Part shown: piece by piece, positions 1 through 64,000 of the stretch
Numbering within the stretch: position 1 is the first letter of the stretch
Layout of the letters: each line of letters opens with the position of its first letter
Virus record (IMG/VR): IMGVR_UViG_3300028920_000034
Location: 62,001 to 126,000 of that record
Direction: 5' to 3' (one strand)
Origin: a virus
Length of the DNA stretch: 64,000 nt
Notes under the pieces: model-generated
Databases searched by the model: none
Seen by the model: only the letters and a program-made list of their open reading frames with translations
Told to the model about the DNA's origin: nothing
Made by a program: the position numbers and the translations under genes

Positions 1-1159
1 ACCTCGGTGTCTGGGAAAGGAAGTTGCCATCAGCCACAGAGAAACTGGCTCCAGCTCCACTTCCGTTATTCAGAACACCGAGGGCAGATCGGCCAGTCGG
101 AACATCGTCCACCACTACAATGGCGATGGCCTCTGAAATCATCCCGAAGTCCAAGGAGCTCGCTGCGTAGTACCCAACGTAGTCAGGACCAGGGAAAGAT
201 GGGGCCGGCTTGGTGCCCGATGCGCTTGCCTCGAATGCACGGAAGGAATTGAAGCCAGCCGTGGAGTCGCCAGGGTTGGCCACCACCTGGGAGTGAATGT
301 TTCGCTGGACCCTGGCCGCTTGGGTGATCGCCGCAGAACGGGTGGGCGAAATAAACACCAGGTCAACATCGCCAGCCACATCGGTGAGCGTTCCGGTCAG
401 GTTCAGTGCCGTAGAATCGCTGGCCCCCACAAAGCTGGCCAGGCCCGTGGACAGGAGCGCCGTGGAACCGGCCACGCTCAGGGCCGCCTGCGTGTCTGCC
501 GCGTTGACAGTCTCCACGGACATGAGCGGAGCATCGCTGGTGGACTGGTCTCGGAACACCCGGAAGCCGGAGCCAGTGGCAATGTCCTGCTCCCACTGGA
601 GCACCGCCCCGTCGATGGTCATCGTCTTGCTGGCAGAGTACAACGCATTCCAGCTCGAGACGCCCCCGCCGCCAGCGCCGGGCTGCCACCTCGAATTGCC
701 CGTAGACCAGACCAGCGCCTCGCCGTCCGCGGGCGCCGTGTTGGCCACATCGCGCCCCTGGAGCCCAACCACCGTGGCCGCGCCGATCTTGCCGCTCAGG
801 TCCCCACCAGGGCTCACATAGCCCCACTCGGAGCCACCGTCATCCCATTCCATGAGATTGCCGTCTGCACGGGCACCCGTGGTCACTCCGCCGCCCCTGA
901 TGGCCACCACCGTCGCAGACGCAATGGTGCCGCTCAGGTCTCCTCCAACCGCCGGGTCGAGCTGCCCTGGCTGGTACTCGCTGGCGGAACTGTTCCACTG
1001 GAGCACATCGCCGTCCGAGCTCGGCGCACCGGTGCCGATGGCATAGCCGCGGAGCTTCGCCACCACGGCCGCCGTGTTGTCCCCGGACAGATCGCCCGCC
1101 AGGTTGGCGATGGGTTCCGTCTGGCTGAATTGTGCCGCTCTGGGGAGTCCGTCGCTCAT
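1..1159 (-). CDS. Tail fibre or baseplate appendage protein, C-terminus outside window
   Basis: The frame stays open from an ATG at 1159 to the left edge, so the protein is at least 386 residues and truncated here. The first 160 residues hold three imperfect repeats of about 45 residues (near 22-65, 74-115 and 119-161). Each begins GDLSG, continues with an AxVVxxxG strand and ends with a W-containing turn and a PG. Such GDLSG repeats are common in fibres of environmental phages. The rest is beta-rich with no recognised enzymatic motif. It follows the gp6/J-type baseplate gene and a second appendage gene, the place where fibres are usually encoded. Receptor binding is inferred from position and repeat type only. 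Confidence 0.72.
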   Translation of the reverse strand, partial: MSDGLPRAAQFSQTEPIANLAGDLSGDNTAAVVAKLRGYAIGTGAPSSDGDVLQWNSSASEYQPGQLDPAVGGDLSGTIASATVVAIRGGGVTTGARADGNLMEWDDGGSEWGYVSPGGDLSGKIGAATVVGLQGRDVANTAPADGEALVWSTGNSRWQPGAGGGGVSSWNALYSASKTMTIDGAVLQWEQDIATGSGFRVFRDQSTSDAPLMSVETVNAADTQAALSVAGSTALLSTGLASFVGASDSTALNLTGTLTDVAGDVDLVFISPTRSAAITQAARVQRNIHSQVVANPGDSTAGFNSFRAFEASASGTKPAPSFPGPDYVGYYAASSLDFGMISEAIAIVVVDDVPTGRSALGVLNNGSGAGASFSVADGNFLSQTPR

Positions 1160-1168
1160 GGTCTGCTC

Positions 1169-1957
1169 CTAGTAGGGGAACTTGATTTCCACTACGTCTC
1201 CGGCCGTAAGGCCGGCGCCGAATTGGATCACTGGGGCCGGCGAACCGGTGGTCACCCAGGTCCATTCGTTGATCCCAGACGGGGCCGCAGCCCACCGCAC
1301 CAGGATGTTGTTCAGGTGAACGTCCACGCCATCGGGTGGATATAGCGGCGCCGTGGCGCCAGGGCCCTGGATTGGCCCGGCCAGGCTTCCCTGGGCATTG
1401 GCCGTATCGGTGCCCCCTCCTCCGCCAACCCACGCATCGCCAGTTGTCGCCACTGCCACGGTCTGCCGGTCGAATCCGGAGATCCCACCGCCGCCACCAC
1501 CACCACCAGCCGGGTACAGTGGCCCCGAGTAGGTGTCCTCCATGCGGAGCCCGTTGCGCCACCACAGCGAGGTGCCGTAGCGGTAGCACAGGAGGAGCCC
1601 GTCATCAGTGTTGGGCACCGTGGCGGCGCGCCTGGCTGTGAGAGCGATGTTGCTCCCCGGATTGCGCGACACGTCCACGTAGAGCACCTGGCTCTCCGCG
1701 ATTTCAATGTTCCCCGCCGCCACGCTTTCCTGGAAACCCTTTTGGGGGCTGTTGAGCACGATGGGCGCGTTCCAGCTCAGGGTGTTGGAGGTGGCATCCC
1801 AGGAGAGCGTTCCGCCCCCCACGATGAGGATGTTGCGGTCCTCACGGTGGGCGTACAGCATGGCGTCGAGCTGGTTGAGCATCGCTTCAAACAGATCGAA
1901 CCACGGCTCCTGGCCGCGCGCCGGGTACTTCAGGCTGGTGCGGCTGGTGGTGGGCAT
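1169..1957 (-). CDS. Baseplate-associated or tail appendage protein
   Basis: A 262-residue protein that starts one base after the baseplate gene ends. The N-terminal 45 residues are helical (LFEAMLNQLDAMLYAHRED). The rest is beta-rich with two glycine-only stretches near residues 152-160 and 178-182 that look like flexible linkers. The C-terminus (WTWVTTGSPAP...VEIKFPY) has the look of a small fibre or collar domain. I recognise no family. The position between the J-type baseplate protein and the repeat fibre suggests an adaptor joining fibre to baseplate. Confidence 0.6.
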   Translation of the reverse strand: MPTTSRTSLKYPARGQEPWFDLFEAMLNQLDAMLYAHREDRNILIVGGGTLSWDATSNTLSWNAPIVLNSPQKGFQESVAAGNIEIAESQVLYVDVSRNPGSNIALTARRAATVPNTDDGLLLCYRYGTSLWWRNGLRMEDTYSGPLYPAGGGGGGGGISGFDRQTVAVATTGDAWVGGGGGTDTANAQGSLAGPIQGPGATAPLYPPDGVDVHLNNILVRWAAAPSGINEWTWVTTGSPAPVIQFGAGLTAGDVVEIKFPY

Positions 1958-4876
1958 TTAGACGATCTCCTCATACGTGATTGTTCCCCTGGTGATGATC
2001 AGCGTGTCTGGGATCACCAGGTTGCCGTTTGCGTCCACGCTCGGGGGCGTTCCGGTGTTGGCCGGGTCCGGGTAGCTGGTGGCCGTGATCGTGATGTTGG
2101 CGTAGTCCACGCCTTTCACCCCACCGATGCCAGTCGTTTTGTCTGGCACCACCCGGTTGTAGTAGTCGCTCCGGTTCAGGTGCTCACCGTAGTCGCGCCC
2201 CTTGAGCTCCGCGTCGATGGCTGCCTGGATTGAGGGGAGCTGTTTGGAGTAGAGGTACGGCTTCAGGATGCTCACCTGGACCAGCATGTCCACGGCCACC
2301 AGGTTGTAGTAACCGGACACCGCCACCACCGTGGTGGGGAGCACGTTGCGGTCATCCAGGTACTCCTGGACAGCCGTGAGGAGGGTCTGGCTGGGCGCGG
2401 CGTAGAAACCGTTTTCGTCCACCACCAGCACCTGGACCATCACGATGTTGGCCTTGCAGTCCGCGCTCAGGTTGGCGTCCAGGTACGCCTCGAGCTCCTC
2501 CACGTCATCTTCGATGCTGGCCGGGATGGCGAGCACCGTATCCATGGCCGTGTCGATGGTCGTTTCCTGGGTAGCGATGGCCGCGAGCTGCGTAGTGGCC
2601 TCGGTTACCGCGTCGGAAATGTCCCCCGTCTCGTCCGAGATGGAGTCCGCCGTAGTGTCGATGGCGTCGAGCTCGGTGATCGCGTTGTCGATGGGCTGGG
2701 TGGCCACGGTCTGGGTGGCCCCGAACTGGATCAAGAGGTTCGATCCGTACTGGCCGGTCCCGGGGGGCTCCACCGCGAGCTCGAGGCTGTCCACCAGGCC
2801 AGTGGAGTAGGTGATGGCGCCGGACACGACGCCAGGCCCGGACAGGTTGCCAGCGCCATCGTCTCGCGCGTACACGCTCTGCTCGTACAGGATCACCTCG
2901 AGGTTGGTCCCGGAGATCAGCGAGCCCGAGTAGGTCACCTCGGTGGTGTTGGTGTACTTCGTGATGGTCCGGAACTGGTCACCGATCTTGATCTGACGCC
3001 CCACATCCGTGGCCTCGAAGATGGAAGATCCCACGCGCACGCGCCCGGGTTGCACGTCACAATTTCCATCGCTGGCGCTTGACTCTTCGTTCAGATCGTC
3101 CACCCACAGGAACACCGTCCCGGGGTAAATGTCCCCTTTCTGGAGCTGGACGTTGTTCCAGATCTTCGTGGCGCCATCCGCCTGGGTGAACACCTGTTGA
3201 TAGGGGATATTCTCGAGCCCCTCCTTGGCCGTCTCGAGGTGCTCTGTGGCGAGCGTGACACCACCCTTGATCGCCGTCACGTGGGTGTCGATGTTGCCCT
3301 GGGCCGTAGTGATGGCCGCGAGCTGCGTGGCCGCCAGGCCGCGCGCCGTGGCGATGGCGTCCACCGAGGTGGAGATGGCTGTCATGGCCGTCTCCAGGTC
3401 CGTGGCGTGCCCGTCAATGGACGCCAGGAGGGCCTGGAGCTGTAGGTCGTCCGAGATCCCGCGCACGATATGGGCCTTGCCCTTGGCCACGGTGCCGTAG
3501 GTGCCGGAGCTGTAGCTGTCGGCCAGGGTGGTCATGTCCTGCGTGGTAGTGCCGCGGTTCGCCGTTTTGAAGTAGGCCGGAGCCGTCTTGACGATCTCCT
3601 CGAGGGTCTCAAGGTCCACGCCTCCGCGCGCTCCAGAGGGGTTGTTCGCCGTGATGGCGATGCTCTGCGAATTGGCCACCAGTGGAATCACCGGCTGTTC
3701 GATGGTGCCCGCCGTGGCCGCAAGGCCCGCCTTGCCGTAGGTCACCCGGTAAATCGCCAGGCACGTGAGGCCCGCGTCCGGGATGTTGCCGCTCACGCCG
3801 TCACCGAAGAGAACGAAGGGAGGATCCGCCCCGTAGAGCACCTCCACCTTGTTCTCCTTGGCGAACGGAAGGAAGTCCACCTCCTCCCAGGGCTGCCCGT
3901 CCACGTACACCTCCATCGAATCCTGTGCCACCTGGGTGTCCTCGAGGATGCTGGTGAGCGGAAGCTGGAAGTTAGGGGCCGCATCCGAGATCACGCTGTC
4001 CCGAAGGGTCTGGCCCTGGGTGGCCGGCACGCCCGTCTTGGTGGTCTCGCCAGCGGCGAACGTCACGTCCTGGGTGATCTCGAAGATCAGGCTGTTCGGG
4101 CCCTGGAACTGGAATCTCTCGGGCACCGTAATGTCGAAAGCGTAGGGCCCGTCATCCAGGGTCAGCGTCAGATCCACCGTGCAAGCCGTGGCGCTCCTGG
4201 GCTTGTAGGCGCTCATCCGGGCGAGCTCCTCCGCCCGGGACCGGAGGCGCATCAGCGAGTAGTACCACTCGGACACCTCCTTATCCATGTACCAGCTCAG
4301 GGTGTCCAGGGCGGAGCTCACGTACTTCACGAACATGATTCCGAAATCGGAATCCACGAAGTCCGTGAACTGGTCCCCGTACTTCTCGGCCAGCCAGCTC
4401 AGGCCCTCGTCCAGGAACGTCTGGTAGTCGCGGCCGGCGTACTTGGAGCGGACCAGGGTGTCGGTCACGCGCACGTCCGCGCGGAGCTCGCGGCCGGTGG
4501 TCACTTCCTCCCACCGAGGGTAGGCCGGGGTGATGGTTCCGGAGCCGCTGGTGGCGTCCGCGCCGCTCTGGTCATAGGTAATGCTGGTGGTGCTGGGCAC
4601 GCTGGCCACCACGAACTCGCCATCGAAGGTCGGATCTGTGACACCAGCCACGGTGATGGTGTCGCCCACCGCCAAGCCGTGGGCCGTGGTGGTGGTGAGG
4701 GTGACCAGGCCGGAAGTGCGGTCCGCTCCGGTGGCCGTCACGATGGTGGACGGATCTTGGGATCCCACCTGAAGGATCTGCTCGTACACCCGGTCCAGGG
4801 CCGTGTGGTAGAAGCGATACCACTGCTCCGGATCCAGTGGATAGTCATCGAATTCTGGGATCGCCAGGACGGCCAT
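1958..4876 (-). CDS. Baseplate wedge protein, gp6 / gpJ-like
   Basis: At 972 residues this is the large baseplate wedge component that joins wedges into the ring around the tail hub. The N-terminal third holds the J-like start (YRFYHTALDRVYEQ, then a region binding the gp25-type neighbour). Near residues 420-460 is GGVDLETLEEI followed by KTANRGTTTQDM, the hallmark of baseplate J-like proteins. Two long helical, Ala/Thr-rich coiled-coil insertions (about 465-540 and 735-805) and beta-rich insertions make it longer than P2 gpJ. The C-terminus (about 850-930) again matches the J family, with a VDMLVQVSIL strand. It begins one base after the gp25-like gene, as in other contractile tails. Confidence 0.88.
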   Translation of the reverse strand: MAVLAIPEFDDYPLDPEQWYRFYHTALDRVYEQILQVGSQDPSTIVTATGADRTSGLVTLTTTTAHGLAVGDTITVAGVTDPTFDGEFVVASVPSTTSITYDQSGADATSGSGTITPAYPRWEEVTTGRELRADVRVTDTLVRSKYAGRDYQTFLDEGLSWLAEKYGDQFTDFVDSDFGIMFVKYVSSALDTLSWYMDKEVSEWYYSLMRLRSRAEELARMSAYKPRSATACTVDLTLTLDDGPYAFDITVPERFQFQGPNSLIFEITQDVTFAAGETTKTGVPATQGQTLRDSVISDAAPNFQLPLTSILEDTQVAQDSMEVYVDGQPWEEVDFLPFAKENKVEVLYGADPPFVLFGDGVSGNIPDAGLTCLAIYRVTYGKAGLAATAGTIEQPVIPLVANSQSIAITANNPSGARGGVDLETLEEIVKTAPAYFKTANRGTTTQDMTTLADSYSSGTYGTVAKGKAHIVRGISDDLQLQALLASIDGHATDLETAMTAISTSVDAIATARGLAATQLAAITTAQGNIDTHVTAIKGGVTLATEHLETAKEGLENIPYQQVFTQADGATKIWNNVQLQKGDIYPGTVFLWVDDLNEESSASDGNCDVQPGRVRVGSSIFEATDVGRQIKIGDQFRTITKYTNTTEVTYSGSLISGTNLEVILYEQSVYARDDGAGNLSGPGVVSGAITYSTGLVDSLELAVEPPGTGQYGSNLLIQFGATQTVATQPIDNAITELDAIDTTADSISDETGDISDAVTEATTQLAAIATQETTIDTAMDTVLAIPASIEDDVEELEAYLDANLSADCKANIVMVQVLVVDENGFYAAPSQTLLTAVQEYLDDRNVLPTTVVAVSGYYNLVAVDMLVQVSILKPYLYSKQLPSIQAAIDAELKGRDYGEHLNRSDYYNRVVPDKTTGIGGVKGVDYANITITATSYPDPANTGTPPSVDANGNLVIPDTLIITRGTITYEEIV

Positions 4877-4877
4877 G

Positions 4878-5279
4878 CTATGCGCCTCCGCCGGCCGGCG
4901 GGGTCACCGGCTGGCTCCAGGTGTTGGGTTGCCCAAGGTAGATGTAGTCTACCTCAATGATAACGCCCCCTTCAACGTCCTCATCGTCAAGGATCCGAAC
5001 GGAGTCCACTTCCACGTCCGGAACCCAGGTGGCCAATGCGTTGCGGATCTCGATACTTGCCGCCGTTCGCATGATCGGCCCGATGCTCTCGAAAACCAGG
5101 GAAAGCACTGTGGATCCGAACGTCGGCTCCATCTTGTGGACGCCCACGAAGGTGAAGATCACCAAGCTGATCTTGGACTCCACCAGGTCGATGCCCATGG
5201 CCGCCTGGGGGCCCGTGGAGCTCCACGGCCACGCGATACCCGTCGCGCCAACGCCGTTGATGTATGCAGGTTCAGTCAT
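4878..5279 (-). CDS. Baseplate wedge protein, GPW/gp25 family
   Basis: A 133-residue protein of the gp25/GpW-type family, which seeds sheath assembly at the baseplate. The typical central segment is visible: LxxSKISLVIFTFVGVHKM (standing for the R-x-x-Q-G-E-R region), an EP immediately after, then FESIGPIM and a helix with IEIRNALATWVPDVEVDSVRI, matching the family's AxxRWxPRIxV pattern. The ATG is preceded by GAGGAG, which is also the last codons of the proline-rich gene upstream, so the two are translationally coupled. Confidence 0.85.
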   Translation of the reverse strand: MTEPAYINGVGATGIAWPWSSTGPQAAMGIDLVESKISLVIFTFVGVHKMEPTFGSTVLSLVFESIGPIMRTAASIEIRNALATWVPDVEVDSVRILDDEDVEGGVIIEVDYIYLGQPNTWSQPVTPPAGGGA

Positions 5280-5285
5280 GGACCA

Positions 5286-5642
5286 CTACTCCTCGTCCAG
5301 TGGGCACCCGGGCAGCTCGGGCACCTCGGGCACCTCGGGCGGAGTCGGCACCGGAGGGATCGCCGGTGGCGTCGGGATGGCAGGCACCGGGATCGGGGGC
5401 ACCGGAGGCAGCGCGGCAACCGGAATGCTGTCCGGAGGCGTAGGGAGCTCCGGGAGCTCCGGCACTGACGGCGGAGTCGGCACCGGGGGCAACGCCGGGG
5501 GCGTCGGGATAGCCGGCACCGGCACCGGTGGCACCGCCACCACGGGCACACTCGCGGGCGCGCCTGGGAGCTCCGGGAGCTCCGGCACGACTGGCGGAGT
5601 CGGCACCGGGGGCACCGCTGGGGGCGTCGGGACTGCCGGCAC
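5286..5642 (-). CDS. Proline-rich tandem-repeat protein between spike and gp25
   Basis: A 118-residue product starting with GTG, made almost only of P, V, A, I, T, L and E. It consists of three tandem units of about 41 residues, each with P-A-[VI]-P-T-P-P, then PPVPTPP and a VPELPELP box, ending CPLDEE. Three overlapping frames are open here, but this one has normal G/C third positions, and its stop codon sits on the gp25 ribosome binding site. Alternating x-P repeats form stiff extended rods in other proteins. A rod or linker at the tail tip is inference. The start codon is uncertain; CTG and GTG are both possible, and no strong ribosome binding site is seen. Confidence 0.55.
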   Translation of the reverse strand: MPAVPTPPAVPPVPTPPVVPELPELPGAPASVPVVAVPPVPVPAIPTPPALPPVPTPPSVPELPELPTPPDSIPVAALPPVPPIPVPAIPTPPAIPPVPTPPEVPEVPELPGCPLDEE

Positions 5643-5705
5643 GGGCAGGGGGCACGTCCCTCACTTGGAGGCCGCTTGAGTCGCTGTTCCGAGATCAACC
5701 ATGAG

Positions 5706-5779
5706 TTGGCACGCTCATTGCTTCTGCTTAATTAACCTTATCTCCCCTCTTAGAAGAGAAGAGTCTTGAGTGTCTCCGG
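5706..5779 (+). promoter_or_regulatory. Intergenic repeat A: sigma-54-like promoter with leader hairpin, antisense to late genes
   Basis: TTGGCACG at 5706-5713, four bases, then TTGC at 5718-5721 give a perfect -24/-12 match. TTAATTAACC follows, then a leader holding the inverted repeat CTCTTAGAAGAG, then AGAGTCTTGAGTGTCTCCGG. The same block recurs at 26.4, 30.1, 41.6 and 50.6 kb. Here it points right, into the 3' end of the spike gene, opposite to all coding. Sigma-54 recognition is inferred from consensus alone. Confidence 0.6.
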
Positions 5780-5780
5780 T

Positions 5781-6722
5781 TCACTTCCCCTTGTTGGTGG
5801 TGCTGTTCACGTCTGGCGTGTACGCCGGCCATGCCCCGGCGGGGGGACCCGTGGGAGCTCCTGGCGATGAGGTTGGGTGCGTGTGGGTGGCGAAGATGGT
5901 CACTGCCTTGCCCCACAGCTCCAGGAGCTTGTTGCCGAGCACAAATGGCTCGGTGCCCCCGTCCCCGAGGGTGCTCCCCCCGGTAACCCCGAACGCCTCC
6001 GCTGCCACGGTCACGGACTTGCCGGCGAGCTGGATCAAGTCTTTCTTCGCCTCCACGTACACCCCGTCCTTTTGGACCAGCTTGATCCCGTCCTTGTCGG
6101 TACTCACGATGTTGCCGTTGGAGTCCCGGATGGTCACCCCCTCCTTGCCGTCTGCCGCGTTCAACAAGATGCTGGTGCCCGTGTGGTCCTGCACCTGCAC
6201 CGAGCCGTCCTTGTCCACGCTGATGAAGCTGTAGCGGTCCTCACCGTCTGGGCTGTTGTCCTTGGACTGGTGCCACTTGATCGTGACGGACTCCTTGCCT
6301 GGGTCATCCGAGAATTCAATGGCGTGCCCGTTGGGAGTAGTCCAGGCGCGCGTCGTGGGCGGGTTCTTCTGACAGGAGCTCGGGGTGTCCAGCACGCCGT
6401 CCGGCTTGCCCCACCAGCCACCCACGTACATCGGAAACCTGGAGTCGCCGTTCTCGAAGGCGATCATCACGGGGTCGCCTTCGGCTGGCACATGGAAGAT
6501 ACCCGCCTGGGCCCCGGCCCCGAGGGCCACCGGCCACGCCCAGTCCGCCAGGAGCTCGTCCCCGGCCACCGCCGGGCAGCTCACGATGATGCGGCCCTTC
6601 ATGTCCGGGTCCTCATTGTCCTCGCACACGCCACGGTACAGGCCGTACCAGCGGTCATAGTGCTCGAGGCCGTACATGCGAAGGTTCTGAATGAACCCCA
6701 GGAATGCGTCGATGGCGTCCAT
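5781..6722 (-). CDS. Tail spike / baseplate central spike, gp5-gpV (VgrG N-terminal OB) type
   Basis: A 313-residue protein. Residues about 25-110 have the OB-fold signature of gpV/VgrG spikes: YRGVCEDNEDPDMKGRIIVSCPAV, then W-A-W-P, a GDPVMIAFENGD box and P-MYVGG. Residues about 150-260 show short DxDG-type strands (SVDKDGSVQVQD, STDKDGIKLVQKDG) typical of the triple-stranded beta-helix. The end carries THTHPTSSPGAPTGPP, an HTHP tip motif seen in this family. It forms the membrane-piercing needle below the hub. Its ATG overlaps the hub stop codon. No lysozyme domain is present, unlike T4 gp5. Confidence 0.85.
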   Translation of the reverse strand: MDAIDAFLGFIQNLRMYGLEHYDRWYGLYRGVCEDNEDPDMKGRIIVSCPAVAGDELLADWAWPVALGAGAQAGIFHVPAEGDPVMIAFENGDSRFPMYVGGWWGKPDGVLDTPSSCQKNPPTTRAWTTPNGHAIEFSDDPGKESVTIKWHQSKDNSPDGEDRYSFISVDKDGSVQVQDHTGTSILLNAADGKEGVTIRDSNGNIVSTDKDGIKLVQKDGVYVEAKKDLIQLAGKSVTVAAEAFGVTGGSTLGDGGTEPFVLGNKLLELWGKAVTIFATHTHPTSSPGAPTGPPAGAWPAYTPDVNSTTNKGK

Positions 6723-8170
6723 CAGTCCCTAAGCCACCCACCGGGGCCGTACAGCTCCCGGGTCCAGTTGAAATTCGCGTCAGTGCTTACCGCCGCTCGC
6801 TTCTGTAGAGCTTTCTTCGCCGCCTTTTCCACGTAGGGAGAGCTCGCGCGCTGGCTCATCCAGTTGGCGATGCTGGCGCTTGGGAAGCCCCTGGGCATCA
6901 GGTCCACGTCCTGCTTCGCCACGCTCTCACCGAGGGACCAGTTGATCTCGGACACCCGGTACATCCCGGTGAAGTAGTCTCCCACCCCTTCGGCGCGCAC
7001 CAGGTCGTCTGGTAGCAGAGACGGCACCCCGATGCTCGAAACCTTGGCCTTGGCCCCGTGCGCCTCCGCGTTGTAGTCAAACAGGTTCTTGAGTTTGCTC
7101 CCGATGAACTGCTCACGCCCGGGGATGGGCACGTTCTGGCTTCCCTTGGCATCATGCGGAAGGTTCTGGCCGCTCTGGCTGCGCTGGGCCGGCTGGTCCG
7201 ATGGCGCTGCCGGAGCTTTCTTTCCGCTGTAGGATTTGGCCTGGCTGGTGGCCATATCCGTCTTCTCAGTTGGGTGCAGCTTCACCCGCTTGTCATCTGG
7301 GCCAAGGAACCTGGTCACGGCCGCGCGCACGGGCAGGAACATCGCAGTGGACTCTGAATCGAACGAGTCCATCGGAATCACGTTGTTGGCCAGGTCGAGC
7401 TGGCCGCGGAACCGGAACGTCCAGTCCGCTTGCTTCGGCTCGCGCACGTCGCTGATCCGGAGCACGTTGCCGCCCACGATCACGGCCCGACAACAGCACC
7501 TCGCCGCCAGGTGCTTCAGGAACTGCCAATCGTTCAGGCCACCCTGGCAGATCTGCTCCTTGTCGGAATCCAGGATGGTACGCGCATCCTGGGAGAACCG
7601 CTTGGAGTCATACTTCGTGTCTCCGTTCCAGTCGATGGTGAACCCGTACCGCTTGGCAACGAGCTCAATCACCTGGCGATAGGTGGCCCTGTTCTTCCGC
7701 TTCTTGCCGCCCTGGCTGTCCGCGAACGTGTGATTCCAGATGAGGGCATCCTGGTTCTGGAGCTGCGTCGTGAGCCACCCGAAACTGGTGCCGCGGAGCG
7801 AGACGGTGAACTCGTCCCCGAAGCTCACGTCCGGCTTGAGCATCATGTAGTATTTGAGCGGTCCAAGATGGCTGGAATGGCGCGTGTAGCCCCAGCGCAC
7901 GGCCATCGTGTTGCCGATAGTGAGCCAGTGAGATCCGAGGAGCTCCAGGGCCTCCTGGTAGGTAGGCGGAGTGAGGTTGATCGTTACCTCCCCGAAGCCG
8001 CTCATCGTCTCCTTTTGCTGCATCGAAGAGAACCACGGAAGGTGGACAGCCGGCTTCACCTGGCCGGGCATCACCGAGAAGCTGGCCCACTTGCCAATGT
8101 CCGCAGCGTAGACGTTGCACTGCATCATCAGCCCCAGGAAGTCATAGGGCTCTGTGGGAGTCACAGCCAC
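6722..8170 (-). CDS. Baseplate hub protein, gp27 / gpD-like
   Basis: About 482 residues. GTG at 8170 is chosen because AAGGAGG lies nine bases upstream. The protein resembles the hub of contractile tails, a gp27/gpD-type ring that holds the spike trimer. Visible features are an N-terminal beta domain, a central segment with YRQVIELVAKRYGFTIDWN and NDWQFLKHLAARCCCRAVI (the conserved W-x-F-L-x-x-L-A box of late-control gpD/VgrG proteins), and a C-terminal domain with YFTGMYRVSEINWSL. A low-complexity linker (about 305-345) is unusual. It is coupled to the LysM-like gene upstream and the spike downstream. Confidence 0.8.
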   Translation of the reverse strand: MAVTPTEPYDFLGLMMQCNVYAADIGKWASFSVMPGQVKPAVHLPWFSSMQQKETMSGFGEVTINLTPPTYQEALELLGSHWLTIGNTMAVRWGYTRHSSHLGPLKYYMMLKPDVSFGDEFTVSLRGTSFGWLTTQLQNQDALIWNHTFADSQGGKKRKNRATYRQVIELVAKRYGFTIDWNGDTKYDSKRFSQDARTILDSDKEQICQGGLNDWQFLKHLAARCCCRAVIVGGNVLRISDVREPKQADWTFRFRGQLDLANNVIPMDSFDSESTAMFLPVRAAVTRFLGPDDKRVKLHPTEKTDMATSQAKSYSGKKAPAAPSDQPAQRSQSGQNLPHDAKGSQNVPIPGREQFIGSKLKNLFDYNAEAHGAKAKVSSIGVPSLLPDDLVRAEGVGDYFTGMYRVSEINWSLGESVAKQDVDLMPRGFPSASIANWMSQRASSPYVEKAAKKALQKRAAVSTDANFNWTRELYGPGGWLRD

Positions 8171-8171
8171 G

Positions 8172-8498
8172 CTACTGGTCCTCCTTGGCACGGATGCTGA
8201 CCATCGTTCGGATCTGGCTCGGAATGCGAATCATGTCCCCGAAACGCAAGTCCATAGGCAGTAGACGGAACCCATTGATCTCCGCGATCACGTCCCACAG
8301 GATGGAGCTGTTCAGGTAATCGTTCGCCAGCCGGTCAATGCGAACATGGTTCTCCACCCGCAGCGTCGTGTCTGAATCCGCCGGGCTGATCTTTCGGATG
8401 ACAGGCAGGTCCCACCACTCCACCTCGCGTGTACCATCGCTACCCGTCATGAGCTGCGCGAAGTTGAGCCGGCTGTAGGGGTCAATTTCAATCGTCAT
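8172..8498 (-). CDS. LysM-like baseplate protein (gp53 / gpX type)
   Basis: A 108-residue protein. The core pattern R-x-D-x-L-A-N-D-Y-L then LWDVIAEINGFRLLPMDLRFGDMIRIPS matches the LysM-like fold of P2 gpX and T4 gp53-type wedge proteins, where LWxxIAxxN and GxxIRIP are conserved. In that family it helps connect hub and wedge. The first 60 residues (YSRLNFAQLMTG...WWDLPVI) form an extra N-terminal strand region. It begins just before the tape measure stop, in the usual order of contractile tail genes. Confidence 0.75.
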   Translation of the reverse strand: MTIEIDPYSRLNFAQLMTGSDGTREVEWWDLPVIRKISPADSDTTLRVENHVRIDRLANDYLNSSILWDVIAEINGFRLLPMDLRFGDMIRIPSQIRTMVSIRAKEDQ

Positions 8499-8505
8499 GG
8501 GTTAC

Positions 8506-11500
8506 CTATTGCGAGCCGGCGCTCCGGACCTTGCTCGCGTTCGCACGTTGCCTGATCAGCCGAGCTCGCTTGGACTGCGCGCTCAGGTAGTCGCCAATGT
8601 CACCTTGGATGTAGACATTCACCTGGAACGTCCGGATGGCCTGGGTGAGCTGCGCGATGGCCACGCTCACGTCCGCCATGGCCGCTTTCGTGTCCTTGGA
8701 GATAGCGGCGCTCACCTGGCGCTCTGGCGTCCTTGCTCGGAACCCAGCTCGAGCCCCAGCACCAACTCCACCAGTGCCAGTGGCCGGAGCTTTCCCGAGA
8801 CCCTTCGTGCCGATCTTCTTGTAGCTAATCCCGGAGACCGTGGACCCCTCGCCCACCTTCAGGCGCGGATCGAACTTCTTGAGGGCCGCGATGATCTTGG
8901 GGCTCAACTCGACGTTTTTGCCCGTGAGGGCGCCCAGGTCCAGGCCCTTGAAAATCCGCTGCGCTCGAGCTCCCTGGAGACGACGGAAGATCCCACGGAA
9001 TGCTTCGCGTTGCTCCCTGGGTAGATCGTACAGATTTTCGCCCGTCTTGAGCTGCGCGTAGAGCTGCGTGAGCTGGTCCGCCCGGTCGCGCACCATCTTC
9101 CGCTGGAACTTCATCATGCCCTTGCTGAGTGCCTGTTGCATGGACATGCCCTTGTCCATGTACTCCTTGACCAGGGGCATGACGTTTTGCCCGAATATGT
9201 CCATCCGGATAGCCTTGGCGCGAGACCCCATCCGGGTGGCCCACCAATCGTAGAACTTGACCCTGGCTTGGCGCTCAATCTTCGTCTGCTTCTTGATTCT
9301 GTCCTTGAGATCCTTGGTTGAAACGCTCACGCCTTTCAGGCCCATCTTGTCCGCTTGTTGGCGAAGCGCATTGATCTTGCCCAGCACTGCCTGGAGCTCA
9401 CTTGTCTGCTTTGTGAACTTCTTTTGCTTTTCGAGTTGAGCCATCTGGAGCTTGATCTGAATCGCCGCTGCATCGCTCGCTGCCCTGGTGAGCTTCTGAT
9501 ACATCTTGGCGCCAGTCTGGCCCACGGACACCATTTCGCCGCCCACCTTGCCTCGCATCTTCGCGTAGGCCGCAGCGGACTGGTTCGCTCCGCTCGCGCT
9601 CGCGCGTGCCACGTTGGTGTTCCCCTGGGCAGCCGCGGAGCTCACATTCGTCCAGGTGGTGGCCGCGTTGGAGCTGGTGACGTTCATGTGGCCGGCCATC
9701 TGCGTGGTCACCTGGGCCGAGCTCATGCCCAGGAAGTTGAGGGCCGCTCCGCCCACCTGTTTCATGCCGTTCCAGAGCCAGTCAGCCGTCTCCTTGATCT
9801 GCTTCTGATTGGTGACCTGTTTATCCCTGGACACCGTGGTCGCCCTGGTGATGTTCTTGGACGCTTCGATCTGGTCCGCCTGCATCTTGGCGACCATCTT
9901 GTCCACGCTGGACGTGATGCTCGAGATGTTGACGCCAATCGTCTCGGTAGCTCCACCGAAGAACGACTTGAGCCCGTTGCCTACGGCGCTGAATCCGCCG
10001 CGCACCTTGTCGCCCACCGCACTCGCCGCGGATTTGATCCCTCCCCATGCCTTGCTTGCCATAGACTTCAGGCCGCCCCACGCTTTGGAGAAGAACCCGG
10101 TGATGGCCCCAGCCACCTTTTTCGCCGCGTTCTTGACCGCGCCGAACACCGCCAGTGCCACCTCCTTGATCTTGCGGAACGCCCAAGTGATGCCATCGTA
10201 GATCGCCGTGCCGATCTTCTTGTAGAACCCGATCACGGTACTCCACACGGCCTTGATCGCAGACCAGGCCGCAGTGGCCACCACCTTGAGCTTCTCCCAC
10301 ACCCAGCCAACCGCGCTGTAGATAGCATTGCCGATGGCAGAGAACACCTGGCTCGCTACGCCCCAGACGGCTTTGATTCCGTTCCAGGCCGCCGTGGCGA
10401 GCTGCCACAGCTTGCGGAACGGCCAGGAGATCATCGCCCAGATACCCTCCGCCAGCGTCGTCAGGCTGTCGCCCATGTAGCGCCACACCGCGAGCACCGC
10501 GCTCACCACCCCGGACACCACCTTGTAGAGCATCCGCCAAGGGAAGCTGATCACCTGCCAAATGGCGTTGGCCACCCACTTCAATCCTACCCACAGCCCC
10601 TGGAACGCCGTCTGCACCGCGCCAACCGTCCAGCTCGCTGCCTTCCACAGCATCCGGAACGGCCACGTGATGGCGTCCATGATGCCACGGCCGGTAGAAC
10701 CGAGCGAGGCGTACAGGGACTTCCAGCCCTCCACGATCAACGTGTAGAACAGCTTGATGCCATTCCACGTCATCTTGAAGGGGAACAGGAGCGCCTCGAG
10801 GAGGAAGCGCCCCATGCTCTTGAAGAAGCCCACGAAGTCCCCGCCGGCCAGCTTTTTGACCGCATCGATCAACGGCTTGATCACGCCCCACATCACCTTG
10901 AACGGTCCGGCGATGGCGTCCAGGATTCCCTTGCCTCTGACGCTGAGTGAGTCCCGCAGCTTGCCCCACAGGTGGCTCACCAGGTTGACCACGTTTTCCA
11001 CCACGCCACCGAGGTAGCGGAATGGGAACGTGATCGCCTTGAGCATGGCAATGCCGGCGTACTTGAAGAACCCCAGCACATCGCCCTTCCAGAGCGCCTT
11101 GATCGCTTTGATCACGGGCTGAATCAGGTCCCACAGCATCAGGAACGGGTGCAGGATGATCTTGGCAATGAGCTTCGCCGTCTTGCCCATCTGGCCCGTG
11201 AGAGCGTAGAACGCCACCCCCAGAGCTGCGATCACAGCGATGGCAGCCACCACTGGCCAGAATGCGATGCCCCACTGGGCAGCCATTCCGGCCGCCCAGG
11301 CGTACATCTTGGTGAGCATTCCGGCGAGCGTGGAATACATCGTGGAGGCGATCCACATCAGGCCCCGCAGCATGAGCCGCCTGGTGGACCCGAAGAACAT
11401 CATCGTGATGAAGATCCCACCGATCAGCTTGCCCTTTTGGGCCACCCCTTTCTCGAAGCCCATGGACCAATCGGTGAAGAACTTGTAGACCTGACTCCCG

Positions 11501-13515
11501 ACCGTGACCACCACCGTCTTGAGGGCCTTGCCGATGGCCCCGGCGAGCTTCTTGCCGGCCGCAGCGAACTTGCTCGCTGCCGTGTCCGTGGACTTGTCCA
11601 CGCCGGCCGTGACTCCCTTCGTGGCCTCCTTGCCGCCGAAGATGGCCTCGAAAACCCCGCGGAAAAACTTGCCCATGTAGGACAGGAGCTTCATGGTGAG
11701 GCCGCCCCAGTCTACCCCGGCGATGGCGTCCGCCAGGCGAAGCATCATCGGGCTCACCACGTCCATGAGCCAATTCATGGCCGCGATGGCCTTGTTCCAG
11801 GCCAGGTAGAGCCCCTCCTTGATCTGGGGCCACATTGCCGGGAGCTTCTCCTTGGCGTACTCCCAGAGCTTCTGGAGTCCGCTCAGGACCTTTTCGCGGA
11901 TGCCTTTGTGGAACAGCATCAGCCCGGCGAGGATGATTCCGCCTGGCATCAGGAGCTTGCCCAGGAAGGCGAACGAGACACCCATGGCCGCCAGGGCCGT
12001 GAGCATCGGGCCCATCTTCGTGACCACCATTTCGATCATCGGCCCCAGGTTGCCGAGTCCGACAAACAGGCCGGAGAGGCCCACGCGCTGCATGAGGAGG
12101 AGGCGCCTGGTGAGAGCTCCAATCGGACCCGACTTGTTGGCCAAACCGTTCTTTCCGCCGAGCCGCTTCATCAGGGAGTCGAATCCCTTGCGCTGCATCT
12201 TGATCCACTTGTTCAACTCGGGCTCGGAGAGCTTCTTGAGCCGGATATTGAACCGGTCCAGCATTCGCTTGTAGGCGTCCCCCTTCGTGAGCCCAGTACC
12301 GTAATTTTTCTTGGCCGCCTTGCCCATCGCCCCCAGGTACTTGGACTGGTTGGCGATCATCTCGTTCATCTTCGCCATGGCCTTGCTGGCCTTGCCCCAG
12401 GAGTCTTTCCCGGTAGCGAGGAACGAGACGTTGGCCCCCAGGGCCTTCGTGATGCTCGTCTTGAGCCGGAGGAAGCTGGCGCCCATGCTGCCGCCGCGCT
12501 TCTCCGCATCGGCGCTCATCTTGCGGAGGGCCTCCATGAACTTGGCGGGGTCCGCCATGATCATCTTGAAGGCTTTTTGGACCCCACCCTTTTCGGACAG
12601 CGCCTTGGCAATGTCCGAGAATCCGTCCCCCATCCCGATGAACATCCGCTCGAGACCCTTGCGTTCCTTTGCGAGCGTGGTGAACAAATTTTTGGAGAGC
12701 TCCAGAGCGTCCTCCGCGCTGGCGCCGAGCCCCTCCTTGAAGCCGGCCGCCAGCTTCATGATGGAGAACGTGAACTTCTCAATGTCCTTGGGGCCGGCCC
12801 CCTTGAACATCCCGGCGAGCTCCTTGTTGAGCACGTCCAGAATGCCTGGCATCCCTTGGACCGCCTCCTTGCCGAAGTTGAACTGCTTGCCAAGGGAGAA
12901 CACCATGTCCATCAGCCCGCGCACGCGCTTCGTGGTGAACCCGAACCCCTTAGTGAGCCCCGAGTAGATCAGGGCGAGCTGCTTCCCTTCGATGCCCAGC
13001 ACCGAGGTGACCCGGATGAGCTGGCGCGCCGTGGCCGTCATCCCCTTCGTGCCCAGCACCTCCTCGAGCTTGAGCCCCTGGCGACGGAAGGCCGCCCAGT
13101 TTTTCGCCGCCTCTCCCCAGTCAGTGTTGAGCGAGTAGGCCGCGGAGCTCAGGGCGGACTTCCACCGGCTGGCCACCTTGCTGTTCATGTTCATGCCCAC
13201 GGTGATCTCGCCCCACGTCTTGCGGAACTGGGCCGCTGTGGAGCTCAGGGCATTGTCGATGTTGGGGTTCATGGCCCGGTTGGCCATGTTGTCCAGGGCG
13301 CCGGTGACGGCCCCCATCAGCCCCTTGCCGCGGGAGGCGAGCCCCTTGAAGCTGGACGTGATTCGACCTGTCATCCTGGCCGCGTTTCCGGCCAGGTTCT
13401 TGAGCCCGTTCCAAACTGTCGTGAAGCCCTCGGAGACCTTGTTGAGGGTCGCACCGAGTGTCACGTCCTTGCCGAAGAACGTGAATCCGAGGCCGCCGAA
13501 GTTGTAGCCCGCCAT
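8506..13515 (-). CDS. Tail tape measure protein
   Basis: At 1669 residues this is by far the longest gene here. Its length should set tail length. Two hydrophobic stretches are clear, near residues 480-540 and 740-800, as expected for a protein that enters the host membrane during injection. From about 820 to 1160 there are repeated amphipathic units with a recurring PF-(R/K)-x-(L/M)-W motif and many tryptophans. The last 450 residues are Lys/Ala/Gln-rich helices. No lytic domain is apparent. It directly follows the frameshifted chaperone gene, the near-universal arrangement. Confidence 0.9.
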   Translation of the reverse strand: MAGYNFGGLGFTFFGKDVTLGATLNKVSEGFTTVWNGLKNLAGNAARMTGRITSSFKGLASRGKGLMGAVTGALDNMANRAMNPNIDNALSSTAAQFRKTWGEITVGMNMNSKVASRWKSALSSAAYSLNTDWGEAAKNWAAFRRQGLKLEEVLGTKGMTATARQLIRVTSVLGIEGKQLALIYSGLTKGFGFTTKRVRGLMDMVFSLGKQFNFGKEAVQGMPGILDVLNKELAGMFKGAGPKDIEKFTFSIMKLAAGFKEGLGASAEDALELSKNLFTTLAKERKGLERMFIGMGDGFSDIAKALSEKGGVQKAFKMIMADPAKFMEALRKMSADAEKRGGSMGASFLRLKTSITKALGANVSFLATGKDSWGKASKAMAKMNEMIANQSKYLGAMGKAAKKNYGTGLTKGDAYKRMLDRFNIRLKKLSEPELNKWIKMQRKGFDSLMKRLGGKNGLANKSGPIGALTRRLLLMQRVGLSGLFVGLGNLGPMIEMVVTKMGPMLTALAAMGVSFAFLGKLLMPGGIILAGLMLFHKGIREKVLSGLQKLWEYAKEKLPAMWPQIKEGLYLAWNKAIAAMNWLMDVVSPMMLRLADAIAGVDWGGLTMKLLSYMGKFFRGVFEAIFGGKEATKGVTAGVDKSTDTAASKFAAAGKKLAGAIGKALKTVVVTVGSQVYKFFTDWSMGFEKGVAQKGKLIGGIFITMMFFGSTRRLMLRGLMWIASTMYSTLAGMLTKMYAWAAGMAAQWGIAFWPVVAAIAVIAALGVAFYALTGQMGKTAKLIAKIILHPFLMLWDLIQPVIKAIKALWKGDVLGFFKYAGIAMLKAITFPFRYLGGVVENVVNLVSHLWGKLRDSLSVRGKGILDAIAGPFKVMWGVIKPLIDAVKKLAGGDFVGFFKSMGRFLLEALLFPFKMTWNGIKLFYTLIVEGWKSLYASLGSTGRGIMDAITWPFRMLWKAASWTVGAVQTAFQGLWVGLKWVANAIWQVISFPWRMLYKVVSGVVSAVLAVWRYMGDSLTTLAEGIWAMISWPFRKLWQLATAAWNGIKAVWGVASQVFSAIGNAIYSAVGWVWEKLKVVATAAWSAIKAVWSTVIGFYKKIGTAIYDGITWAFRKIKEVALAVFGAVKNAAKKVAGAITGFFSKAWGGLKSMASKAWGGIKSAASAVGDKVRGGFSAVGNGLKSFFGGATETIGVNISSITSSVDKMVAKMQADQIEASKNITRATTVSRDKQVTNQKQIKETADWLWNGMKQVGGAALNFLGMSSAQVTTQMAGHMNVTSSNAATTWTNVSSAAAQGNTNVARASASGANQSAAAYAKMRGKVGGEMVSVGQTGAKMYQKLTRAASDAAAIQIKLQMAQLEKQKKFTKQTSELQAVLGKINALRQQADKMGLKGVSVSTKDLKDRIKKQTKIERQARVKFYDWWATRMGSRAKAIRMDIFGQNVMPLVKEYMDKGMSMQQALSKGMMKFQRKMVRDRADQLTQLYAQLKTGENLYDLPREQREAFRGIFRRLQGARAQRIFKGLDLGALTGKNVELSPKIIAALKKFDPRLKVGEGSTVSGISYKKIGTKGLGKAPATGTGGVGAGARAGFRARTPERQVSAAISKDTKAAMADVSVAIAQLTQAIRTFQVNVYIQGDIGDYLSAQSKRARLIRQRANASKVRSAGSQ

Positions 13516-13569
13516 GGGTTGCTCGCCTACCTGGCGGGTCCAGTGGATCTAATCAGTACAATCGTGGCG

Positions 13570-13761
13570 CTAAACCCGCTTGATCTTGTTTAGCTCTGCC
13601 TTTGTTGCCGCTTCCCGCGCATCTTCCAGATCTGCCTTGCGTTGACACATTCTGAACCGCCTCGAGCTCGGCATTGTCATCGCATCATTATATGGGATCT
13701 GGAGCTCCTCCATAAGGTAGAAAACCTCGTGCTCCAGCTCCTTTATGTCCCCGAGGGGAAG
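13570..13761 (-). CDS. -1 frame extension of the tail assembly chaperone
   Basis: After the slippery heptamer the -1 frame stays open for 63 codons (starting LPLGDIKELEHEVFYLMEEL and ending LNKIKRV), filling the gap up to the tape measure gene. It has no ribosome binding site or start of its own. It overlaps the 0-frame stop by 18 bases. A fusion of 328 plus 63 residues, about 391 in all, is predicted. Long/short chaperone pairs of this type bind the tape measure during tail assembly in lambda- and P2-like phages. Confidence 0.7.
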   Translation of the reverse strand, partial: LPLGDIKELEHEVFYLMEELQIPYNDAMTMPSSRRFRMCQRKADLEDAREAATKAELNKIKRV

Positions 13762-14744
13762 AAAAAATCCTTTTGAGTAATGTCCAGATCGGCTTCGAAT
13801 CCGGCGCCACAGGATCCACACGTGTTGTCCACGCTGGTGTCGATCCCGCCCTCGCGCTTCTCGAATTCACCGCGGAGGAAGTTGCGGTCCTTGAGGGAGA
13901 GCTTTTTCAGGTCCTGGATCCGCACCGGGCGCCCGTTGATCTCCACCACGCGCGCCAGGAGAGCTGCGGACAGAAGATCCCGGCGCGCCTCCTGGGCCTT
14001 GGCCACGATGCTCTCATGCTTCCCGAGCATGATCCGGCACCGCGCCACGTGGCCCGAGCTCGGAAGGGTCACATCGTAGGCGCGCTCCATCGGATCCAGC
14101 ATCGGCTGGCGCTCGAGCTCGGTGAGGTTGACCCGGAGCCGGTTCTCCGCGCCGCACTGGGGACAGCGTGCGACGAACTTGAACCACTCCCCGTCGTCCA
14201 CACTGATGATCCGAAGGTGTAGCAGGAGAAGCGTGCGATCCGCGATGGTGAACTCCTCGAAGAGGCCGGGCATCTTGCGCGAATCCGTGATCCAGTCACC
14301 CTCATCGCCACCCACGCGCTCCATGCAGCCGGAGATCACCCGGGAGAACCGGGTGGCCGCTTCGATCCGACCGTTGGTGAGAATGTCCTCCTCCACACCG
14401 GTCATCTCACGTAGCAGTACCCGGTACAGGCGCCTGGGCTCCGCACCGTTCTCTTCGATGGCGCCCCCCAGGAGCTTCACCTCACCGCCGCTGTGGGTCG
14501 CGTTGTCCATGTCATAGGGAGCCGGCGCCTGGGGCTTGGGGGCGTCCAGGACGCCTCCCTGGTGAGCTCCCTTGAAGTCCGTGCCCAGTGAGGCACCCGG
14601 GGCGGGGCCGCCGGGGATGCCAGGGGGCGGACCGTCCGACTTGGGTGGCCCCTGGTGACGCTCACCAGCCGGCTTGGGCGGGGCGAAGTTGACGCCTTCG
14701 GGCATCGGCCGGGGATCGGTGGGCTTGCTCTCATCAGTGCTCAT
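13743..14744 (-). CDS. Tail assembly chaperone / gp26-like zinc protein (short form)
   Basis: A 333-residue protein. The first 80 residues are a proline/glycine-rich tail. The core (about 100-330) has TGVEEDILTNG, a DRTLLLLHLRI helix, FKFVARCPQCGAENRLRVNL and a second CGSCG near the end, so four cysteines in two CxxC pairs likely bind zinc. This matches the T4 gp26-type family of tail or baseplate assembly proteins (MTGxEE..., LLLxLRI, C-x2-C). The gene ends in TAA at 13743 just downstream of a T-TTT-TTC slippery site. Its place before the tape measure supports the chaperone role. Confidence 0.75.
   Translation of the reverse strand: MSTDESKPTDPRPMPEGVNFAPPKPAGERHQGPPKSDGPPPGIPGGPAPGASLGTDFKGAHQGGVLDAPKPQAPAPYDMDNATHSGGEVKLLGGAIEENGAEPRRLYRVLLREMTGVEEDILTNGRIEAATRFSRVISGCMERVGGDEGDWITDSRKMPGLFEEFTIADRTLLLLHLRIISVDDGEWFKFVARCPQCGAENRLRVNLTELERQPMLDPMERAYDVTLPSSGHVARCRIMLGKHESIVAKAQEARRDLLSAALLARVVEINGRPVRIQDLKKLSLKDRNFLRGEFEKREGGIDTSVDNTCGSCGAGFEADLDITQKDFFFPSGT
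13761..13767 (-). other. Programmed -1 ribosomal frameshift site (T TTT TTC)
   Basis: Read on the minus strand, the 0-frame codons are GAT TTT TTC, so the heptamer T-TTT-TTC is in the exact X-XXY-YYZ register for -1 slippage. Two bases downstream is CCCCTCGGGG, a short inverted repeat that could act as a stimulator. The 0-frame stop follows 15 bases after the site, and the -1 frame continues for 63 codons. Confidence 0.7.
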
Positions 14745-14959
14745 CTGGCTTTCCTCCTGGTGGGCCGGCGGCGCCTGGCCTTGTCCGCCTCTGACTTGTC
14801 ACGTAGGTGCTCTGCTATCAGCTCCCGCACAATGTCCGCCACGCTCCGGCTTTCGAATCCGGCGAGCTCCTGTAGCTCCACGTAGTGGGACTTTTTCATC
14901 CAGAAGTTGAACGTGTGCTTGTCCTCTGGATCTGGGAATTTGTAGCCGCGTCCTGCCAT
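14741..14959 (-). CDS. Ribbon-helix-helix DNA-binding protein
   Basis: A 72-residue basic protein. TFNFWMKKSHYVELQELA followed by SRSVADIVRELIAEHL has the strand-helix-turn-helix pattern of ribbon-helix-helix regulators (CopG/Arc type). The C-terminus is an Arg/Lys tail. It is placed in the middle of the tail operon and is directly preceded by a good sigma-70-like promoter with a palindrome, so autoregulation is a natural guess. ATG at 14959 is used; a TTG at 14971 is also in frame. Its stop overlaps the chaperone start. Confidence 0.7.
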   Translation of the reverse strand: MAGRGYKFPDPEDKHTFNFWMKKSHYVELQELAGFESRSVADIVRELIAEHLRDKSEADKARRRRPTRRKAR

Positions 14960-14973
14960 GGATCTACTCAAGA

Positions 14974-15003
14974 GTTATACAGGTGTTGTAGATCCCATGT
15001 CAA
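14974..15003 (-). promoter_or_regulatory. Sigma-70-like promoter upstream of the ribbon-helix-helix gene
   Basis: On the minus strand TTGACA (15003-14998) is followed after 18 bases by TATAAC (14979-14974). This is one of the best consensus matches in the window. It lies 15 bases from the ATG, so the transcript would have a very short leader and would include the chaperone, tape measure and baseplate genes. Confidence 0.65.
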
Positions 15004-15018
15004 TGGGACTGGCGTGAT

Positions 15019-15032
15019 CTGATTCGAATCAG
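15019..15032. promoter_or_regulatory. Palindrome CTGATTCGAATCAG, operator candidate
   Basis: A perfect 14-bp palindrome that ends 16 bases upstream of the -35 box of the promoter above. Its 10-bp core GATTCGAATC recurs at four other non-coding or stop-codon sites (37176, 58840, 60883, 60930), which suggests a shared DNA-binding protein. The adjacent ribbon-helix-helix protein is a candidate, since that fold binds short palindromes. Confidence 0.45.
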
Positions 15033-15038
15033 GATGTG

Positions 15039-15287
15039 CTACTTGGCGGCCGTAGAATGGGGAAACAGGATCTCTTCCCGCACGCGCGTGCGGGCCTTGC
15101 GCTTGCGCTTGGGTTCCCCAGTGACCGGGGCTGGCCATGCCCGGCGCACGATGGTCGGTGGGCTCACCTCTGGCCCCAGGATGGCCGCTGGGAACACCAT
15201 GCTGGCCGTGGTGGCCTCCTGGGTCATCTGGCCCTGGAGATACGCCCACAGGGCCTCACGCTGTGCTCTGGATAGGTTCATGGTCAC
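15039..15287 (-). CDS. Small protein after the second tail tube gene
   Basis: Up to 82 residues. A GTG at 15287 overlaps the preceding stop, and an ATG two codons later is equally possible. The N-terminal half is helical (LSRAQREALWAYLQGQM); the C-terminal half is basic (EPKRKRKARTRVREE). I recognise no family. It is the last gene before the promoter-operator region, so it closes the sheath-tube transcription unit. Confidence 0.55.
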   Translation of the reverse strand: MTMNLSRAQREALWAYLQGQMTQEATTASMVFPAAILGPEVSPPTIVRRAWPAPVTGEPKRKRKARTRVREEILFPHSTAAK

Positions 15288-15880
15288 CCCGTGATGGAGA
15301 ACTCCTCGATCCGGTCCGGGTGCAGCTCGAGCTCCATCAGGGAGATCTCGCTGGAACTGGCATCGAAATCACTCCCAGATTTATACCTAATTGGTAGGCA
15401 ATCCATCAGGAGCCACGCCCGGGCCGGCACCCGAAGGATGCCCCCCACGTCCGGGAGGAACCCCCGAGCCACCTGGGCGACTGCCTGGAGCTCGGCACCA
15501 GCTTCACCGATGGCCGTGGCGCTGTACCCGGTAAACTGGATCAACAGGAGATTGCGCCGCTTGCCGCTCATGGATCCAAACGGCCCCCCGGGGCTCCCCT
15601 TGACCGTGGCCACAATCCACCGCCAGAACTCCGAATCGTAGAAGCTGGCCCCGCGGGTCAGCGTGATGGAGCTCACGGATCCACCTGAAATCAGGTGCCG
15701 CTTGAACGGGTGCGTGCCCTCCGCGAGCTCCTCCACCTCGAGCTGCACCTCGGGAGCGGTAATGGACTTGAAGGAAAGGAGCGGGTCCAGGGCCCAGGGT
15801 GGGAACGCCAAGCTGTAGGACACGTCCATCAGGTGAAACTGGTACACCTGGAGCCGGTCCAGTAAACGGATCCGGGGCAT
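15284..15880 (-). CDS. Tail tube-like protein, second gp19-type paralogue
   Basis: A 198-residue protein that resembles the tube gene just upstream. It shares a SVSSITLTRGASFYDSEFWRWI segment (VTLQRGVTKAFTGFWDWI in the tube) and a DASSSEISLMELELHP end (DATSSEISLAELELTC in the tube). This is the gp19 tail-tube fold. The copy is about 40 residues longer, with an insertion near residues 100-150. It may be a tube-initiator or terminator ring, as paralogous tube proteins are in some contractile tails. Confidence 0.72.
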   Translation of the reverse strand: MPRIRLLDRLQVYQFHLMDVSYSLAFPPWALDPLLSFKSITAPEVQLEVEELAEGTHPFKRHLISGGSVSSITLTRGASFYDSEFWRWIVATVKGSPGGPFGSMSGKRRNLLLIQFTGYSATAIGEAGAELQAVAQVARGFLPDVGGILRVPARAWLLMDCLPIRYKSGSDFDASSSEISLMELELHPDRIEEFSITG

Positions 15881-15919
15881 GTGACGATCCTACCGAAGAG
15901 GTATCAGGGTGTCCACCGC

Positions 15920-16393
15920 CTACGCGATGGCAATGTCCATCTCCTCGCAGGTGAGCTCCAGCTCCGCCAGCGAGATCTCCGAGCTGGTGGCGTCCAGGTC
16001 ACCCGTGGGCTTCACGCGGCTCGGGAACGCCTGGCCGAGCTCCACGCGGAAGCTGGCGGCGCCCTGAATGTCGTCCTCACGATGGTAGTGGTGGATGATC
16101 AGATCCACACGGTACTCCGCACCGCGGATGGATCCGATGATCCAGTCCCAGAACCCGGTGAACGCCTTGGTGACGCCACGCTGGAGCGTGACTTCGGAGA
16201 CCGTGGGGGGACCCGGTTGCTTCTTGGTCCAGGTGTCTTTCCCCTCGCGGTACTCGGCCGCCTCCTGGCTGGTCTCCGGGATCGTGATGTTGTTGAACCC
16301 CGTCCCTTCCTGGACGTAGGCCGTGCCGTTCCAGGTGAACGAAGCACCGAACCGGAACGCCTGGTAGTAGTCGAGAGCAATGGAACGCGCCAT
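15920..16393 (-). CDS. Tail tube protein, T4 gp19 family
   Basis: At 157 residues it has the usual length of gp19-type inner tube proteins. Family features are ETSQEAAEYREGKDTW, then VTLQRGVTKAFTGFWDWI and a final strand-rich DATSSEISLAELEL. It polymerises into the tube inside the sheath. GGAAAGGAG lies seven bases before the ATG, consistent with a highly expressed structural gene. It follows the sheath gene directly. Confidence 0.88.
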   Translation of the reverse strand: MARSIALDYYQAFRFGASFTWNGTAYVQEGTGFNNITIPETSQEAAEYREGKDTWTKKQPGPPTVSEVTLQRGVTKAFTGFWDWIIGSIRGAEYRVDLIIHHYHREDDIQGAASFRVELGQAFPSRVKPTGDLDATSSEISLAELELTCEEMDIAIA

Positions 16394-16423
16394 GTTCTAT
16401 CTCCTTTCCGGATCCAGTGCCGA

Positions 16424-18589
16424 TTAGGCGCTCTGGTTGACCTTCTGCTGGAACCGGAAGCGCACAAATTCGCCGGGCTTGTTGGGCGCGGCGTACACGT
16501 CGCACGTCACCAATCCCAGGTCGATGTTCGCCTGCGGGTTGTTGGTGCTGTCACACACCACCTTGAAGGATTCGTCCGGATCCTGACCGGCGAAATACCC
16601 CTCGTTGTGGAGGTTGAGCATGAACGAGTTGAGGCTCGCGGAGATCCGCGCCCACAGCCCCGCGTTGTTGGACTCGAAGACCGCCCAGTGGGTGGCCAGG
16701 AACGTGGACTTCTCCAGGAACATGAACAGCCGGCGGACCTGGATGTACTTCCACTCCGCGTCGATGCTCATGGTCCGGGCGCCCCACACGGCTCGGCCGG
16801 TCTGGGGGCTGTCCACCAGGGGGTTGATGTTCGCCGGGTAGATCAGATCCCGCTCACCCTTGCTCGTGTCGTACTCGAGCCCGATGGCCAGGAGGAGCTT
16901 CCCGTCGTTGATGCCCGCGGGGGCCTTCCCGACGTTCCGCTGCTGATCCGTCCGGGCGAACACGCCGGCCACGAAGCCCGAGGGGGGCATGTTCATGGGC
17001 CGGTTGTTCGCCAGGCTGTTGGCGATGGTCACCCAGGGGTAGTACAGCGCCGCGTAGGAGCTGGCGAACGCCCCGGTGAACTGCCGGTACTCGAGCACCT
17101 CCTGGGGCGTCAGATCCGACGCCGGATCCAAGAGGATGAACCGGTCCTTGCCGTCCTCCGCCCATGCGATCAGATCGTTGGCCACGATCACCGAGCCCGC
17201 GAAGTCCGGGAGGAACACCTGGAGGATCTCTTCGATCTGGTCCAGGGCATAGATCCCGCGCCGGCTGGACTGGAGCGCCGGGTCCGTCACCAGGGTGCGG
17301 GTCAGGCCGCCCGTACCGTCCGAGCCACCGGACAGGGTGCAGCACGCCTCGGTGTCATGGCTCACCTGTTTGTAGGTGGCCGTCACCACCGCCGTGCCCG
17401 TGGCATTGAAGTTGAGGGTCACGTACCCGGTGGTGTAGTTGACCGTCCCGTCGCCGCCCTGGTCACCCGTGAGGGTGCCGTTGCCGTCATCGGTGAACGT
17501 CTCGGTGCCATCGGTGATGCTCACCGAGCCCCGAAGCACCTCCGGGTGCGCCAGGTAGGTGGTGTAGGCCAGGCTGGCCCCGTCCTCGAGGAGCAACGGC
17601 TCGGCCGTCCAGGTGGCCGGCTGGAGCTCCCAGGGCACGCCCGGGGTGGTGCCGGCCGCCACACGCACCAGGTCGGACCGGTTGTTCACCTCGTCCACGA
17701 AGTAGTCCGGGTCACCCGGCGTGGTGAGGTTAAACGGCCCGAGCTGCTCCTGCACCACGTAGTCGCCAGCCCCGAGGGAGCTCTCCTCGTACACCAGCAT
17801 GTCGAACTTGGTGTAACCGCCGTTGGCGGTGTCCCGGTAGGAATCGTTGCCGATCAGGCACGCCTTCACCAGATTGCCCCAGGCGCCCTCGTTCTCGGCT
17901 TCGATGGCCCACCGGTTCACCAGGTCCGACCCGGCGGCGCTCGGGGTGCCACCGAATACGAGCTGGGTGCCGTCACCCAGGGTGGTCGGGGCTGCCACCG
18001 CCACCGAGGAGCTCGCGCCCGTGCCGCCGGTCTCGTCCGACGTGATCTTGATCCGCTGGTAGCCGTCCGTGTCGGTGACCACCGAGGCCGTGGACGTGGC
18101 GGAAATGTCCGCGTTGATCGCCGCCGCGATCTGGGTGGCCGTGTAGATCCCGGTGCCACCGCCCGCGGTCAGGTCAATGTCATCGTAGGCCGTCGCCTCG
18201 TCCGTGACCTTGATCCCGTCGTCGGTGGTGGCCGTGATGGTGATGCCAGCCGCCGGGATGCGCCAGCCCAGCACGTAGGCCGCCTGGTCCGCATCTTCGA
18301 TGGCGCAGTCCGCTTTCACCGCGTTGGCCGGCACCTCGCGCACGATGTACGCGCGGGAGCCGCCGTTGGAGAAGAACGCCGCCATGGCGTAGGGCACGTA
18401 GCTGTTGCTCCAGTAGGAGCCGAACTTGTCCACGAAGTCATCGAACCCCGTGACCAGGGTGGCCTTCCCCACCGGTCCGCGCTGGAGCCAGCCCACGGTG
18501 GCGCACGTGGACGTGCTCACGCCGCTGACCACCGCGGGGCCCGCCGCTCGCTCCTCGATGTAGACGCCTGGGCTCAGGTATTCCGCCAT
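16424..18589 (-). CDS. Contractile tail sheath protein
   Basis: A 721-residue sheath protein. The start AEYLSPGVYIEE is the universal sheath N-terminus. It is followed by a G-WLQRGPVGK segment and a FGSYWSNSYVPYAMAAFFSNGG box. The end, DLGLVTCDVYAAPNKPGEFVRFRFQQKV, is the conserved C-terminal strand that interlocks neighbours. The middle (about 110-400) is a large beta-rich insertion with immunoglobulin-like repeats, likely surface exposed. ATG at 18589 follows GGAGAACCATC. The leader carries a perfect hairpin. Confidence 0.92.
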   Translation of the reverse strand: MAEYLSPGVYIEERAAGPAVVSGVSTSTCATVGWLQRGPVGKATLVTGFDDFVDKFGSYWSNSYVPYAMAAFFSNGGSRAYIVREVPANAVKADCAIEDADQAAYVLGWRIPAAGITITATTDDGIKVTDEATAYDDIDLTAGGGTGIYTATQIAAAINADISATSTASVVTDTDGYQRIKITSDETGGTGASSSVAVAAPTTLGDGTQLVFGGTPSAAGSDLVNRWAIEAENEGAWGNLVKACLIGNDSYRDTANGGYTKFDMLVYEESSLGAGDYVVQEQLGPFNLTTPGDPDYFVDEVNNRSDLVRVAAGTTPGVPWELQPATWTAEPLLLEDGASLAYTTYLAHPEVLRGSVSITDGTETFTDDGNGTLTGDQGGDGTVNYTTGYVTLNFNATGTAVVTATYKQVSHDTEACCTLSGGSDGTGGLTRTLVTDPALQSSRRGIYALDQIEEILQVFLPDFAGSVIVANDLIAWAEDGKDRFILLDPASDLTPQEVLEYRQFTGAFASSYAALYYPWVTIANSLANNRPMNMPPSGFVAGVFARTDQQRNVGKAPAGINDGKLLLAIGLEYDTSKGERDLIYPANINPLVDSPQTGRAVWGARTMSIDAEWKYIQVRRLFMFLEKSTFLATHWAVFESNNAGLWARISASLNSFMLNLHNEGYFAGQDPDESFKVVCDSTNNPQANIDLGLVTCDVYAAPNKPGEFVRFRFQQKVNQSA

Positions 18590-18599
18590 GATGGTTCTC

Positions 18600-18623
18600 C
18601 TCCGATGTGCCACTCCATCGGAG
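18600..18623 (-). promoter_or_regulatory. Leader hairpin before the sheath gene
   Basis: CTCCGATG and CATCGGAG form a perfect 8-bp stem with an 8-base loop. It lies immediately before the sheath ribosome binding site GGAGGAGAACC on the minus-strand transcript. It could stabilise the transcript end or tune translation. No promoter is evident beside it. Confidence 0.45.
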
Positions 18624-18687
18624 CGGCGATCCGTTCATGAATCTTTTGAACAGCTACCGCCTGGGCAGCCGCATGTTACCGATCCTG

Positions 18688-19194
18688 CTACCCCTTGCGC
18701 TTGCGTCTGCGCTTGGAGGTACGCTTCGGAGTCGAAGTCTCCCCGGGCGGGGGCTCATCCTTGCCGCTCTCCTCGCCGTCATCGGCGGGGGGCTCGGACT
18801 CGTGAGCATCAGAAGACTCGGCTCCGGGCTCAGTAACAGGCTGCCCGGGGTCATCGGAGGGAACTGGCGGAGGCTCTGGAGCCGGTTCCGCCTCGAGCTC
18901 CACCTCGAGCTCGGGCTCGGGCTGGGGCTCAGGCTTGGGCTCCGGGGCCACCACTGGCTCCGGGGTATGCTTCGGGGGAGGTGGCAAGGGAGCGGGAGGA
19001 GCCGGCGCCTTCACAGGCTTTGGATCCACCCCCACCTCAACCACGTGACCCTTTCTTTTCAGCGCACGGAACGGACCGCTGTTCACGGTCTGCCGATCCA
19101 CAGGGAACTCGGCCAGGGGGGCAACGGACATGGAATCGCCGTTGGCGAAGTCCACGGGTAGGGGACGATTTTGAGTGTTGCGGAATCTGGCCAT
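18688..19194 (-). CDS. Pro/Glu-rich structural protein with basic tail
   Basis: 168 residues. A folded-looking N-terminus of about 50 residues (PVDFANGDSMSVAPL...VNSGPFRALKRKGHVVEVG) is followed by a long disordered region of alternating P and E/A (about 58-140), then a very basic end (KRTSKRRRKRKG). The gene at 30403 has a similar plan of a short N-domain plus acidic proline-rich linker. I recognise no family. Its place between the tail completion gene and the sheath suggests a neck or tail terminus role. Confidence 0.6.
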   Translation of the reverse strand: MARFRNTQNRPLPVDFANGDSMSVAPLAEFPVDRQTVNSGPFRALKRKGHVVEVGVDPKPVKAPAPPAPLPPPPKHTPEPVVAPEPKPEPQPEPELEVELEAEPAPEPPPVPSDDPGQPVTEPGAESSDAHESEPPADDGEESGKDEPPPGETSTPKRTSKRRRKRKG

Positions 19195-19216
19195 CTATTC
19201 AGCTCCGGGATCCGCC

Positions 19217-19960
19217 CTATGGTACACCTACATGATCTTCGATTGCAAGCGATCTCGCACCCTTCACCAGGAGCGGGTCGTTCAGGTCTATCTCACCCTG
19301 CACCGTCACGTTCAAGGCGAATCCGCCTTGGCGATCCACAATGTCCAGAGCATCCTTCAGATCTGTCGGACCCTCTGCCGTGCAATCGTAGGTGCGCTCA
19401 TCCCCCAGACTGTCCAGGACAGGGATCCGGGTGAACCCCTGGGGAGGATAACGCTTCATCACGTGCTTCAGCATCCTCTGGGCATTGGATTCTGCTTTCA
19501 CACCGGCCGTGAGCACAGAGAACATATACATGAGATTATACGGAAAACTGCCGTACTGCTCCTCGTACTCCTCGTAGCCGCCGGTGAATTCGGTCCTACC
19601 CCACGTAGCCGTGGTCATGGCCCCCACCCCCGCCCGGTACTTCAGGTGGACGCTGGGCCACCGCTCCGGGGCCGGATCCACACTGTCGCGGCGCACCACG
19701 ATACAGGGGAGCACGAAGCTCTGGAACCGGTCGTCTGGCGCGTTCCAGATCACAGGGATCCCAGGCATCGCCTGGCCACGGAGCTCCTCCACTCGGTAGG
19801 ACCCAGGGTACGGGGGCGGATCTACGCCGTCGATGTTCACCCACCAGTCGTCATCGATCTGCTGCGCGCCCAGGTGACGCACCACGCCCAGATCGAAATC
19901 CGAGATCCACACGTCCCCAGTGGGCGCGGCTTGGACAAACGGTGTGACGGTCGGACTCAT
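19217..19960 (-). CDS. Putative tail completion / neck protein
   Basis: 247 residues and mostly beta, with a helical segment YGSFPYNLMYMFSVLTAG followed by NAQRMLKHVMKRYPPQGFTRIP. A single-copy protein between neck genes and sheath with this pattern could be the tail terminator or sheath stabiliser (gp3 or gp15 role), but I see no decisive motif. Its ATG overlaps the stop of the upstream gene. Confidence 0.5.
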   Translation of the reverse strand: MSPTVTPFVQAAPTGDVWISDFDLGVVRHLGAQQIDDDWWVNIDGVDPPPYPGSYRVEELRGQAMPGIPVIWNAPDDRFQSFVLPCIVVRRDSVDPAPERWPSVHLKYRAGVGAMTTATWGRTEFTGGYEEYEEQYGSFPYNLMYMFSVLTAGVKAESNAQRMLKHVMKRYPPQGFTRIPVLDSLGDERTYDCTAEGPTDLKDALDIVDRQGGFALNVTVQGEIDLNDPLLVKGARSLAIEDHVGVP

Positions 19961-20763
19961 TGTGCAATCTTAGCCTGAAACGCTTTGATCATCACCTTCA
20001 CCTGTTGCCCTGGGATCTTTTTCAGGTTGGGCAACGGGCTCACCCACTTGGTGAAGTTGGGATCTCCGAGGTACTTCTCCCACTGCGGATCTCTCACCAT
20101 CCCCTTCATGGTCTGCTCCTTGAGCCGGTAGGCGAAACCCCAGTGCGCCAGGCGCTTCATCTTGATCCCGAACTCGAGGCGCAGTGCAGTGAAAAGCAGA
20201 TCTGGAATCGAAGCCGGCTTCTCCACGTCGTCCTGGTGGTCCTTATCGTAGGTCGCGCCGGCCACCTTGAAGTTGTCCCGGTACTCGTCCAGGATTTCAT
20301 CGTTGCGCTTGCGAAGGCGCACCACCTCATCCTCGGTAACCTTCCGGTGGACGTACTTCACCCCCTCCACACCCTTGGCCTCGCGCGGGAGCCGGTCAAT
20401 AGTCCACGGCCCGTGCTGTACCAGGAGGGTCCCCAGCACCGTGATGGTCTCGCGCTCCTGGACCACGTAGACGGCCGTGGTCTCGTTCGGCTCGTCCTCG
20501 AGCTTCACGGCCTTCGGAACGGCGATCAGGGCATAGGCGTGCTGCCCGGGACGCAGCGAGGTGGCGATCTCTCGCTCCTGGATCGCGTCCCGGTAAGCGC
20601 GGCCCCACTTGTCCTCGGGGAGCTGCGAAACCACCAGCTCGCGGAACCTGTCCATGAACGTGCGGAGGAACACCTCCTGGACGCGCTTGTTGCGCTCCTC
20701 CCAGGTGCCCGTCAGCTTGCGGAGCCGCTTCCACCGGCCCGCTGGCTTTACCGCGAGCTTCAC
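19957..20763 (-). CDS. Unknown neck-region protein
   Basis: 268 residues starting with GTG, placed just after the upstream stop (GGGGGA serves as ribosome binding site). The N-terminus is basic (KPAGRWKRLRKL). A helical middle (NKRVQEVFLRTFMDRFRELVV) is followed by a beta section and a charged helix (VVRLRKRNDEILDEYRDNF). The C-terminus is Lys-rich. I recognise no family. The context is structural, between small virion genes and the tail completion candidate. Confidence 0.55.
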   Translation of the reverse strand: MKLAVKPAGRWKRLRKLTGTWEERNKRVQEVFLRTFMDRFRELVVSQLPEDKWGRAYRDAIQEREIATSLRPGQHAYALIAVPKAVKLEDEPNETTAVYVVQERETITVLGTLLVQHGPWTIDRLPREAKGVEGVKYVHRKVTEDEVVRLRKRNDEILDEYRDNFKVAGATYDKDHQDDVEKPASIPDLLFTALRLEFGIKMKRLAHWGFAYRLKEQTMKGMVRDPQWEKYLGDPNFTKWVSPLPNLKKIPGQQVKVMIKAFQAKIAQ

Positions 20764-20764
20764 G

Positions 20765-21163
20765 CTAGTCCCCCACCACGGCGTAGTAGACGTTGGTGGC
20801 CGTGGCGCCGGTGGTGACGTAGACACTGGTCACCTCCGCGTCCAGGTAGAGCACCGCCTTGATCGTGGTGCTCGGCACCTTCAGGCTGATGGCGCGGTCC
20901 GCCTCGGTGCCCCCGAGCTTGATCACCAGGTCCTGGTCCGTCTCGAGGTACAGGAGGCGCCCGGTGCTGATGCTGGCTGGCATGGCGAGCTGGTAGTCGG
21001 TCTCCGAAGCTGGCACCAGCACGCTGTTGCCGCTGGCCTCCGCGAGCTCGTCCACGCTGTTGATCAGCTCCAGGCCAGAGCCGCCGCGCTCCACCAGAGG
21101 GTTGACCATGTTCTGCACCGCCGAAACGATGAGCCGAAACTGCCGCTGTAGATAGAGGGCCAT
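20765..21163 (-). CDS. Small beta-rich structural protein
   Basis: 132 residues. A short helix (QFRLIVSAVQNMVNPLVE) is followed by a beta-sandwich-like sequence with repeating alternation of V, L, Y and T (LLYLETDQDLVIKLGG, AVLYLDAEVTSVYVTTG). It has the size and composition of head decoration or neck proteins, but no family is recognisable. Its ATG overlaps the upstream stop. Confidence 0.55.
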   Translation of the reverse strand: MALYLQRQFRLIVSAVQNMVNPLVERGGSGLELINSVDELAEASGNSVLVPASETDYQLAMPASISTGRLLYLETDQDLVIKLGGTEADRAISLKVPSTTIKAVLYLDAEVTSVYVTTGATATNVYYAVVGD

Positions 21164-21753
21164 CAGTCAATCGTCCACATTCCAAGGGCCTCGTCCGCCT
21201 GGCGGATGGCGCCCTCGAGCTTGTCTGCCAGGGCCGCGCCGGCCTTGACGGCCAGGGCCTTGGCTGCGTCAACGAACATGGCGAGGCCCAGGAGAACCGA
21301 TCCGAGTCCCACGCCGCTCAGGGGAATGTCCATGCCGGAGGGCTTGTGCTTCATCGTGAAGCGCCCCTTTTCGTCTCGACCCTTCCCCTCGTTTTCCTGC
21401 ACCTCAAAGCCGTGCTTTTTGCCGCCCATCACCTTGTCCAGGTTGCGCTGCCCGGCCTTGCGCTGGCTGGTCAGGTCGCGCGGGCCGATGATGGGCTCAC
21501 CGGTGTCCTTGTTGATCAGCACGTGGACACCGTTGATTGTGACCCACTGGCCCTTGTCGCCCAGGTGCTTTTCGATGGTGGACGGCTTCACCTTCCCGCG
21601 CCTGGCCGCGCTTCGGAGCTTCACCTCGGGGCGCTTGCCGCCCTTGACCTTCAGATCGGTGCCTTTGAACGTGACGTTCTTGAACTTCACCGCCTCGTTC
21701 AACTCGGCCACGGCTTCCTCGAGCTGGGCGAGGTTCTCCTTGAGCTGATTCAT
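21163..21753 (-). CDS. Unknown structural-region protein with C-terminal hydrophobic helix
   Basis: 196 residues. A leucine-zipper-like N-terminus (LKENLAQLEEAVAELNEAV) is followed by a basic middle and the motif GQWVTINGVHVLINKDTG, a strand-rich box common in phage minor head proteins. A Gly/Ala/Leu-rich amphipathic stretch (SGVGLGSVLLGLAMFVDAAKA) may touch membrane. Function is not assignable from sequence. Confidence 0.55.
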   Translation of the reverse strand: MNQLKENLAQLEEAVAELNEAVKFKNVTFKGTDLKVKGGKRPEVKLRSAARRGKVKPSTIEKHLGDKGQWVTINGVHVLINKDTGEPIIGPRDLTSQRKAGQRNLDKVMGGKKHGFEVQENEGKGRDEKGRFTMKHKPSGMDIPLSGVGLGSVLLGLAMFVDAAKALAVKAGAALADKLEGAIRQADEALGMWTID

Positions 21754-22193
21754 GCCTGGTCTCCCCTTGGGCCGTTGATCAGCTCCGCGATGGGGTTGCG
21801 TGGAGCTGGCTGCCGTGGCGTCCCGGCCGGGCGCCGCTCGTACAGGTCCGGCTTGAGGAGCTCGAGGTGCTTCTCGCAGCTCCCCACCATGCGCTGGTCC
21901 TTGATTGACTCCACGGCCGCGTCTGCATCACGGCCGCACCGCCAGCAATACTGGGGGAGGTTTACGGCACCCAGGGGCCCGCGGTACTCCGGGTAGCCGC
22001 GCCCACCCATGGGTCCGCCGCAGTCCTCACCGAGGCACTCCACCAGGCGCCAATCCGTGGTGCCACGGGCCTCCTTGCCGGCGTGGAGCTTCACGCACAT
22101 GGCGCACACGAAGCTGAATCCGGCCTTCATTGCCGCCGCTACATCTTCGGGGCCGATGGTGAACGCACCGTCTGGTCTACTTGAGCTTTTCAC
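21750..22193 (-). CDS. Cysteine-rich protein of unknown function
   Basis: 147 residues starting with GTG and overlapping the previous gene by 17 bases. Cysteine pairs FVCAMCVKL, LGEDCGG and YCWRCGRD plus a later SCEKH suggest one or two bound zinc ions. It is flanked by structural genes and coupled on both sides. The GTG start is chosen for GGGGG seven bases upstream and is not certain. Confidence 0.5.
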   Translation of the reverse strand: MKSSSRPDGAFTIGPEDVAAAMKAGFSFVCAMCVKLHAGKEARGTTDWRLVECLGEDCGGPMGGRGYPEYRGPLGAVNLPQYCWRCGRDADAAVESIKDQRMVGSCEKHLELLKPDLYERRPAGTPRQPAPRNPIAELINGPRGDQA

Positions 22194-22611
22194 GCATCAG
22201 CCCCCTTCGAAGCTCGAGTTGAATCCGGTTGATTGCCATCTTCATCCCATGGCGCCGAAGGAACCAGTCGGTGGTCACCCAGAGGTGTTTGTTTCCCGGC
22301 ACGGCGAACTGGCGCGCCAGCACCATCGCCAGGTCCTTGGCGCTTTCCTCGGTGGCATCCGGAAGCGCGTGCCGAATCCCCACCATGAACAGCATCACCA
22401 GCCAGTCCATGAGGTTGGGGAAGAACTTGAGATCTGGCTTGAGCTCCTTCATGTGGGTGCGGTCCACCGCCTCCGCCACCTGGCGGAGCTCGGCAACCGC
22501 CTCCGGCGATGGCTCTCCGAACAGCTCGAGGATGCCCCTCGAGATCTTCCGGCCGTCAGCTTCTACTGGCTCGGCCATGGGCTCGTTTTCATCATGGACG
22601 GTTCGCATCAT
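22177..22611 (-). CDS. Unknown helical protein in the neck gene cluster
   Basis: 144 residues, predicted all helical. ILELFGEPSPEAVAELRQVAEAVDRTHM is followed by FFPNLMDWLVMLFMVGIRHALPD, a hydrophobic helix that could be a single membrane segment or a buried core helix. ATG follows directly on the stop of the gp14-like candidate. No family is recognised. A small companion of the neck or packaging machinery is possible. Confidence 0.5.
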   Translation of the reverse strand: MMRTVHDENEPMAEPVEADGRKISRGILELFGEPSPEAVAELRQVAEAVDRTHMKELKPDLKFFPNLMDWLVMLFMVGIRHALPDATEESAKDLAMVLARQFAVPGNKHLWVTTDWFLRRHGMKMAINRIQLELRRGLMREKLK

Positions 22612-23121
22612 CTAGTCCGTATCGGGTCCGCCATGAGACGCCACGATTCCGCGCCGCCACGCCTCGAATTTAGTGTTCCGCCGGAGGGTCAGGGTCCACC
22701 CGGTATGATCCAGCCGGGAATCGTCAATGATCCCATCCCGGCTCACTTTCGTCACATCGTAGTATTGATCCCAGGCGAACACCACGTCGCCCTCGCGCGG
22801 GCGCTCGGTGCCCTGGGTCTGCTCCTCCCAGTCGCGCACCGCGATGTTGATCTCACCATCCCACTGCTTCCGACGCCCTTCCTCGCCAGTGGTCAGGGAG
22901 CTCTGTGGGTTCACGCCAAAACATGGCATCCTGAGCCCACTGGGTAAATCCTTCCAGACCAGCGCGGCCGGCTCATCGTACAGCGCCGACGTGCCGCTCC
23001 TGGTGTCGCTATTGGCCTTGTCCAGACGGAAGTAGTAGGCGATCATACCGGCCAGGTCATTCACCTCCTGGGCGATACACTGCATGAACAGCTTGTCCTT
23101 GGTGTGAATCAGCCGGCCCAT
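22612..23121 (-). CDS. Putative neck / head completion protein (gp14-like)
   Basis: 169 residues. IAYYFRLDKANSDT near the N-terminus, a beta-rich middle, then PREGDVVFAWDQYYDVTKV and a final strand pair (TGWTLTLRRNTKFEAW) resemble the layout of T4 gp14-type head completion proteins, which have a P-x-E-G-D box followed by a short beta barrel. It lies in the expected place between capsid and sheath genes. The assignment rests on pattern memory, not on an alignment. Confidence 0.42.
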   Translation of the reverse strand: MGRLIHTKDKLFMQCIAQEVNDLAGMIAYYFRLDKANSDTRSGTSALYDEPAALVWKDLPSGLRMPCFGVNPQSSLTTGEEGRRKQWDGEINIAVRDWEEQTQGTERPREGDVVFAWDQYYDVTKVSRDGIIDDSRLDHTGWTLTLRRNTKFEAWRRGIVASHGGPDTD

Positions 23122-23124
23122 GAA

Positions 23125-23712
23125 CTACCGCCCCCGCTTCCCGAGCCCCAGGGCGCCCTTCACCGAGTCGATGAGACCCTGGCCGAATCCAAACGGGTCA
23201 CGCTGCTCCTCCTCGGTGACCAGGTAGCCGTCCACGAAGAGGGCCTCGTTCGCCTTGGCCGAAGGAGCCCCGATCCCACCACGCTCGTCTGGCTGTGGCG
23301 CCCCGGGTCCCTTCGGTTCTCCACCCTGGTCCTGGCCAGGCTGCGCCACCTGGGCCTGTGGCTTCGGCTTCGGCTTCTCAGGCGCCTTGGCCTTGGGGAG
23401 GCGCTCGAGGATCTTGGCTCCATCGGCCAGAATCTTCTCGAGACTCACCGCCGCCTGGTCCGCCTTGCCGTTGTCCACCATCTCCAGCACACCACCCATC
23501 CGCTTGGCCAGGGTCTCGAGCTCACCCTTGATCGTCTCACGCTGGGCCGCCAGCTTGGCCTTGGAGCCCTCCTGGAGCTGTGGTGCCGCACCGGTGATAC
23601 TGGCGAGCTCGGCCCCAAACCAGTCCACCTCTTCCCCGATCACCTCGCGTGTAAGGCCGCTCAGGTGCGCCAGCTCGTTCATCAGGTGCTCGGTGTCGCT
23701 CCGCTTTGCCAT
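23125..23712 (-). CDS. Unknown structural-region protein with Pro/Gln linker
   Basis: 195 residues. A helical N-terminal half (HLMNELAHLSGLTREVIG and a long coiled segment 55-100) is followed by a proline/glutamine/glycine linker and a short end LIDSVKGALGLGKRGR. The end looks like an amphipathic peptide. ATG at 23712 is preceded by AGGAG. No family is recognised. Confidence 0.5.
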   Translation of the reverse strand: MAKRSDTEHLMNELAHLSGLTREVIGEEVDWFGAELASITGAAPQLQEGSKAKLAAQRETIKGELETLAKRMGGVLEMVDNGKADQAAVSLEKILADGAKILERLPKAKAPEKPKPKPQAQVAQPGQDQGGEPKGPGAPQPDERGGIGAPSAKANEALFVDGYLVTEEEQRDPFGFGQGLIDSVKGALGLGKRGR

Positions 23713-23721
23713 CACAGTCTC

Positions 23722-24624
23722 CTAGTACGGGTCTCGGCCCGTGATCGCGTAGTAGTCACGATCCTTGGCCACCCGCACCGCATAGGGCTCGCCCTGGGTG
23801 TGCCGCTGCCAATCACGGGCGCGTCCCTTCCCCGTGAGCTCAATCATCCGCCGGTCGGGGACGCCCCCCTTGGACTTCCGCCGCTTGGCGTACTGCCACT
23901 GGACCATCTTGCGCCTGGCGATCATCTGGGAACTCTTAGCCGGGCTGTGGTGGAACTTGTACCCGGTTCGCTTCCCACGCACGTAGATCGCCCGAACCAT
24001 GTGCTTATACATATTGGCGTGCGAAACGGCCGCCTTGTACTTTCCTGGCTTTCCCTTGGGACCCTTGCGCCGGAGAATCGCCTCCGGTGGCTGGCCCTTT
24101 CGTGGCTTCACTGGCAGGTTGCCCGCGCTCCTCGAGGTAGTATCCAGGTTCGCCGGCCACGGCTCCGGGTACTCCGGCCCGGGTGGCCCCGGAATCGGGA
24201 TGCCCTTGGAGTCGAATCGCGGGCCTTCCTTGCCTGGCTTCGGAGGAGCTCCACCTGCATGGCGCTGCGTCGGGATCTCCACCCGGCCACCCGGCTCATC
24301 CTTGGGCTGCTTCTTGGGGATGCCCACCTTGGTGCTCGGTGGCTGTGGCCGAGCTGCCGCCGGTTTCGTGGTAGGCTTCTTGACTTCCTTGCGCTTCTTG
24401 AACAGGTCCTTGAGCCGCTGGGCCGCCCGGGACTTGAGCTCCTTGGCACGCTGGATAGCCGACTTGGCCACCTTCCTGGCCCCGCGCAACACGTCACCGA
24501 GCCGCTCGTCTAGCACCTCCTGGCCGTAGGTGGCCACGGGCACCGGGACAGAGCTCTCCGCCATGGCGCGCATCGCCCGCGCACGCGAGGCGATGGGGTT
24601 GGGCTTGGAAAGGGAGACCAGCAT
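23722..24624 (-). CDS. Very basic Lys/Arg/Pro-rich protein
   Basis: 300 residues. A helix-rich N-terminus with LDERLGDVLRGARKVAKSAIQRAKELKSRAAQ precedes a long Lys/Pro linker (about 80-180). A C-terminal domain of about 110 residues (NMYKHMVRAIYVRGKRTGYKFHHSPA, then WQRHTQGEPYAVRV) follows. The strong positive charge suggests contact with DNA in the head or neck. An L-D-E site near residue 40 could be a protease site. No family is recognised. Confidence 0.5.
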   Translation of the reverse strand: MLVSLSKPNPIASRARAMRAMAESSVPVPVATYGQEVLDERLGDVLRGARKVAKSAIQRAKELKSRAAQRLKDLFKKRKEVKKPTTKPAAARPQPPSTKVGIPKKQPKDEPGGRVEIPTQRHAGGAPPKPGKEGPRFDSKGIPIPGPPGPEYPEPWPANLDTTSRSAGNLPVKPRKGQPPEAILRRKGPKGKPGKYKAAVSHANMYKHMVRAIYVRGKRTGYKFHHSPAKSSQMIARRKMVQWQYAKRRKSKGGVPDRRMIELTGKGRARDWQRHTQGEPYAVRVAKDRDYYAITGRDPY

Positions 24625-24625
24625 C

Positions 24626-25213
24626 CTACTCCTCGAGCACCCCGGAATCGTCTACCACCTGGCGCACGGCCTCGAGCATCACCTCCGCCGTCTCGGGTGA
24701 CAGGTCCACCTGGCCGCCGGCCTCGAGGAGCCCCATGGTGGCGAGCTCCGCGTTCACCGCGCCCACGGCCGCGCCCACCAGGCGCTTCCAGTGGTCGGCG
24801 TTGAGGGCCACGTTGCCATCGTCCTCGAGCTCGAGGCCCAGGCTGTCCGCCTCCGGCACGTTCTTCAGCTTGGAGCTGCCGTTGCTCCCCGGCTTGTCCT
24901 TGGAGCACTTCTTTCCGGCCGCGCCGGCTTCGCTCACCAGGGACAGGACGTTGCTCAGACGATCCTTCAAATCACCCTTCATCACGGACTTCTGGGCATC
25001 GGACATGATTCTTTCCTCCGCCGCGGACTCACCGCGGATTCTCTGCACCGCTGTTCCCAGGGCGCGCTTTCTGTGCCCGAGCTTGGTAGCAGCGGACACC
25101 TTTTTCGACGGCTTGACCCCCTTCACGGCTCCCCAGGTGAGATACCTGTGACTCATCTTGGGGAGCTTGGCCGTCTTGGCCGTAGCGTGGTGGGGGCCTT
25201 TTTTGCCGCTCAT
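24626..25213 (-). CDS. Unknown protein of the neck gene block
   Basis: 195 residues. A basic N-terminus (KKGPHHATAKTAKLPKM) precedes two helical blocks separated by a low-complexity stretch. The second (HWKRLVGAAVGAVNAELATMG, then SPETAEVMLEAVRQVVDD) looks like a small helical bundle. The end is DSGVLEE. Its function cannot be assigned. Confidence 0.48.
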   Translation of the reverse strand: MSGKKGPHHATAKTAKLPKMSHRYLTWGAVKGVKPSKKVSAATKLGHRKRALGTAVQRIRGESAAEERIMSDAQKSVMKGDLKDRLSNVLSLVSEAGAAGKKCSKDKPGSNGSSKLKNVPEADSLGLELEDDGNVALNADHWKRLVGAAVGAVNAELATMGLLEAGGQVDLSPETAEVMLEAVRQVVDDSGVLEE

Positions 25214-25216
25214 AGG

Positions 25217-25633
25217 CTACACACCTTTCACGATTTTCTCGTACTCCGCATCCTTGTTGGCCGCGTCACCCTGGCGAGCGAAGTAGGTAGCGCGGCCGGT
25301 TCCCTTCCTTGTCAGCTTGCGGGAGCCCTTGCGTACCTGTCCAGCCTTTTGCATGGCCGCCGTGCAGATGGCGAACGCTTTGGACAGGCCCTCCTTTCCC
25401 TTTTCGCCTTTCTGGTACACGTCCACCACGCACCGGCGGATCCCACGTGGGTTCTGGCTCACCAGCTCTCCCTCGCTGTCGCGCTTCTCGCGAATGGGCA
25501 CCAGGCGCTTGCCGCCATCGAACACCCAGGACGGCTCCCCGGTGATCTCAGGCTCCGGGTGCGTCCAGAGCTCCCACTCCCCCTCGTCCTCAAGCTGGTG
25601 GGCCAGGCCCTCGTATAGCTCACGGATGCTCAT
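25217..25633 (-). CDS. Unknown protein, phage-associated basic C-terminus
   Basis: 138 residues. The sequence EKGKEGLSKAFAICTAAMQKAGQVRKGSRKLT resembles the short motif (SKAFAICTAxxxKAG) found in several phage structural and minor head proteins. The rest is mixed alpha/beta. Its ATG overlaps the stop of the DUF6582-like gene. It is probably virion or assembly related. Confidence 0.5.
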   Translation of the reverse strand: MSIRELYEGLAHQLEDEGEWELWTHPEPEITGEPSWVFDGGKRLVPIREKRDSEGELVSQNPRGIRRCVVDVYQKGEKGKEGLSKAFAICTAAMQKAGQVRKGSRKLTRKGTGRATYFARQGDAANKDAEYEKIVKGV

Positions 25634-26334
25634 CGATCACCTCGTTCCCAGGAGCCAGTGGACACCTGGTGTACCCAGTTGTTCAGTGCGGCGTGGGCCT
25701 GGCGGAGAGAGCCATGGAACTGATCCACCGTGGCTTGCTGTGCCGGGTTGAGGTGCCTCCGCCTCTCCCTGGGAAAATCGTCGCTCATGGCGATCTTGGA
25801 CAGAAAGTCATTCCACACCTTTAGGGCACGGCGTGGGTCTCCTTTCCTGCGTGCCTCGGTGAGCCCCTCGCTCTCCTGGGCAAACATAGCCGCGATGCTG
25901 TTGGGGTCATCCTGGGCGCCAGGCACGCCCTGGGGCTTTCCACCGCCAAGGCGCTGGCCATCCGCCAGGAGACCACGCATCGCTCCCAGGCGCTCGCGCA
26001 CGTCCGCGCGATCCCCGAGGGTAGCAATGGACTCGGTGCGCCCGCGCCGCTTCCCCTTGCGCTTCCCTTTGCCTTGGAACCGCTCCCAGACCTTGGGCCA
26101 CCGCTTCTTGACGGCCTTGAATACCTGGTCCTTGTGCTTCTTGTTGTCGGGCCACGTGGCGTAGGTCAGCGCGGTCATCGCCTGCTTCGCGCTCTGGATC
26201 GGAAACAGCCGCTCGCCGGGGATGGCGAAGTCCTTGTCCGATAGCGCCTCCCGCGTTGACTGGGCCATCTCCCCGAAGTGCTCCGCATCGTTCACCTGGT
26301 CCACTGCGCCCTGCAATCGGTCCTTGATTTCCAT
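25630..26334 (-). CDS. DUF6582-like protein with internal L-T-E site, first gene after promoter B
   Basis: 234 residues. The segment DFAIPGERLFPIQSAKQAM followed by HKDQVFKAVKKRWP (about 35-81) resembles the DUF6582-type motif often found next to or fused to phage head proteins. A Lys/Arg-rich hinge (88-100) leads to a C-terminal helical domain. LTE|A at 158-161 is a possible prohead protease site. GGAGGACAG precedes the ATG, and repeat B ends 9 bases upstream, so this gene heads a transcription unit. Confidence 0.55.
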   Translation of the reverse strand: MEIKDRLQGAVDQVNDAEHFGEMAQSTREALSDKDFAIPGERLFPIQSAKQAMTALTYATWPDNKKHKDQVFKAVKKRWPKVWERFQGKGKRKGKRRGRTESIATLGDRADVRERLGAMRGLLADGQRLGGGKPQGVPGAQDDPNSIAAMFAQESEGLTEARRKGDPRRALKVWNDFLSKIAMSDDFPRERRRHLNPAQQATVDQFHGSLRQAHAALNNWVHQVSTGSWERGDR

Positions 26335-26342
26335 TCTGTCCT

Positions 26343-26416
26343 CCGGAGACCCTCTTGACTCTTACTCTCCAAAGGGAGAGATAAGGTTAATTAAGCAGAA
26401 GCAACACCCGTGCCAA
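26343..26416 (-). promoter_or_regulatory. Intergenic repeat B: sigma-54-like promoter driving the neck-tail genes
   Basis: On the minus strand TTGGCACG (26416-26409), four bases, then TTGC (26404-26401) match the -24/-12 consensus exactly. TTAATTAACC and a leader with CTCTCC-CTTT-GGAGAG follow. The repeat ends at GTCTCCGG, which merges into the ribosome binding site of the gene at 26334. Copy E at 50.6 kb is nearly identical in the opposite orientation. Here the orientation fits expression of the downstream genes. Confidence 0.65.
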
Positions 26417-26418
26417 GT

Positions 26419-26850
26419 CTAGTAGTCGCTGGTGTAGTCCACGTCCACGTAGAAGCCTCCACCCTTGATCCAGTGATACCAGACGATGGGGTGACTTCCC
26501 GGCTCACTCAGGCCCACCTGGTCCCCGAGGGGATGATTCTCGGTGAGCCCAGCTTCTTTCATAAACTTCAGGAGCTGGCGCTCCATGTTGCGTGTGTACT
26601 GGGCCAGGTCCTGGGTGAACATGCCCTTTTTGCCCACACCAGCCGGGGTGGGCTTGTAGAACGTGTCACCCTGTGGGTTGGTGTAGGAACCGCCACCAGC
26701 CTTTGTGCCCTTGAGCACCTTGGAAAAGCCGTTGCCGGTAAGGAGCCCGACAATGCGCCTGGTCTGCGGGGTCATCTTGGACTCGAAGAGGCGCTCGGCC
26801 TCCTCCGTGATCTCCCCCACCTTGCGGATTCTGTCGCTGATTTCGCTCAT
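26419..26850 (-). CDS. Unknown protein upstream of promoter B
   Basis: 143 residues. A helical N-terminus (ISDRIRKVGEITEEAERLFESK) precedes a beta part rich in glycine (GTKAGGGSYTNPQGDTFYKP) and a final GGGFYVDVDYTSDY. It is the last gene of its unit, since repeat B follows two bases after its stop. No family is recognised. Confidence 0.5.
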   Translation of the reverse strand: MSEISDRIRKVGEITEEAERLFESKMTPQTRRIVGLLTGNGFSKVLKGTKAGGGSYTNPQGDTFYKPTPAGVGKKGMFTQDLAQYTRNMERQLLKFMKEAGLTENHPLGDQVGLSEPGSHPIVWYHWIKGGGFYVDVDYTSDY

Positions 26851-26856
26851 GGCTTC

Positions 26857-27777
26857 CTATCCCAGGGACGGCCACATCAGGATGGTCACGTTGTAATCCT
26901 TGCGCCGCCGTTGTTTGTTCTTGGGGTTGTACTCGTCCGCGCGCACCACGATGCCAGCCGAGCGGTCTGGCATCTCCCACCGCTTGAACACGGCCTTGAC
27001 GAACTCGCGCTCCCCGGCTTGCTCCTCGGTGGTGCCGTGGAGCTGTGGGTCGCGTTTGGCGAACCGCGTCACCACTCCCAGGAGCTTCTGGAGCTGCGCC
27101 GCGTCCATGTCAGCATTGAACCGATGGGCCTTGTCCCGGATGCCCGAAATGGACACGCGCTTCTGGTGACGCATCCGGAGCTTCTTGAACCAGTCGCGGA
27201 GCTTGCTGGCATCCGTCTCCCAGTCCATGACCGTCTTGTCTTGGCGGTCACTGATGCCACTCAGGAGACGAGACCCCTCGGGGCTATCGTACATGAGGAG
27301 AGTCATCCGCGCGTAGTAGCCGGGCTCTCCCCCGTCACGCAGGTACATCCGGTAGGCGCGATCATCGTCACGCCACACGGTCTCGTCCGAATGCTCCCTG
27401 GTGAGCCGAATCGCCGGGTCCTTAGAGCTCCGCACCCACACGACACCGTTCGGTGAGCTCTCTCGCCGGTACTTCGCCGCCCGGGCCCAGGAGTCAATCA
27501 TGCGCTCGGCCTTGCCGTAGGTCTCCCACGCCTTTCCGTCATCCTGGATCGGCCCATCGTAGCCGTACTCCAGGTCTCCCCAGGAGCCCCACCTGGTGAG
27601 GTGCCTATCGGCCCGCTTGAGAAGCGAGTCAATGTCCTCTGGGGGAGGGCCGTAGCGGTAGTCTGCCGGATCGTACTGATCTTTCCGAAGCGTGGCCCGG
27701 TACTTCCCGCCGATGAACCGCGCCTTGGCTTCGGTCACCAGGGCGCCGGCCGCGTGTAGGCGCTCGCGGAGCTGCAT
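26857..27777 (-). CDS. Unknown protein, head-neck region
   Basis: 306 residues. ATG at 27777 overlaps the previous stop and is preceded by GGGGAG. The N-terminus LRERLHAAGALVTEAKARF is similar to the short leucine/arginine helix found in the 39-58 kb proteins, with V-T-E|A in place of L-x-E|A. The body is charged and mixed alpha/beta with Arg-rich helices (WFKKLRMRHQKRVS). No family is recognised. Confidence 0.5.
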   Translation of the reverse strand: MQLRERLHAAGALVTEAKARFIGGKYRATLRKDQYDPADYRYGPPPEDIDSLLKRADRHLTRWGSWGDLEYGYDGPIQDDGKAWETYGKAERMIDSWARAAKYRRESSPNGVVWVRSSKDPAIRLTREHSDETVWRDDDRAYRMYLRDGGEPGYYARMTLLMYDSPEGSRLLSGISDRQDKTVMDWETDASKLRDWFKKLRMRHQKRVSISGIRDKAHRFNADMDAAQLQKLLGVVTRFAKRDPQLHGTTEEQAGEREFVKAVFKRWEMPDRSAGIVVRADEYNPKNKQRRRKDYNVTILMWPSLG

Positions 27778-28184
27778 CAGGTCTCCCCGAGGGCCGCCGG
27801 GGCGAACATCACGGTGGCCCGCAGCTCGGTGGTGGTGGGCGTGCCCGTGGTCACCAGCTTGAGCTTCTGGCCAGGCAGGAGAGTGACCCGATTCGCAGCG
27901 AGGAGAACGTACACCACACTCGAGGTGCCAGTGAGCCACGCCATATCCCCGGCCACCGGGTCCACGATGTTGAGGGTCCAGGTGGACTGCCCGGCACCCT
28001 TGAACTGGAACCCCATCACCTCCACGGCCCGTTTCTCGGAGCCGGTGAACTCGAATAGGCCACCATGACTGTTCACGGTGTCCTTTGGGTACACCTTCAC
28101 GCCGTCTGTGGTGACCGGATCAGTGGTCGGGAGCACGCCATCGAAGTTGTCGCCAACGTCCATGACTTGTGTGATTGCGAACAT
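27777..28184 (-). CDS. Small beta-rich virion-like protein
   Basis: 135 residues, beta sandwich-like, with short alternating hydrophobic strands (GTSSVVYVLLAANRVTLLPG, ATVMFAPAAL). It resembles the genes at 20765 and 31113 in size and composition but not in recognisable motif. A decoration or neck surface protein is possible. GGTGGAGG precedes the ATG. Confidence 0.5.
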   Translation of the reverse strand: MFAITQVMDVGDNFDGVLPTTDPVTTDGVKVYPKDTVNSHGGLFEFTGSEKRAVEVMGFQFKGAGQSTWTLNIVDPVAGDMAWLTGTSSVVYVLLAANRVTLLPGQKLKLVTTGTPTTTELRATVMFAPAALGET

Positions 28185-28185
28185 G

Positions 28186-28470
28186 CTACGCCTCCACCAT
28201 CCCGCGATCCCACAGGGACGCGATGTAAGGCTTCACGCCCTTGCCCTTGGCCACCAGCTCGCCCCACCGGCACCCCGTCTCGAAGTCGAAAGCGGAGTAC
28301 ACCGGGGCGCGATACAGGGCGCCGTTCCGGAGGTAGTATTCGTGCCCGTCCAGGAACCCAAGATGGCCCCAGCTCCACTTCATGCCCTGGTAGGTCGGGT
28401 GCTCGTAAGGCTGCACCCCATGGACCATTTCCTGGAGCTCCTGGAAGTCCTCGGTGATGTTCTTCGCCAT
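28186..28470 (-). CDS. Small unknown protein, neck cluster
   Basis: 94 residues, rich in aromatic residues (KWSWGHLGFLDGHEYYLRNGALYRAPVYSAF). GAGGAG lies upstream of the ATG. It sits between the gp13-like candidate and small beta-rich genes, so a structural role is likely. No family is recognised. Confidence 0.5.
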   Translation of the reverse strand: MAKNITEDFQELQEMVHGVQPYEHPTYQGMKWSWGHLGFLDGHEYYLRNGALYRAPVYSAFDFETGCRWGELVAKGKGVKPYIASLWDRGMVEA

Positions 28471-28484
28471 GTGGGTCGTCTCCT

Positions 28485-29240
28485 CTACCCAGTGATGATG
28501 GCCGGCGGAGGCATCAGGGCCATGAGCTCCCTGTCCAGCCGCTCAAAGTCCGCCTGGGCCTCCTGGAGCAAATTGTCACCATCCAAGCTCACATTGCCCT
28601 GGGCCGCCGGCAAGCCCCCGGTGTACTTGCCGCGAATCCTGCCCAGGATGTACTTGGACTCCGCCAGGGCACGCTCCCTGATCAGGAACGCATCCTGGGG
28701 AGGAACCATGGACAGGTACTTCGAATCGAACGGGGTCTCGTACTTGTAGACGATCTTCTGCGCCACCATGTTGTCGCTCGGACGCGGCGTGATGGTGAGC
28801 ACCTTCGTTTGCGAGTTGAAAATCCAGTCCGCGTCCACGGACAGCACCCGCGCGCCCGTCTCCCTCATCTGTTGCCACTGGACGATCCCACTGTAGAAAC
28901 CACCCTGCCCCTCGTTCTGGAGATACCAGTCATAGGGATAGCCTTGCACGTCCAGGAACCCATCCCAAAGGTACTCCAGGTCCCACCCGTAGTCCGCCAC
29001 GAAGTAAATGTCGATGATGCCCACCACGGGCGGATCTACCGCGCTCAGATCGTACTCGGACTGATCGGTGACCAGTTGGAGCTCGGCCTCCTTGTACCAG
29101 CCCCTGTAGGCGCTCCACCAGATGAACGCATCGGTGATCGCCTGGTCCACCTGCTCCTCGTCCAGCTCCACGCAGACCACCGGGTGACCCAGCTTCCGCA
29201 TGATGAACGAGCGGATGTTTTCGATACCCAATGTGGCCAT
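28485..29240 (-). CDS. Putative neck protein, gp13-like
   Basis: 251 residues. The start (IENIRSFIMRKLGHPVVCVELDEEQVDQAITDA) matches the common opening of neck proteins in T4-type environmental phages: a helix, then LG-x-P-V-x-x-V-E-L followed by Q-x-x-x-A-I-x-D-A. A beta-rich centre follows, and a helical end with RERALAESKYILGRIRGKY. In this class the protein closes the portal after packaging. The assignment comes from pattern and position. Confidence 0.55.
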   Translation of the reverse strand: MATLGIENIRSFIMRKLGHPVVCVELDEEQVDQAITDAFIWWSAYRGWYKEAELQLVTDQSEYDLSAVDPPVVGIIDIYFVADYGWDLEYLWDGFLDVQGYPYDWYLQNEGQGGFYSGIVQWQQMRETGARVLSVDADWIFNSQTKVLTITPRPSDNMVAQKIVYKYETPFDSKYLSMVPPQDAFLIRERALAESKYILGRIRGKYTGGLPAAQGNVSLDGDNLLQEAQADFERLDRELMALMPPPAIITG

Positions 29241-30038
29241 CTAGTACCCCGTATCCAGGTCCCCCTCTAGCTCCACAGCGTCGAGATCTTCCTGTACCAC
29301 CCATGCCGGCCATCCCTCGAGCTCGGTGTGCTCCACCAGGCGCACACTGTCGGTGAATACATCGATCTCACCGAGGGCCGGGAAGTTGACGGTGACAAAA
29401 TGCGGGCGAACGTCCACCACGTCCCCGCGCATCCCGTGGAACGGCTTGTCCTGGCCCCTGGCGGCCACAACCTCCACCGTGGTGCCGCGTCTCACCTTGC
29501 CGCGGACCTTCGGCGCCTTGCGCTTCTCGCCCAGCACGGTGCGGGCGTACTCACCCTCCCAGGTGTTGCCAGTGATCACGTCCTGGACAACACCGAACAG
29601 CGGATCTCTCCACTCGTTCGCCGCCGCCGCCGCTTCCTTTTCGGCCTTGGCCATGAGCTCCGCGCGCTTGCGGGCGCGCCCGGCCCGGATGTTGCGCCGC
29701 TTGCGCTTCCGGAAGCCCATGAGCTTCTCGTACTCCGCCTGACCCTTGGACTCCCACCACCGCCAGCTCGCCGTGGCCAGCCGAGTGAAAAACTCTTCGC
29801 TGTGCAGATCCATGGTCGGATCGTTCCGGTACTTGTACCGGAGCCCCTTGAGGAGCCGCTGGAAACCCTTGATCGCCACCCGCTTGGTGTTGTTGTCCTG
29901 GCCGTAGGTCTTGAAGGCGTGGGCCTGGATGATGTTGTTGAGCTCCCGCCCAGGAGGGAACCGCTTGCTCGGGTCGCTGTGAACAGCCACCTCGTCCAAG
30001 TAGGTGCCCCAAAGCCGGGGCCGGGCTGGCCAGATCAT
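29241..30038 (-). CDS. Unknown protein with KOW/SH3-like C-terminal segment
   Basis: 265 residues. ATG at 30038 is used because GGAGG stands five bases upstream. The N-terminal half is helical and basic, with a long Arg/Lys/Ala helix (about 127-160). The C-terminal part (VRRGTTVEVVAARGQ, GMRGDVVDVRPHFVTVNF) resembles a KOW or SH3-like barrel. It is probably a head-neck connector component, with no firm family. Confidence 0.5.
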   Translation of the reverse strand: MIWPARPRLWGTYLDEVAVHSDPSKRFPPGRELNNIIQAHAFKTYGQDNNTKRVAIKGFQRLLKGLRYKYRNDPTMDLHSEEFFTRLATASWRWWESKGQAEYEKLMGFRKRKRRNIRAGRARKRAELMAKAEKEAAAAANEWRDPLFGVVQDVITGNTWEGEYARTVLGEKRKAPKVRGKVRRGTTVEVVAARGQDKPFHGMRGDVVDVRPHFVTVNFPALGEIDVFTDSVRLVEHTELEGWPAWVVQEDLDAVELEGDLDTGY

Positions 30039-30051
30039 GAGCGCCTCCAAG

Positions 30052-30120
30052 TTGGCACAAGATGTGCTTCTGCTTAATTAACCTTATCTCCCCTCTTAGA
30101 AGAGAAGAGTCTTGAGTGTC
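30052..30120 (+). promoter_or_regulatory. Intergenic repeat C: weaker sigma-54-like element, antisense to late genes
   Basis: TTGGCACA at 30052-30059, four bases, then GTGC at 30064-30067: two differences from the other copies at otherwise invariant positions. The leader from TTCTGCTTAATTAACC to GAGTGTC is identical to copy A. It points right, into the 3' end of the gene at 30129. The changed -24 and -12 bases suggest weaker or lost activity. Confidence 0.5.
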
Positions 30121-30128
30121 CCTGACGC

Positions 30129-30398
30129 CTACTTGCGTAAACGCATCGCCGCCGGAAGCCCATCGTTCAGAAGATCGTAGAGCTGGTTACGGTACACCCA
30201 CGCCTTTTGGAGCACCTTGGTGGCATGGTTCTGCGCCGCCTTGGGCAGCTCATCCCATTCGGCCCCCTGATAGGCTTTCAGGATCTTCATGATGGGCCTC
30301 ATGGACGATTCGAGCTGCGTCAGCTCCACGATGATGCCACCGGAGCCCTGCTTCGCCTCGTCCAGGAGTTCCACCACGTTGTCGATACGGTCCTGCAT
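30129..30398 (-). CDS. Small helical protein
   Basis: 89 residues, entirely helical (IDNVVELLDEAKQGSGG, QLESSMRPIMKILKAYQG, KVLQKAWVYRNQLYDLLND). AAGGAG precedes the ATG. It ends the capsid-proximal gene group before repeat C. No family is recognised; a small head or connector helper is likely. Confidence 0.5.
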   Translation of the reverse strand: MQDRIDNVVELLDEAKQGSGGIIVELTQLESSMRPIMKILKAYQGAEWDELPKAAQNHATKVLQKAWVYRNQLYDLLNDGLPAAMRLRK

Positions 30399-30402
30399 CG
30401 GC

Positions 30403-31038
30403 TCACTCCTTGGGGGCGTTCTTCGCCTGGCGCACGATGGTGCGGGCCGTGGCGAGGTTCATGCGGGCCCCGGTATCACGCACGCGCTGGAGAAGAACGG
30501 CCGGGTCTGCGTTGGCCACGGACTGCACCGTGGGGAAACCTGCCTCCGCCAAGGACTCGGCCCGGCTGCCGCCCACGCCGTTGATCACCGTCAGGTCCTC
30601 CGGCTCCACATCGTCCTCGAGCTCCTCCTCGGGCTCCTCTTCGGGCTCGGGCTCGGGCTCGGGGGCCGGGGGCACGATGGCCTTCGGCTTGGGCGCGGGG
30701 GGCTCGGGCTTGGAGCCGGTCTCCACCAGCTTCTTCTTGCCGTCGCCGGCCGCTGGCTCCTCGCTGCGCTTGAAGGCTGCCGTAGTGGTGCCCTTGGGGG
30801 GCTCCACGTCGCGCTTGGGCCGCTCGGCCCGGGCCGTGCCCCCGGTGGTCACCTGGTCACCCGTGGGCGCGTAGACGAGCTGCGGGGGGATGTTGGGGAA
30901 AAGCTGGGTGGTGTACTTCTCCCAGTGGTCCCCTTCCACCACGGTCTCATCGGTGAACAGCACCCCGTTGAGCTTGAACCGCTCCGCGGGGTACTCGGGG
31001 TTGCGTTTGTACTTCCGTGCGTTGGCTCGGGTGGCCAT
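30403..31038 (-). CDS. Head-region protein with acidic linker and helix-hairpin-helix end
   Basis: 211 residues in three parts. An N-terminal domain (about 1-60) contains YPAERFKLNGVLFTDETVV. A disordered Pro/Glu/Lys linker (70-150) has runs of PEPEPE. The C-terminal helix-hairpin-helix (about 152-190) reads DLTVINGVGGSRAESLAEAGFP, the consensus LTxIxGVGxxxAxxLxxAG that binds DNA backbone. Location next to the capsid gene suggests a head protein that touches packaged DNA. Confidence 0.6.
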   Translation of the reverse strand: MATRANARKYKRNPEYPAERFKLNGVLFTDETVVEGDHWEKYTTQLFPNIPPQLVYAPTGDQVTTGGTARAERPKRDVEPPKGTTTAAFKRSEEPAAGDGKKKLVETGSKPEPPAPKPKAIVPPAPEPEPEPEEEPEEELEDDVEPEDLTVINGVGGSRAESLAEAGFPTVQSVANADPAVLLQRVRDTGARMNLATARTIVRQAKNAPKE

Positions 31039-31088
31039 GGCATACTCCTCCCTACGGTCTCATCGAATGTCCAATCTGGGGTAGGCCG

Positions 31089-31114
31089 AGCACCGGCGTG
31101 TTCCGCCAGGTGCT
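31089..31114 (-). terminator. Hairpin at the stop codon of the gene at 31113
   Basis: AGCACCGGCG and CGCC-A-GGTGCT pair into a 10-bp stem with one bulged base and a 5-base loop. It covers the stop codon of the upstream gene on the minus strand. No U-run follows, so it may be a stabilising or processing hairpin and not an intrinsic terminator. Confidence 0.4.
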
Positions 31115-31673
31115 AGGAAACGCTGAACGTCGCGGCGTGCTGGTCCGACGTGTCCACCATGCGGCGACCGCCGACAACCCACGCCTTCAGGTACACCACC
31201 TGATCGGCCGCCGCCGGGATGCTCACCGTCACGGAGAGCTCACCTGCGTCGGGGGTCACCGTCAGGCGATTCGTCCCGGCGCCCGCGTCGATGGTCCCGG
31301 TGGCCGCCGTGTCCAGCGTGGCATCCTCGGACGGAATGAGGCAGTCCTCATCATCGAACACGCCGAAGTACATGGCCATGTCGGTGCTGTAGGCGTTGCC
31401 GTACAGGTCCTTGATGTCGAACCCCACGGCCGCCAGATCTGTGGCGTCCGCCGCCGGGTCCGCCGGGGTCTTGGCCACGGCCACGATGGGCGGATAGTCG
31501 TCGTCCTCGAGCTCGCAGACGATCTGGACGGTGGAGCTGGCGTACAGCTCCTGCATCTGGGCCGCCTCGTCCACCGTGCGACCGGTGAGGGCCTTCGTGG
31601 TGCCCGCTGCACAGCTCACCGCTCCGGGCATCGGAACGGGGTTTGCGCTGCGATTCACACAGGTGATTTTCAT
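31113..31673 (-). CDS. Beta-rich protein downstream of capsid gene, head decoration candidate
   Basis: 186 residues. It has an N-terminal strand (MKITCVNRSANPVPMPGA), many acidic residues in the middle, and an immunoglobulin-like end (GAGTNRLTVTPDAGELSVTVSIPA, VVYLKAWVVGG). It follows the major capsid gene behind a strong hairpin and has GGAGGAGG upstream. Decoration or fibre proteins often occupy this place, but no family is recognised. Confidence 0.5.
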   Translation of the reverse strand: MKITCVNRSANPVPMPGAVSCAAGTTKALTGRTVDEAAQMQELYASSTVQIVCELEDDDYPPIVAVAKTPADPAADATDLAAVGFDIKDLYGNAYSTDMAMYFGVFDDEDCLIPSEDATLDTAATGTIDAGAGTNRLTVTPDAGELSVTVSIPAAADQVVYLKAWVVGGRRMVDTSDQHAATFSVS

Positions 31674-31712
31674 GTTGGAATCCTCCTCCGCAGTAGCTTG
31701 AAACCTGAAGTC

Positions 31713-31763
31713 GGATCCAGCGGGGGTGACTGCCGCGGGAGGTGGTCACCCCCGCTGGGATCC
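31713..31763 (-). terminator. Strong hairpin after the major capsid gene
   Basis: GGATCCAGCGGGGGTGAC and GTCACCCCCGCTGGGATCC are inverted repeats giving an 18-bp stem with one bulged G and a 14-base loop. It lies 20 bases after the capsid stop codon. There is no U-run. In phages such structures protect or punctuate the abundant capsid transcript. Confidence 0.65.
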
Positions 31764-31782
31764 TGAACGACACGATCTCACG

Positions 31783-33282
31783 CTACGGGGTGTTGTCCAC
31801 CTCGAGGGCGCCGTAGAAGTTGCTGTTCATCAGCTTCGTGGCGTACCGGGTCCGGAGCCCCTTGCGCGCCTGGAAGTTGCCCGGATCCAGCCAGGTGCTG
31901 GTGATCTGGAGCCCCACGTAGGGGGCGTAGGCGTAACCGCTGTCGAGGAAGGTGCTCCCCTTGAGCCCGACCACAGCCTTGCCAGACTCGAAGTACGGAT
32001 CCACGATCACGCGCCAGCGGTTCTGGAGCGTGCCGGCCTCGAAGATCCCGTAGCCCTGGGGGGCGTTCGGGAGCGGGAAGCCGGGGCGCCCGCCTGTGCC
32101 GATCCCCTGGATGGGGTCGGTCTGGGAGAACACGCCCTTGAAGTCGCCGTGGCGGCTCAGGGCCGAGATCACCGTGGACACGTCGGGCGCGCACACGATG
32201 AAGTTGCCCGGACCGCGCTTGGTGCGGGTGTGGATCTCCGTGGCGATCTTGTCCAGCTTGGTGAGGATCCCGGAGTAGTGCTCCACCGGGCTCCGGCCGG
32301 GGGGCACCGTCGCGTCGAAGGTCTCCTTGTTGGTGCCGGCGTCCGCCGCCACGTACAGGTCCTGGATGATCTCGCGGTCGATCTCCAGCCCGATCTCGCT
32401 GGCCAGGCCGCCCACCAGCTCGGACTCAATGTCCAAGCCCAGCATGGCCCGCATGTCGTCGGCCGCCTCGGAGCTCCACAGCGCCTTGAGCTTCCGGCTC
32501 CACGCCTGGACGGGCTCGAGGGAGATCTCGACGTTCACCTCGGGCACGTTGGCCGACGCCGCCTCCATGGAGAACCAGTAGTTGGCGTAGATGGGGGTGA
32601 GGTTCTTCACGTTCGCGGAGAACGTGATGTTGAAGTCGCCGCTGGCGTAGGTGACCGTGGACGCGGCGCCCGTGTCACCGGCCAGGGTGCCGGATCCGTC
32701 CGCATCGTAGATCCGGAGCACGTTGTCGGACACGTCCACCGTGGTGAACTCGAGGCCCGCGCGGCCGAAGTTGTCCTTCGGCACCACCGGGAACCAGTCC
32801 AGGGTCCCGGTGTAGTTGGCCGTGGATCCGTCTCCGGTGTCCACCAGCTCGTGGTACACGCGCTCCGAGCTGTAGAACCGGTCGAAGTTTTGGATCATGT
32901 TCTGACCCGCGGTGACCGATCCCTTGCTGGTGCCGTACTTGTACTCGAAGAAGAAGATCCCGCCGATGGGCGCGCTCATCGGCTGGACGCTCACCAGGCC
33001 GTTGGCGAACAGGCTCGCCCACACGCGGCGGACCAGCGGGAAGATGAACTTCACGTAGTCCGGCACGGCCGCCTTGGTGGTGGCCTCGCTGATGATCCCG
33101 GACTTCCGCACCTCGTCGCGGAGGTGGTTCATCTGGTTCTCGAAGAGGCGCGCCAGGTTGCGCCGATCCCAGTCCTCATCGATCCCGTCGAGGAGCCACG
33201 CCCACTTCTGCTTGAGGATCTCGTCCACCCGGTCCTGGCCTCCGAAGCCGCCCGGGGCCTTCACCATGTCTCTTGCCTGCAT
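31783..33282 (-). CDS. Major capsid protein, gp23-like
   Basis: 499 residues. VPDYVKFIFPLVRRVWASLFANGLVSVQPMSAP contains the hallmark of gp23-type capsid proteins (V-R-R-x-x-x-x-x-x-x-x-G-V-Q-P-M, then GxxFxFxxxYG). GIISE|A places a T4-like I-x-E cleavage site after Glu66; T4 gp23 is cut after Glu65. It has a HK97-type fold with a propeptide of about 66 residues removed in the prohead. TTTAGGAGG lies upstream of the ATG, and a leader hairpin sits just before it. Confidence 0.9.
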   Translation of the reverse strand: MQARDMVKAPGGFGGQDRVDEILKQKWAWLLDGIDEDWDRRNLARLFENQMNHLRDEVRKSGIISEATTKAAVPDYVKFIFPLVRRVWASLFANGLVSVQPMSAPIGGIFFFEYKYGTSKGSVTAGQNMIQNFDRFYSSERVYHELVDTGDGSTANYTGTLDWFPVVPKDNFGRAGLEFTTVDVSDNVLRIYDADGSGTLAGDTGAASTVTYASGDFNITFSANVKNLTPIYANYWFSMEAASANVPEVNVEISLEPVQAWSRKLKALWSSEAADDMRAMLGLDIESELVGGLASEIGLEIDREIIQDLYVAADAGTNKETFDATVPPGRSPVEHYSGILTKLDKIATEIHTRTKRGPGNFIVCAPDVSTVISALSRHGDFKGVFSQTDPIQGIGTGGRPGFPLPNAPQGYGIFEAGTLQNRWRVIVDPYFESGKAVVGLKGSTFLDSGYAYAPYVGLQITSTWLDPGNFQARKGLRTRYATKLMNSNFYGALEVDNTP

Positions 33283-33304
33283 TTCTGCCTCCTAAATCCG
33301 GTTC

Positions 33305-33321
33305 ACGCGCTCATTGCGCGT
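33305..33321 (-). promoter_or_regulatory. Leader hairpin before the major capsid gene
   Basis: ACGCGC-AATGA-GCGCGT forms a perfect 6-bp GC-rich stem with a 5-base loop, 8 bases before the capsid ribosome binding site region (TTTAGGAGG). A role in transcript stability or translation is possible. No promoter is seen in the 61-base gap. Confidence 0.45.
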
Positions 33322-33343
33322 TGGTTTTCCTGGAAGAGATCCC

Positions 33344-34387
33344 CTAGTAGGGCCCCTTGTCGTCGTCGCGTCCTTCGGACAGGCCGCAGAGCTTCCGGAG
33401 CTCTTTCTGGCCCACGCCGAACAGATCGTAGCCGTCCTCGGTGAGGGGCACCTGGCCGCCGCCACCCTCCGGCATGTGCATGGCGCCCGTGAACCCCTCG
33501 GTGAAGTCCTGCGGGTCCTCGTCCCCCTCGGTGAGGTGGGACAGGCCGCCGCCGAACTCGGACGAGATCTGATCGAACTCGTCCGACAAGGGATTGGCCG
33601 CCTCGAAGGATTCGATCAGCCGGTCCACGGCACGCTTGCCCTCCAGGCGCACGTTCTCCGCTTGCTCGCGGATGGCGCTGGCCTGGGGATGGGCGTTCAG
33701 GCGCTGCTCGAGGTACGCCTTGGTGCCCAGGGCCTTGCCGAGCTCCACGGACTTGCCCAGGGCCCGGCGGAGCTTCTCGTTCTCGGCCTTCATGGCCGCG
33801 AGCTCCGCGTTCTCCTCCTCCTGGCGCGTGGTCTCGGTGAGCACCGACTCCACCGTGCTGGCGAGGGCCTCCTTGAACTCTTCGATGGACCCGAAACGGG
33901 ACAGGTCCCCGAGCATCCCGAGGATGTGCTCCTTCGTGTCCACTTCCTCGAGCGTGCCCAGTGCGCGCTCGGCGTAGTAGCGACAGGAGAGCTCCTCGGT
34001 GATGCCCACCAGCTCCTCCACGGCCGCCTCGAGCTGGGAGATCTGCTCCTGAGCCTCCTCGAGCTTGGCCCGGGTGTCAGCCAGCTCCTCGTCCTTGTTC
34101 TCCAGGACGGCGTGCTGGTCCTCGGTGAGCATCAGGGGCCGGAGGAGCTTGATCACTCCCTCGAGGGCGAGCCGCGAGCCGCCCACGGACGGGTCGCTCA
34201 GGAGCTCGCTCCGCACCTGGTTCTCCACCTCCGCGCGCTGCTCCTGCACCATGGACAGGAGCTTCTCACGCATGTCCTCGGTGTCGGGCGCCGCCGGGGC
34301 CGGCTCCACGCCTGCCACGGCCTCTGCCTGGATCATCTGCACCAGCTCGGGGTGCGTTTCCTTCAGTTGCTCGAGGGTGAGGGGCAT
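33344..34387 (-). CDS. Nested scaffold protein from an internal start
   Basis: An in-frame ATG at 34387 is preceded by GGAGGAGAAC, a strong ribosome binding site within the protease-scaffold gene. The product would be 347 residues and match the scaffold part alone (PLTLEQLKETHPELVQM start). This mirrors the lambda C/Nu3 arrangement, in which protease and scaffold share a C-terminus and the scaffold is made in excess. The internal start is seen in sequence; its use is inferred. Confidence 0.62.
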   Translation of the reverse strand: MPLTLEQLKETHPELVQMIQAEAVAGVEPAPAAPDTEDMREKLLSMVQEQRAEVENQVRSELLSDPSVGGSRLALEGVIKLLRPLMLTEDQHAVLENKDEELADTRAKLEEAQEQISQLEAAVEELVGITEELSCRYYAERALGTLEEVDTKEHILGMLGDLSRFGSIEEFKEALASTVESVLTETTRQEEENAELAAMKAENEKLRRALGKSVELGKALGTKAYLEQRLNAHPQASAIREQAENVRLEGKRAVDRLIESFEAANPLSDEFDQISSEFGGGLSHLTEGDEDPQDFTEGFTGAMHMPEGGGGQVPLTEDGYDLFGVGQKELRKLCGLSEGRDDDKGPY

Positions 34388-34912
34388 GTTCTCCTCCGGA
34401 TCGTCGGCCTCGGTGGTGAACTTCGGCCAAGACGTAGCGTTCGCCGGGTCCGCCACGGCGTCAAAGGACAGGAGCCGATAGTCGTCTTGAACCTCGCTCA
34501 TGCCCTGTTGGTTCTTGCGGGTGGTCCCCACGCCACGGCTGGAGACGCCCACAACGCCTCCGCTTTCGATGATGGACTTCAGGATGCGCCCGTTGGGGGT
34601 GTCGAGCACTCGCATCTCCCCGATGACGTTGGTGCCATCGAAGGTCAGTTTGGTGATCAGGTGAGACGCTTCCTTGAGCGTGGTCTTGCCGTCCTGTGGG
34701 TGGTCCAGGAGTCCGAACAAGCTGCTCGTCTTGATCTTGTCCTGGAGCCGGGACAGCTCACGCTCCCAGAGCTTGCCGGAGTACACCCGGCCGTTGGCCG
34801 TTGGCACTCCTGCCCGGGCAAAGGGCCCGCGGGCTACCATGCCCCCGGAGCCCTCCCGGTCCTCCACCAGCTCGAATCGGAATAGCTGGCAGTCTGTGAG
34901 TACCTGGTCCAC
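33344..34912 (-). CDS. Prohead protease fused to scaffold (gp21-gp22 type)
   Basis: 522 residues. The protease domain (1-170) has GVPTANGRVYSGKLWEREL, GLLDHP with the likely catalytic His71, SHLITKL, VLDTPNGRILKSII and GVSSRG (Ser near 125), and SFDAVADPA, all S80/gp21 features. The rest (176-522) begins MPLTLEQLKETHPEL and continues as long charged coiled coils, as in gp22 scaffolds. Several L-x-E sites in the scaffold part fit self-digestion after assembly. In T4 the two functions are separate genes. Confidence 0.88.
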   Translation of the reverse strand: MDQVLTDCQLFRFELVEDREGSGGMVARGPFARAGVPTANGRVYSGKLWERELSRLQDKIKTSSLFGLLDHPQDGKTTLKEASHLITKLTFDGTNVIGEMRVLDTPNGRILKSIIESGGVVGVSSRGVGTTRKNQQGMSEVQDDYRLLSFDAVADPANATSWPKFTTEADDPEENMPLTLEQLKETHPELVQMIQAEAVAGVEPAPAAPDTEDMREKLLSMVQEQRAEVENQVRSELLSDPSVGGSRLALEGVIKLLRPLMLTEDQHAVLENKDEELADTRAKLEEAQEQISQLEAAVEELVGITEELSCRYYAERALGTLEEVDTKEHILGMLGDLSRFGSIEEFKEALASTVESVLTETTRQEEENAELAAMKAENEKLRRALGKSVELGKALGTKAYLEQRLNAHPQASAIREQAENVRLEGKRAVDRLIESFEAANPLSDEFDQISSEFGGGLSHLTEGDEDPQDFTEGFTGAMHMPEGGGGQVPLTEDGYDLFGVGQKELRKLCGLSEGRDDDKGPY

Positions 34913-34921
34913 GGTGGCCTC

Positions 34922-35995
34922 CTAGCGGTGACGGATACCGAACATGAGGGCGACTTCGCCGCGGATCCCCTCGAAGGGGTCTTCCTCGTCCTCGTCCTCA
35001 TCCTCGAAGAACAGGTCCTCGTCCTCGTCCAGCTCCGCGCCGAACAGACCCTCGCTCTCCACCACCTCCTGCTCGAAGGGCATCCGCCCCTCGTCCAGCG
35101 CCACCAGGATGTTGGTGTCGTCGGCGTAGTTGGCCATGGCGAGGGCTTCCGCGTGAAGCTCCGCGAGGTGCTCGTCCAGGAGCCGCTGGTCCTCCACGCT
35201 GATGGTGCCGTCGCGCTCCTCGAGGGCGCCCAGGAACTCCCGGGCCTCCGCGGCGATGAGCTCGCAGTAGTCGGCCGCCTCGTCCAGCGGGAAGTGAATG
35301 TCCACGTAGCTCTCGTCCAGCTCGCGGAGACCGCCGGCCGTGGCCGTGGCCGCCTTGGCGATGTTGGCGTAGCCGGCCGCGTACTGGGAACTGTCCTCGG
35401 TGTGCTCGAGGGCGTTGATGATGGACCCGAGCTCGGACAGGTCCTGGCCGCCTGGGTACTCGGTGCTCGAGCCGAGCATGGACGCGAAGCTGCGCCGGGC
35501 ACCCTTCACGGCCTTTTTGCCCATGGACTTGGCCTTGGCGTAGAGCTTCTTGAGCTTCTTGAAGCGGGAGCTCTTGCGATACCGCTTGGCCTGGGACTTG
35601 CCGCGCCCCTTGCGATACCGCTTGGCGTCCTTGGCCTTGGCGAGACGCTCGGCGCGAGACGGCTTCTTCTTGCCTTTCTTGAGGAGGTTCTTGAAGAACT
35701 TGACGATCTTGAACTCGTCCAGCGTCTCCACGTCCTCGGGGAGCTCGTCCAGCTCGTCCTCGGTGACGGTCAGCATGGCCAGCTCCACGTCCTCCGCCGG
35801 CACGCCGGCCTTGAGGGCTTTCTTCTGAAGCGCCGCCATCTTCGTCTTGGCCACGTTCATCTTCTTCTGCATGGCCGCCTGCTTCTTGTCGGGCGCGGGC
35901 GGGGCGTCCATCTCGTCCAGGTGGTCCGTCTCGTCCACCGGAAGACCCAGGTACTGGAAATCCTCGGCCAGGGTGTGGATCGGTCGGTTTTGCAT
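34922..35995 (-). CDS. Prohead core / scaffold-like protein, basic centre and acidic end
   Basis: 357 residues. An N-terminal helical part is followed by a very basic stretch (about 105-172, RYRKGRGKSQAKRYRKSS) and an acidic C-terminus with runs of D and E (about 320-345). L-D-E sites occur repeatedly, one followed by A. Such charge separation and many L-x-E sites suit a prohead core protein that is degraded to peptides. It sits between the unknown gene after the portal and the protease. Confidence 0.55.
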   Translation of the reverse strand: MQNRPIHTLAEDFQYLGLPVDETDHLDEMDAPPAPDKKQAAMQKKMNVAKTKMAALQKKALKAGVPAEDVELAMLTVTEDELDELPEDVETLDEFKIVKFFKNLLKKGKKKPSRAERLAKAKDAKRYRKGRGKSQAKRYRKSSRFKKLKKLYAKAKSMGKKAVKGARRSFASMLGSSTEYPGGQDLSELGSIINALEHTEDSSQYAAGYANIAKAATATAGGLRELDESYVDIHFPLDEAADYCELIAAEAREFLGALEERDGTISVEDQRLLDEHLAELHAEALAMANYADDTNILVALDEGRMPFEQEVVESEGLFGAELDEDEDLFFEDEDEDEEDPFEGIRGEVALMFGIRHR

Positions 35996-36040
35996 CGTGC
36001 TCCTCCGTGATATTCGTTGAGCCCCAGCCGGGGCGTCGTT

Positions 36041-36973
36041 TCAGCTCACAAATTCCGTGGCCACCCGACGCACTAGCCGGGCCGTCACTTCCACCTGGGG
36101 ATACTGCCGCGCCACCTGGTCAAACAGCCAGCCGCGCGCCGCCACAGTGTCCGGATCGTTGTCCTTGGCCGCCTCGCTCATCAGGTGGCAGAGAGCCTTG
36201 AGCTCCACCAGGTAATCGGAAGCGATGGTCTCGAAATGCTCGGCCGGCCGGGCGATGCCCGAAGCCTTGAAGGCACCAGTCGATTGGTACTCGCCCCACG
36301 CCTCGGTGGTCTGCTCCCAGAGCTTCTCCAGGCGCTCGGCCATCACGCCCACGTCCGCCTCCACGGCGGAAGCGTACTCGCTGGCGTCCTCGAGGAGACC
36401 GTCACGGTACAGGGGCTGGTAGCGAGGTTGAGGGGTGTAGGAAAAAGCGGAGCCGGTGGTGCCCCACACCAGGCGCTGAATGCGCTCATGGTCCTCCGCG
36501 TAGAACGCGCGCCATGGGCGCTCCTGATCGAACATCCCGGAGAGGTGCTCGCGGAGCTCGCGGAGCTGGTCCACCGGGGCCAGCATGGGAGCCGCTTCGA
36601 TCAAGGTACGGATCTGATCACGGGCCGATGAGAAGTCCCCAGCCACCAGGGCCTCCACCGCCTCCGATGCAGTGCGCTCCACGAAGCGCCTGCCATCCTG
36701 GCGCCCGCGAATCACCGGGAGCTCCACTGGCTCCACCTTCGTGATGGAAAACCCGTCACCGGCCGGCTGGTAGCTGGCGCGGTAGACGTTGCCGTCCCCG
36801 TTGGCCACCACCACATGCTCATTGAACGTCGCAATCACGTTCAGGTCCTGCCCGGTCTCGGATTCGAATCTTGCGTGGCTGTCCTCTACCGCCTGGATCA
36901 CTCGACCCACATAATCCTCGATGGATCCGCGGGTCACTTCTGCGAGCACATTGGCCGGAATCAGTCCGCTCAT
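36041..36973 (-). CDS. Unknown head-region protein after the portal
   Basis: 310 residues. The N-terminus is alpha/beta (RFESETGQDLNVIATFNEHVV). Residues 100-310 are mainly helical, with LRELREHLSGMFDQERPWRAF and AERLEKLWEQTTEAWGEYQ. It has its own sigma-70-like promoter 122 bases upstream. I recognise no family. A core or vertex role is possible from position. Confidence 0.5.
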   Translation of the reverse strand: MSGLIPANVLAEVTRGSIEDYVGRVIQAVEDSHARFESETGQDLNVIATFNEHVVVANGDGNVYRASYQPAGDGFSITKVEPVELPVIRGRQDGRRFVERTASEAVEALVAGDFSSARDQIRTLIEAAPMLAPVDQLRELREHLSGMFDQERPWRAFYAEDHERIQRLVWGTTGSAFSYTPQPRYQPLYRDGLLEDASEYASAVEADVGVMAERLEKLWEQTTEAWGEYQSTGAFKASGIARPAEHFETIASDYLVELKALCHLMSEAAKDNDPDTVAARGWLFDQVARQYPQVEVTARLVRRVATEFVS

Positions 36974-37046
36974 CGTGGCCGTCCACTCCCAGTAACGGTG
37001 GGCTCAAGGCAGAGAGATCCGGTGAAATACCAGGAGAGTCTCACTT

Positions 37047-37064
37047 CTGTGGAGAGATCACCTT
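37047..37064. other. No distinct element beyond promoter leader in this part of the intergenic gap
   Basis: The 210-base gap between the portal stop and the next gene (36974-37183) holds a promoter (37095-37124), an 18-bp palindrome (37147-37164) and the GATTCGAATC motif at the portal stop. In the leader portion around this position I see only unremarkable sequence. Confidence 0.3.
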
Positions 37065-37094
37065 TTCGCATCGGATCGCCTCTGAATCCTTGTC

Positions 37095-37124
37095 ATTATC
37101 AATACACGGTTCTACACGGGTCAA
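37095..37124 (-). promoter_or_regulatory. Sigma-70-like promoter after the portal gene
   Basis: On the minus strand TTGACC (37124-37119), 18 bases, then GATAAT (37100-37095), with an AT-rich context unlike the coding sequence. It would drive the gene at 36973 and the prohead core and capsid genes downstream. Confidence 0.55.
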
Positions 37125-37146
37125 GGGAAAAAAACAAGGAGGGTCA

Positions 37147-37164
37147 AACACTTATATAAGTGTT
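37147..37164. promoter_or_regulatory. 18-bp palindrome AACACTTATATAAGTGTT, operator candidate
   Basis: A perfect AT-rich palindrome 23 bases upstream of the -35 box of the promoter at 37095-37124. It is not followed by a U-run in either direction that would make it a normal terminator, and it is among the most AT-rich stretches here. A regulator-binding site is the simplest reading. Confidence 0.5.
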
Positions 37165-37183
37165 GTGTAGGTTCGGATTCGAA

Positions 37184-38896
37184 TCAGCGAGGCATCGGGG
37201 ACGTGCGGAGCGCCCCGCGGACTTCGCTCATGAACGCCTGAAGCTGTCCCATCTGCATCCCCAGGCGCCGGTTCTCGGTGAGCACCTGATCCAGTTGGCC
37301 CCCAAGCCGTCGCTCGGCCTCACGGCTTCCTGCAAACAGATCTCGCTCCACACCGTACAGCTCTCGGGGGCGCGGGGGCGCGGAACGGTTGTCCGTGAGC
37401 ATTCTGTTCGGGCTCCTGGCGGGGAGTCCCCTTGATTCGAATTGCCCTTGCTGGATCTTCATTTCCTCGGTGAGCTCCTCGCGGCGCTGCACCATCACTT
37501 TTTCGATCTCAGCGTCGGAAAAGTTGAACACGTTGGCGAGGAGCCAGTGCTTCGAAACGAGCTCACCCATCTGGGCAGCGAACGTGGCTCGGGTGTTCTG
37601 GATCTCGAGGCGCGCGAGCTCGAAGATGGAGCTCGGCACCGTCATGGCCAGATCGAAGTCCACATAGGCCGGATCGATCCCCTGGCTGGCGAGGTGTACC
37701 TTGGCCACCTTCCGCATCCCCGCCTTGTACTCGCGCTGGACCCGGAGCACCGTCCGGGCGAACCGCACGTCCTCCTGGGAGAGCGTGGCACGGCTCGGGA
37801 GGTTCTCATCGTAGCCCAGGTACGCCTTCGGAATCATCAGGCTGGCGTGGAGCTTGTCACGGAAATAGGCCACGTCTTCCACACCCGTCCAGGTGGGCGT
37901 GTTGAGCACGTCCGCGCGGACCACCTCACGGCTGTCGCGCACCGGGAGGAAGAAATCCTCATCAGTGGACAGGGGGTTGAATCGCAAGTCGAGCTGGCCG
38001 GTCCGTGGGTTCACGAACTTCTTTTTCTTGAGCTTCCGGCGCATCTCGTCCAGGTACTTCTCTGCGTTCTCGGTGGACAGCTTGCCCACGTCCACGTAGA
38101 ACGCGAAGCGACTGGGAGCTCGGGCCAGCCGGCTGATCAGCGCCGCGTCCTCGAGGAGGATGAGACGCTTCCAAACCCACCTGCACGCCTCGAGGATCCC
38201 GATCCCGTACATCGCCCGGCGCCGGTTGCTCCGGAGCCGCATGTGGACCACGCGCCAGGGCTCGAAGAGGGCCACACCGCTGCGCGGCTCGCTCCCCACG
38301 CCCTGGTGGAACTGCATCCCCTCGAGCTGGTTGGGGTTCACCGTGAAGTTGCCCCTGAAGCTCTGCACGAAGCCCTTGAGCTCGCCCTGTTTCCCCTCGA
38401 GGCGTCGGCACGTGGGAGCTGGCAAGAAGTTGAGCCCCTGGACCCCGCGGGAGTTGACCAGGATCTCCTCGAAGTCGTTTCCGTACTTCACCAGCATCCG
38501 GATCGATTCCCACGCTTCATCGTCCACGTGGAGCCGTTTGTGGAGCATGGTGTCGAGCATCCCGCGGATCTGCTCGTCCCGACACACGGACCACATCACA
38601 TGGTTGGTGCTCGGATCTGGAACCGTCGCATCGTCCGCGTAGATGTTCAATGCCGCGTTGCAGTCCGCATACTCATCCATGCGCTCGTAGTCGATCATCC
38701 GCGCCATCAGAGCGTTGGACACCATCAGGGCGTCCTGGACCACGTTCTGCCCGATGTGCTGGACTTGCAGGTTCCCGAATGGATCCATCGGGAAGTCCCC
38801 GACGTTTACCCCTCCGGCTGCCTCAAGCCGCTCCTCGGTGTCGCGGCTGAAAATCCCCCGAACGTAGTTGACGATCCGATTACCCAGGTTCGCCAT
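37184..38896 (-). CDS. Portal protein, gp20-like
   Basis: 570 residues, the usual length for T4-type portals (T4 gp20 is 524). Typical features are ADCNAALNIYADDATVPD near residue 80, a central block with RRAMYGIGILEACRWVWKRLILLEDAALI, TGVEDVAYFRDKLHASLMIPKAYLGYDE near 340-370 and SQEDVRFARTVLRVQ after it. It forms the dodecameric DNA entry ring at one capsid vertex. GAGGATGAGG precedes the ATG. The GATTCGAATC motif overlaps its stop codon. Confidence 0.9.
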   Translation of the reverse strand: MANLGNRIVNYVRGIFSRDTEERLEAAGGVNVGDFPMDPFGNLQVQHIGQNVVQDALMVSNALMARMIDYERMDEYADCNAALNIYADDATVPDPSTNHVMWSVCRDEQIRGMLDTMLHKRLHVDDEAWESIRMLVKYGNDFEEILVNSRGVQGLNFLPAPTCRRLEGKQGELKGFVQSFRGNFTVNPNQLEGMQFHQGVGSEPRSGVALFEPWRVVHMRLRSNRRRAMYGIGILEACRWVWKRLILLEDAALISRLARAPSRFAFYVDVGKLSTENAEKYLDEMRRKLKKKKFVNPRTGQLDLRFNPLSTDEDFFLPVRDSREVVRADVLNTPTWTGVEDVAYFRDKLHASLMIPKAYLGYDENLPSRATLSQEDVRFARTVLRVQREYKAGMRKVAKVHLASQGIDPAYVDFDLAMTVPSSIFELARLEIQNTRATFAAQMGELVSKHWLLANVFNFSDAEIEKVMVQRREELTEEMKIQQGQFESRGLPARSPNRMLTDNRSAPPRPRELYGVERDLFAGSREAERRLGGQLDQVLTENRRLGMQMGQLQAFMSEVRGALRTSPMPR

Positions 38897-38904
38897 CTGT
38901 TACC

Positions 38905-39033
38905 TCATCCTCGCGGCCCCTGGCCTGCATTGAATCCCACCAGAAGCCCGAGCATGAAACCGATCACGAAGCCAAGACTGGCCCCGGACACGAAGTTAGG
39001 CGCTACGGGCATCATGGGTACTGCTTCATCCAT
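38905..39033 (-). CDS. Small membrane protein
   Basis: 42 residues: MDEAVPMMPVAPNFVSG then a single glycine-rich membrane helix (about 16-36, LGFVIGFMLGLLVGFNAG). It lies 8 bases before the portal ATG and overlaps the preceding small gene by 22 bases. It could be a lysis or membrane-tethering protein. It is too short for family recognition. Confidence 0.5.
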   Translation of the reverse strand: MDEAVPMMPVAPNFVSGASLGFVIGFMLGLLVGFNAGQGPRG

Positions 39034-39164
39034 TGCCACTCATCGCTGGCTTGGGATCTAGTCTGAACGCGCCGACACCTCCGGCAATATCGGAACTTCT
39101 GCCCCCGGGCCGTGTACCACGAATGGCCGAAGATCCGGCACAGTATTCCACTGATGCGAGCCAT
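39012..39164 (-). CDS. Small CxxC protein
   Basis: 50 residues. A first cysteine in ILCRIFGHSWYT, with a nearby histidine, and a pair in YCRRCRRVQ match a very common class of small phage proteins with a C-x-x-x-x-G-H and C-x-x-C zinc site. It overlaps the following membrane protein gene. No strong ribosome binding site is seen, so the start is tentative. Confidence 0.45.
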   Translation of the reverse strand: MARISGILCRIFGHSWYTARGQKFRYCRRCRRVQTRSQASDEWQWMKQYP

Positions 39165-39213
39165 GCTGGTGTCGCTTTCACCCCAAGATACTAGCCGGGA
39201 TCGCGTGAGAAAT

Positions 39214-39450
39214 CTATCGCTTGCGGATCCGATACCGACGCGGCTGCTCCGAACGGGGTTCGATGGAGCCGGTACGCTTGCACGTCAGGCACCGCCAGTA
39301 GCGCCCCTGTCCGTCCTCACCGGAGCGAAGCCTACCGCTCCCACAGGTGGGGCAATTCCGAGGCGCTTGGGGCCACACCAGCTCCTCTGGCTCCTCCTCC
39401 TGGCCCGCCAGGGGAAACACCAGATCGAAGGGATCCCGCGCCGCGGTCAC
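39214..39450 (-). CDS. Zinc-ribbon protein
   Basis: 78 residues from a GTG that overlaps the lipoprotein stop codon (GTGA). The C-terminal half has NCPTCGSGRLRSG then WRCLTCKRTGS, a classical C-x2-C...C-x2-C zinc ribbon. The end is Arg-rich. It is probably a nucleic-acid or protein-binding accessory factor of unknown role. Confidence 0.55.
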   Translation of the reverse strand: MTAARDPFDLVFPLAGQEEEPEELVWPQAPRNCPTCGSGRLRSGEDGQGRYWRCLTCKRTGSIEPRSEQPRRYRIRKR

Positions 39451-40061
39451 GGGCGCGCGGGAGCTGGACGTGAATCGGTTGCCGGAGGGGCCGCGGGTGG
39501 CCGTGGCGCCGGGGCCGGGGGAGCTGCCGCCGGGGCCGGGGGCGCCTGGCAGCCAAACGCCTTCATCATGTCCAGGAACATCTGGACGGTCTTTTTCGCT
39601 TTCTCTGGTAGGAACTCGAGGGCCTGGGCCACGAAACACGCGCTGGCCTTCACCACAGGTAGCACGTCCAAGGGGAGACCTGACTTCTGGGCCTCCGCCA
39701 AGGTGATACTTGCCTCCGCAGTTGTGAACCCGGCGTTGGCCGTCTTCTCGGCTTGGGGCCACGTGACCGTCATGAAGTGCTTGAACTTGGCGTAGCAGCT
39801 CACCCAGGTCGGATCCGCGCTGTGGTCCTGCCCCATGCAGGCTCGGTACTTCACCGTCCCCGGCTTGTCCACCTTTTCGCAGATCGGGATCTTGCACGCA
39901 TCCTGCTTTGCCTTGTCCGCCGTAGTCAGGCCGATGTTCGCCATGCTCAGGGCCGCCCGGCCCGACTGGACAGCCACCTTGGCCGCGAAGAACTTGTCCG
40001 CGCATCCGGTCACCAGCATCACCGCCAGCACCGCCGGGAGCACTCGCATCATCCGTTTCAT
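39447..40061 (-). CDS. Predicted lipoprotein
   Basis: 204 residues. The signal peptide RMMRVLPAVLAVMLVTGCAD ends in a lipobox V-T-G-C. The mature part has several cysteines (ACKIPICEKVD, ACMGQ, SCYAKF) and helical segments, then an Ala/Pro-rich tail of about 40 residues. AGGAGGAG precedes the ATG. Phage lipoproteins act as outer spanins or as exclusion factors, but this one is larger than typical spanins. Confidence 0.65.
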   Translation of the reverse strand: MKRMMRVLPAVLAVMLVTGCADKFFAAKVAVQSGRAALSMANIGLTTADKAKQDACKIPICEKVDKPGTVKYRACMGQDHSADPTWVSCYAKFKHFMTVTWPQAEKTANAGFTTAEASITLAEAQKSGLPLDVLPVVKASACFVAQALEFLPEKAKKTVQMFLDMMKAFGCQAPPAPAAAPPAPAPRPPAAPPATDSRPAPARP

Positions 40062-40092
40062 CTTGGACTCCTCCTGGCCCCCTCGGGGCCGT

Positions 40093-40368
40093 TCATGGTT
40101 CGCCGGGCATCGCCCGGATGATCTTCCAGTCCCGCGCCGTTTCGCGCCTGGTAGCCGGCCGGCTTCGCACCTGGCGCCTCGAGCACCACACCCGGAACTC
40201 CTCCGCAGTACACGCGCCCACACGCGGGCCCCCGTGACCATTGCGTTCGATGTACTTGAGCTCATCGCCTTGCTTCGCGTACACGCGCCTGGAGTGAGTT
40301 GGGCTCTCGAATACCAACCTGGCCAACGAATTCAGATCTGCCTCGCCAATGCGAAACGAGCTCGCCAT
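40093..40368 (-). CDS. Unknown small basic protein
   Basis: 91 residues. ATG at 40368 is chosen because CAGGAGGGAG precedes it. Visible segments are LNSLARLVFESPTHSRRVYAKQGDELKYIE and an Arg-rich C-terminus with two cysteines (GACTAEEFRVWCSRRQ). No family is recognised. Confidence 0.48.
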   Translation of the reverse strand: MASSFRIGEADLNSLARLVFESPTHSRRVYAKQGDELKYIERNGHGGPRVGACTAEEFRVWCSRRQVRSRPATRRETARDWKIIRAMPGEP

Positions 40369-40406
40369 CGGCTCCCTCCTGGTGGCCCAGCCCCGGGCCT
40401 CACTCA

Positions 40407-40682
40407 CTACGCCGGAGGCGTTCCTCCACACGTGCTCACCCCCACGTCTGCATACTCCCACAGCTTGTCCACTGGCACGAAGAACGGCTTGTCCAGGATC
40501 TCGAGCTCAAGTGTCTCCGCCTGGTCATCCCAGGCGTACCCGAGCTTGAACCGAAGGGTCCCGAAGAACTCGACCGCCCCGTCTGGTGTGCTCGGCATTT
40601 CGATGGCCGCCGCCCCGAGGCCAGCCCGGATGGCATCCATCACCTCGGAGGTGACTGCCGTATAAGTCCTGGTGTCCGCCAT
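40407..40682 (-). CDS. Unknown small protein
   Basis: 91 residues. A short helix (AVTSEVMDAIRAGLGAAA) is followed by a beta sheet section (VEFFGTLRFKLGYAW, LELEILDKPFFV). The ribosome binding site GGAGGAG can pair with an upstream CCTCC in a 5-bp stem, which may reduce translation. No family is recognised. Confidence 0.48.
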   Translation of the reverse strand: MADTRTYTAVTSEVMDAIRAGLGAAAIEMPSTPDGAVEFFGTLRFKLGYAWDDQAETLELEILDKPFFVPVDKLWEYADVGVSTCGGTPPA

Positions 40683-40765
40683 GCTGTTCTCCTCCTACAG
40701 CGAGGAGGGCAGCTTACCACGGACAGATCGAACGATGAAAGGGCGGGAAAAATGAAACAGTGCTG

Positions 40766-41200
40766 CTACGGTCCGCTCACCCGGACAATCACCGCTCTCT
40801 CGCCAGTATTGGCTCCACCCATGACTCGAATCCCGGACGGGAACGTGTAGTATCGCCCAGCGGCGGGACCATTCGCTCCACCGTCGCCGCCCATCTTCTT
40901 GAGCATCTTGTCCAAGGGCTCCCATACCATGTTGGCCATCGCCACCAGGTTGTCAGGGGCGTTGGGGATGCTTTTGTAGCCGATGTTGAACACCCGGCTG
41001 TCCCCCCGCTTGAGAGCTCGAAGGCGCTTGATCCCCTGCTTCTTGAGCTGGGCTTTGATCTTGTCTGCCATGCTGATGATCTCAGCCACTTGCTCCTCGC
41101 TCGCAGCTTCACCCATGGCGCCAGTGGCACCAATGGCAGGAAAGTCCACCAGGCCCTGGTGCCCTCGCTCCTCCCGGAGCAATGCGTCTAGCCGATCCAT
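40766..41200 (-). CDS. Unknown protein with possible N-terminal targeting helix
   Basis: 144 residues. The N-terminus DRLDALLREERGHQGL is similar to the leucine/arginine helix of the 42-58 kb proteins, and M-G-E|A follows at 29-32. The body has EEQVAEIISMADKIKAQLKKQG and a beta end (YYTFPSGIRVMGG). AAGGAGG precedes the ATG. It may belong to the processed internal head protein set, with lower confidence. Confidence 0.5.
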   Translation of the reverse strand: MDRLDALLREERGHQGLVDFPAIGATGAMGEAASEEQVAEIISMADKIKAQLKKQGIKRLRALKRGDSRVFNIGYKSIPNAPDNLVAMANMVWEPLDKMLKKMGGDGGANGPAAGRYYTFPSGIRVMGGANTGERAVIVRVSGP

Positions 41201-41265
41201 CGTTGCCTCCTTGTTCGCCGGCACGATGGCCGGGGCTTGCTTGAATTCGCGCCCCTATCCTAGCA

Positions 41266-41529
41266 CTACCGGGCGCTCGCATTCCAGTGCTCACCGAGCT
41301 GCTGTAGCCGGAGCTCCAGGAGCTCGCTCTGGCGGAGTCGCTGGCACGCCACCCACACGTGCGCCCAGAACCCCACCGACAACACCATCCCGCACGCGCA
41401 CACGGCCGCAGCGATGTTGTCCATGATGGTGCGGTCCATGATCCCGAACAGCACCGTCCCCAACAGGAACAGCGCGCCGAACACCAGGAACACCCACCCG
41501 ATCATCTTCGGTTTCCGATCTTGTTTCAT
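41266..41529 (-). CDS. Small protein with two membrane helices, first gene after repeat D
   Basis: 87 residues. Two hydrophobic helices (about 9-30, IGWVFLVFGALFLLGTVLFG, and 38-60, AAVCACGMVLSVGFWAHVWV) and a charged C-terminus. ATG at 41529 has GGAGATTGGAG upstream; an earlier in-frame start lacks a site. It is the first gene of the repeat D transcript. Holin is possible from topology, not shown. Confidence 0.55.
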   Translation of the reverse strand: MKQDRKPKMIGWVFLVFGALFLLGTVLFGIMDRTIMDNIAAAVCACGMVLSVGFWAHVWVACQRLRQSELLELRLQQLGEHWNASAR

Positions 41530-41568
41530 GGCTCCAATCTCCCCGGGCCACCACGGCCCGCAAATCAA

Positions 41569-41637
41569 ACCCTCAAGACTCTTCTCCTCTAACAGAGAGA
41601 GATAAGGTTAAGTAAGAAGAAGCAACAGCCGTGCCAA
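41569..41637 (-). promoter_or_regulatory. Intergenic repeat D: sigma-54-like promoter upstream of membrane protein and head genes
   Basis: On the minus strand TTGGCACG (41637-41630), four bases, then TTGC (41625-41622), all matching. The leader has TTACTTAACC in place of TTAATTAACC, and a hairpin CTCTCTGTTAGAGGAG with different bases but retained pairing. It points towards the gene at 41529 and further to portal and capsid genes. Confidence 0.62.
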
Positions 41638-41646
41638 GTTGAGGTG

Positions 41647-41910
41647 CTACTTGCGGCGCTGGGCATCGAAGGCCGCACGGGTGGCCTCCACCATCGCCCT
41701 GGTGGCACCGTTGATGTGCTCCCACACGCCGTCCAGCGTGGCCTCGGAGAGCTGGCCTCGCTCGAGCTGGGTTGCGAGCTGGGTGGCCTGGGCCCCAAGG
41801 GCGCGGAGGGCCGAGACGGCACTCTCGCGGTCCTCGCCGGCCGCCGGCCGGACAGTGGGCACGTCCGCCCGCATCCGAACCTCCTCTTTCAACTGTGCCG
41901 CGTAGCTCAT
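41647..41910 (-). CDS. Small helical protein
   Basis: 87 residues, helical and Ala/Arg-rich (ESAVSALRALGAQATQLATQLERGQ, HINGATRAMVEATRAAFDAQRR). GAGG precedes the ATG. It is the only gene between the sigma-70-like promoter at 41970 and repeat D. No family is recognised. Confidence 0.5.
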   Translation of the reverse strand: MSYAAQLKEEVRMRADVPTVRPAAGEDRESAVSALRALGAQATQLATQLERGQLSEATLDGVWEHINGATRAMVEATRAAFDAQRRK

Positions 41911-41969
41911 GGTACACCTCGTCGGGCCGCTTTCGCTTGCTTGCCCTTAACTACCCTTATCGTGCCCGA

Positions 41970-41997
41970 AATATGGAGGGGATACAAGCCCTGTCAA
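41970..41997 (-). promoter_or_regulatory. Possible sigma-70 promoter inside an inverted repeat
   Basis: TTGACA (41997-41992), 16 bases, then CATATT (41975-41970). The -35 box is the centre of the perfect inverted repeat AAGCCC-TTGACA-GGGCTT (41986-42003), which could also be a terminator stem for the gene ending at 42014. The weak -10 makes the call moderate. Confidence 0.4.
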
Positions 41998-42013
41998 GGG
42001 CTTAGACGAAAAG

Positions 42014-44245
42014 CTACCTGGTGATGTACTGCGCGTTCACGGTCGCGCGCTGCGTCACCTTGGCCGGATCGCCATCCTTGGAGTGGTTCCAGTTTCCGAT
42101 CTGGAGGTACACGCGCGCCTGGTGACCCACCTTGTGGGTGGGGAGCTTGGGCTGCCGTTTCTCGTAGATGATGCTCTGCATCCCGAGCATCTTCCTGGGC
42201 CCCTCGTCCACGGACCAGCCGTGCGAACTCGCCCAGCCCTGGATGGCTCGCTTGAGCTCCCAGAGCTCCTTGCTCGAAAGCGGCTTCTTGCGCGTGCTCA
42301 GGGCGCTACTCATCTGGGTGTACTGATGTGGTGAGCCCTGATACTCCACCTTGCTGGTGAACTTCGGGCGCTTGATCCCAAGGGGCCGGAGCAATGGCCA
42401 CAGGGCCGCCAGGTCCTTGGGCACGGTGTCACCCTTGATCAGCTTGGGGCGCGCCGCCTCGTCCAGGTCCTCGAGCCCAGCGTCCTGGCGGAGCTCACCC
42501 AGGAGCCCACCGAGGTTGTCCTCGTCCTCCACGGACACGACGTTGCGGTTGCCGCCGGTGGCGATCTCCTCCTTGAACAGATCGGTGAGGGGGCGCCAAT
42601 CGTACTTCCGGTCCCCCTTCCACACCTTCCGCATGTCCACCATGGTCTCGTCCAGCATCTTGGGCTTGACGTTGGCGTTCTTGTGCTCGGTGTAGGTGGA
42701 CACGCTGAATTCGGTCATCCTGGGCGGAATTCGCACGATCATGGTGTGCTTCCCCAGCTTGGACTTCGTGACCCACCGCCCGGACACGGTGCCACCGGTG
42801 CCCTTGTCCCCGGTGAACCCCTTGACGCTGCCACCGATGGCCTTGCGGACCGCCTGGTCCAGCATCTTGATGATCATCATCTTGGCCTGGTGAAGCTGCT
42901 CGGGGCTGGCTGCCTCCCCGAGCTCCTGGTCCTCGAGCTCCATCCGCCCGCGCCCGCGCCCGGTCCCGTGCGGACCCTTGCCGTCCTGGACGCCGCTGCC
43001 CCGAGGTTTTCGACCACACTTGCCCTTGGCCTCCTCGAGCTCACCGAGGAGCTCACCGAGGGAGTCCTGACCCTCGTTCGCGGCGAACGGGCTACGCTTG
43101 TTGCCCGTGCCCAGCACGTACCAGCTCCCGGTGTTCGGGTCCTCGAAGTAACCCTTTTCCCCGCTCAGACCGTGGCCACCGTGGAACACGAGTCCCTGGC
43201 GCTCGGCCCACTTTTTCAGGTAGCCCTCGGAGCCGCGCTTCACCAGCACATAGCCTTGCGAGCTTCCCCGGTCAGGCGCCTTGTAGAGGCCCGCGTGCTT
43301 TTTCATGATGCCCTCGTCCAGCTCCCGCCCCTCGGGGAACAGCCCGGGCTGGCTGCCGGAGGGCATCTTGCTCGCCTTGCGGCGCCGCTTGTCGCGCATC
43401 TTCACGCGCTGCGAGGGCTCGTAGTAGTCCTTGCTGGTGAAGTAGCGATTGAAGATCTCATCCGCCATCATCCGGCCGGAAATCCGCAGCATGATCCCGT
43501 AGAACACCAGAGCCGCGTTGTCCGGGACAGCCCGAAGGTAGCTGCCCATCTTCGGGTGAACCTTGCTGGCGTTCCGAAGGAACATCTGAAATGCCTTGCG
43601 GGGAGCCCTGGCGATCACGTCCTGGGCATCGGGGATGTTGTCCGCGCCGAAAATGGCCGGGAGCTCCTCACGCGGCGCCGCTTCGATGGCGTCTCGAGTC
43701 TTCTTGAATAGGAGCATCTCAGGCCCGTGGCCGCCCTCGTCCTTCATCATTTTCAGCAATGGCGCGTCCACCTTGAACGAGCCAAGGCGACTGCGTTTCC
43801 CGCCGCTGCCCGTGGCCGCCCGCTTCTGGCGCTCGTTCAGGAGCCCAGCGTGGAACAGGATGTTGTCCGACTCCTCGAGCACCACCCCCATGAGGGCGCC
43901 CATCCGTTGCTCGTCCGTGCTCTCCCAGAGGTGCTTTCCCCACTTGCGCTGAATGTCCATTGCCACCTTTCGGGGCGTGAGCCCCTTGGAGCGCCACTTG
44001 AATCCGTGGTGTCCCTCTTCCGTTTCGCTATCGACCCAGGACTCCACGCTCAGGGCCCCTCCGCTGCGAATCGGCATGATGTAGATCACGCCGAAGGGCA
44101 CGTTCACCCCGATGGTGTCCGAGCCTTTGGTCCGGGAGTAGCTGGGGTTGGCGCCCACGGTTCCGTTGAGAATTCCGGCCACCTCGCCCCACCACTTCAT
44201 GAACCCCGTCTTGTCTTCGCGAGCAATCTTGTCCAGCGTTTTCAT
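42014..44245 (-). CDS. Multi-domain internal head protein candidate with three or more predicted protease sites
   Basis: 743 residues. Two linker helices of the LGELLGELxE type stand at about 396-405 and 579-590. L-E-E|A (403-406), L-G-E|A (442-445) and L-D-E|A (594-597) are candidate prohead protease sites, with L-D-E|G near 309-312 also possible. The protein would thus be cut into several pieces: an N-terminal alpha/beta part, a glycine/basic linker region, a beta-rich middle part and a C-terminal domain of about 147 residues. I recognise no enzymatic motif in any piece. It directly follows the zinc-ribbon gene. Confidence 0.62.
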   Translation of the reverse strand: MKTLDKIAREDKTGFMKWWGEVAGILNGTVGANPSYSRTKGSDTIGVNVPFGVIYIMPIRSGGALSVESWVDSETEEGHHGFKWRSKGLTPRKVAMDIQRKWGKHLWESTDEQRMGALMGVVLEESDNILFHAGLLNERQKRAATGSGGKRSRLGSFKVDAPLLKMMKDEGGHGPEMLLFKKTRDAIEAAPREELPAIFGADNIPDAQDVIARAPRKAFQMFLRNASKVHPKMGSYLRAVPDNAALVFYGIMLRISGRMMADEIFNRYFTSKDYYEPSQRVKMRDKRRRKASKMPSGSQPGLFPEGRELDEGIMKKHAGLYKAPDRGSSQGYVLVKRGSEGYLKKWAERQGLVFHGGHGLSGEKGYFEDPNTGSWYVLGTGNKRSPFAANEGQDSLGELLGELEEAKGKCGRKPRGSGVQDGKGPHGTGRGRGRMELEDQELGEAASPEQLHQAKMMIIKMLDQAVRKAIGGSVKGFTGDKGTGGTVSGRWVTKSKLGKHTMIVRIPPRMTEFSVSTYTEHKNANVKPKMLDETMVDMRKVWKGDRKYDWRPLTDLFKEEIATGGNRNVVSVEDEDNLGGLLGELRQDAGLEDLDEAARPKLIKGDTVPKDLAALWPLLRPLGIKRPKFTSKVEYQGSPHQYTQMSSALSTRKKPLSSKELWELKRAIQGWASSHGWSVDEGPRKMLGMQSIIYEKRQPKLPTHKVGHQARVYLQIGNWNHSKDGDPAKVTQRATVNAQYITR

Positions 44246-44249
44246 CCTG

Positions 44250-45149
44250 TCACCTCTTGCGCGTCGTCACGGACAGCTTGGCCACGCCGAACTGGACGTT
44301 GGGCACCTGGGCCGTGATGGTGAAGTAGCCCGGCACGGTCACCAGGAGGGTGTCCTCCTCGTCCGCCAGGGCCGGCTGTTCGATGTACTTGCCGCCCAGT
44401 TTCGGGGCGAGCTTGCGGAGGGCGCTCCGGAGGTTCGCCCACTGGTCTCCCTTGGCCTCGCGATAGACCGGTTTGTACCAGGCCCGCTTCACCCAGTGGG
44501 GAGCCTTCGTGTTGCGGCGCCAGCCTTTGTCCTTGAGCCACTGGTCCAAGATCGGCATGAGCTCCCACGGGTCACGCCGCTGGGCATTGGCCTCGAGGAT
44601 CAGATTACCGAGCTCGCGGACTGCCTGGAGGATGTGCTCCACCTGGGCGAACCGGGTATGCCTGGCCAGAAAACACTTCTCGCACTGGTAGTCCGTCTTG
44701 CGCTTCACGCCGCCGCACGTGGGGCACCTGGTCCGCTTCTTGACTTTGCGCTCCCCGCTGCCCAGGTCCACAGGGATGCTTTGCTGGTGGAGCTTGGCGC
44801 ACCGTGGACACCACTTCGTGCCCTTGCCGGCCGTCTTGGCCAGCTTTCGCTTGCAGTCGATACAGCGCCCCAGGAGCTCACCCGTGTGGGCCTCCTTGCG
44901 CGTGGGGGGCAACCTGAAGTCGGCCAGCTTCTGGCGACGTGTCGCCGGCTCTGGCGGGGGCTCGAGGGGCTCCGGGTCCGCCTGAGCCGGCGCCTGGCGA
45001 GGTGGCCTCCGGGGGTTGGGCACACGTCGCACGCGCGTGCGGGCTCTCGTGGCCCGCTTGCGCTCGGCCGCCCCGGAGAAGTCCAGGCCGATCTGGCTCA
45101 CCTGGGCCCTGAGCTCCATCAGGAGCTCCTGGATCGCCTCAAGGTTCAT
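44250..45149 (-). CDS. Double zinc-ribbon protein with N-terminal targeting-like helix
   Basis: 299 residues. The N-terminus EAIQELLMELRAQVSQIGLD resembles the shared helix. An Arg/Pro linker (30-75) precedes two zinc sites: GRCIDCKRKL with KWCPRCAKL, and RCPTCGGVKRK with YQCEKCFLA. A helical part and a beta-rich end follow. Nucleic-acid binding is likely. If packaged, it could act on host DNA or RNA after injection; this is inference. Confidence 0.55.
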   Translation of the reverse strand: MNLEAIQELLMELRAQVSQIGLDFSGAAERKRATRARTRVRRVPNPRRPPRQAPAQADPEPLEPPPEPATRRQKLADFRLPPTRKEAHTGELLGRCIDCKRKLAKTAGKGTKWCPRCAKLHQQSIPVDLGSGERKVKKRTRCPTCGGVKRKTDYQCEKCFLARHTRFAQVEHILQAVRELGNLILEANAQRRDPWELMPILDQWLKDKGWRRNTKAPHWVKRAWYKPVYREAKGDQWANLRSALRKLAPKLGGKYIEQPALADEEDTLLVTVPGYFTITAQVPNVQFGVAKLSVTTRKR

Positions 45150-45151
45150 CC

Positions 45152-45811
45152 CTACCACCCCGGCGCCGGGCGCGCCTCGCGCGGCTTGAGCTTCACCTGG
45201 CCGTGAAGGAGCTGCATCCCGTATTCGGTCCAGAACTCCTTGGGGTTGTAGAACGAATCGATCTCCTGCCCCTGCTTCGCCAGGAGCACGAAGGGGAGGC
45301 GCTGGCTCTGGACTGCCTCGCTTCTGCGCCCGAGGCTCCACCCGTTGGGCAGGAGCACCGTGGTCTGCGGGTACATCTTGAGGGTGGCCAGCGTCTTGCG
45401 GAACACCTCCTGGGCGTCCAGCCCCTCGAGCTCATCCCAGCGCCCCGCCGTGGGGCCCTGGTAGAAGTAGCTGTAGGACTTCCCAGCGCGGCGGATCTTG
45501 ACCACCGATCTCTGATCGGCAAGGCGAGGGCGCGCCTCCATCAGCCCGGACTCCTCGCGGAGCTGCCCGAGGAGCTCACCGAGAGCGTCCCCCTCGAGCA
45601 TTTCGATGTTGCCCATCTTGCGGGGGCTGCCCTTCGGCTCTCCGCTCTCCAGGTCCAGCTCGAGGTAGTAGAGGTTGCCACCCTTGCCGGGCTTCTTGAG
45701 GCTCACCACGTAGGACTTGGCATCCGCTCCCGCGGTCACCACCTCCCACTCCTGGCCGTCCACTTCGATGGTCTCGTAGGGAACGGGGAGCATGTACTGG
45801 GTTGGGGCCAT
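45152..45811 (-). CDS. Two-domain protein with central targeting helix and L-M-E|A site
   Basis: 219 residues. A beta-rich domain (1-70) includes VVTAGADAKSYVVSLKK. The helix GDALGELLGQLREESGL (74-90) and L-M-E|A (90-93) lead to a second domain (97-219) with strands and a helix (DAQEVFRKTLATLKMYPQ). The organisation equals that of the three genes upstream at 46457, 47379 and 48084. I recognise neither domain. Confidence 0.58.
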   Translation of the reverse strand: MAPTQYMLPVPYETIEVDGQEWEVVTAGADAKSYVVSLKKPGKGGNLYYLELDLESGEPKGSPRKMGNIEMLEGDALGELLGQLREESGLMEARPRLADQRSVVKIRRAGKSYSYFYQGPTAGRWDELEGLDAQEVFRKTLATLKMYPQTTVLLPNGWSLGRRSEAVQSQRLPFVLLAKQGQEIDSFYNPKEFWTEYGMQLLHGQVKLKPREARPAPGW

Positions 45812-45820
45812 GGGGTCCTC

Positions 45821-46444
45821 CTACCGCTTCTCGCGGGTGGCGCTGAGTACCTTGAACGCCTTGTCCTTGCGGAGGCGTTTCAGCTCCAGGCCGGTGACGC
45901 TGGTGATCTCGTAGACGGTGCCGTGCTTCGGGTCCTCGCGGGAGCCCACGTTGCCGTACTCCTCCGCGCGATACCAGGGGTCCGTCTCCCTGGTCATCTT
46001 GCCGGTGGGCGGATTCACCGCCTTCACCTCCACACGCCACCGCACGTAGTCCTCCTCTTTCTCCTGGGGCTGCTTCTTGCCGGCGAGGAGGGCCTTGAGC
46101 TTGCGAGCGCGCTCGGGGTGGTACTTCTGATAGCCGGACTTGAGCCAGGTCTCGGTGCCCTGGCGGATCAGGTCATCCGCGATAGGGCGCTGAATGCGCT
46201 GCTCCTTGCCCATCGAATAGAGCTGTTTGTAGGTCACCGCATCGTCCGTCACCCGGGTCACGAAGATGCCACTGGGCGAGCTCGAGGCGCCCATGAAATA
46301 CACCTGGTTCGGGAAGATGGTCATCCCGCCGAGCTTGCGGAGACCGCCGGACCCGATGGCGTACATGGTCTCGTCCAGGGGCTCGTCCGAGCCGCCGCGG
46401 ATCTGCTCGAGTAGCCGGGCCAGCTTCTGGGTTCTGATGCTCAT
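45821..46444 (-). CDS. Internal head protein candidate with N-terminal targeting helix
   Basis: 207 residues. IRTQKLARLLEQIRGGSDEP then L-D-E|T (23-26) form the shared signal. The remainder is alpha/beta with Lys/Arg-rich parts (ARKLKALLAGKKQPQEKEED) and a final TGLELKRLRKDKAFKVLS. No family is recognised. The 25-residue leader would be removed by the prohead protease if the reading is right. Confidence 0.58.
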   Translation of the reverse strand: MSIRTQKLARLLEQIRGGSDEPLDETMYAIGSGGLRKLGGMTIFPNQVYFMGASSSPSGIFVTRVTDDAVTYKQLYSMGKEQRIQRPIADDLIRQGTETWLKSGYQKYHPERARKLKALLAGKKQPQEKEEDYVRWRVEVKAVNPPTGKMTRETDPWYRAEEYGNVGSREDPKHGTVYEITSVTGLELKRLRKDKAFKVLSATREKR

Positions 46445-46456
46445 CGTGTTCTCCTG

Positions 46457-47368
46457 CTACTTGACCGCCAGGTCACCCTTGGCGATGTGAATGGTGGCCA
46501 CCTTGGTGAGCCCCATGAACTTCAGTGCGCGCTTGGCCCCGGAGGCGTCCGGGGCCGTCATCACCAGGTGGAAGTCCGCCTGGCGGGGCTCCTGCATCCC
46601 GGGGAGCTGCACCTGCTTCAGGCGCACCGCCTGGCCGATGGCCTCGAGGGCCGGCCGCCGCATCTCTGCCCCCTCGTCCAACAGGAGCACCCCCTGGTTG
46701 GCCATGGTGAGCTCGCCTTCCACGTAGCGGCCGTTCCGCACCGTCCCGATCAGGCCCTTCATGCTCACCGTGTAGTGCGGGGCGCGAAGGGGCCCCTTCA
46801 CCATCTCCGCGATGCGCCTGGCGATCATGATCCTCCCGGACCCTGGCTGGCCGGTCAGGATGATCGGAATGTCCTGCATGATGGCCTTCAAGATCTGGTC
46901 CACCACCTTTTTCCGGACCGTCAGGTCCCGGAACTGGGTCATCCCGGGCCGGCTCGCGCGGGCCTCGGTGAGCGGCTCCGGTTCGCTGGCTCGCGGCGCG
47001 CGGATGGTCTCCAGGAGGGTGCCCAGCTTGGCCGCCCTGGTCTCCTCCACCGGGCCCAGCTCGCTCAGGTACAGATACCCTGTACCGTCACCGGACTCGA
47101 CCACGCACGCGGCTCCGCCGTCCGGGAGCTCGAAGCATGTCCGGCCGCTTTTGCTCACGGACTCCTCGAGCCCGAGCAATCCAAGGGCATGGGCAAAGCC
47201 TTTGCAGTCCTTGCTCTCGGTGAACGCGATCCACGCCGCTCCCGCCGGGGGGTCCGGCACTCCCAACGCATGGTCCCCATGCTTCGTGTAGGCCACGCTG
47301 TAGCCGCTGCGTTGCATCCGCCGGCTGATGGCCAGCATGGTCTTTCTGTACGGATGGCTGCGTCTCAT
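46457..47368 (-). CDS. ComM / Mg-chelatase-like AAA+ ATPase with removable N-terminal domain
   Basis: 303 residues; ATG at 47368 follows AAAGGAAG. The N-domain (1-115) resembles that of the gene at 48084. A linker helix KLGTLLETIRAPR and L-T-E|A (133-136) precede the ATPase. This has Walker A TGQPGSGR (172-179), then PLRAPHYTVSMKGLIG and GELTMANQGVLLLDE (Walker B, 218-232) and MRRPALEAIGQAV. These match ComM/YifB and ChlI, in which RxPHHxxSxxxLxG and GExSLAHxGVLFLDE are conserved. The C-terminus is short, so lid and sensor parts may be missing. ComM drives branch migration of DNA. Confidence 0.7.
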   Translation of the reverse strand: MRRSHPYRKTMLAISRRMQRSGYSVAYTKHGDHALGVPDPPAGAAWIAFTESKDCKGFAHALGLLGLEESVSKSGRTCFELPDGGAACVVESGDGTGYLYLSELGPVEETRAAKLGTLLETIRAPRASEPEPLTEARASRPGMTQFRDLTVRKKVVDQILKAIMQDIPIILTGQPGSGRIMIARRIAEMVKGPLRAPHYTVSMKGLIGTVRNGRYVEGELTMANQGVLLLDEGAEMRRPALEAIGQAVRLKQVQLPGMQEPRQADFHLVMTAPDASGAKRALKFMGLTKVATIHIAKGDLAVK

Positions 47369-47378
47369 GTGTCTTCCT

Positions 47379-48074
47379 TTACGCCGGCTTGTACTTGATC
47401 TCCACGGTGTCTCCCAGAATGCCTCGGAAGCCACTCCGGCTCGGGTCTCCGCGCCAATACTCGCGCCCCTTCAGGTAGCCCCATGTCGGATAGGGCTTCC
47501 TTCCTCGCGTGTTGTAGAGCTCGAAATGCTGATCTGCCTTTGATTTCGCCGGAAGGGGAACCTGTGCCCCCTTGAGCACACGTTCTTTTCGGACCACCTT
47601 GCGCTTGCGCTTGTCATACACCTCGTAATACTCGCGCACCGTCACCTTTGCGAGGGCCCACTTGCCAGGATCGGCTGGAACTGGCGACGGCTTGGCCGCT
47701 GGTTTACGTTTCACTCGGGGCGGGGGCGCCCACGCGGGGAGATCTCCGCCAGGCCCATCGAAACCCATGGCCCACTTGGGCACCTCGTCCTCGCCCAGTG
47801 CCTCTTCGCGGAGCTCACCGAGGAGCTCGCCCAGGGAGTCATGGTCCTCCTTGATCCCCTTGAGCACCCATGCCATGGCGTCTTCCTTGGTTTTGAAGCC
47901 GCTGGCCTTCACGTCACGGTTGCGGTAGTTGCGGACCAGCACGTCGCCGCGGGCCGCGCCCCACCCGGCTGCCATCGTTTTCCAGACGGAACCGAGAACC
48001 TTGTTCCCGCGCATGACTTCGTAGCTGTTGCCCTCATCGTTGTACTTTGGTGGAACCAATCTCGCCTTGGCCAT
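47379..48074 (-). CDS. Two-domain protein with central targeting helix and L-G-E site
   Basis: 231 residues. The N-domain (1-75) has YEVMRGNKVLGSVWKTM and KTKEDAMAWVLKGI, an alpha/beta fold. DSLGELLGELREEALGE|D (79-96) forms the linker helix with a cleavage-like site. The C-domain (100-231) is basic with WALAKVTVREYYEVYDKRKR and ends in strands. I recognise neither half. It is the second of four neighbouring genes with this organisation. Confidence 0.57.
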   Translation of the reverse strand: MAKARLVPPKYNDEGNSYEVMRGNKVLGSVWKTMAAGWGAARGDVLVRNYRNRDVKASGFKTKEDAMAWVLKGIKEDHDSLGELLGELREEALGEDEVPKWAMGFDGPGGDLPAWAPPPRVKRKPAAKPSPVPADPGKWALAKVTVREYYEVYDKRKRKVVRKERVLKGAQVPLPAKSKADQHFELYNTRGRKPYPTWGYLKGREYWRGDPSRSGFRGILGDTVEIKYKPA

Positions 48075-48083
48075 GATGCTCTC

Positions 48084-49448
48084 CTACTTCGTGAGTCCGC
48101 TGATGGTGAGCCATTTCGCCTCGCCGTCCTTGCCGGCGTAGAAGCCCACCAGAGTCACTCGGCCGCTCCCGGTGGACTTGTACTCCTCGTTCACGGCGAG
48201 GCGCCACCCGAGGTACTTCGATCCGGATGGTGCGTACTTCTGCACCATGGCCTTGGCATGGCGTCCAATCTGCACCGGGTCGATAAGCGGAAGCCCTTGC
48301 ATGTTGCTCGGAATCTTCGCCTCACCCAGGAACTCGCCTTCCAGCTCAGTGGCCTCGTACTGCATGGCCCGCTTCACCTGGAGAGGCTTCACCCACGCCG
48401 GGTGGCCGTCCAGGTCCCCGTAGGGGTTGAAACAGACCAGGTAGTGGCCTCTGTCCATGCTCCCCCGGATCAGCTTGAGGAGCGCCGCGGAGCCACCGGG
48501 GGCGATCAGCCGAACCAGGTCGCGCGGAAGGGGCCCCTGGGCGTCACCCTTGGTGGGGTACACGCGCACCACCTTGAACTGTTGGCCGTCCGCCTCGAAG
48601 GGCTGCCCGGGGCGCGGAAGGGGCGCCCGCTCCTCGAGGTACTCTCCTCCCAGCTCAAAGTCCTCCCTCACATTGGACTTGGGCTTCTTTCCGTCCTTGA
48701 GGGCCTGAACGATCTGGCGCGCAATCACCCTGGCACTGTTCCAGTGCGGATCCTTCACACCGTACAGCTTGGCCAGGTACTGCATTTCAGGCACCGTCAG
48801 GTTGGCCGCCTCCATCTTGCGCTGGAGGATGACAGCGAACGCATCGAAGCCGTACTGGTCACCCGGATACTCGCCGTCCAGGTGCCCCTTGCCCATCCGC
48901 TTGTGATAGGCGTAGAACTCCTTGGCCATCTTGTGCAGGTCCGCACCCGTGGCCTCCTCGAGACTGTCCTCGCTGCGAAGCTCACCGAGAAGTCTCTTGA
49001 GCTTCCCAGCCATCGCATCGCCCTCCAGTTGGCTGGGCGCGATCTCGCTCAGGAACACGTACCCGGTAAACGTGGCCATCGGCTTGAACGCTCCACGGAA
49101 CGGATCCAACACCACGTAGGCGTAGACACCCTTGCCAGGGCCGATGAACTCTTCGCGCTCCACGCCGTTGATGTTCCCGCTTCCCTCGTGTCGCCACCCA
49201 CCGCCGCGCTGCATGGCCGTGGAAAGCAAGGAGCGGAACTCATCGTACTGAGCTGGACCACCGGGAATCGGATAGCCCATGCCGTCCTTTTCCCGGTTGG
49301 TGTACTCGAAGGTGAGCCACTTGGTACCCTCTGGCGGATTCGGAATGCGGAACTGGCGCACTCCGCCGGACCGCCCTTTCACCTTGAAGCCATGCTTCTT
49401 GAGCGAAGATCCGATGGCGGAGATCAGCTTTGGGTAATGCTTGCTCAT
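48084..49448 (-). CDS. Two-domain protein with central targeting helix and L-E-E|A site
   Basis: 454 residues. The N-domain (1-145) shares a pattern with the ComM-like protein: GFKVKGRSGGVRQFRIPNPP then GTKWLTFEY and FTGYVFLSEIAP. KLKRLLGELRSEDSLEE|A (149-166) is the linker. The C-domain starts with a helix (MAKEFYAYHKRMG), has NVREDFELGGEYLEERAPLP near 245, and holds a beta-rich end. No enzyme motif is visible. Confidence 0.58.
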   Translation of the reverse strand: MSKHYPKLISAIGSSLKKHGFKVKGRSGGVRQFRIPNPPEGTKWLTFEYTNREKDGMGYPIPGGPAQYDEFRSLLSTAMQRGGGWRHEGSGNINGVEREEFIGPGKGVYAYVVLDPFRGAFKPMATFTGYVFLSEIAPSQLEGDAMAGKLKRLLGELRSEDSLEEATGADLHKMAKEFYAYHKRMGKGHLDGEYPGDQYGFDAFAVILQRKMEAANLTVPEMQYLAKLYGVKDPHWNSARVIARQIVQALKDGKKPKSNVREDFELGGEYLEERAPLPRPGQPFEADGQQFKVVRVYPTKGDAQGPLPRDLVRLIAPGGSAALLKLIRGSMDRGHYLVCFNPYGDLDGHPAWVKPLQVKRAMQYEATELEGEFLGEAKIPSNMQGLPLIDPVQIGRHAKAMVQKYAPSGSKYLGWRLAVNEEYKSTGSGRVTLVGFYAGKDGEAKWLTISGLTK

Positions 49449-49457
49449 GGTGTTCTC

Positions 49458-50024
49458 CTACCGGTACTTGCCACCGCGGATTTGAAAGCTGTCCTTGGGC
49501 GCACGGCCGGTCTTCTTGTCGCCGTACATCTGAAGGGCGCCCGGGGTGTAGCCTTCGATCATCTCGCTGTCCGCAATGGTGACAAACGTGCCGATCTGCC
49601 CGGCAATATCCCCAGGGGTGCTGTCATCGGACATGGCTTGCTCGCCCGTCTTGTAGATGCTCCCGCCCTTCATGGTCTTCCCGGTGGCCCGATACTTGAG
49701 CACCGGCTCACGGTCCCACCACTGGAGCTCCACGGCCATGGTGTAGCTGCCACCGTATCGCCCGCTCGCGCGCACGCGGAGGATCTTCCCCTTCACCCCC
49801 CACTTGTACTTCGCCAGGGAGAGCTTCGCCGCGTTGGACAGCGGGCCTTTAAGCCGGCGCGCCGCTTCCTCGAGCACACCCACCATCATGGCGTCCCGGC
49901 GAGCTGCCAGAGAGCCAGCCGTGGCCTCGTCCAGGACGGCTTCGGTCTCGTCCACTAGATCCATCTCCACGTCGTGCCCCTCGCGGAGCATCCCCAGAAG
50001 ATTGAGTAGCTTGCTGGTGTCCAT
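49458..50024 (-). CDS. Internal head protein candidate with N-terminal targeting helix
   Basis: 188 residues; ATG at 50024. DTSKLLNLLGMLREGHDVEM then L-D-E|A (31-34) form the shared signal. The rest has a helix (AARRDAMMVGVLEEAARRLKG) and a beta sheet part (GKILRVRASGRYGGSYTMAVEL), ending in a basic segment. No family is recognised. Confidence 0.55.
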   Translation of the reverse strand: MDTSKLLNLLGMLREGHDVEMDLVDETEAVLDEATAGSLAARRDAMMVGVLEEAARRLKGPLSNAAKLSLAKYKWGVKGKILRVRASGRYGGSYTMAVELQWWDREPVLKYRATGKTMKGGSIYKTGEQAMSDDSTPGDIAGQIGTFVTIADSEMIEGYTPGALQMYGDKKTGRAPKDSFQIRGGKYR

Positions 50025-50032
50025 GGTACGCC

Positions 50033-50482
50033 TCACTTCCAGTCCGGGAGCTCCACCGCCACCGCCTTGAAAAGCTCCTCCGCGGCACCACCGAGATACC
50101 CGTGGCACTCGTTCATGTCCTTGTTGACCTTGAGCATGAGCTCCACCATGTCAGGAATGCTGCGACCGTCACCCCGACCAGCTTGTTTCATTGCCGGCTC
50201 GAGTTGCTTCATCAGCTTCTCGGCCTTGGCCAGGTCCGCACGATGGGACTTCACCATATCGTGGAACGCTTCGATGTTGGCCATGAGCTGTTTGTACTGT
50301 GGGGGCTTGAACGCAGGCTTCCACCTGGACTCATCCAGCTCCTCGTCCTCCCCGAACATCTCGGGCTCGTACTCCTGGAGCCAGGCATCGAAGCCCTCCG
50401 CGGGCTCATTGGTCTCCTCGGGCTCGAGGCCGAGCTGGGAGCGGATGGATTCGATCAGGTCTCTTCCGGTCTCGGTGGGCAT
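50033..50482 (-). CDS. Internal head protein candidate with N-terminal targeting helix
   Basis: 149 residues. GRDLIESIRSQLGLEPEE (6-23) is a clear copy of the shared helix. A canonical L-x-E|A does not follow, which is an exception in the set. An acidic stretch (about 26-52) precedes a coiled helical body (QLMANIEAFHDMVKSHRADLAKAEKLM). GGAGG precedes the ATG. No family is recognised. Confidence 0.55.
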   Translation of the reverse strand: MPTETGRDLIESIRSQLGLEPEETNEPAEGFDAWLQEYEPEMFGEDEELDESRWKPAFKPPQYKQLMANIEAFHDMVKSHRADLAKAEKLMKQLEPAMKQAGRGDGRSIPDMVELMLKVNKDMNECHGYLGGAAEELFKAVAVELPDWK

Positions 50483-50572
50483 TGTCGCCTCCTGGTGTGT
50501 TCTGCCTAGTGTCCTGCATATCCTACATGGCGGACACCTGACAAGTCACGCGGATTTTTGGCCCCCCGATTT

Positions 50573-50646
50573 TTGGCACGCCTGTTGCTTCTTCTTAATT
50601 AACCTTATCTCTCCCTTTGGAGAGTAAGAGTCAAGAGGGTCTCCGG
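50573..50646 (+). promoter_or_regulatory. Intergenic repeat E: sigma-54-like promoter, antisense to late genes
   Basis: TTGGCACG at 50573-50580, four bases, then TTGC at 50585-50588, a full match, with T-rich sequence upstream. The leader with CTCTCC-CTTT-GGAGAG and TCAAGAGGGTCTCCGG is nearly identical to copy B. It points right, into the 3' end of the small membrane protein gene. Confidence 0.6.
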
Positions 50647-50650
50647 TGGG

Positions 50651-50779
50651 CTAGTGGCGTCTTGGGCCGCCCAGAATGCGCCCGATGGTGCGCCACGCCG
50701 CGAGCCATGCGAGCCATGCGAGGGTGCCAGCCACGGCTACGGCGCCGGTGCCCACCAGGAGCCATCCCCACCAGGGCAT
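50651..50779 (-). CDS. Small membrane protein
   Basis: 42 residues: MPWWGWLLVGTGAVAVAG then LAWLAWLAAWRTIGRIL and a basic end. One tryptophan-rich membrane helix (about 3-30) is followed by a positively charged C-terminus. Its ATG overlaps the upstream stop (TGATG). Next to two lipoprotein genes it could be part of a lysis or envelope module. Confidence 0.5.
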   Translation of the reverse strand: MPWWGWLLVGTGAVAVAGTLAWLAWLAAWRTIGRILGGPRRH

Positions 50780-51072
50780 CAGGACCCAAGGCGCGTGGTG
50801 ATCTGCTCACCGGCGGAGATTGGCAGGACGCTCAGGTATCCCTCGAGCCAGTCCGGGTCGCATCCCTCCGCGGGAAGCGCCAGCACATCGTCGGGGTTGC
50901 CGTCCGGGCGCACCGCCTGGCGCATTGCCTCCTTGGCCGCCTGGCGCCCGATCATCCATTGCTCGCGCTGGGCCAGCGTCTTGTCCGCCATGCTGGTGAC
51001 GCCCGGGGTGGCCTCGTCCGGCTCACCGAGTAGGGTTCTCGCTGCGACAATCGGATCGGTCTCTTCTGGCAT
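50779..51072 (-). CDS. Small unknown protein sharing a GYLSxLP motif
   Basis: 97 residues; ATG at 51072 follows AGGAGG. The C-terminus DPDWLEGYLSVLPISAGEQI then TTRLG matches a segment (91-113) of the protein at 54610 (DWREGYLSALP...RRRLG). The N-terminus has RTLLGEPDEATPG, like the leucine and L-x-E signal of the larger proteins. Function is unknown. Confidence 0.5.
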   Translation of the reverse strand: MPEETDPIVAARTLLGEPDEATPGVTSMADKTLAQREQWMIGRQAAKEAMRQAVRPDGNPDDVLALPAEGCDPDWLEGYLSVLPISAGEQITTRLGS

Positions 51073-51095
51073 TGGTTCCTCCTGTGCCCCCGATT

Positions 51096-51689
51096 CTACT
51101 CGGGGCGCGCGCACGCGGCAACGGCCGGGGTGGCCCAGGGGTTGTTGTGCTTCGGATAGAGCACCACCCTGGCGAGCTCGGCCTTGAACAGCTTGAGGTT
51201 CGGAGCCGTCACCACGATGCGTCCCCACTGGACCGTCGCCCGGAAGTTGCACACGCACGGGCACGCGGGAGTAGGCGTGCGAAGCCCACAGCACTCGTCC
51301 TTGATCTGGAGTCCCTTGGCTCGGCAGAGCTCGCACCTGGCGAGTGAGGGGACGAGCTGCTCCCCGGAGCACTTGGACACGTACCAGTCCGGGGGCACCA
51401 TGACGGCGAAGCTCCGGCGACGAATCTCCTTGATCTCCCCGGCCGCCACCAGGCACGCCTCGAGGTGGTCCACCAGGGTGTCCACCCGGGCCCGGAACGC
51501 ATCGGTGTCCTGGTCCGCGGGGGTCCAGATGGGTGTGCCCTTGGGCGTGGCGCGCCACTTGTCGCACTGGGGCATCTTGTAGCTGGTGGGGCTGGACAGG
51601 AAGGCGCTGTAGGGCTTGACCAGCTTGGGGCAGCCGCACGCCGCCAGGGCCACCGCGGCCCCGGCCAGGAGCATGGTGAGGCGCCTCAT
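51096..51689 (-). CDS. Predicted lipoprotein, cysteine-rich
   Basis: 197 residues. The signal sequence RLTMLLAGAAVALAACGC has a lipobox L-A-A-C. The mature part contains many cysteines (KCSGEQL, RCELCRAKG, ECCGLRTPTPACPCVCNFR), suggesting disulfides in the periplasm. Its ATG overlaps the preceding lipoprotein stop. Role unknown; envelope modification, exclusion or lysis are options. Confidence 0.6.
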   Translation of the reverse strand: MRRLTMLLAGAAVALAACGCPKLVKPYSAFLSSPTSYKMPQCDKWRATPKGTPIWTPADQDTDAFRARVDTLVDHLEACLVAAGEIKEIRRRSFAVMVPPDWYVSKCSGEQLVPSLARCELCRAKGLQIKDECCGLRTPTPACPCVCNFRATVQWGRIVVTAPNLKLFKAELARVVLYPKHNNPWATPAVAACARPE

Positions 51690-52159
51690 CGGAACACGGT
51701 GTTGCAGTCGGGCACCAGCTCGGTGGGCCTTGAGGCCGAGACGTTGTGCTGGATCTTGACTTCCTTGGAGCTCCCCGGCTGGACGGTCACCCCCTTTCGG
51801 GAGTTGGTGGAAGCCGTGTAGTCCGAGCTCACGGTGGTGTCCCCGTCCGTGTGGCTGCCGCCATCGAACTTCAGGTGGCACGTCACGTCCCCGGTGACGG
51901 CCTTGGCCGTGGGGTTGTGGAGCCAGACGGTCACGGTCACGAAGTAGGTGCAGCCGGTGTTGTCGCACTGGCCGGGCAAGATCCACAGTTTCTTGACCAC
52001 GGTTTGGTGGGGTCCTGCCTGGGCTGGGTCCCCGCGGTAAGGCTTGTCCTTGGATTCCTGGGTTCCTCCGAACACGTCACACCGCTTGCAGCCGCCGCCG
52101 GTGAGGAGCCAAGCGATGGCCAGGAGCACCACCAGGATAAGGGTCAGGGTCCGGTTCAT
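51686..52159 (-). CDS. Predicted lipoprotein or membrane-anchored protein
   Basis: 157 residues. TLTLILVVLLAIAWLLTGGGCKRC is a hydrophobic signal ending in a weak lipobox (G-G-G-C). The mature part is an immunoglobulin-like beta domain (YFVTVTVWLHNPTAKAVTGD, VTCHLKFDGGSHTDGD). AGGTGAATC stands before the ATG. It is coupled to the next lipoprotein. Confidence 0.55.
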   Translation of the reverse strand: MNRTLTLILVVLLAIAWLLTGGGCKRCDVFGGTQESKDKPYRGDPAQAGPHQTVVKKLWILPGQCDNTGCTYFVTVTVWLHNPTAKAVTGDVTCHLKFDGGSHTDGDTTVSSDYTASTNSRKGVTVQPGSSKEVKIQHNVSASRPTELVPDCNTVFR

Positions 52160-52306
52160 GATTCACCTCCGGTGCAGAGCATCGTAGCCCACCAGGTGAG
52201 CTGCCCGGAATAATTTTCGGCCGATTTTCACCGCTACCGGCCACGCCGTGGGGGTTTTGCCTGTGCTTTTCAGTAGGTTGCGCCTGATTTTCGGCGCGTG
52301 ATGAAA

Positions 52307-52340
52307 CCCTCAATCGGGTCGCCAAAACCGGAAGTGAGGG
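52307..52340 (-). terminator. Terminator-like hairpin after the gene at 52341
   Basis: CCCTCA and TGAGGG pair directly after the stop codon, with an inner GGT/ACC pair, and a short T-rich tail (TTTC) follows on the minus strand. The rest of the 181-base gap up to the lipoprotein gene also has GCGCC-N8-GGCGC. It separates the internal protein block from the lipoprotein group. Confidence 0.5.
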
Positions 52341-53375
52341 TCATGCGCGCTTGGCCAAGAGGGCCTCGAGGGCCCGCTTCTTGGCCTTGAGCTTGCGCTC
52401 GAGCTCCTCCGCCTCGCGCCCGGCCGCGCGGTCCCGGTAGCTCATGCCACGCTCTGCCAGCCGCCGCTCACGCCAGTCGTGCGTCACTCCGAACCCGGAG
52501 TCCTTGCGGGCCTCCGCTTCCGTCTTGCGCCTCGAGTACACGAAGGCGTCCCCGCAGCTCACCTTGAAGTTGGTGCCGTACTTCCCACCCGAGGGCCCCA
52601 CCTCTACCGGCGGGGGCTGCATCTTCTGGATCTGCTTCCAGATGGTGCTGTACTTCTTGGCCCGGTCCTTGAGGGCCGCGAGCTTGCGCTCCCACTTGGC
52701 GATGGTCTTCGCCGCGCTGGCGCCGGCCTTGGCTGTTGGCAGCAATGAGCTGCCCTTCATGCAGTTCGTCCCCACCACAGCCGTCCGCTTGTCTGCGAGC
52801 TGGACGGTGGCATGGACTTCGTGGGGGCGCCCGCACCTGGCGCACCAGCTCTCGGTGCCCGAGCCCTTGATCGGCACCCAGCGGTCATCGATCTCCTCAT
52901 AGTCCCGGGTGTCCACCACGTCCAAGATCTTGACGATGGTGTCCGGGTCCAGGCCGCCCTTCCAGCGCGTGCGCCGCTGGCGCGGGGGCTTGCGCTTGCT
53001 CGTCTTGGCAGCGAAGTCCAGTACGATCTGGCTCGCTTCGCCCAGGAGCTCCTTGGCGCCCGGGGCGAGCTCAATGGCGATGCTTTGAACGTGTGCCATG
53101 TACCCTGGTTCCCGTGGCACGCGATAGCCGTCCGCGGTCCTGAGAACGGCCAGGCCCTTGTCCACCAGAGACTTGCAGGCGTTGTAGTCCCGGCCGCCCC
53201 CACGTGTTCCGTGTGCAGACCGTGGCCCATGATAGGACCATGCCTCCGCCGTGTAGTAGCCTCTGGATGGATCCAGGAGCTGCTTCAAGATCTTCTGTTC
53301 CGTCTTGTTGAGCCTGGAGCGCCGTGGTCGCGCTTCCGCCAGAAGTTGCGCGAGCTCCTCGAGTAGTTGCTTCAT
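52341..53375 (-). CDS. Winged-helix and zinc protein with N-terminal targeting signal
   Basis: 344 residues. KQLLEELAQLLAE|ARPR gives the shared signal with L-A-E|A at 12-15. NKTEQKILKQLLDPSRGYYTAEAW and RDYNACKSLVDKGLAVLRTADGYRV (about 24-90) look like a winged helix. WCARCGRPHEVHATV and GTNCMKGS (about 178-210) look like a zinc site. Lys-rich helices close the protein. The DNA-binding prediction is from pattern only. Confidence 0.57.
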   Translation of the reverse strand: MKQLLEELAQLLAEARPRRSRLNKTEQKILKQLLDPSRGYYTAEAWSYHGPRSAHGTRGGGRDYNACKSLVDKGLAVLRTADGYRVPREPGYMAHVQSIAIELAPGAKELLGEASQIVLDFAAKTSKRKPPRQRRTRWKGGLDPDTIVKILDVVDTRDYEEIDDRWVPIKGSGTESWCARCGRPHEVHATVQLADKRTAVVGTNCMKGSSLLPTAKAGASAAKTIAKWERKLAALKDRAKKYSTIWKQIQKMQPPPVEVGPSGGKYGTNFKVSCGDAFVYSRRKTEAEARKDSGFGVTHDWRERRLAERGMSYRDRAAGREAEELERKLKAKKRALEALLAKRA

Positions 53376-53378
53376 GGC

Positions 53379-54608
53379 TCAGTCCCTGTTGAGCACCTTG
53401 GACACCAGGCGCTCGTATTCCACGCCTTGCCCGACATGATGCTGATCGTCGTCCTCGAATTCAGCGAACGGATCGTGCCCCGCTTGCTCGAGATAGTAGC
53501 TCACGTACTCGCGCTTGGCCGCGCCAGCGGGGACCGTCTTGAGCCAGTTGACGAACAGCTCTCCGCCGTAGGCCATCTTCGTGGCACGCTTGGACGCCTT
53601 GGCGCCCTTGGTGGCGAGCTGCTTCACGGCCGTGAGGTAGGCCACGGTCCACATCTGCCCGGCCTTGCGTTGCTTGCTCTCGTCCCACCCGAGGCTGTCC
53701 AGGATGTTGGCCAGCGAATTGGTCTCACCCATGTCGCAGTTGATCGACGGGCGCCGCTTCCACTGCTCCCAGCCTTCCAGGATGCCACCTCCGAACGCCT
53801 CGGATGCCTCCTTGGACCGCTGATCGATCTGCGCCCTGGCCACCACAGCCATCGCCTCGCGGATTTCTCCCACGATGCGCTCGAGCACCTGGAGCCCCTC
53901 CTTGTAGAGCTCCTTGTACTTGCCTTGCCCGCGCATCTCGTGAGGCATCTTCTGGGCGAGTACCCGGTCCTGGGCCGGGGAGAGCTCGCGGCCGGTCTGG
54001 AGCTGGGCCACCAGGGACTGAAGGAAGTCGTCGTCCTGGTAGGTGGGGATGGCTTGGATCTTGGAGATCATCGGAGCGTTCTTCTGGGCCCTGGCCTCCT
54101 GGGCCTTCCGCTCACCGTGGGCATCGTACAGGGTAGGCGCATCACCGTCGCGCTCGAAGGTGGTCTGCTCCACCCCGATCACTTCGCCGCCGTGATGCGA
54201 GTCCGCCTCCTTGCCCCGGCCAGCGCGCACCTTGAGCTTGGCCCGAGCCACCACTCCTCCGCCGTCCACCACGAAAGCGAAACCGTAGTAGCGGACCTTG
54301 CTGGCCGTCCGTGTGCCGAAACCTTGAATCCGGTCGGTCACCATGACGGCCATGTCGTTCGGGCCCTTGAGGTACGGCCGGGCCCACTGCTTCACCAGTG
54401 GGTTCGCCTTGAACCACCTGTCCTGGAGCTTGCGGTAGAGGAACTTCGCCTGGGCCGGAGACTTGAACTTGCCCCCGTTGTACTTGGCCAGGGAGTTGAG
54501 GGACTTCATCATGTCCTGTGGGTCGGGCCCACCGAGCCCCTCCACCAGCTCTGCGAGCTCCTCGAGGAGCATTAACGGGTATCGCTGTTTGTAGGTGGCC
54601 TTGTTCAT
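53379..54608 (-). CDS. Internal head protein candidate
   Basis: 409 residues; ATG at 54608. PLMLLEELAELVE|GLGG (11-27) is a version of the shared signal with L-V-E|G. The body has a beta-rich domain with ASKVRYYGFAFVVDGGGVVARAKL, helices (ELYKEGLQVLERIVGEIREAM) and a Lys-rich section near 330. No enzymatic motif is recognisable. Confidence 0.55.
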   Translation of the reverse strand: MNKATYKQRYPLMLLEELAELVEGLGGPDPQDMMKSLNSLAKYNGGKFKSPAQAKFLYRKLQDRWFKANPLVKQWARPYLKGPNDMAVMVTDRIQGFGTRTASKVRYYGFAFVVDGGGVVARAKLKVRAGRGKEADSHHGGEVIGVEQTTFERDGDAPTLYDAHGERKAQEARAQKNAPMISKIQAIPTYQDDDFLQSLVAQLQTGRELSPAQDRVLAQKMPHEMRGQGKYKELYKEGLQVLERIVGEIREAMAVVARAQIDQRSKEASEAFGGGILEGWEQWKRRPSINCDMGETNSLANILDSLGWDESKQRKAGQMWTVAYLTAVKQLATKGAKASKRATKMAYGGELFVNWLKTVPAGAAKREYVSYYLEQAGHDPFAEFEDDDQHHVGQGVEYERLVSKVLNRD

Positions 54609-54609
54609 G

Positions 54610-56253
54610 CTACTCGCTGTCCTCGAGGGCCATCGCTGCCGCGGATGGCCGGCTTTGGAGCTTACGCACCAGGTCCTTGAGGAGCCCTTTCGCGCGCCAT
54701 GCGCCCGCGCGGGCCTTGCCCACCAGCTCGGCTGCGTCCCGGGCATCGATCATTGCCGCCCGCGGGGGCGGGGGGTCCATGCGTCCGAGTAGGTCCGCGA
54801 GGGAGTCCGCGCCACGCAGGTCCACCTGGGCGTCCATGGCTGCCCGGGCGATGTACTCGAGGGGGTTGGCCTTGATCTGGTGAGCCGCGCCGCTCGGGAG
54901 GTGCAGCTTGACGGCCTCGAGGAGCCCCCCGAGGGTGTCCGTGGACTCCTGGGCGCGGAGCTTCTTGAGGTGGGCCTCCATGGATCGGATGGTCTGCTCG
55001 AGCTTGCCCTTGAGCTTGCGCTCATCACGGGAGAGCTCCCCGGCCATCCTGGCGATGGTCCGGTATTCGGCCTTGATCGAAGCGAGCTCCGCCTCGAGCC
55101 GGTCAGCGACCGTGGCCTTGGCCTCCCCGAACATGCCGGTCTGAATCGGGTCCGGACGCCGCTTCTCGGAGCCGCCGGCCCCGGGGCTGATGGTGACCGT
55201 CATGGAATCGTAGATTGCCTGGTGGGCGATCTCCACCTGGGCATTGCCCTTGCGGTAGATCCACCTGTTGCGATGTTCCCAGCCGCCCGGCTTGAACCCC
55301 GCCTCGGTGAACCCCTTGCGCTGGAGCCATTCGATGATGGCCTTCCGGCACTCATGGGGGCGCCCCACGTCGTCCTTGGACAGCACCATGCCTTGGCCGC
55401 CCTTGCCCGGCTCCACCTTGAACCGGCCGTACCGCTTGATCGCCTTGGCCAGCGCCATGGCGAACGCCACGTCCGGATCCACCAGGGGCCGGCTTTCCCC
55501 GAATAGTGCTCCCTGGCCGGTGAACTCGCGCCGGGCCGGCTTGTGCGCGCTGGGGCCTTCGGGCCCGCGTAGCTGGATGTTCCGAGAGTAGATGATCCGA
55601 ATCCCCTTGAACGGGGTGGACGATTCGATGCTCACCTCGTCCCGGTCCCGCTTGTAGATCTGCCGGTAGGGCTTGCCCCACTCGAAATCGTCCGGCTTGC
55701 CGGTCGTCTTGGCGAGCTTGAAGCCCTGACCCAGGAGGAACCGCTTGAGCTTGCGGCGCACCTCCTCGCCCTTGTTGCCCACGTCGTCGCACTTGAGGGC
55801 GTAGCTCATCGGGCCAGCAGTGTCCTGGTACTTCCAGGAGCCGGTGCCTTTGAGCTTCTCCTTGAGCTTCTCCCCGAAGTCGGCGCCCTTGGACTCCTCG
55901 AGCTCGATGCCCTCCCCGAGGCGCCGCCGGGCCTGGACAGCCACCTCGAGGGGTAGCGCGGACAGGTAGCCCTCCCGCCAGTCCTTGTTGTCGGACTTCT
56001 GGGGCACCTGGACGGCGAGCTTGGCTCCGCCTCGCCGCATGTCCACCCGGGCCGTGGCCGCGCCGGCCTTGAACGCCTTGCTCAAGGTGTTCACGCCCGT
56101 CTTGGACTTGAGCTGGGCGAGCTTGGTTTGCAGGGCCGCCACGTTGCTCGCGTCCCGATGTAGGTCTCCGAACCGGCGCTTCTTGCGCCCTTCATCGAGC
56201 TCCATGCCGGCCGCTTCGCGGATACCCTGTAGCAGATTGTCCAGATGGTTCAT
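54610..56253 (-). CDS. Large internal head protein candidate
   Basis: 547 residues; ATG at 56253 overlaps the upstream stop. NHLDNLLQGIREAAGMELDE|G (2-22) is a clear signal. Residues 91-113 hold the DWREGYLSALP motif shared with the gene at 50779. The middle has two similar beta-alpha blocks of about 100 residues, each with a K-R-F or I-x-WLQRKGF helix and a strand (EVSIESSTPFKGIRIIY; VEIAHQAIYDSMTVTI). The end is a coiled coil and an Ala-rich part. No family is recognised. Confidence 0.58.
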   Translation of the reverse strand: MNHLDNLLQGIREAAGMELDEGRKKRRFGDLHRDASNVAALQTKLAQLKSKTGVNTLSKAFKAGAATARVDMRRGGAKLAVQVPQKSDNKDWREGYLSALPLEVAVQARRRLGEGIELEESKGADFGEKLKEKLKGTGSWKYQDTAGPMSYALKCDDVGNKGEEVRRKLKRFLLGQGFKLAKTTGKPDDFEWGKPYRQIYKRDRDEVSIESSTPFKGIRIIYSRNIQLRGPEGPSAHKPARREFTGQGALFGESRPLVDPDVAFAMALAKAIKRYGRFKVEPGKGGQGMVLSKDDVGRPHECRKAIIEWLQRKGFTEAGFKPGGWEHRNRWIYRKGNAQVEIAHQAIYDSMTVTISPGAGGSEKRRPDPIQTGMFGEAKATVADRLEAELASIKAEYRTIARMAGELSRDERKLKGKLEQTIRSMEAHLKKLRAQESTDTLGGLLEAVKLHLPSGAAHQIKANPLEYIARAAMDAQVDLRGADSLADLLGRMDPPPPRAAMIDARDAAELVGKARAGAWRAKGLLKDLVRKLQSRPSAAAMALEDSE

Positions 56254-56561
56254 GGTGTGCGTTCTTCCTTGGCTGCCGCCGCCTGGACTTCCTTGGCCTT
56301 GGCTTCGATCCCCTTGGCGAGGGCGATCACCGCCTTCAGGTCTCGGCCTTTGACGGCCTTGACGAGCTTCAGGAGCTTGCCGTGGATCTCGCCAGTGCAG
56401 TTGGCGATCTCTGGCCACTGGTCCTTGCGTGGCTTGGGGTCGAGCCGTCCCGCCGGGGCGCTTCCACGGTGGCGTCCGGCGAGAATATCGTCAGCGCCCC
56501 ACCGGGTCTCGTCCACTGGCTCGAGCCCGGCCGCTTGGCGAATCTCCTCGGTGATGCTCAT
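56250..56561 (-). CDS. Small internal head protein candidate
   Basis: 103 residues. SITEEIRQAAGLEPVDE|T (2-19) matches the shared signal, with V-D-E in the cleavage position. The remaining 84 residues are Lys/Ala-rich and helical (KLLKLVKAVKGRDLKAVI), similar in size to T4 internal proteins. Its ATG follows CACTAGGAGCACC-like spacing. Function unknown. Confidence 0.55.
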   Translation of the reverse strand: MSITEEIRQAAGLEPVDETRWGADDILAGRHRGSAPAGRLDPKPRKDQWPEIANCTGEIHGKLLKLVKAVKGRDLKAVIALAKGIEAKAKEVQAAAAKEERTP

Positions 56562-56568
56562 GGTGCTC

Positions 56569-57429
56569 CTACTTCGCGGCGAGGATCTTCGCGCCAGCGA
56601 GATTCACCACATCGAACTCGGAGCCATAGCCGGTGTCCCGCCCGCGGTAGACCTTCACGTGCAGTGGCTTGGGCGAATAGATGTTCAAGCGGTCCTCGAA
56701 GTCCTGTCCATCGGTGGCCATGCGGATGGCAGCCTTGAGGCGCTTGAGCCCCTTGATCGTGCCGCCAGAGCCCTGGACCATGCCGGTGTACTTCTTGCCG
56801 TTGGCAGTCTGAATCGTGAACGTGAGACCGTCCTTGTTGTGACTGGCCATCGCCTCGGTGAGCCCGGCCGCTTGGCGCACATCTTCCACCAGGTCCGCGG
56901 AGAACTCGGTGTCCTCATGCCGAGCTCGCTCCACCTTCCTGACGCCCTCATAGGCTGCCTTGGTGGCCGCCACCGAGGCTTCGATGGCCTCTTTCAGCTT
57001 GTAGGGGATGCCCTCTTTTCGGCTGTCGATGCCCTCCATGCCAGCCACCACCTGGTTGGCATAGTGGGCTGCCAGCTTCGCGTTTGCCCCAACGGTGCCC
57101 CGCTTCGGATTGTAGGGGGAGCGAACCTCGTCCAGCTCGGTGTCCTCCGTGTGGCCCTTGAGGGCCCACTGGAGAGCTGTCACCAGGTTGTCCACGTTGG
57201 CACCCTTGGCTTGCTCCCGCTTGGCGAACACCCAAACGCTGTTGAGCTTCTTGGCTGGCACGTTGTTCTTGAGCCAGTTGGCGAGCTTTTTGATGTGGGT
57301 GTTGCTCCACCTGGCAGGGTTGGTTTTGATCCCCGCGTTGCTGGCGAAGCTGGAAACGATTTTGGTAAGGGCTGGGTCCACCGCTTCGCCCAGCCCGGCT
57401 TCGGCGCGGATGCTTTCGATGATGTTCAC
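56569..57429 (-). CDS. Internal head protein candidate
   Basis: 286 residues starting with GTG at 57429, where AGGAG lies 5-10 bases upstream. NIIESIRAEAGLGE|AVD (2-18) is the shared signal with L-G-E|A. Helical segments (IVSSFASNAGI, HIKKLANWLKNNVPAKKL) and a C-terminal beta-rich domain (GLTFTIQTANGKKYTGM, PLHVKVYRGRD) follow. A second L-x-E|A (AAGLTEA, near residue 180) could release the C-terminal domain. No family is recognised. Confidence 0.57.
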   Translation of the reverse strand: MNIIESIRAEAGLGEAVDPALTKIVSSFASNAGIKTNPARWSNTHIKKLANWLKNNVPAKKLNSVWVFAKREQAKGANVDNLVTALQWALKGHTEDTELDEVRSPYNPKRGTVGANAKLAAHYANQVVAGMEGIDSRKEGIPYKLKEAIEASVAATKAAYEGVRKVERARHEDTEFSADLVEDVRQAAGLTEAMASHNKDGLTFTIQTANGKKYTGMVQGSGGTIKGLKRLKAAIRMATDGQDFEDRLNIYSPKPLHVKVYRGRDTGYGSEFDVVNLAGAKILAAK

Positions 57430-57439
57430 GATGGAGCTC

Positions 57440-57955
57440 CTACTTCTCGACGGTGAGGCCCTTTTCCGCCAGGTAGGCGAGAATGGCCTTGGTGAACATG
57501 GCACGGATGCGCTGGCTCATGGGTTTTGACCAGTCGCCTTTTTTGGCCCAGCCGGTGCCGTAGGCTTTGATCAGCTTGCGCTTGACTGCGACTGCCGCAG
57601 CGGCGGAGAGCTGGTCCAGCTTGTTGTCACTGAGGATGAGGTTGTCATCCTGGGTGAGGCCCTCCTCGAGCTCGGTGTCCACGTCTTCGCGGGTGGTGGT
57701 GACGCTCATGGGCTTACCGCCCGCGAGCCCGGCGATCCGATTCACGTACATGGACACCTGGGAGACCCGGTTGAACACGTTGAGGGCCTGGCGCCGCTTC
57801 ACGAAGTCGCCCAGCGTGTTCACGTTGCGCGCGAGTCGGTGCATGGCCTGATCCACCTTGCGCCAGGTGCTCGCGTCCATTTCGGCTTCGGTGAGGTTCT
57901 CTTTGGGCTCGAGGCCCGCGTGGCTCCGGATCTCTTCGATCAGATTCTGGCTCAT
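57440..57955 (-). CDS. Internal head protein candidate
   Basis: 171 residues. SQNLIEEIRSHAGLEPKEN then L-T-E|A (21-24) is the clearest signal of the set. The body is helical (MHRLARNVNTLGDFVKRRQAL, KLDQLSAAAAVAVKRKLIKAY). AGGAGGAAG precedes the ATG. It is the first gene of the internal protein block in transcription order. No family is recognised. Confidence 0.58.
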   Translation of the reverse strand: MSQNLIEEIRSHAGLEPKENLTEAEMDASTWRKVDQAMHRLARNVNTLGDFVKRRQALNVFNRVSQVSMYVNRIAGLAGGKPMSVTTTREDVDTELEEGLTQDDNLILSDNKLDQLSAAAAVAVKRKLIKAYGTGWAKKGDWSKPMSQRIRAMFTKAILAYLAEKGLTVEK

Positions 57956-58181
57956 GGACTTCCTCCTGGGAGTTGCCCATTACCATACCAGAGGCGATCC
58001 CAACGGGGAAGCCTCCTTGTCCTACATCACGGACACCTGGCCACGGATTCGGATCAACTCGACACCTGGAAGGCCGAGCCGCCGCACCCACACCTGGGTC
58101 CCGATTTACGATTTTTTGCCGCCAGAGAATACCTGAGCCATTCGATCCGCATTTTTCGCGGGTGCCCCTCCCCAAGGCACA
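57956..58181. other. 226-base gap without a gene
   Basis: No open frame with a ribosome binding site. On the minus strand GTGCC and GGCAC form a small stem just after the stop of the gene at 58182, and two AT-rich patches (ATTTTTCGCG, TACGATTTTTTGCC) lie between. A promoter for the internal protein block could be here, but I see no convincing -35/-10 pair. Confidence 0.4.
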
Positions 58182-58358
58182 TCACTCTGTATCAGGACTG
58201 TACGGGTCCTGTATCCAGTCTGTATCGCCGTCCAGCTCCTCCAAGGTCGGGGCCCGCGGACTCCACCCGAACGGCCCCTCCACCGGCTCCACCAGCTCCA
58301 TCTCCTTCCGCACCTCCCGCGCCAGCTTCCACCCAGCCATGCTCACCAGCTCGCCCAT
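58182..58358 (-). CDS. Small unknown protein
   Basis: 58 residues; ATG at 58358 has AGGAGG eight bases upstream. It begins GELVSMAGWKLAREVRKEME and ends acidic (LDGDTDWIQDPYSPDTE). It stands alone between a long non-coding region and the internal protein block. No family is recognised. Confidence 0.5.
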   Translation of the reverse strand: MGELVSMAGWKLAREVRKEMELVEPVEGPFGWSPRAPTLEELDGDTDWIQDPYSPDTE

Positions 58359-58367
58359 GTCGCTCAC

Positions 58368-59138
58368 CTCCTACCTACCTAATGGGCGCTACGGGCCAGA
58401 TGTTGCCGTTCCGGTCCGATTTTTTTCGCGGCGAGGCGCGGGGAGCTCGTCCACAGCTCCGGCCACCGGCCGGCGTACCCCACACGCTTCCCCCCACGCT
58501 TGGAACCTCCCCACGGCTCTCCTACACTTACCCCCACGCCTCCCACGGCTCCACCAGGACGCTCGCCCACAACCCCACCCCAGTACCCCGAAACCTACCG
58601 CTCGCTCCGCTCGCACCTCACCTGGACAAGCAACCCCGAAACGCCCCAGACCTTCCACCGCATCACCCACACCTTCCACCGCACTCCCAAGACTTTCCCC
58701 CGCACTTCCCCCGCACCAGCGCATCGCACCAGCGCCCCGCACTCGCGTTCGCCTCGCCCGCACGCACGTGCGTCACACCCTCTGGGGAAAAAAACACCCC
58801 CCCAATGTGAGAGGGTCCCGCACGGGGTCCCGGAACCCGGATTCGAATCCACTTTCTTGACTGGATCCATCCGGAATACCCCCCCTCCACCCCTGGGGTG
58901 TCGGATCCACAGTCGGATCCACAGCACCGAGGCGCCGGTGGCCTCGAGGCGCGCCGCCCCCCGGGCCGAGCCCGGCCGGGATCCACTCCGCCCCCGGTGG
59001 CCAGACTGGGATCCACAACGGCGAGGCGCCGCCCCCGGGCCGGGGCCCGCTGCACTCACGTTCGGGGAGCTCGAGGTAGACGCGCCCGGGGCTGGCCCGG
59101 GCCGGGGCAGGGTCGCGCGGGGGACGCGCCCGGGGCGG
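58368..59138. other. 771-base non-coding region with strong strand skew and G-rich minus strand
   Basis: No acceptable gene. From about 58480 to 58800 the plus strand is C-rich and poor in G, so the minus strand has many G runs (GGGGTGGGGTTGTGGG type), with G-quadruplex potential. Short direct repeats (ACCTTCCACCGCA twice, then ACTTCCCCCGCAC) occur near 58650-58720. CCCGCACGCACGTGCG (58760) and GATTCGAATC (58840) are shared with the gap at 60.9 kb. Origin, packaging or control region are all possible. Confidence 0.55.
58840..58849. promoter_or_regulatory. GATTCGAATC palindrome
   Basis: Part of the 12-bp palindrome GGATTCGAATCC in the non-coding region. It shares its core with sites at 15021, 37176, 60883 and 60930. 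It is about 40 bases from a run of seven A, as also seen near 60960 and 37126. Confidence 0.45.
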
Positions 59139-59666
59139 TCAGGAGCGGGTGGCCTCGGGGCCCTGGGCCGTGGCCATCGGTGGGCACCACAGCCGGAGCT
59201 GCTCCTCCTCGAAGGCGCGCCATCGGTCCCTGGCCTCGAGGGCAAGCTCCGCCGCCTGGTCCGCCGTGTAGGGGGACGCCTGGGTGGGTGACCACAGGAG
59301 CCGGCCCACGGTCCGCCACACGTCCAGCTCGAGCCCGATGGCCAGCACGCCGTGAGGCACGTACAGCCGGAGCTGGGGCTCGCCCACCTGGGCCGCCGGC
59401 ACCACCAGCCGATCTCCCACCTGGCGGATAGGTGGCTCGGTTCTGTCACCCTGTCCCCACGCCCGGGCGAACACCTTGCGCGCCTGGTCCGCCATGGCAT
59501 CACCGAGTCGGGCCGCCGGGCCACCGAGGAAGCCCACCAGGTCCCCATCGGTCAGGGGCTCGGGCTCCTCCATCTGGCTCGCCCAGAGCTGGCCCTCCGC
59601 GTCCAGTCCTATCAGGCCCCCTGGCAGCCCCACCTCGGTTCCGTCCTTGAGTCGCATCGAATCCAT
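59139..59666 (-). CDS. Unknown protein
   Basis: 175 residues. It starts MDSMRLKDGTEVGLPGG with GGGAGG upstream. The N-terminal half has LTDGDLVGFLGGPAARLGDAMADQARKVFARAW; the middle is beta-rich (QVGDRLVVPAAQ, LRLYVPHGVLAIGLEL) and the end is helical (DQAAELALEARDRWRAFEEEQ). No family is recognised. It is isolated by non-coding regions on both sides. Confidence 0.55.
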   Translation of the reverse strand: MDSMRLKDGTEVGLPGGLIGLDAEGQLWASQMEEPEPLTDGDLVGFLGGPAARLGDAMADQARKVFARAWGQGDRTEPPIRQVGDRLVVPAAQVGEPQLRLYVPHGVLAIGLELDVWRTVGRLLWSPTQASPYTADQAAELALEARDRWRAFEEEQLRLWCPPMATAQGPEATRS

Positions 59667-59763
59667 CAGCTCAACCTCCCTGGCGTCTGGCGCCCACTGT
59701 AGGTGCCCCGCCCGGGCTCCCTTCCCCCGGCCCGCCGCCGCCCCGCTTCGGGCTCCAGGGTAG

Positions 59764-59778
59764 GGTGTAGGCTACACC
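59764..59778. promoter_or_regulatory. Palindrome GGTGTAG-G-CTACACC
   Basis: Perfect 7-bp arms around one base, about 43 bases from repeat copy 1. It could be an operator in the leader of the gene at 59139. Confidence 0.35.
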
Positions 59779-59820
59779 ATGGCGATCCCCAGGGCAAGCC
59801 CCGACGCACCCGGCGAGCAT

Positions 59821-59865
59821 CGCTCCCAGGCCCGTGATTTTCGTTCTTTCGTCAATGATTCCGTG
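59821..59865. repeat. Direct repeat, copy 1 (45 bp)
   Basis: Begins CGCTCCCAGGCCCGTGATTT and ends AATGATTCCGTG. It differs from copy 2 at 59982 by two bases. On the minus strand it contains ATTGACGAAAGAACG, AT-rich relative to the surroundings. Confidence 0.75.
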
Positions 59866-59981
59866 ACCAGCTACCCCCGGTTCCGACCCCTCGAGGCCCC
59901 GGTGGCCCCCAGTGGCCCCCCTCGAGGCGCCCCGCTGCACCGAAAAACGCAATGATTCTGTCAGGCGCTCCCTGCCCCTGG

Positions 59982-60026
59982 CGCTCCCAGGCCCGTGATT
60001 TTCGTTCTTTCCTTAATGATTCCGTG
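59982..60026. repeat. Direct repeat, copy 2 (45 bp)
   Basis: Same as copy 1 apart from CCTT in place of CGTC. It directly follows the stop codon of the gene at 60032 (minus strand). The 161-base distance between copies starts suggests paired regulator or initiator binding sites. Confidence 0.75.
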
Positions 60027-60031
60027 GAAGG

Positions 60032-60862
60032 CTACTCGGGCTCGTCATCACTGAACGCCACCAGCTCCCCGGCCAGGCTGGCCGCCGCTGCATCCTGGCT
60101 CCGCTGGCTGGTGAGGAACCGGTGGAGCACCCCGAGCACCTTGGTGCGCCGCCTGGGGTCCAGGAGGGCCTCCTGAACGTCCTGGCGCCCGGCGAAGCGC
60201 CCCTTGACTACCCCGGCCAGGCGCTCCTCGAGGGTGGCCCGCTGCTCCTCGGGGCCGCCCCCGAGTCCACCGAGGCGCTCGCGTAGGCCCCCGTGGACAC
60301 GTAGGGTCTGGCGCATCTCGCCCATGAGCTCCCGCACGTCCCGGAACGTCTTGGGCCTCACCCCTGGGTTGGTAGTCCCCACCTGGGTGGGCTCGGTGTC
60401 CCCGTCCAGGCCCCCCTCGCCCGGGCTGGGCAGCGCCACCTGGGGCGCGCCCCCGAGTTCCTCCGCGCCCACGGTGCCCGGGCTGGGCGCCACGCCGGTG
60501 GCCTCGCATAGCAGAGCCTTTTCAACGCGGTATAGCTCCCCGAGCTCCACCAGCTCCCCCAGGGCCGTCTCGAGGGCCGTGGCCGCGCGCACCTGCATGG
60601 CGCTCATCTGGGTGGGGTTCATCACCTCCGCGGGGGCGAGGGCCGCCTTGGCGTAGCGTGAGATCTCCTGGCGTAGCAGGTCGTGAGCCACGTCCCCAAG
60701 GAAGCCGTTGGCGTGGATCCGCCTCGCCACCTCCGCCGCCGGGTAACCCTCGCGGATCCACTCCACAATGTCCGGGAGGATCGGTAGCTGGCGGATCCGC
60801 TGTCCCGGCTCGGGGCCGCGCCGCCTCGGGGCCTCGTCCGCTCTGTCGCTGATGGTCACCAT
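60032..60862 (-). CDS. Unknown protein with possible N-terminal helix-turn-helix
   Basis: 276 residues. LPILPDIVEWIREGYPAAEVARRIHANGF (about 26-54) resembles the HTH region of terminase small subunits and related DNA-binding proteins (WIREGxSxxEVARRI). A Pro/Gly linker (125-165) precedes helices (VRELMGEMRQTLRVHGGLRERLGG, VLGVLHRFLTSQRSQDA). Terminase small subunit is a guess that needs a large-subunit neighbour, which is not in the window. AGTAGGAGG precedes the ATG. Confidence 0.5.
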   Translation of the reverse strand: MVTISDRADEAPRRRGPEPGQRIRQLPILPDIVEWIREGYPAAEVARRIHANGFLGDVAHDLLRQEISRYAKAALAPAEVMNPTQMSAMQVRAATALETALGELVELGELYRVEKALLCEATGVAPSPGTVGAEELGGAPQVALPSPGEGGLDGDTEPTQVGTTNPGVRPKTFRDVRELMGEMRQTLRVHGGLRERLGGLGGGPEEQRATLEERLAGVVKGRFAGRQDVQEALLDPRRRTKVLGVLHRFLTSQRSQDAAAASLAGELVAFSDDEPE

Positions 60863-60882
60863 GGGGGCCTCCTACTGGATCT

Positions 60883-60892
60883 GATTCGAATC
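60883..60892. promoter_or_regulatory. GATTCGAATC palindrome
   Basis: 21 bases upstream of the ATG of the gene at 60862, next to its ribosome binding site. A second copy lies 47 bases further at 60930-60939. The pair flanks CGCACGTGCG and BglII/BamHI-type palindromes. Confidence 0.45.
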
Positions 60893-60929
60893 TGCCCGCA
60901 CGCACGTGCGCCTCTGGATCCAGATCTGG

Positions 60930-60939
60930 GATTCGAATC
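60930..60939. promoter_or_regulatory. GATTCGAATC palindrome
   Basis: Second copy in the same gap, within GGGATTCGAATCC. See the copy at 60883. The spacing of 47 bases centre to centre is compatible with cooperative binding. Confidence 0.45.
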
Positions 60940-61327
60940 CGGGCCCCGCGCGGGAGAGCGTGCGTAAAAAAAAGGGGGTGTAGGACGTGAAAACGGGGGT
61001 TTACGGGGATCTCGTACCCTGTAAACACGCTCGGGGTCATCTGGAAACGATAGCAGTTGCGGCAGGTTGTTAGGCGTTAGGCGTAGCTGTAGGCAAGGGG
61101 AGAGCGTAGGCGTAGCTGTAGACATGGACAGCATGGACGGCGTAGCTGGGCAGCTCGAGGTGAAGCTGTAGCTGGTGAGCTTGGTGCCTACGGTGCTCTG
61201 CATAGTGACTCTAGGATAGCTTCTATTGTGGGTTGGATCTAGTCCCCCGCCGAATCGCCCCGCACCGCCATGGTTACTCTGGACGTTTCCTTCGTGTCCC
61301 GGCCAACGGGTAGTAGTGGGGTGTATA

Positions 61328-61483
61328 TCAGTTGCCACAGCGGGATAGTAGGGCCAGCGAGCCCACGATGTAGGCCAGCCAGAGCACCGTGGCCACCGTA
61401 TCCCATGGGGTCCACCCGACCCACCTGGTGGCCGTGGTCTCGGTTCCGTCCCCGTTGCTCCTGGTGCTGGTGCGGTAGCTCAT
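61328..61483 (-). CDS. Small single-span membrane protein
   Basis: 51 residues. A polar N-terminus rich in Thr and Arg (SYRTSTRSNGDGTETTATR) precedes one membrane helix (VATVLWLAYIVGSLALLS). Its ATG overlaps the stop of the ribbon-helix-helix gene. Function unknown. Confidence 0.55.
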   Translation of the reverse strand: MSYRTSTRSNGDGTETTATRWVGWTPWDTVATVLWLAYIVGSLALLSRCGN

Positions 61484-61677
61484 GGAGTCTCTTCCCGGGC
61501 CGCCTCGAGGCCCTTGTAGAGGAGCACTCCGAACGCCTGGGAACGGCTGGTCTGGACGCCTGGGGGGAGCTCCCGCTGTAGGGTCACCTGGTAGCGGTCC
61601 ACCAGCTCGAGGAGCTTTGGGTCCAGCGTCACGGCCACCCGGACCTTCCGGTGGCGCGTCCTCTTGGGCTTGCTCAT
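61480..61677 (-). CDS. Ribbon-helix-helix DNA-binding protein
   Basis: 65 residues. A basic start (SKPKRTRHRK) precedes VRVAVTLDPKLLELVDRYQ, the strand and first helix of the fold, then SRSQAFGVLLYKGLEAA, the second helix. This is close to CopG/MetJ-type regulators. ATG at 61677 overlaps the preceding stop. It could control the early gene region or bind the repeated palindromes. Confidence 0.68.
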   Translation of the reverse strand: MSKPKRTRHRKVRVAVTLDPKLLELVDRYQVTLQRELPPGVQTSRSQAFGVLLYKGLEAAREETP

Positions 61678-61877
61678 CCGAGCCCCCGCGCCCGGGCGCA
61701 CTCCGGACAGTAGTACCACTCCATGGTGCCCACCGACGTGGTGCCCACCGCGTGCTTCACCCAGCCCGAAGAGGCGATCTCCGGGTGGGGCTTGATAGTC
61801 GCCCCGCAGTCGTCGCACTCGAGCTCGAGGAGCACCCGCTCCCCCGTGTCCTCCCTGGTGGCGTAGATTCGTCCCAT
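61674..61877 (-). CDS. Zinc-ribbon protein
   Basis: 67 residues. ELECDDCGATIKPHPE and EWYYCPECARARG give two CxxC pairs about 38 residues apart, a typical small zinc ribbon. It is translationally coupled to the regulator downstream. Function unknown. Confidence 0.6.
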   Translation of the reverse strand: MGRIYATREDTGERVLLELECDDCGATIKPHPEIASSGWVKHAVGTTSVGTMEWYYCPECARARGLG

Positions 61878-61880
61878 GGG

Positions 61881-62153
61881 TCACCCGCTGGCCAGGCATC
61901 GCTGCCATGCCGCTGCCTTCCTGGTGATGGTGTCCAGGGCCAGGTCCAGGGCCTCCTGCTTCGCTTCATCCGCGCCCCGCGCCTTGAGCTCATGGCGCTC
62001 CAGGCCAAGCTCATAGCACGTCACAAACCAGCCTCCCAGGCCATGGTAGCGGTGAACGGTCAGGCGCCCTGGCGCCCCCTTGAGCTCCCAGACGCTGGGC
62101 TCCACCTCGCCCTGTTGCCCCCGGCTGTACGATGATTCGTCTACCCATTCCAT
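61881..62153 (-). CDS. Small unknown protein
   Basis: 90 residues. Mixed strand (GRLTVHRYHGLGGWFVTCYEL) and helix (DEAKQEALDLALDTITRKAAAW), similar to many small phage early proteins. AGGAGATGACCT precedes the ATG. No family is recognised. Confidence 0.55.
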   Translation of the reverse strand: MEWVDESSYSRGQQGEVEPSVWELKGAPGRLTVHRYHGLGGWFVTCYELGLERHELKARGADEAKQEALDLALDTITRKAAAWQRCLASG

Positions 62154-62156
62154 AGG

Positions 62157-62360
62157 TCATCTCCTGTAGTCTTCCACCACCGGGGTCCCCCGGCACAGTG
62201 GGGTTGGCCTTGGCCCCCGCCCGGTGGGCTCTGGTACGTCATGCCAGACGGCTGTGCAGACCGGATAGTCCACCCACCAGAGCTCCCACACCCCGCCGTA
62301 CCAGCGCCTGTACCACTGGAAGTCGCCCAGGATGGCTCGGCAGAATGTACTCCTGAACAT
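62157..62360 (-). CDS. Small aromatic-rich unknown protein
   Basis: 67 residues. FRSTFCRAILGDFQWYRRWYG then WELWWVDYPVCTAVW contains eight tryptophans. ATG at 62360 is close to the preceding stop. No family is recognised. Confidence 0.5.
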   Translation of the reverse strand: MFRSTFCRAILGDFQWYRRWYGGVWELWWVDYPVCTAVWHDVPEPTGRGPRPTPLCRGTPVVEDYRR

Positions 62361-62365
62361 GGGTT

Positions 62366-62713
62366 CTAGTCCCCCGCCCCGCGCCGACCCGGGCACAGGT
62401 TCACATCATGGGCGCAATCGTCCACCGGGTCGTCATAGCAGACCTGGTAGCCCACCGGGAGCCCGCACAGGTCCACGTCGTGCGCGCAGTCCCCTGGCTC
62501 CACCTGGTAGCAGATGCGCTCCGTGGCGCCCCCCTTCGGCCCCGCGGCCACCGGCTCACACCGGCAAGGTGGGCACTCCACTCGCTCCCCGGCCCGGGCC
62601 TCTGGCCAGGGAGGCACCGTGTGGGCCACCAGCGCCGGCAATCGCCAGGCCGCCATCAGGGCCACCAGGAGCACCACTACGGGCACCGGCCACGTCCAGG
62701 ATGGCCACTTCAT
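62366..62713 (-). CDS. Membrane-anchored cysteine-rich protein
   Basis: 115 residues. A membrane anchor (SWTWPVPVVVLLVALMAAW, 5-23) precedes an exported-looking part with CPPCRCEP and two copies of DDCAHDV-type sequence (GDCAHDVDLCGLP, DDCAHDVNLCPGR). The even number of cysteines suggests disulfides outside the cytoplasm. ATG at 62713 overlaps the previous stop. Confidence 0.58.
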   Translation of the reverse strand: MKWPSWTWPVPVVVLLVALMAAWRLPALVAHTVPPWPEARAGERVECPPCRCEPVAAGPKGGATERICYQVEPGDCAHDVDLCGLPVGYQVCYDDPVDDCAHDVNLCPGRRGAGD

Positions 62714-62741
62714 GGCTCTCTTGTCTCCCCGGCCCCGCGCC
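62710..62741. repeat. 32-bp gene-junction repeat, copy 1
   Basis: TCATGGCTCTCTTGTCTCCC followed by GGCCCCGCGCC is identical to 63138-63169. It includes the stop codon of one gene, the ATG of the next and the codons for a shared C-terminal RGAGETREP. Confidence 0.75.
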
Positions 62742-63141
62742 CATCGTAGAACCACGCATGATGATGGCCGGTGGTACACACGAAGAAACCGCGCCCGTCT
62801 GGCATCCAGCCCTCTGGCTCTGGCGAGAAGAGGGGGTGCCACTCCTTGGCAGGGGCCCCGCACTCGGGGCAGTTCTGCCGCGGGGGCACCACCACCTGGC
62901 TCCGCCCCTCCGGGGACATGGCGCAAGCCAGCCCACGCATGACTTCGCCCTCTTCCAGGATGTCTTCGGGGCAGGTGTAGAAGCCCTTGATCGGCACCTT
63001 GCCAGCCGCCTCATGCTTCGCGTAGGCCGCTCTGCACAGGAGCTCCGCGTAGTCCATGGACAGGACTTCCTCTCTCCGTGCCCGCGCCCCTGGCTCCAGG
63101 TCCACCTCGTCGGTACACCACCACTTCTGCATATCACTCAT
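62710..63141 (-). CDS. Small zinc-type protein
   Basis: 143 residues; ATG at 63141 overlaps the stop upstream. SMDYAELLCRAAYAKHEAAG is helical, ENCPECGAPAKEW is a zinc knuckle, and GRGFFVCTTGHHHAWF supplies further Cys/His. It ends RGAGETREP, the same as the next upstream gene. No family is recognised. Confidence 0.55.
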   Translation of the reverse strand: MSDMQKWWCTDEVDLEPGARARREEVLSMDYAELLCRAAYAKHEAAGKVPIKGFYTCPEDILEEGEVMRGLACAMSPEGRSQVVVPPRQNCPECGAPAKEWHPLFSPEPEGWMPDGRGFFVCTTGHHHAWFYDGRGAGETREP

Positions 63142-63169
63142 GGCTCTCTTGTCTCCCCGGCCCCGCGCC
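63138..63169. repeat. 32-bp gene-junction repeat, copy 2
   Basis: Identical to 62710-62741. It spans the stop of the gene at 63138 and the start of the gene at 63141. Confidence 0.75.
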
Positions 63170-63431
63170 GCTCGGCCACCAGGTGGTCCAGCCAGGCCAT
63201 GCCCACCCGGACCATCTCGAGCTCCCACCGATGGTACAGCTCCGCCTGGGCCGCCCGCGGTAGGTCTGCCCGGAACCGGATCACCATGTGTTCCTCTGGC
63301 TTGTCCGAGCACTCCAGGACGGTCTCATAGGTGGTCAAGTCCGTGCGCCACACCGCCGGCTTGAAGCAATGCGGACAGCACATCACTGGGGCTGGTGGCT
63401 CCCATGGGGGCCTGGTGTCAGTGGGTGTCAT
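63138..63431 (-). CDS. Small zinc-type protein
   Basis: 97 residues; ATG at 63431. APVMCCPHCFKPAVWRTD is a zinc knuckle, and the remainder is helical (RAAQAELYHRWELEMVRVG). It ends RRGAGETREP. Coupled by ATGA overlaps on both sides. No family is recognised. Confidence 0.55.
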   Translation of the reverse strand: MTPTDTRPPWEPPAPVMCCPHCFKPAVWRTDLTTYETVLECSDKPEEHMVIRFRADLPRAAQAELYHRWELEMVRVGMAWLDHLVAERRGAGETREP

Positions 63432-63637
63432 GGGTCCTCGCTCCGGTCCAGTACAATGGTCCCCTTCGTGCCATCGAAGATGATCCCACACGGTTCACAC
63501 GCGCAAAACCAGACGGCGTGCTCCACCACGTTGTAGATCGTCCTGCACCGCGGGCACCTGACCTTGACGTACTCCGGCTCACTGGCTCGGCCCGGCCGGC
63601 TCCCGGTGCATAGTCGGCTCGCTTTTCTCCGCCTCAT
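63428..63637 (-). CDS. Zinc-ribbon protein
   Basis: 69 residues; ATG at 63637. A basic N-terminus (RRRKASRLCTGSRPGR) precedes VKVRCPRCRTIYNVVEHAVW and FCACEPCG, a C-x2-C...C-x-C-x2-C site similar to MJ0042-type zinc fingers. Coupled to its neighbours. Function unknown. Confidence 0.58.
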   Translation of the reverse strand: MRRRKASRLCTGSRPGRASEPEYVKVRCPRCRTIYNVVEHAVWFCACEPCGIIFDGTKGTIVLDRSEDP

Positions 63638-63837
63638 GGGGTCCTGTCCCTCGCCCTCCGCGGCCGGTACGCCTCGGGGTGGGCCGCCCGGACGCGCCTG
63701 CATAGCTCCTGCCACGCCTCGTGTCTGCCGAGCCCAGGCTCGAAAGTGGCAATCTCATCCAGTAGCTCGGGGATGCTCATGTGGGCCACGCAGGGTAGGT
63801 CTGGCTCACACCGCTGGCACTCGCGTGGCTTGCTCAT
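63634..63837 (-). CDS. Small Cys-containing protein
   Basis: 67 residues; ATG at 63837 with GGAAGG upstream. RECQRCEPDLPCVAHMSI carries three cysteines and a histidine near the N-terminus; the rest is helical and Arg-rich. An earlier in-frame start lacks a ribosome binding site. No family is recognised. Confidence 0.52.
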   Translation of the reverse strand: MSKPRECQRCEPDLPCVAHMSIPELLDEIATFEPGLGRHEAWQELCRRVRAAHPEAYRPRRARDRTP

Positions 63838-64000
63838 GGGGTGCCTTCCTTCACCATGGCCTCCCCGGCCAGATCGATATGTGAGCTCCACCCGACGTGC
63901 TGGCAATCCTGGCACACGTACTCCCGCTGTAGGTCGCTGCTTCTGGCTCCCCGCGCGTGATGCTTCTTGGGTGGGTTGGGCCTGGTCTTCCCGGTGAGGA
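63834..64000 (-). CDS. Partial CxxC protein at the right edge
   Basis: Only the last 55 or so codons lie in the window. YVCQDCQHVGWSSHID has a zinc-type CxxC with a nearby histidine. The stop overlaps the next ATG (ATGA). The start lies outside the window. Confidence 0.5.
   Translation of the reverse strand, partial: LTGKTRPNPPKKHHARGARSSDLQREYVCQDCQHVGWSSHIDLAGEAMVKEGTP

Follow-up and report, generated by a model that had tools for sequence, protein, structure and literature searches.

What would a phage use a repeated intergenic element with a sigma-54-like core for, when most copies of it point against every gene in the genome? The question arose from a window of 64,000 nucleotides comprising bases 62,001 to 126,000 of a 153,114-bp virus record (IMGVR_UViG_3300028920_000034; hereafter G000). 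A first-pass annotation had described five copies there and read them as sigma-54-type promoters of a phage late region. It was right on the motif and incomplete on the setting.

Genomes and gene calls

The element was studied in two genomes (24 copies), G000 and its relative IMGVR_UViG_3300029258_001212 (G001; 153,540 bp). The termini repeat over 147 bp in G000 and over 144 bp in G001, and both genomes therefore look complete. They share 202 orthologues with a median amino-acid identity of 94.6% and a divergence of 16.4% at four-fold sites. The phage is contractile-tailed, with matches for a T4-like capsid protein, portal, sheath and tape measure. Its nearest cultured phages by capsid protein are at about 30–33% identity, and no similar DNA was found among cultured phages. 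Bacterial genomes were searched for capsid relatives as a clue to the host, and none were found.

Genes were called with our own finder, trained on long ORFs and using dynamic programming. All of about 223 genes lie on the minus strand of G000 and all of about 226 on the plus strand of G001, and the strand is backed by the capsid, portal, sheath, helicase and recombinase matches. Genome G+C is 64%; the element is A+T-rich (gap G+C 0.42–0.50 where it fills the gap).

Copies of the element and their anatomy

All five annotated copies were present at the positions, on the strands and with the sequence first described, as inverted and direct repeats of 69–77 nt with 76–95% identity. A whole-genome search of G000 raised the number to 12, 11 of which carry the exact core; the divergent twelfth, at G000:50582, has the core TTTCTCTATACCCTATCT. 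G001 carries 12 copies at the same syntenic places on a contig in the opposite orientation, and more distant relatives are without the element. Every copy is intergenic, and most span the whole gap from stop codon to next start codon. The repeats are not due to chance. The 24-copy consensus is YTGGCAYR-N4-KTGC-TTCT-K-YTTAMTTAACCTTATCT-(hairpin, 15-16 nt)-AAGARTC-(AA or TT)-GAGKGT-NNYYN. Similarity between copies ends at about 74–80 bp, and the element is 74–75 bp long.

Window copy A (5706–5779, plus strand) is antisense to all genes, with its −24 box at 5706–5713, its −12 TTGC at 5718–5721 and TTAACCTTATCT at 5732–5743. Copy B (26343–26416, minus strand) is sense, with the −24 box at 26416–26409 and TTGC at 26404–26401. 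Copy C (30052–30120, plus strand) is antisense and stands alone in having an imperfect −12 box; it reads TTGGCACA-AGAT-GTGC, and the orthologous copy in G001 is canonical, with a different hairpin type. Copy D (41569–41637, minus strand) is sense, with the −24 box at 41637–41630 and TTGC at 41625–41622. Copy E (50573–50646, plus strand) is antisense, with the −24 box at 50573–50580 and TTGC at 50585–50588.

Sigma-54 likeness of the core

The scoring matrix was derived from the E. coli sigma-54 ChIP-seq map (PMC4591121), using its 42 intergenic sense sites and ignoring the spacer. Ten G000 copies scored 19.4 bits, one 19.0 and copy C (G000:92052, window 30052) 14.6, and the best non-element site in that genome scored 15.1. 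The 12 copies in G001 all scored 19.4–19.6 bits, no other site there exceeding 15.8, and the relative G004 had no site above 14.5 bits. The E. coli sites themselves, scored leave-one-out, had a median of 15.7 and a maximum of 19.7 bits; the matrix is that of E. coli.

Pairs of TGGCAY and TTGC occurred 11 times at spacing N5 and 0–2 times at each other spacing from 1 to 11, and every exact N5 match was an element. The GG at −24 and the GC at −12 are invariant in 24/24 copies. The full consensus YTGGCACR-N4-TTGCW is present in 22, the exceptions being copy C (GTGC) and the G001 copy at 1031 (GGCATG); it would be expected about 1e-5 times in a random 75-bp stretch. In the window, four of the five copies match TTGGCACG-N4-TTGC exactly, as had been reported, and copy C deviates. 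Changes in the −24 box (T/C at the first, C/T at the seventh and G/A at the eighth base) are all tolerated among the listed sigma-54 sites.

No upstream activator sequence common to the copies was found, since similarity between them stops where the element does. Neither an RpoN gene nor a classical sigma-54 activator gene was recognisable in the phage; the family-library scans took in part of its proteins. The single Sigma54_activat match is a Mg-chelatase/ComM-like AAA+ protein with no GAFTGA loop visible by inspection. An activator could come from the host.

A sigma-70 promoter within the element was rejected on inspection of both strands, where boxes or spacing were poor and where, in some copies, the sole −35-like box is disrupted by the AA/TT flip.

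Orientation and neighbouring genes

Four G000 copies run with the genes (1678, 88343, 103564 and 140045) and eight against every gene (15783, 24022, 42735, 50582, 59395, 67706, 92052 and 112573). A correctly oriented downstream gene accordingly follows only 4/12 copies. Each of the four sense copies is followed, in both genomes, by the ATG of a called gene at 5, 6, 14 or 39 nt past GAGGGT, and in two of them GAGGG stands 5–6 nt ahead of the ATG. After the antisense copies no convincing conserved plus-strand ORF was found, and plus-strand terminators there showed no excess over shuffles.

Within the window, copies B and D do sit ahead of gene starts, as first described, and the other three (A, C and E) face against all genes. 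Copy B has the next ATG 14 nt past GAGGGT on the minus strand; the gene (25630–26334, minus strand; 234 aa) has no assigned function and heads a run into tail genes. Copy D has its ATG 39 nt past GAGGGT, also on the minus strand, and precedes a gene of 87 aa (41266–41529, minus strand) with a weak membrane-protein match, upstream of the portal/capsid region.

"Late region" proved too narrow a description. Copies flank baseplate genes and also the genes for a ParB-like protein, a UvsX-like recombinase and a Holliday-junction resolvase as well as a DNA-methyltransferase operon, and the sense copies precede structural genes and also early or auxiliary ones. Gaps free of the element carry gene-direction promoters of sigma-70 type. 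One predicted promoter, TTGACC-N18-GATAAT (37095–37124, minus strand), lies upstream of the protease/capsid genes; another, TTGACA-N16-CATATT (41970–41997, minus strand), lies upstream of the gene at 41647–41910 and sense copy D. The late genes would therefore not be dependent on the elements alone, and the capsid genes, on this prediction, need not depend on them. The proposal that the elements are the promoters of the late genes is not sustained as it stands and is right only in part, given that eight of the 12 are antisense, that sense copies also serve early or auxiliary genes and that the capsid operon has a promoter of its own.

The ParB-like gene (G000:14862–15749) sits 33 nt from the element at 15783, and about 12 dispersed sites are also known for KorB of RK2, a parallel that would make the copies partition sites. 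This reading, third among the rivals, is very improbable. A ParB site would be a conserved palindrome of about 14–16 bp in each copy; the element has no conserved palindromic half-site, and its sole inverted repeat, the hairpin arms, varies. Better palindromes occur elsewhere. G004 has a ParB homologue, no element and 24 copies of CGCAA-N4-TTGCG; the analogous CGCACG-CR-CGTGCG occurs elsewhere in the present phage. No ParA was found.

Selection on the boxes and exchange between copies

The conserved blocks differ between G000 and G001 by 1.6% in sense copies (P 2e-11) and 2.7% in antisense copies (P 6e-18), against 16.4% at four-fold sites. The 4-base spacer of antisense copies has diverged by 22% (7/32; Fisher P 1e-4 against the blocks); the figures for their hairpin, 19% over its alignable part, and their tail, 33%, likewise lie around the neutral level or higher. 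The spacer, hairpin and tail of sense copies are nearly frozen, with two changes in 95 alignable positions. Judged by these divergences, the boxes are selected in both orientations. In antisense copies the boxes have been retained and the spacer has drifted, so that these copies are probably not decaying remnants; kept boxes with a neutral spacer are as expected from −24/−12 recognition. Together with top-range matrix scores, the clear gap to other sites and the invariant GG and GC, this leaves the sigma-54-type core second only to the repeats themselves in strength of support, and that part of the first-pass annotation is upheld.

At 42735 and 92052 the two genomes differ in hairpin type and in the AA/TT pair, and copy 42735 matches copy 67706 without a difference across 65 nt; on this comparison, copies have exchanged sequence. 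Caution is needed in reading selection from the blocks, since inter-copy exchange also homogenises them, and gene conversion alone could keep the boxes alike without selection on each copy.

First in order among the rival explanations is the binding site of a phage-encoded regulator, stoperator- or operator-like and used in both orientations, with the sigma-54 likeness incidental or partial. It would account for the long conserved blocks past the sigma-54 boxes, for selection in both orientations and for intergenic placement across the genome, and the phage encodes several HTH-type proteins. Such a site would, however, have to acquire by chance a full sigma-54 consensus with odds of about 1e-5 per 75 bp and a spacer that drifts as sigma-54 predicts, and the known stoperator class is inactive when the site is reversed (PMC9283540). 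We regard this reading as unlikely.

Hairpin

The hairpin arms vary by copy and yet pair better than re-paired arms (the observed value was reached by 6/2000 permutations on the reverse strand and 45/2000 on the forward strand; energies computed on short excised stems). Where pairing on the reverse strand is the better by at least 3 kcal/mol, the copy is in every case antisense, the reverse strand there being the mRNA. From this bias the hairpin seems to serve read-through mRNA as well, in either orientation of the element. It is not an intrinsic terminator, because no U-run follows on either strand. Within the window no Rfam family matched above its gathering score.

A pyrimidine-rich box followed by a hairpin with covarying arms bears some resemblance to the boxA-boxB order of phage lambda, and a nut-like signal in nascent RNA would alter termination. 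Gene-direction RNA of eight copies carries the complement, however, so that a directional signal is lost, and in several hairpin types good pairing is confined to the opposite strand. A nut-like role is hardly credible and comes last in our order of rivals.

Distribution and origin

Neither the core nor the core with the 3' block was found in any other contig among 2.9 million viral contigs. Genomes of 84,980 species (one genome each) contained no match to the 26-base core, and a host-derived repeat was rejected on that result. Gene order is largely shared with the relatives L124, L125 and L130 (capsid identity 68–72%) and G004, G005, G006, L126 and L128 (51–56%), none of which has the element. 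Either one lineage gained the cassette recently, therefore, or it has been lost elsewhere.

Syntenic relatives without the element (capsid identity 50–72%) would also suit a mobile or recombinogenic promoter-stem-loop cassette, PeSL- or REP-like, which served as a homology patch for gene shuffling. Its orientation would be random, transcription not being its main role, and the 4:8 split fits random. The filling of stop-to-start gaps, the hairpin-type swaps at 42735 and 92052 and the 65-nt identity of 42735 with 67706 point the same way. Against this, all 12 places are common to genomes 16% diverged at four-fold sites, selection on specific blocks is strong, and neither terminal inverted repeats nor, among the proteins scanned, a transposase match came to light. 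This reading stands second in order among the rivals and is distinctly improbable.

Proposed mechanism and its meaning

The explanation we favour, at a probability of roughly one half, is a lineage-specific regulatory cassette of 74–75 bp with a putative sigma-54-type core; the sense copies would act as promoter and leader, and the antisense copies would either promote antisense transcription or hold parked polymerase. The core would be a −24/−12 promoter for host RNA polymerase with RpoN, provided that the host has this factor. In sense copies, transcription would start near TTAACC and yield a short leader bearing the hairpin and GAGGG, which closely precedes the ATG in two copies, with the other two copies using a ribosome site slightly downstream; all four leaders would run directly into a gene. 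The simplest mechanism at these four copies would join a sigma-54 promoter to a short, structured leader. Antisense copies may yield antisense transcripts from the same promoter; alternatively, inactive closed complexes may hinder gene-direction transcription. The cassette may have spread inside one phage lineage, with recombination exchanging sequence among copies.

Several observations count against this explanation: conservation extends beyond the sigma-54 contacts (TTAACCTTATCT, AAGAGTC and GAGGGT), the majority of copies are antisense (8/12), the phage has no recognisable RpoN or classical activator, and the copies have no upstream activator sequence in common.

More speculatively, RpoN might set the whole single-strand genome at once. 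Four sense promoters would activate chosen genes while eight antisense copies silenced or paced other operons simultaneously, coupling infection to a nitrogen or stress signal of the host or to a phage-triggered activator. We consider this extension doubtful. Phages usually use the main sigma factor or one of their own, and targeted searches among 5.4 million papers found no phage described with many sigma-54-type promoters. With 12 selected copies in two genomes the idea is directly testable. The antisense majority raises the question of how silent-polymerase sites might regulate a densely packed genome, and the element family offers a clean test of cassette spread and sequence exchange.

Comparison with known systems

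The PeSLs of T4-like phages, said to go back to Arbiol 2010 and Comeau 2014, are reportedly small composites of a sigma-70-type early promoter and a stem-loop terminator, dispersed in myovirus intergenic gaps and shuffled by recombination. The element resembles them in being dispersed, intergenic and hairpin-bearing, with copies that exchange sequence; it differs in its sigma-54-like core, in having no terminator seen and in its mostly antisense orientation.

Stoperators of cluster A mycobacteriophages are 13-bp sites whose orientation strikingly tracks transcription (PMC9283540). They too are numerous asymmetric sites in short intergenic gaps genome-wide, whereas the element is 74 bp long, lies four times with and eight times against transcription and has no repressor identified. 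The SAS/ESAS of cluster K (PMC3203893) are likewise dispersed intergenic repeats by start codons, with an inverted-repeat part and a variable spacer, but differ in sequence, are almost all in one orientation and are tied to gene starts. The lytic Pseudomonas phage PAK_P3, with many early antisense RNAs over structural genes, is a precedent for antisense transcription (PMC4933390); it is not known to have a shared promoter element for them.

Compared with RpoN promoters of the E. coli map (PMC4591121), the phage carries twelve near-identical copies with about 50 bp of conserved leader and no shared activator site or known activator. The two sets agree in their boxes, in the 4-base spacer, in the substitutions tolerated and in matrix score. 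Many E. coli sigma-54 sites are intragenic or antisense and seemingly transcriptionally inactive under the conditions tested (PMC4591121), and these silent sites are the basis for the suggestion that antisense copies might hold blocking closed complexes.

Genome ends and repeats

Direct repeats are present at both ends of the phage record (G000:C1 1-147 and 152968-153114), and the record is therefore a complete genome, listed in the archive without a completeness value.

Three tandem repeats of 123 nt each, 60-78% alike, were located at window 5266-5643, next to copy A of the dispersed 74-bp element. A direct repeat of 54 nt (89% identical; window 59821-59874 and 59982-60035) lies close to the gene at window 60032, near its stop end. 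The relative G005 carries a separate repeat family of its own, comprising seven copies of about 80-160 nt (G005:C1 2482-7363 and 34502-34642; stretches L114-L115) and containing the inverted repeat CTAGTC...GACTAG. An AAA+ protein encoded at window 46457-47368 (-) is short and related to magnesium chelatase/ComM; its N-terminal half is unknown.

Dispersed palindromes

The palindrome GATTCGAATC occurs seven times in the genome of the studied phage, against 0.12 expected, including window 15021, 36861, 37176, 58840, 60883 and 60930. The majority of these sites fall in intergenic gaps, part of which also hold sigma-70-type promoters. The palindrome is possibly an operator.

In the distant relative G004, the 14-bp palindrome CGCAA-N4-TTGCG is dispersed at 24 sites (0.22 expected; G004:C1, stretches L100-L107), for example at G004:C1:22495, 37168 and 51520. 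These are candidate partition sites, since the same genome also encodes a ParB homologue. Exact matches to CGCACG-CR-CGTGCG were found at four positions within the window of the studied phage (15079, 45028, 58759 and 60897) and are candidate ParB sites of this phage; the sequence is an analogue of the G004 palindrome, each half-site differing by one base.

Follow-up and report, generated by a model that had tools for sequence, protein, structure and literature searches.

A gp26-like phage gene with a conserved slippery heptamer and a probable −1 gp51-type extension ahead of the tape-measure gene

Two overlapping frames precede the tape-measure gene

The DNA analyzed in this study, termed the window, is a 64 kb portion (64,000 nt) of an IMG/VR virus record of 153,114 bases. 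Nearby genes for a sheath, for two gp19-type tube proteins and for the hub region show that the virus is a phage with a contractile tail. Between the sheath/tube genes and the tape-measure gene, an open reading frame (ORF) for a gp26-like protein, here called the short form, overlaps a second open frame (Table 1). The minus-strand codons at the end of this ORF are GAT TTT TTC TTC CCC TCG GGG ACA TAA, which places the stop codon six codons after a T_TTT_TTC heptamer.

An initial annotation, made from the sequence alone, had claimed that this heptamer, 15 nt ahead of the 0-frame stop, is in the correct register and that it opens a 63-codon −1 extension before the tape measure. Direct reading bears out both statements. 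The heptamer occupies 13767-13761, the −1 frame is open from there over 63 codons and ends at 13570, and the tape-measure gene starts at 13515, directly downstream of the two overlapping frames. Ribosomes that shift at the heptamer would produce a fusion protein of 391 aa. The tail operon also contains a small Arc/RHH-like gene whose 3′ end shares 4 nt with the start of the short-form gene.

Table 1. Positions of genes and sequence features at the locus, numbered from the first nucleotide of the window
Feature	Position	Strand	Basis
Short form (TAC-N, gp26-like, 333 aa)	13743..14744	minus	direct reading of the ORF
Slippery heptamer T_TTT_TTC	13761..13767	minus	X_XXY_YYZ register, 15 nt 5′ of the 0-frame stop
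TAA that ends the 0 frame (short form)	13743..13745	minus	direct reading
−1 extension (63 codons + TAG), probable gp51-type C-terminal domain (TAC-C)	13570..13761	minus	hhalign against +1 tails
TAG ending the −1 frame	13572-13570	minus	direct reading
Possible stimulatory RNA: small hairpin right after the heptamer, longer stem about 20 nt on	13690..13760	minus	weak folding evidence
Tape-measure protein, 1669 aa, presumed client	8506..13515	minus	tape-measure PHROGs, among them phrog_58 (E 1.6e-24)
Tail tube protein, presumed partner of the long form	15920..16393	minus	PF06841 (E 1.2e-16)
Two adjacent gp19-type tube proteins	15284-15880 and 15920-16393	minus	PF06841 (both)
Arc/RHH-like protein, 76 aa	14741-14971	minus	phrog_2639 (E 8e-4)

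The short form is a zinc-motif protein of the gp26 family

The short form matches the Pfam family T4_baseplate (PF12322) with 28.2 bits against a cut-off of 24.5 (E 1.8e-6), the match covering only part of the profile (positions 61-105 of 219). It also matches phrog_150, ‘baseplate hub’, with an E-value of 1.3e-9. CxxC pairs are present at residues 194/197 and 309/312. An AlphaFold2 model built from an 18-row alignment has a pLDDT of 80.7 and is confident over residues ~85-329. When the short form was used to search BFVD, the proteins retrieved included members of the gp26 family such as a hub subunit of phage SP-15 (TMt 0.78, prob 1.00) and gp26 of Aeromonas phage 25 (prob 1.00), and a fold search of the PDB gave nothing matching either the short form or T4-type gp51. 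By profile match and predicted structure, the short form is thus a zinc-motif protein of the T4 gp26 family.

The gp26-type zinc protein named in the initial annotation is therefore well founded as to family and putative zinc motif, except that the proline-rich part, taken there for a tail, is an N-terminal arm. This arm falls within the low-confidence residues 1-84 of the model and is probably disordered.

The −1 extension resembles the frame-shifted tails of relatives

Relatives of the short form carry tails in a −1 or a +1 frame (see below), and these were used to ask what domain the extension might encode. Aligned alone by hhalign with 31 +1 tails, the window tail scored 68.6% (E 4.6e-5). 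None of 150 shuffled sequences and none of 300 other open stretches of the window scored as high, and four wrong-frame controls gave 0.1-0.2%. Removal of the FFLP start that the tails share lowers the score against the +1 tails to 30-44%. When compared directly with the T4-like −1 tails the window tail scores 1.4%, which is no match, and it does not match phrog_634 either; its link to gp51 consequently runs through the +1 relatives. That route consists of strong scores: 96.2% (E 2.1e-9) between the T4-like −1 tails (56 sequences) and the 31 +1 tails, 98.0% between the tails of the LR756511 group and the +1 tails, and 94.7% in a profile comparison between the C-terminus of T4 gp51 and the −1 tails. 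These comparisons support the assignment of the extension as a putative gp51-type C-terminal domain, related to the tails that relatives carry in a shifted frame.

Long open frames are common at the 64% GC content of the window, so the openness of 63 codons means little by itself and it is the similarity to the tails of relatives that counts. The same property would favor an accidental open frame. Alternatively, the T run could have been misassembled, breaking a gene that is in fact continuous, and an in-frame fusion gene of this kind is known in T4 (gp51). Neither accident nor error would account for a tail that matches those of relatives when all controls are at zero. Moreover, a second assembly that differs upstream has the same six-T run and stop, and the arrangement is common to the LR756511 group. 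Accident or error is the least probable of the explanations considered here, and we give it almost no weight.

The Pfam domain DUF6760 was also considered as the identity of the tail and was set aside, since two of 12 tails match it with a best E-value of 0.02, under the curated cut-off, which is a hint at most. This weak likeness (L168 tail, E 0.02; BRock tail, E 0.17) might indicate the same domain occurring elsewhere.

The heptamer is rare in the window and recurs in the LR756511 group

Genes of the window seldom use TTT, the first of the two Phe codons at the heptamer. Among 17 window genes, Phe is encoded 19 times by TTT and 201 times by TTC, and Asp 92 times by GAT and 235 times by GAC. 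By arithmetic from these counts, Asp-Phe-Phe is expected to be spelled GAT TTT TTC about 2% of the time. TTTTTTC occurs only four times in the 64 kb when both strands are counted; the other three occurrences are at 37127 and 58787 on the minus strand and at 58421 on the plus strand.

The longer sequence T_TTT_TTC_TTC_CC is found at the same place in LR756511 (L010) and in three further loci (L177, L178 and L179). The codon preceding the heptamer differs, being GGT, AAT or AGT in the LR756511 group and GAT in the window, and it always ends in T. The initial annotation had named the loss of the heptamer where the −1 extension is kept as an outcome that would speak against its proposal. The heptamer is in fact retained with the extension, both in the LR756511 group and in the T4-like loci described below.

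The only near relative of the window (L002) has 97% DNA identity to it and is identical over the slip-site stretch from ~13775 to 13501, and for this reason is uninformative on conservation of the slip site. Scans for closer kin with single proteins (the gp26-like protein and the sheath) found only this 97% copy, and none was found among plasmids, or among phages by megablast. The identity to L002 at positions 13501-13775 extends over ~275 nt with zero differences, intergenic bases included, where most nearby 200-nt bins differ at several sites. Recent exchange or strong constraint may be responsible.

T4-like phages carry the same heptamer at the end of gene 26

In T4-like relatives, the heptamer is found with a −1 gp51 frame before the tape-measure gene in KVP40, Bellamy, Aeh1, P-HM1, ZPAH1, S13 and BUCT608. 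The gene after gp26 in KVP40, Bellamy and P-HM1 is annotated as gp51 or hub assembly, lies in the −1 frame and is open back to the heptamer, which precedes the gp26 stop by one codon. Aeh1, ZPAH1 and S13 carry the same −1 tail without annotation.

All 80 Bellamy-like loci from IMG/VR likewise have an in-frame T_TTT_TTC, again one codon ahead of the gp26 stop, and T_TTT_TT[C/T/A] is present at the stop in 32 of 33 further T4-like loci. The one miss is L132, which was left out of the trees. T6 is absent within 20 nt of its apparent stop, whereas L122, obtained in that scan at a comparable score, has it. Elsewhere in these loci, Phe-Phe pairs are spelled NNT TTT TTY in 13 of 303 cases (Bellamy-like loci) and 3 of 99 (other T4-like loci). 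Both Phe codons of the site are invariant in 79 Bellamy-like gp26 genes (L084 is excluded from this count), and the preceding codon is TCT, AGT or GGT, again always ending in T. Among 96 conserved degenerate columns in these 79 genes, where the median frequency of the dominant codon is 0.66, no TTC column other than that of the slip site is invariant. The Bellamy-like loci are related to one another and hence these conservation counts are not independent.

Phage T4 itself uses two separate genes, 26 and 51, that lie on opposite strands. Its gene 26 ends with GAG TTC TTT GAG TTA CTA TAA and has no slip site. T4 gp51 matches PF12322 over residues 1-201 (E 3.9e-52) and phrog_150 at positions 13-280, and so combines a gp26-like domain and the tail in a single frame. 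In a 59-row tree, T4 gp26 and gp51 are sisters with SH-aLRT support of only 84 on a very long branch, and the two genes are likely to derive from one duplication. A T4-type gp51 gene that is split over two frames occurs at L188:3001-3746 and may be a sequence error or a real break.

An alternative reading of all these loci, and the one assumed in the annotation of KVP40, Bellamy, P-HM1 and BRock, is that the downstream frame is a separate small gene that has its own start codon and whose translation is coupled to that of the short form. The KVP40 and Bellamy annotations start gp51 at its own start codon, and 78 of 80 cyanophage −1 tails have an ATG at most eight codons from the heptamer, so that in these phages gp51 could be translated independently; the window has AAAGGAG after the stop of the short form. 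Against this reading, the first ATG, GTG or TTG in the −1 frame of the window is an ATG located 18 codons past the heptamer, within a helix of the conserved part. In addition, the −1 translations of Aeh1, ZPAH1 and S13 contain no Met before the conserved part, and 17 of 30 +1 relatives have neither ATG nor GTG nor TTG over the 20 codons that follow the site. The invariance of T_TTT_TTC would also serve no purpose if the frame were translated from its own start. We therefore regard a separate coupled gene as improbable.

The direction of the shift differs among relatives

The nearest clade to the window consists of the BRock group of Streptomyces phages, Bacillus phage SP-15, Listeria phage LIS04 and Streptococcus phage GXN1. 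As in the window, the gene for a gp26-family protein overlaps a following frame that encodes the same C-terminal domain, and both lie before the tape measure. In contrast to the window, the frame of this domain in most relatives of the clade is +1 (or −2), beginning at the same Phe-Phe pair, typically at TTT.C. Among 30 +1 relatives (L151 included), the second Phe codon is TTT in 28 and the next base is C in 25. The BRock-group phages (L003, L005, L006, L007 and L172-L176) share CTG TTT C.. GAA CTC T(A/G)A TTA as a conserved sequence and carry their tail in +1. A subgroup (L156, L159-L161, L165 and L166) carries Leu-Phe-Asn with a conserved CCC AGT that replaces TTT CGT, and the +1 slip there may have moved to CCC.A.

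Trees were constructed after loci without a 0-frame stop (L134, L143, L149 and L167) had been dropped ahead of any counting. Kept out of the trees were weak matches with −1 tails (L169-L171), repeats of named phages (L137, L172, L120 and L103) and L136, a single +1 tail found by the A2 scan that also stands outside the A2 count. Rows with at least 80% identity were thinned from 162 to 78, and 19 further cyanophage rows were omitted from the 59-row tree. In this quick tree, a T4-like clade, which comprises only −1 rows plus both T4 genes, is set apart from the rest; Kuja (L101), with AAC CTT TTT CAA and not the heptamer, is labelled −1 by frame. A more careful 40-row tree, from which the C-terminal site had been trimmed off, has the Streptomyces phages next to the window (99/98) and the LR756511 group at another position.

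The window and the LR756511 group are thus −1 lineages nested among +1 relatives, and this topology implies at least three changes of direction. Three were counted on the 40-row tree, with a range of 3-3 over 200 bootstrap trees. The AU test rejected trees in which the window and the LR756511 group were held together (p = 0.033) and trees in which all +1 rows were held together (p = 0.035), values that are modest, that concern constraints named after the tree had been seen, and that involve a window sequence with at most 28% identity to any row. On balance, we lean toward a history in which this protein family has kept recoding at the same Phe-Phe pair while the direction of the shift reversed at least three times: T4-like phages using −1 on T_TTT_TTN, a sister clade using mostly +1 on TTT.C, and the window and the LR756511 group using −1 again. 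If so, selection acts on the possession of a minor long form regardless of the way it is made, and the two separate genes of T4 would be another route to the same end. The natural series of −1, +1 and two-gene arrangements also raises the question of whether evolution holds the ratio of long to short form constant, and not the mechanism.

Possible stimulatory elements near the slip site

RNA folding downstream of the window heptamer gave a minimum free energy of −26.4 (z −2.07), with eight of 200 shuffled sequences equally good. With another shuffler and 70 nt of sequence the z value was −1.41. The corresponding values at L177 and L179 were 0.37 and 1.81, and the structure of the window is not common to these loci. 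An Rfam search over 13300-14100 gave no match.

Upstream of the heptamer, AGGG is present at a distance of 8-9 nt in 78 of the 80 Bellamy-like loci (L015-L094), compared with 144 of 356 other Glu-Gly pairs. This bias suggests that AGGG is a probable Shine-Dalgarno-like stimulator of the −1 shift in these phages. A stimulatory Shine-Dalgarno-like element is located at a comparable place in dnaX. The window has neither AGGG nor another Shine-Dalgarno-like sequence at 8-9 nt upstream, and AAAAGGA abuts its heptamer instead.

These features also bear on whether the long form could arise by transcriptional slippage on the T6 run and not by ribosomal frameshifting. A run of six Ts is present at the site, and RNA polymerase does slip on T runs in bacteria. 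However, T6 is short for polymerase slippage, and several +1 relatives have just TTC TTT C at the corresponding place. The in-register heptamer and the AGGG located 8-9 nt upstream in relatives point to ribosomal frameshifting. Transcriptional slippage is, in our judgment, very unlikely.

A proposed tail-assembly chaperone pair

Taken together, the sequence comparisons and the analogy with phage lambda make it highly probable that the locus encodes a pair of tail-assembly chaperones, in which a gp26-like short form and a minor −1 gp26-gp51 fusion work like lambda gpG and gpGT. Most ribosomes would terminate at 13743 and release the 333-aa short form. In a minority, the Phe-tRNAs on TTT TTC would move back by one base to pair with TTT TTT, and the slipped ribosomes would read a further 63 codons to 13570, yielding the fusion that bears the gp51-type domain. 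If the proteins act as in lambda, the tape measure would be coated by the short form, and the long form would use its tail domain to recruit tail-tube subunits. The lambda gpG/gpGT heptamer differs from the T_TTT_TTC of the window.

Relationship to known frameshifted chaperones

An article by Vladimirov, Gautam and Davidson (2022; Virology 566:9-15) reportedly names genes 26 and 51 in its abstract. Through its citation in two later articles, the link that the initial annotation drew between the gp26 family and the tape-measure chaperone role proves to be right but already in print for T4-like phages: a passage of PMC12846349 notes poly-T slip signals in their TAC-N genes, and one of PMC10885494 notes T4-like phages that have a short gene together with a long, fused one. 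The chaperone role of the gp26 family and its −1 site are thus known, and the window is a new, distant member. It resembles the T4-like gp26/gp51 (TAC-N/TAC-NC) systems in having a gp26-family short form, a gp51-type C-terminal domain by the comparisons above, and T_TTT_TTC before the tape measure. Unlike them, it falls outside the T4-like clade, has a long N-terminal arm and lacks an upstream AGGG; their stop follows the heptamer by one or two codons, that of the window by six.

The lambda gpG/gpGT model is described in a passage of PMC5009743, where G-T frameshifting is said to be widely conserved ‘except T4’ and a haloarchaeal myovirus is considered very likely to have a +1 chaperone. In lambda, as described there, and by prediction in the window, a short form and a minor −1 fusion are encoded just before the tape measure, a likeness of arrangement and presumed function. 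Tail chaperones of Vandenendeviridae and Andersonviridae, in the portion of PMC12846349 that concerns them, are likewise comparable by arrangement, with a conserved −1 frameshift and a poly-T slip site before the tape measure, although their slip sequence is GTTTTT. Our searches of the literature, which covered gp26, gp51, frameshifting and tail chaperones as a joint subject, found no description of a +1 form of the gp26 family or of repeated direction change within one family.

The locus and its relatives carry the gp26/gp51 chaperone assignment well past the T4-like phages. They also draw attention to genes in BRock, GXN1, SP-15, Aeh1, ZPAH1 and S13 that current annotation overlooks or begins at internal starts; in the BRock-group phages, the frameshift is unannotated and the small gene is either missed or called from internal starts.

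Follow-up and report, generated by a model that had tools for sequence, protein, structure and literature searches.

Why would a tailed phage keep, directly upstream of its head genes, a ~17-kb cluster (positions 40766-57955) of genes that share a short helix and an L-x-E site? We addressed this question in a window of 64,000 nucleotides, which is part of a 153,114-base IMG/VR virus record with 64% GC and in which genes are referred to here by their first coordinate. All genes called in this phage (by a simple codon-usage script, not a standard annotator) lie on the minus strand, and the cluster is transcribed just ahead of the portal gene (Table 1). The window phage is large, uncultured and T4-like; its genome encodes both a capsid protein of the Gp23 type and a prohead protease of the S77 (gp21-type) family. 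An earlier note made from the DNA alone had named a gp21-type protease and a capsid protein with the site ISE/A (a slash marks the predicted cut). Pfam recovered both proteins; the site follows residue 66 and belongs to the propeptide of the major capsid protein (MCP). In the six MCPs aligned, this site reads [LI]-x-E at one alignment column without exception and the neighboring residues vary, so that the S77 protease lineage plausibly uses [LI]-x-E; the A-x-E or S-x-E site of phiKZ-like phages was not found at this position in any of the six.

The twelve sites of the type L-x-E plus small residue that had been listed for the cluster are all present, and they are located in well-supported minus-strand ORFs. 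The shared helix also proved real. A de novo motif of approximately L..LL.EIR...GL.E, which is gapless, was regained in 13 of 17 cluster proteins in a leave-one-out test (recovery at p ≤ 0.05 against shuffles; four proteins failed), compared with 1/17 and 0/17 proteins in two length-matched control sets from the same genome. L-x-E-[AG] was enriched as well: the cluster has 4.4 occurrences per 1000 aa, whereas shuffled copies have 1.2 and the other genes 1.35, so that the motif is not equally common outside the cluster. An N-terminal L-x-E[AGS] was carried by 9 of 18 cluster proteins, by 18 of 140 others from the window phage (13%) and, in the distant relative G002 (MCP 51%), by 19 of 221 proteins. 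The L-x-E site alone is therefore fairly common, and it is the combination of helix and site that is specific to the cluster. The shuffles and the matched controls ruled out that the motif arises from chance or composition, and the held-out recovery together with the motif frequencies indicates a real, cluster-specific pattern. The P1' residue was A, G or S in 45 of the 50 sites listed. Five of the six internal DNA repeats of the cluster correspond to linker helices.

The position of the sites changed the picture of the cluster proteins. Seven of the twelve listed sites are N-terminal, whereas five, as the earlier note had missed, are internal (after aa 165 in 48084, 95 in 47379, 135 in 46457, 92 in 45152 and 596 in 42014). 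Additional sites beyond that list bring the total to five in 54610, five in 42014, four in 48084 and three in 56569, and several genes of the cluster carry three to six sites each. What had been described as a list of proteins with one leader each reads for the most part as polyproteins in which several modules meet at internal junctions of helix and site. About 10 of the 17 genes begin with a short leader whose last residues are [L/I]-x-E and which is followed by a small residue. In 42014, 45152, 46457, 47379 and 48084, leader and site are internal only and the chain begins with a leaderless domain, so that targeting would have to act from an internal helix in these five. To our knowledge, such targeting is not known in T4, and the five chains would be unexplained if targeting must be N-terminal. 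Two of the internal helices have L-x-E on both sides and would be excised entirely: in 45152, MLE/G precedes and LME/A follows (MLE/GDALGELLGQLREESGLME/A), and in 48084 the helix lies between QLE/G and LEE/A (QLE/GDAMAGKLKRLLGELRSEDSLEE/A). The helix recurs across most consecutive genes, as previously claimed, with the exception of 41266, 51096 and 51686; 50779 is a doubtful member, and 44250 has the helix without L-x-E. The three genes without the helix are membrane or lipoprotein-like.

Table 1 Candidate cargo genes and head genes of the window phage. Residue numbers (aa) refer to the respective protein; a slash marks the predicted cut.
Feature	Coordinates	Strand	Organization
Candidate cargo gene, 171 aa	57440..57955	minus	leader aa 1-23 (57887-57955, NLTE/A); DTELEE/G at aa 98; two modules
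Candidate cargo gene, 286 aa	56569..57429	minus	leader aa 1-15 (LGE/A); DTELDE/V at aa 101; three modules
Internal helix junction of 56569	56854-56916	minus	aa 172-192; DLVEDVRQAAGLTE/A
Candidate cargo gene, 103 aa	56250..56561	minus	leader aa 1-18 (PVDE/T)
Candidate cargo polyprotein, 547 aa	54610..56253	minus	leader aa 1-21 (LDE/G); sites after aa 120, 253, 377, 446; five modules, of which modules 2 and 3 are paralogous
Candidate cargo gene, 409 aa	53379..54608	minus	leader aa 1-23 (ELVE/G)
Candidate cargo gene, 344 aa	52341..53375	minus	leader aa 1-14 (LLAE/A); second site LLGE/A at aa 113
Doubtful member, 97 aa	50779..51072	minus	LLGEPDE/A; module paralogous to 54610 module 1
Candidate cargo gene, 149 aa	50033..50482	minus	leader aa 1-51, ending ELDE/S
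Candidate cargo gene, 188 aa	49458..50024	minus	leader aa 1-33 (VLDE/A)
Candidate cargo polyprotein, 454 aa	48084..49448	minus	internal helix aa 143-165 (48954-49022); YLEE/R at aa 273; FLGE/A at aa 376
Candidate cargo gene, 231 aa	47379..48074	minus	internal helix aa 75-95 (47790-47852, SLGELLGELREEALGE/D)
Candidate cargo gene, 303 aa	46457..47368	minus	N-terminal module; internal helix aa 110-135 (46964-47041, PLTE/A)
ComM-like AAA+ module of 46457	46460-46963	minus	C-terminal
Candidate cargo gene, 207 aa	45821..46444	minus	leader aa 1-25 (PLDE/T)
Candidate cargo gene, 219 aa	45152..45811	minus	internal helix aa 74-92 (45536-45592)
Probable member, 299 aa	44250..45149	minus	N-terminal helix without L-x-E; basic; zinc-ribbon-like CxxC pairs
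Candidate cargo polyprotein, 743 aa	42014..44245	minus	sites after aa 125, 311, 405, 444, 596; six modules; helix junctions aa 390-405 (43031-43078) and aa 572-596 (42458-42532)
Candidate cargo gene, 144 aa	40766..41200	minus	leader aa 1-31 (MGE/A)
Portal	37184-38896	minus	relative in G003 matches T4 portal model
Prohead protease (Peptidase_S77)	33344..34912	minus	Pfam Peptidase_S77 5.6e-20; long scaffold-like C-terminal part
Major capsid protein (Gp23)	31783..33282	minus	Pfam Gp23 4.6e-69

Comparison with a sister phage (IMGVR_UViG_3300029258_001212, referred to as G001) revealed an all-or-none exchange of modules and carries the most weight of all our evidence. The MCPs of the two phages are 99% identical and their head proteins mostly 91-99%. 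Cutting the window proteins at the sites gave 35 modules of ≥60 aa, 22 with a sister counterpart (51-97% identity) and 13 with none; these counts are estimates because the sites were read to place the borders. Kept and missing modules are often adjacent in one ORF. When the homology breakpoints were mapped at the DNA level, 13 of 22 were located within 6 aa of [LIVMF]xE[AGS] in G001 coordinates (3.1 expected, p < 2e-4) and 8 of 22 in window coordinates (2.5 expected, p = 0.0014). About nine breakpoints lie away from any site, mostly inside diverged domains or at gene starts. Among 25 junction pairs, P2 varies in 10; P2 and P1' are the informative positions, as the conservation of P1 and P3 is partly circular with sites picked for L-x-E in both phages. 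The retained modules had dN/dS values of 0.07-0.54, which indicates purifying selection on them as proteins.

Individual genes illustrate these exchanges. The leader of 50033 (aa 1-51) is 98% identical in G001 and everything past its ELDE is unrelated, the leader of 40766 (aa 1-31) is 77% identical and followed by unrelated cargo, and 56250 retained its leader helix in G001, where the cargo is replaced. The last module of 56569 is 94% identical in G001 and is found there behind the 57440 leader in a different gene. In 54610, G001 has an exact extra module of 91 aa between two ELEE sites and lacks module 4, a coiled-coil-like stretch of ~60 residues between MFGE and LLE. In G001, the leader of 52341 is followed by an inserted module of 107 aa, and the 49458 leader is internal (G001_29458), behind an extra N-terminal module of 88 aa. 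For 48084, the module aa 274-376 alone is common to a G001 gene, and for 47379 no counterpart gene was found in G001. Some linker helices are common to different genes of the two phages. That a near-identical sister exchanged whole modules, often at the predicted cut sites, suggests a plug-in loading of the phage head with many proteins.

With a median pI of 9.8, the predicted modules are basic relative to the remaining proteome (5.7, p = 6e-8), and so are the whole cluster proteins (pI 9.4 compared with 5.7, p = 0.0016), whereas the leaders are acidic. Basic modules and acidic leaders would be expected for proteins that shed a core-binding leader and then remain amid the packed DNA. Searches against Pfam, and against PHROGs for eight cluster proteins, gave a single assignment above cut-off, namely a ComM/Mg-chelatase-type AAA+ domain that forms the C-terminal module of 46457, and no likeness to the T4 internal proteins or Alt; this module apart, the eight proteins showed no PHROG homology, be it to phiKZ-like ejection proteins or to others. 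The Walker A motif of the AAA+ module reads GQPGSGRI and thus lacks the usual lysine, so that the module may be catalytically dead. The same module, matching ComM, was the sole hit of a solved-structure search with four proteins, and PADLOC reported it together with a marginal BrxC hit and nothing else. With tblastn, three full-length cargo proteins had no match among 50,697 phage records, and 46457 weakly matched nine records through its AAA+ part. Structure models of 54610 and 48084 were of low confidence (mean pLDDT 58 and 48, respectively). The AlphaFold model of 54610, built from two sequences, contains two copies of one alpha/beta fold, around which all five sites are located in segments with pLDDT < 50; a fold search with this model returned no significant match. 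In the 48084 model, two of the four sites coincide with pLDDT minima.

Based on these data, we consider it likely that the locus is a late-gene cluster of modular cargo polyproteins, whose chains would be drawn to the core of the prohead, cleaved by its protease and packaged. We infer all of these steps, and delivery as well, from the gene anatomy and from T4. A short acidic amphipathic helix (L..LL.EIR...GL) would bring each chain to the assembling prohead core, where the S77 protease would cut after [L/I/F/M]-x-E. Such cuts would take off the leaders and, at internal helix junctions, free neighboring small domains, leaving in the head, together with the DNA, ~35 domains (70-390 aa, mostly basic) that derive from ~17 genes. 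The freed domains might then reach the next host, like T4 IPI and Alt. As the same type of junction bounds every domain, recombination could add, drop or swap whole domains harmlessly, with targeting and release intact. We give slightly better than even odds to the more specific proposal that helix and site, at N-termini or between domains, form exchangeable cassettes, through which one protease would free ~35 proteins in the head and cargo domains could be exchanged at the junctions in evolution.

The cluster is best read as the T4 internal-protein scheme, extended by internal junctions and strings of domains. In T4, the internal proteins enter the prohead core by means of a capsid targeting sequence (CTS) of 10-19 residues, which gp21 then removes (PMC9026906). 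IPI, IPII, IPIII and Alt share with about 10 of the 17 cluster genes the short N-terminal leader that closes with [L/I]-x-E and precedes a small residue, and with the cluster as a whole the following features (leader sites MKTYQEFIAE/A and ...STITE/A in the T4 sequences): a basic and fast-evolving cargo, and the presence of Gp23 and S77 in the same phage. The core of the earlier proposal, a T4-like set of targeted, protease-cut and packaged proteins, is supported by the Gp23 and S77 hits, by the [LI]-x-E site of the MCP, by the basic cargo and by the exchange of cargo behind kept leaders. T4 has four such proteins with one N-terminal CTS each (Alt is also cut C-terminally), whereas the window phage has ~17 genes, many of them with helix/site junctions inside the chain and with several modules in a row. 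Beyond the site, the window leader has little in common with MKTYQEFIAE when judged by eye, and the predicted mature parts are unrelated to the T4 internal proteins. In phiKZ-like phages, SPN3US gp45-54 (protease gp245) likewise represent many internal head proteins, several of them cut by a gp21-type protease after x-x-E, and long propeptides can be cut repeatedly (PMC10052503). These SPN3US/phiKZ proteins are cut at A-x-E or S/A-x-E (PMC10052503, PMC9026906). SPN3US has nine substrates with mainly N-terminal propeptides and A-x-E, in contrast to L-x-E in the window phage, and the module exchange at sites seen here is not described there. The phage P1 Dar proteins resemble the cluster in having an N-terminal packaging signal, which for DarB resides in the first 30 residues and suffices for packaging (PMC9024508), but they have no common consensus leader and no cleavable string of modules. 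Beyond these systems and the polyvalent proteins considered below, a search of a full-text library with few subscription journals gave no description of phage polyproteins that a prohead protease cuts.

Other relatives showed how far the leader extends. In a third species (G005, MCP 72% identical), the same leader occurs in genes between capsid and tail, once N-terminal and once internal: G005_10637 starts with MLKKLMEEMREQAGLSE, G005_10988 contains LMEEMQAEAGLTE, and in G005_9858 LDKLLHEMREQAGLEE/A is located between two domains. These leaders match a profile built from the window phage and G001 only, with G005 left out (p 0.0005 to 0.0015). The putative G005 cargo is mostly not basic. In G002, N-terminal L-x-E was at background level, which argues against a large cluster in that phage. 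Within IMG/VR, the EMREQAGL DNA pattern was found twice, both times on the G005 contig; junction DNA patterns matched seven stretches, with the G001 contig as the only confirmed relative, and a third junction pattern had zero matches. A protein search of IMG/VR for cargo relatives returned nothing beyond the G001 contig. A leader common to the protease C-terminus or scaffold N-terminus was rejected, being weak in some relatives and absent in the window phage.

The chains could instead be packaged whole and uncut, as multi-domain polyvalent proteins in which the helices act as docking elements or coiled-coil linkers. Polyvalent proteins with 2-15 domains per chain are an established strategy of phages, likened to viral polyproteins by the authors who described them (PMC5512222), and they share with the cluster the many domains per chain, the predicted delivery with DNA and the domain shuffling; several distinct domains with lineage-specific shuffling are what the cluster chains show, and leucine-rich helices could double as docking elements. 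However, the release of polyvalent domains is predicted to occur via embedded peptidases, and their domains are known enzymatic ones, whereas we propose the prohead protease acting at a consensus junction. Pfam detected no peptidase domain in the cluster chains and no Zn-peptidase, ParB-like nuclease, ART, Toprim or similar domain in any cluster protein. Every helix has an L-x-E behind it whose P1' residue is small (A/G/S in most cases), like the MCP site, and many breakpoints fall at the E and not at the helix start. We therefore regard delivery of whole chains as unlikely.

It is somewhat less probable still that the genes encode parts of the prohead core or scaffold which are chopped and expelled during maturation, like T4 gp22, gp67 and gp68, and never delivered to a host. 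T4 core proteins are indeed cut at many sites and then exit the head (PMC9026906), the cluster is located directly upstream of the head genes, and protease C-termini or scaffold N-termini were weakly helix-like in 3/9 cases (p 0.01-0.04), none of them from the window phage. Yet assembly parts should be conserved, and here domains were gained and lost despite a 99% identical capsid protein; in addition, the predicted cut sites lie mostly between domains, and an AAA+ fold and a zinc-ribbon-like protein are among the putative cargo. We assign the lowest probability to an ordinary hypervariable operon in which common linkers are recombination hot spots with no role in targeting or cleavage. The linker-derived DNA repeats and the linkers common to different genes of the two phages fit such an operon, but it leaves unexplained the match of L-x-E to the MCP site, the contrast between acidic leaders and basic cargo, and the fact that a third species, too, has this helix at N-termini.

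If targeted and cut cargo polyproteins are indeed encoded here, they would represent a viral polyprotein strategy with processing in trans, used by a tailed phage on a scale far larger than the four proteins of T4. The rapid turnover of the cargo, together with the precedent of T4 IPI and Alt, suggests a role in host takeover or anti-defence, and the cluster would then supply ~35 candidate early-acting proteins of this kind with almost no known relatives. The combination of helix and site would also provide a sequence rule for spotting injected proteins in phages, and its natural junctions could serve in engineering phages that deliver chosen proteins.

Genes between the capsid and tail genes (window 20765-30398) contain further candidate leaders with L-x-E sites. 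Those matched in the sister phage (IMGVR_UViG_3300029258_001212) are mostly >90% identical to it over their whole length, with 47% identity for gene 26419, and module exchange of the type found in the cargo cluster was not seen among them. A second leader-like stretch, DPLFxxVxxxITxxTxEGxYARxxLG, is common to the window phage and G005, a third species, whose two genes with this stretch differ in the cargo behind it.

Coordinates of leader-like stretches, modules and lipoprotein-like genes
Feature	Location	Remark
Candidate leaders with L-x-E	window genes 21163, 26419, 30129; also 24626, 25630, 26857	
Second leader-like stretch	window gene 29241-30038, aa143-171	internal
Second leader-like stretch	G005 (L028) 7709-8401	within first 43 residues
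Second leader-like stretch	G005 (L028) 8690-9073	within first 43 residues
Lipoprotein-like gene	window 39447-40061	hydrophobic start, lipobox-like cysteine
Lipoprotein-like gene	window 51096-51674	hydrophobic start, lipobox-like cysteine
Lipoprotein-like gene	window 51686-52159	hydrophobic start, lipobox-like cysteine
ComM-like AAA+ module	window 46460-46963	in gene 46457

Three lipoprotein-like genes, 93-100% identical to those of the sister, are located inside or next to the cargo cluster; all three lack the cargo leader and L-x-E site.

In the relative G003 (L025, IMGVR_UViG_3300042731_008775), the T4-type portal is in three pieces (12528-17168), and intein splicing domains were found there in three stretches. 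The protease gene of G003 (7822-10518) is greatly enlarged (898 aa) and had no intein domain match.

Within the cluster, polyprotein 54610-56253 carries two paralogous modules side by side (aa121-377, ~32% identical), both predicted to adopt the same alpha/beta fold. A fold search with the 54610 model returned nothing significant, at most a weak likeness to DcrB/PsbP-like structures. The AAA+ module of gene 46457 has a degenerate Walker A (GQPGSGRI) and an intact-looking Walker B motif, and is possibly an inactive decoy.
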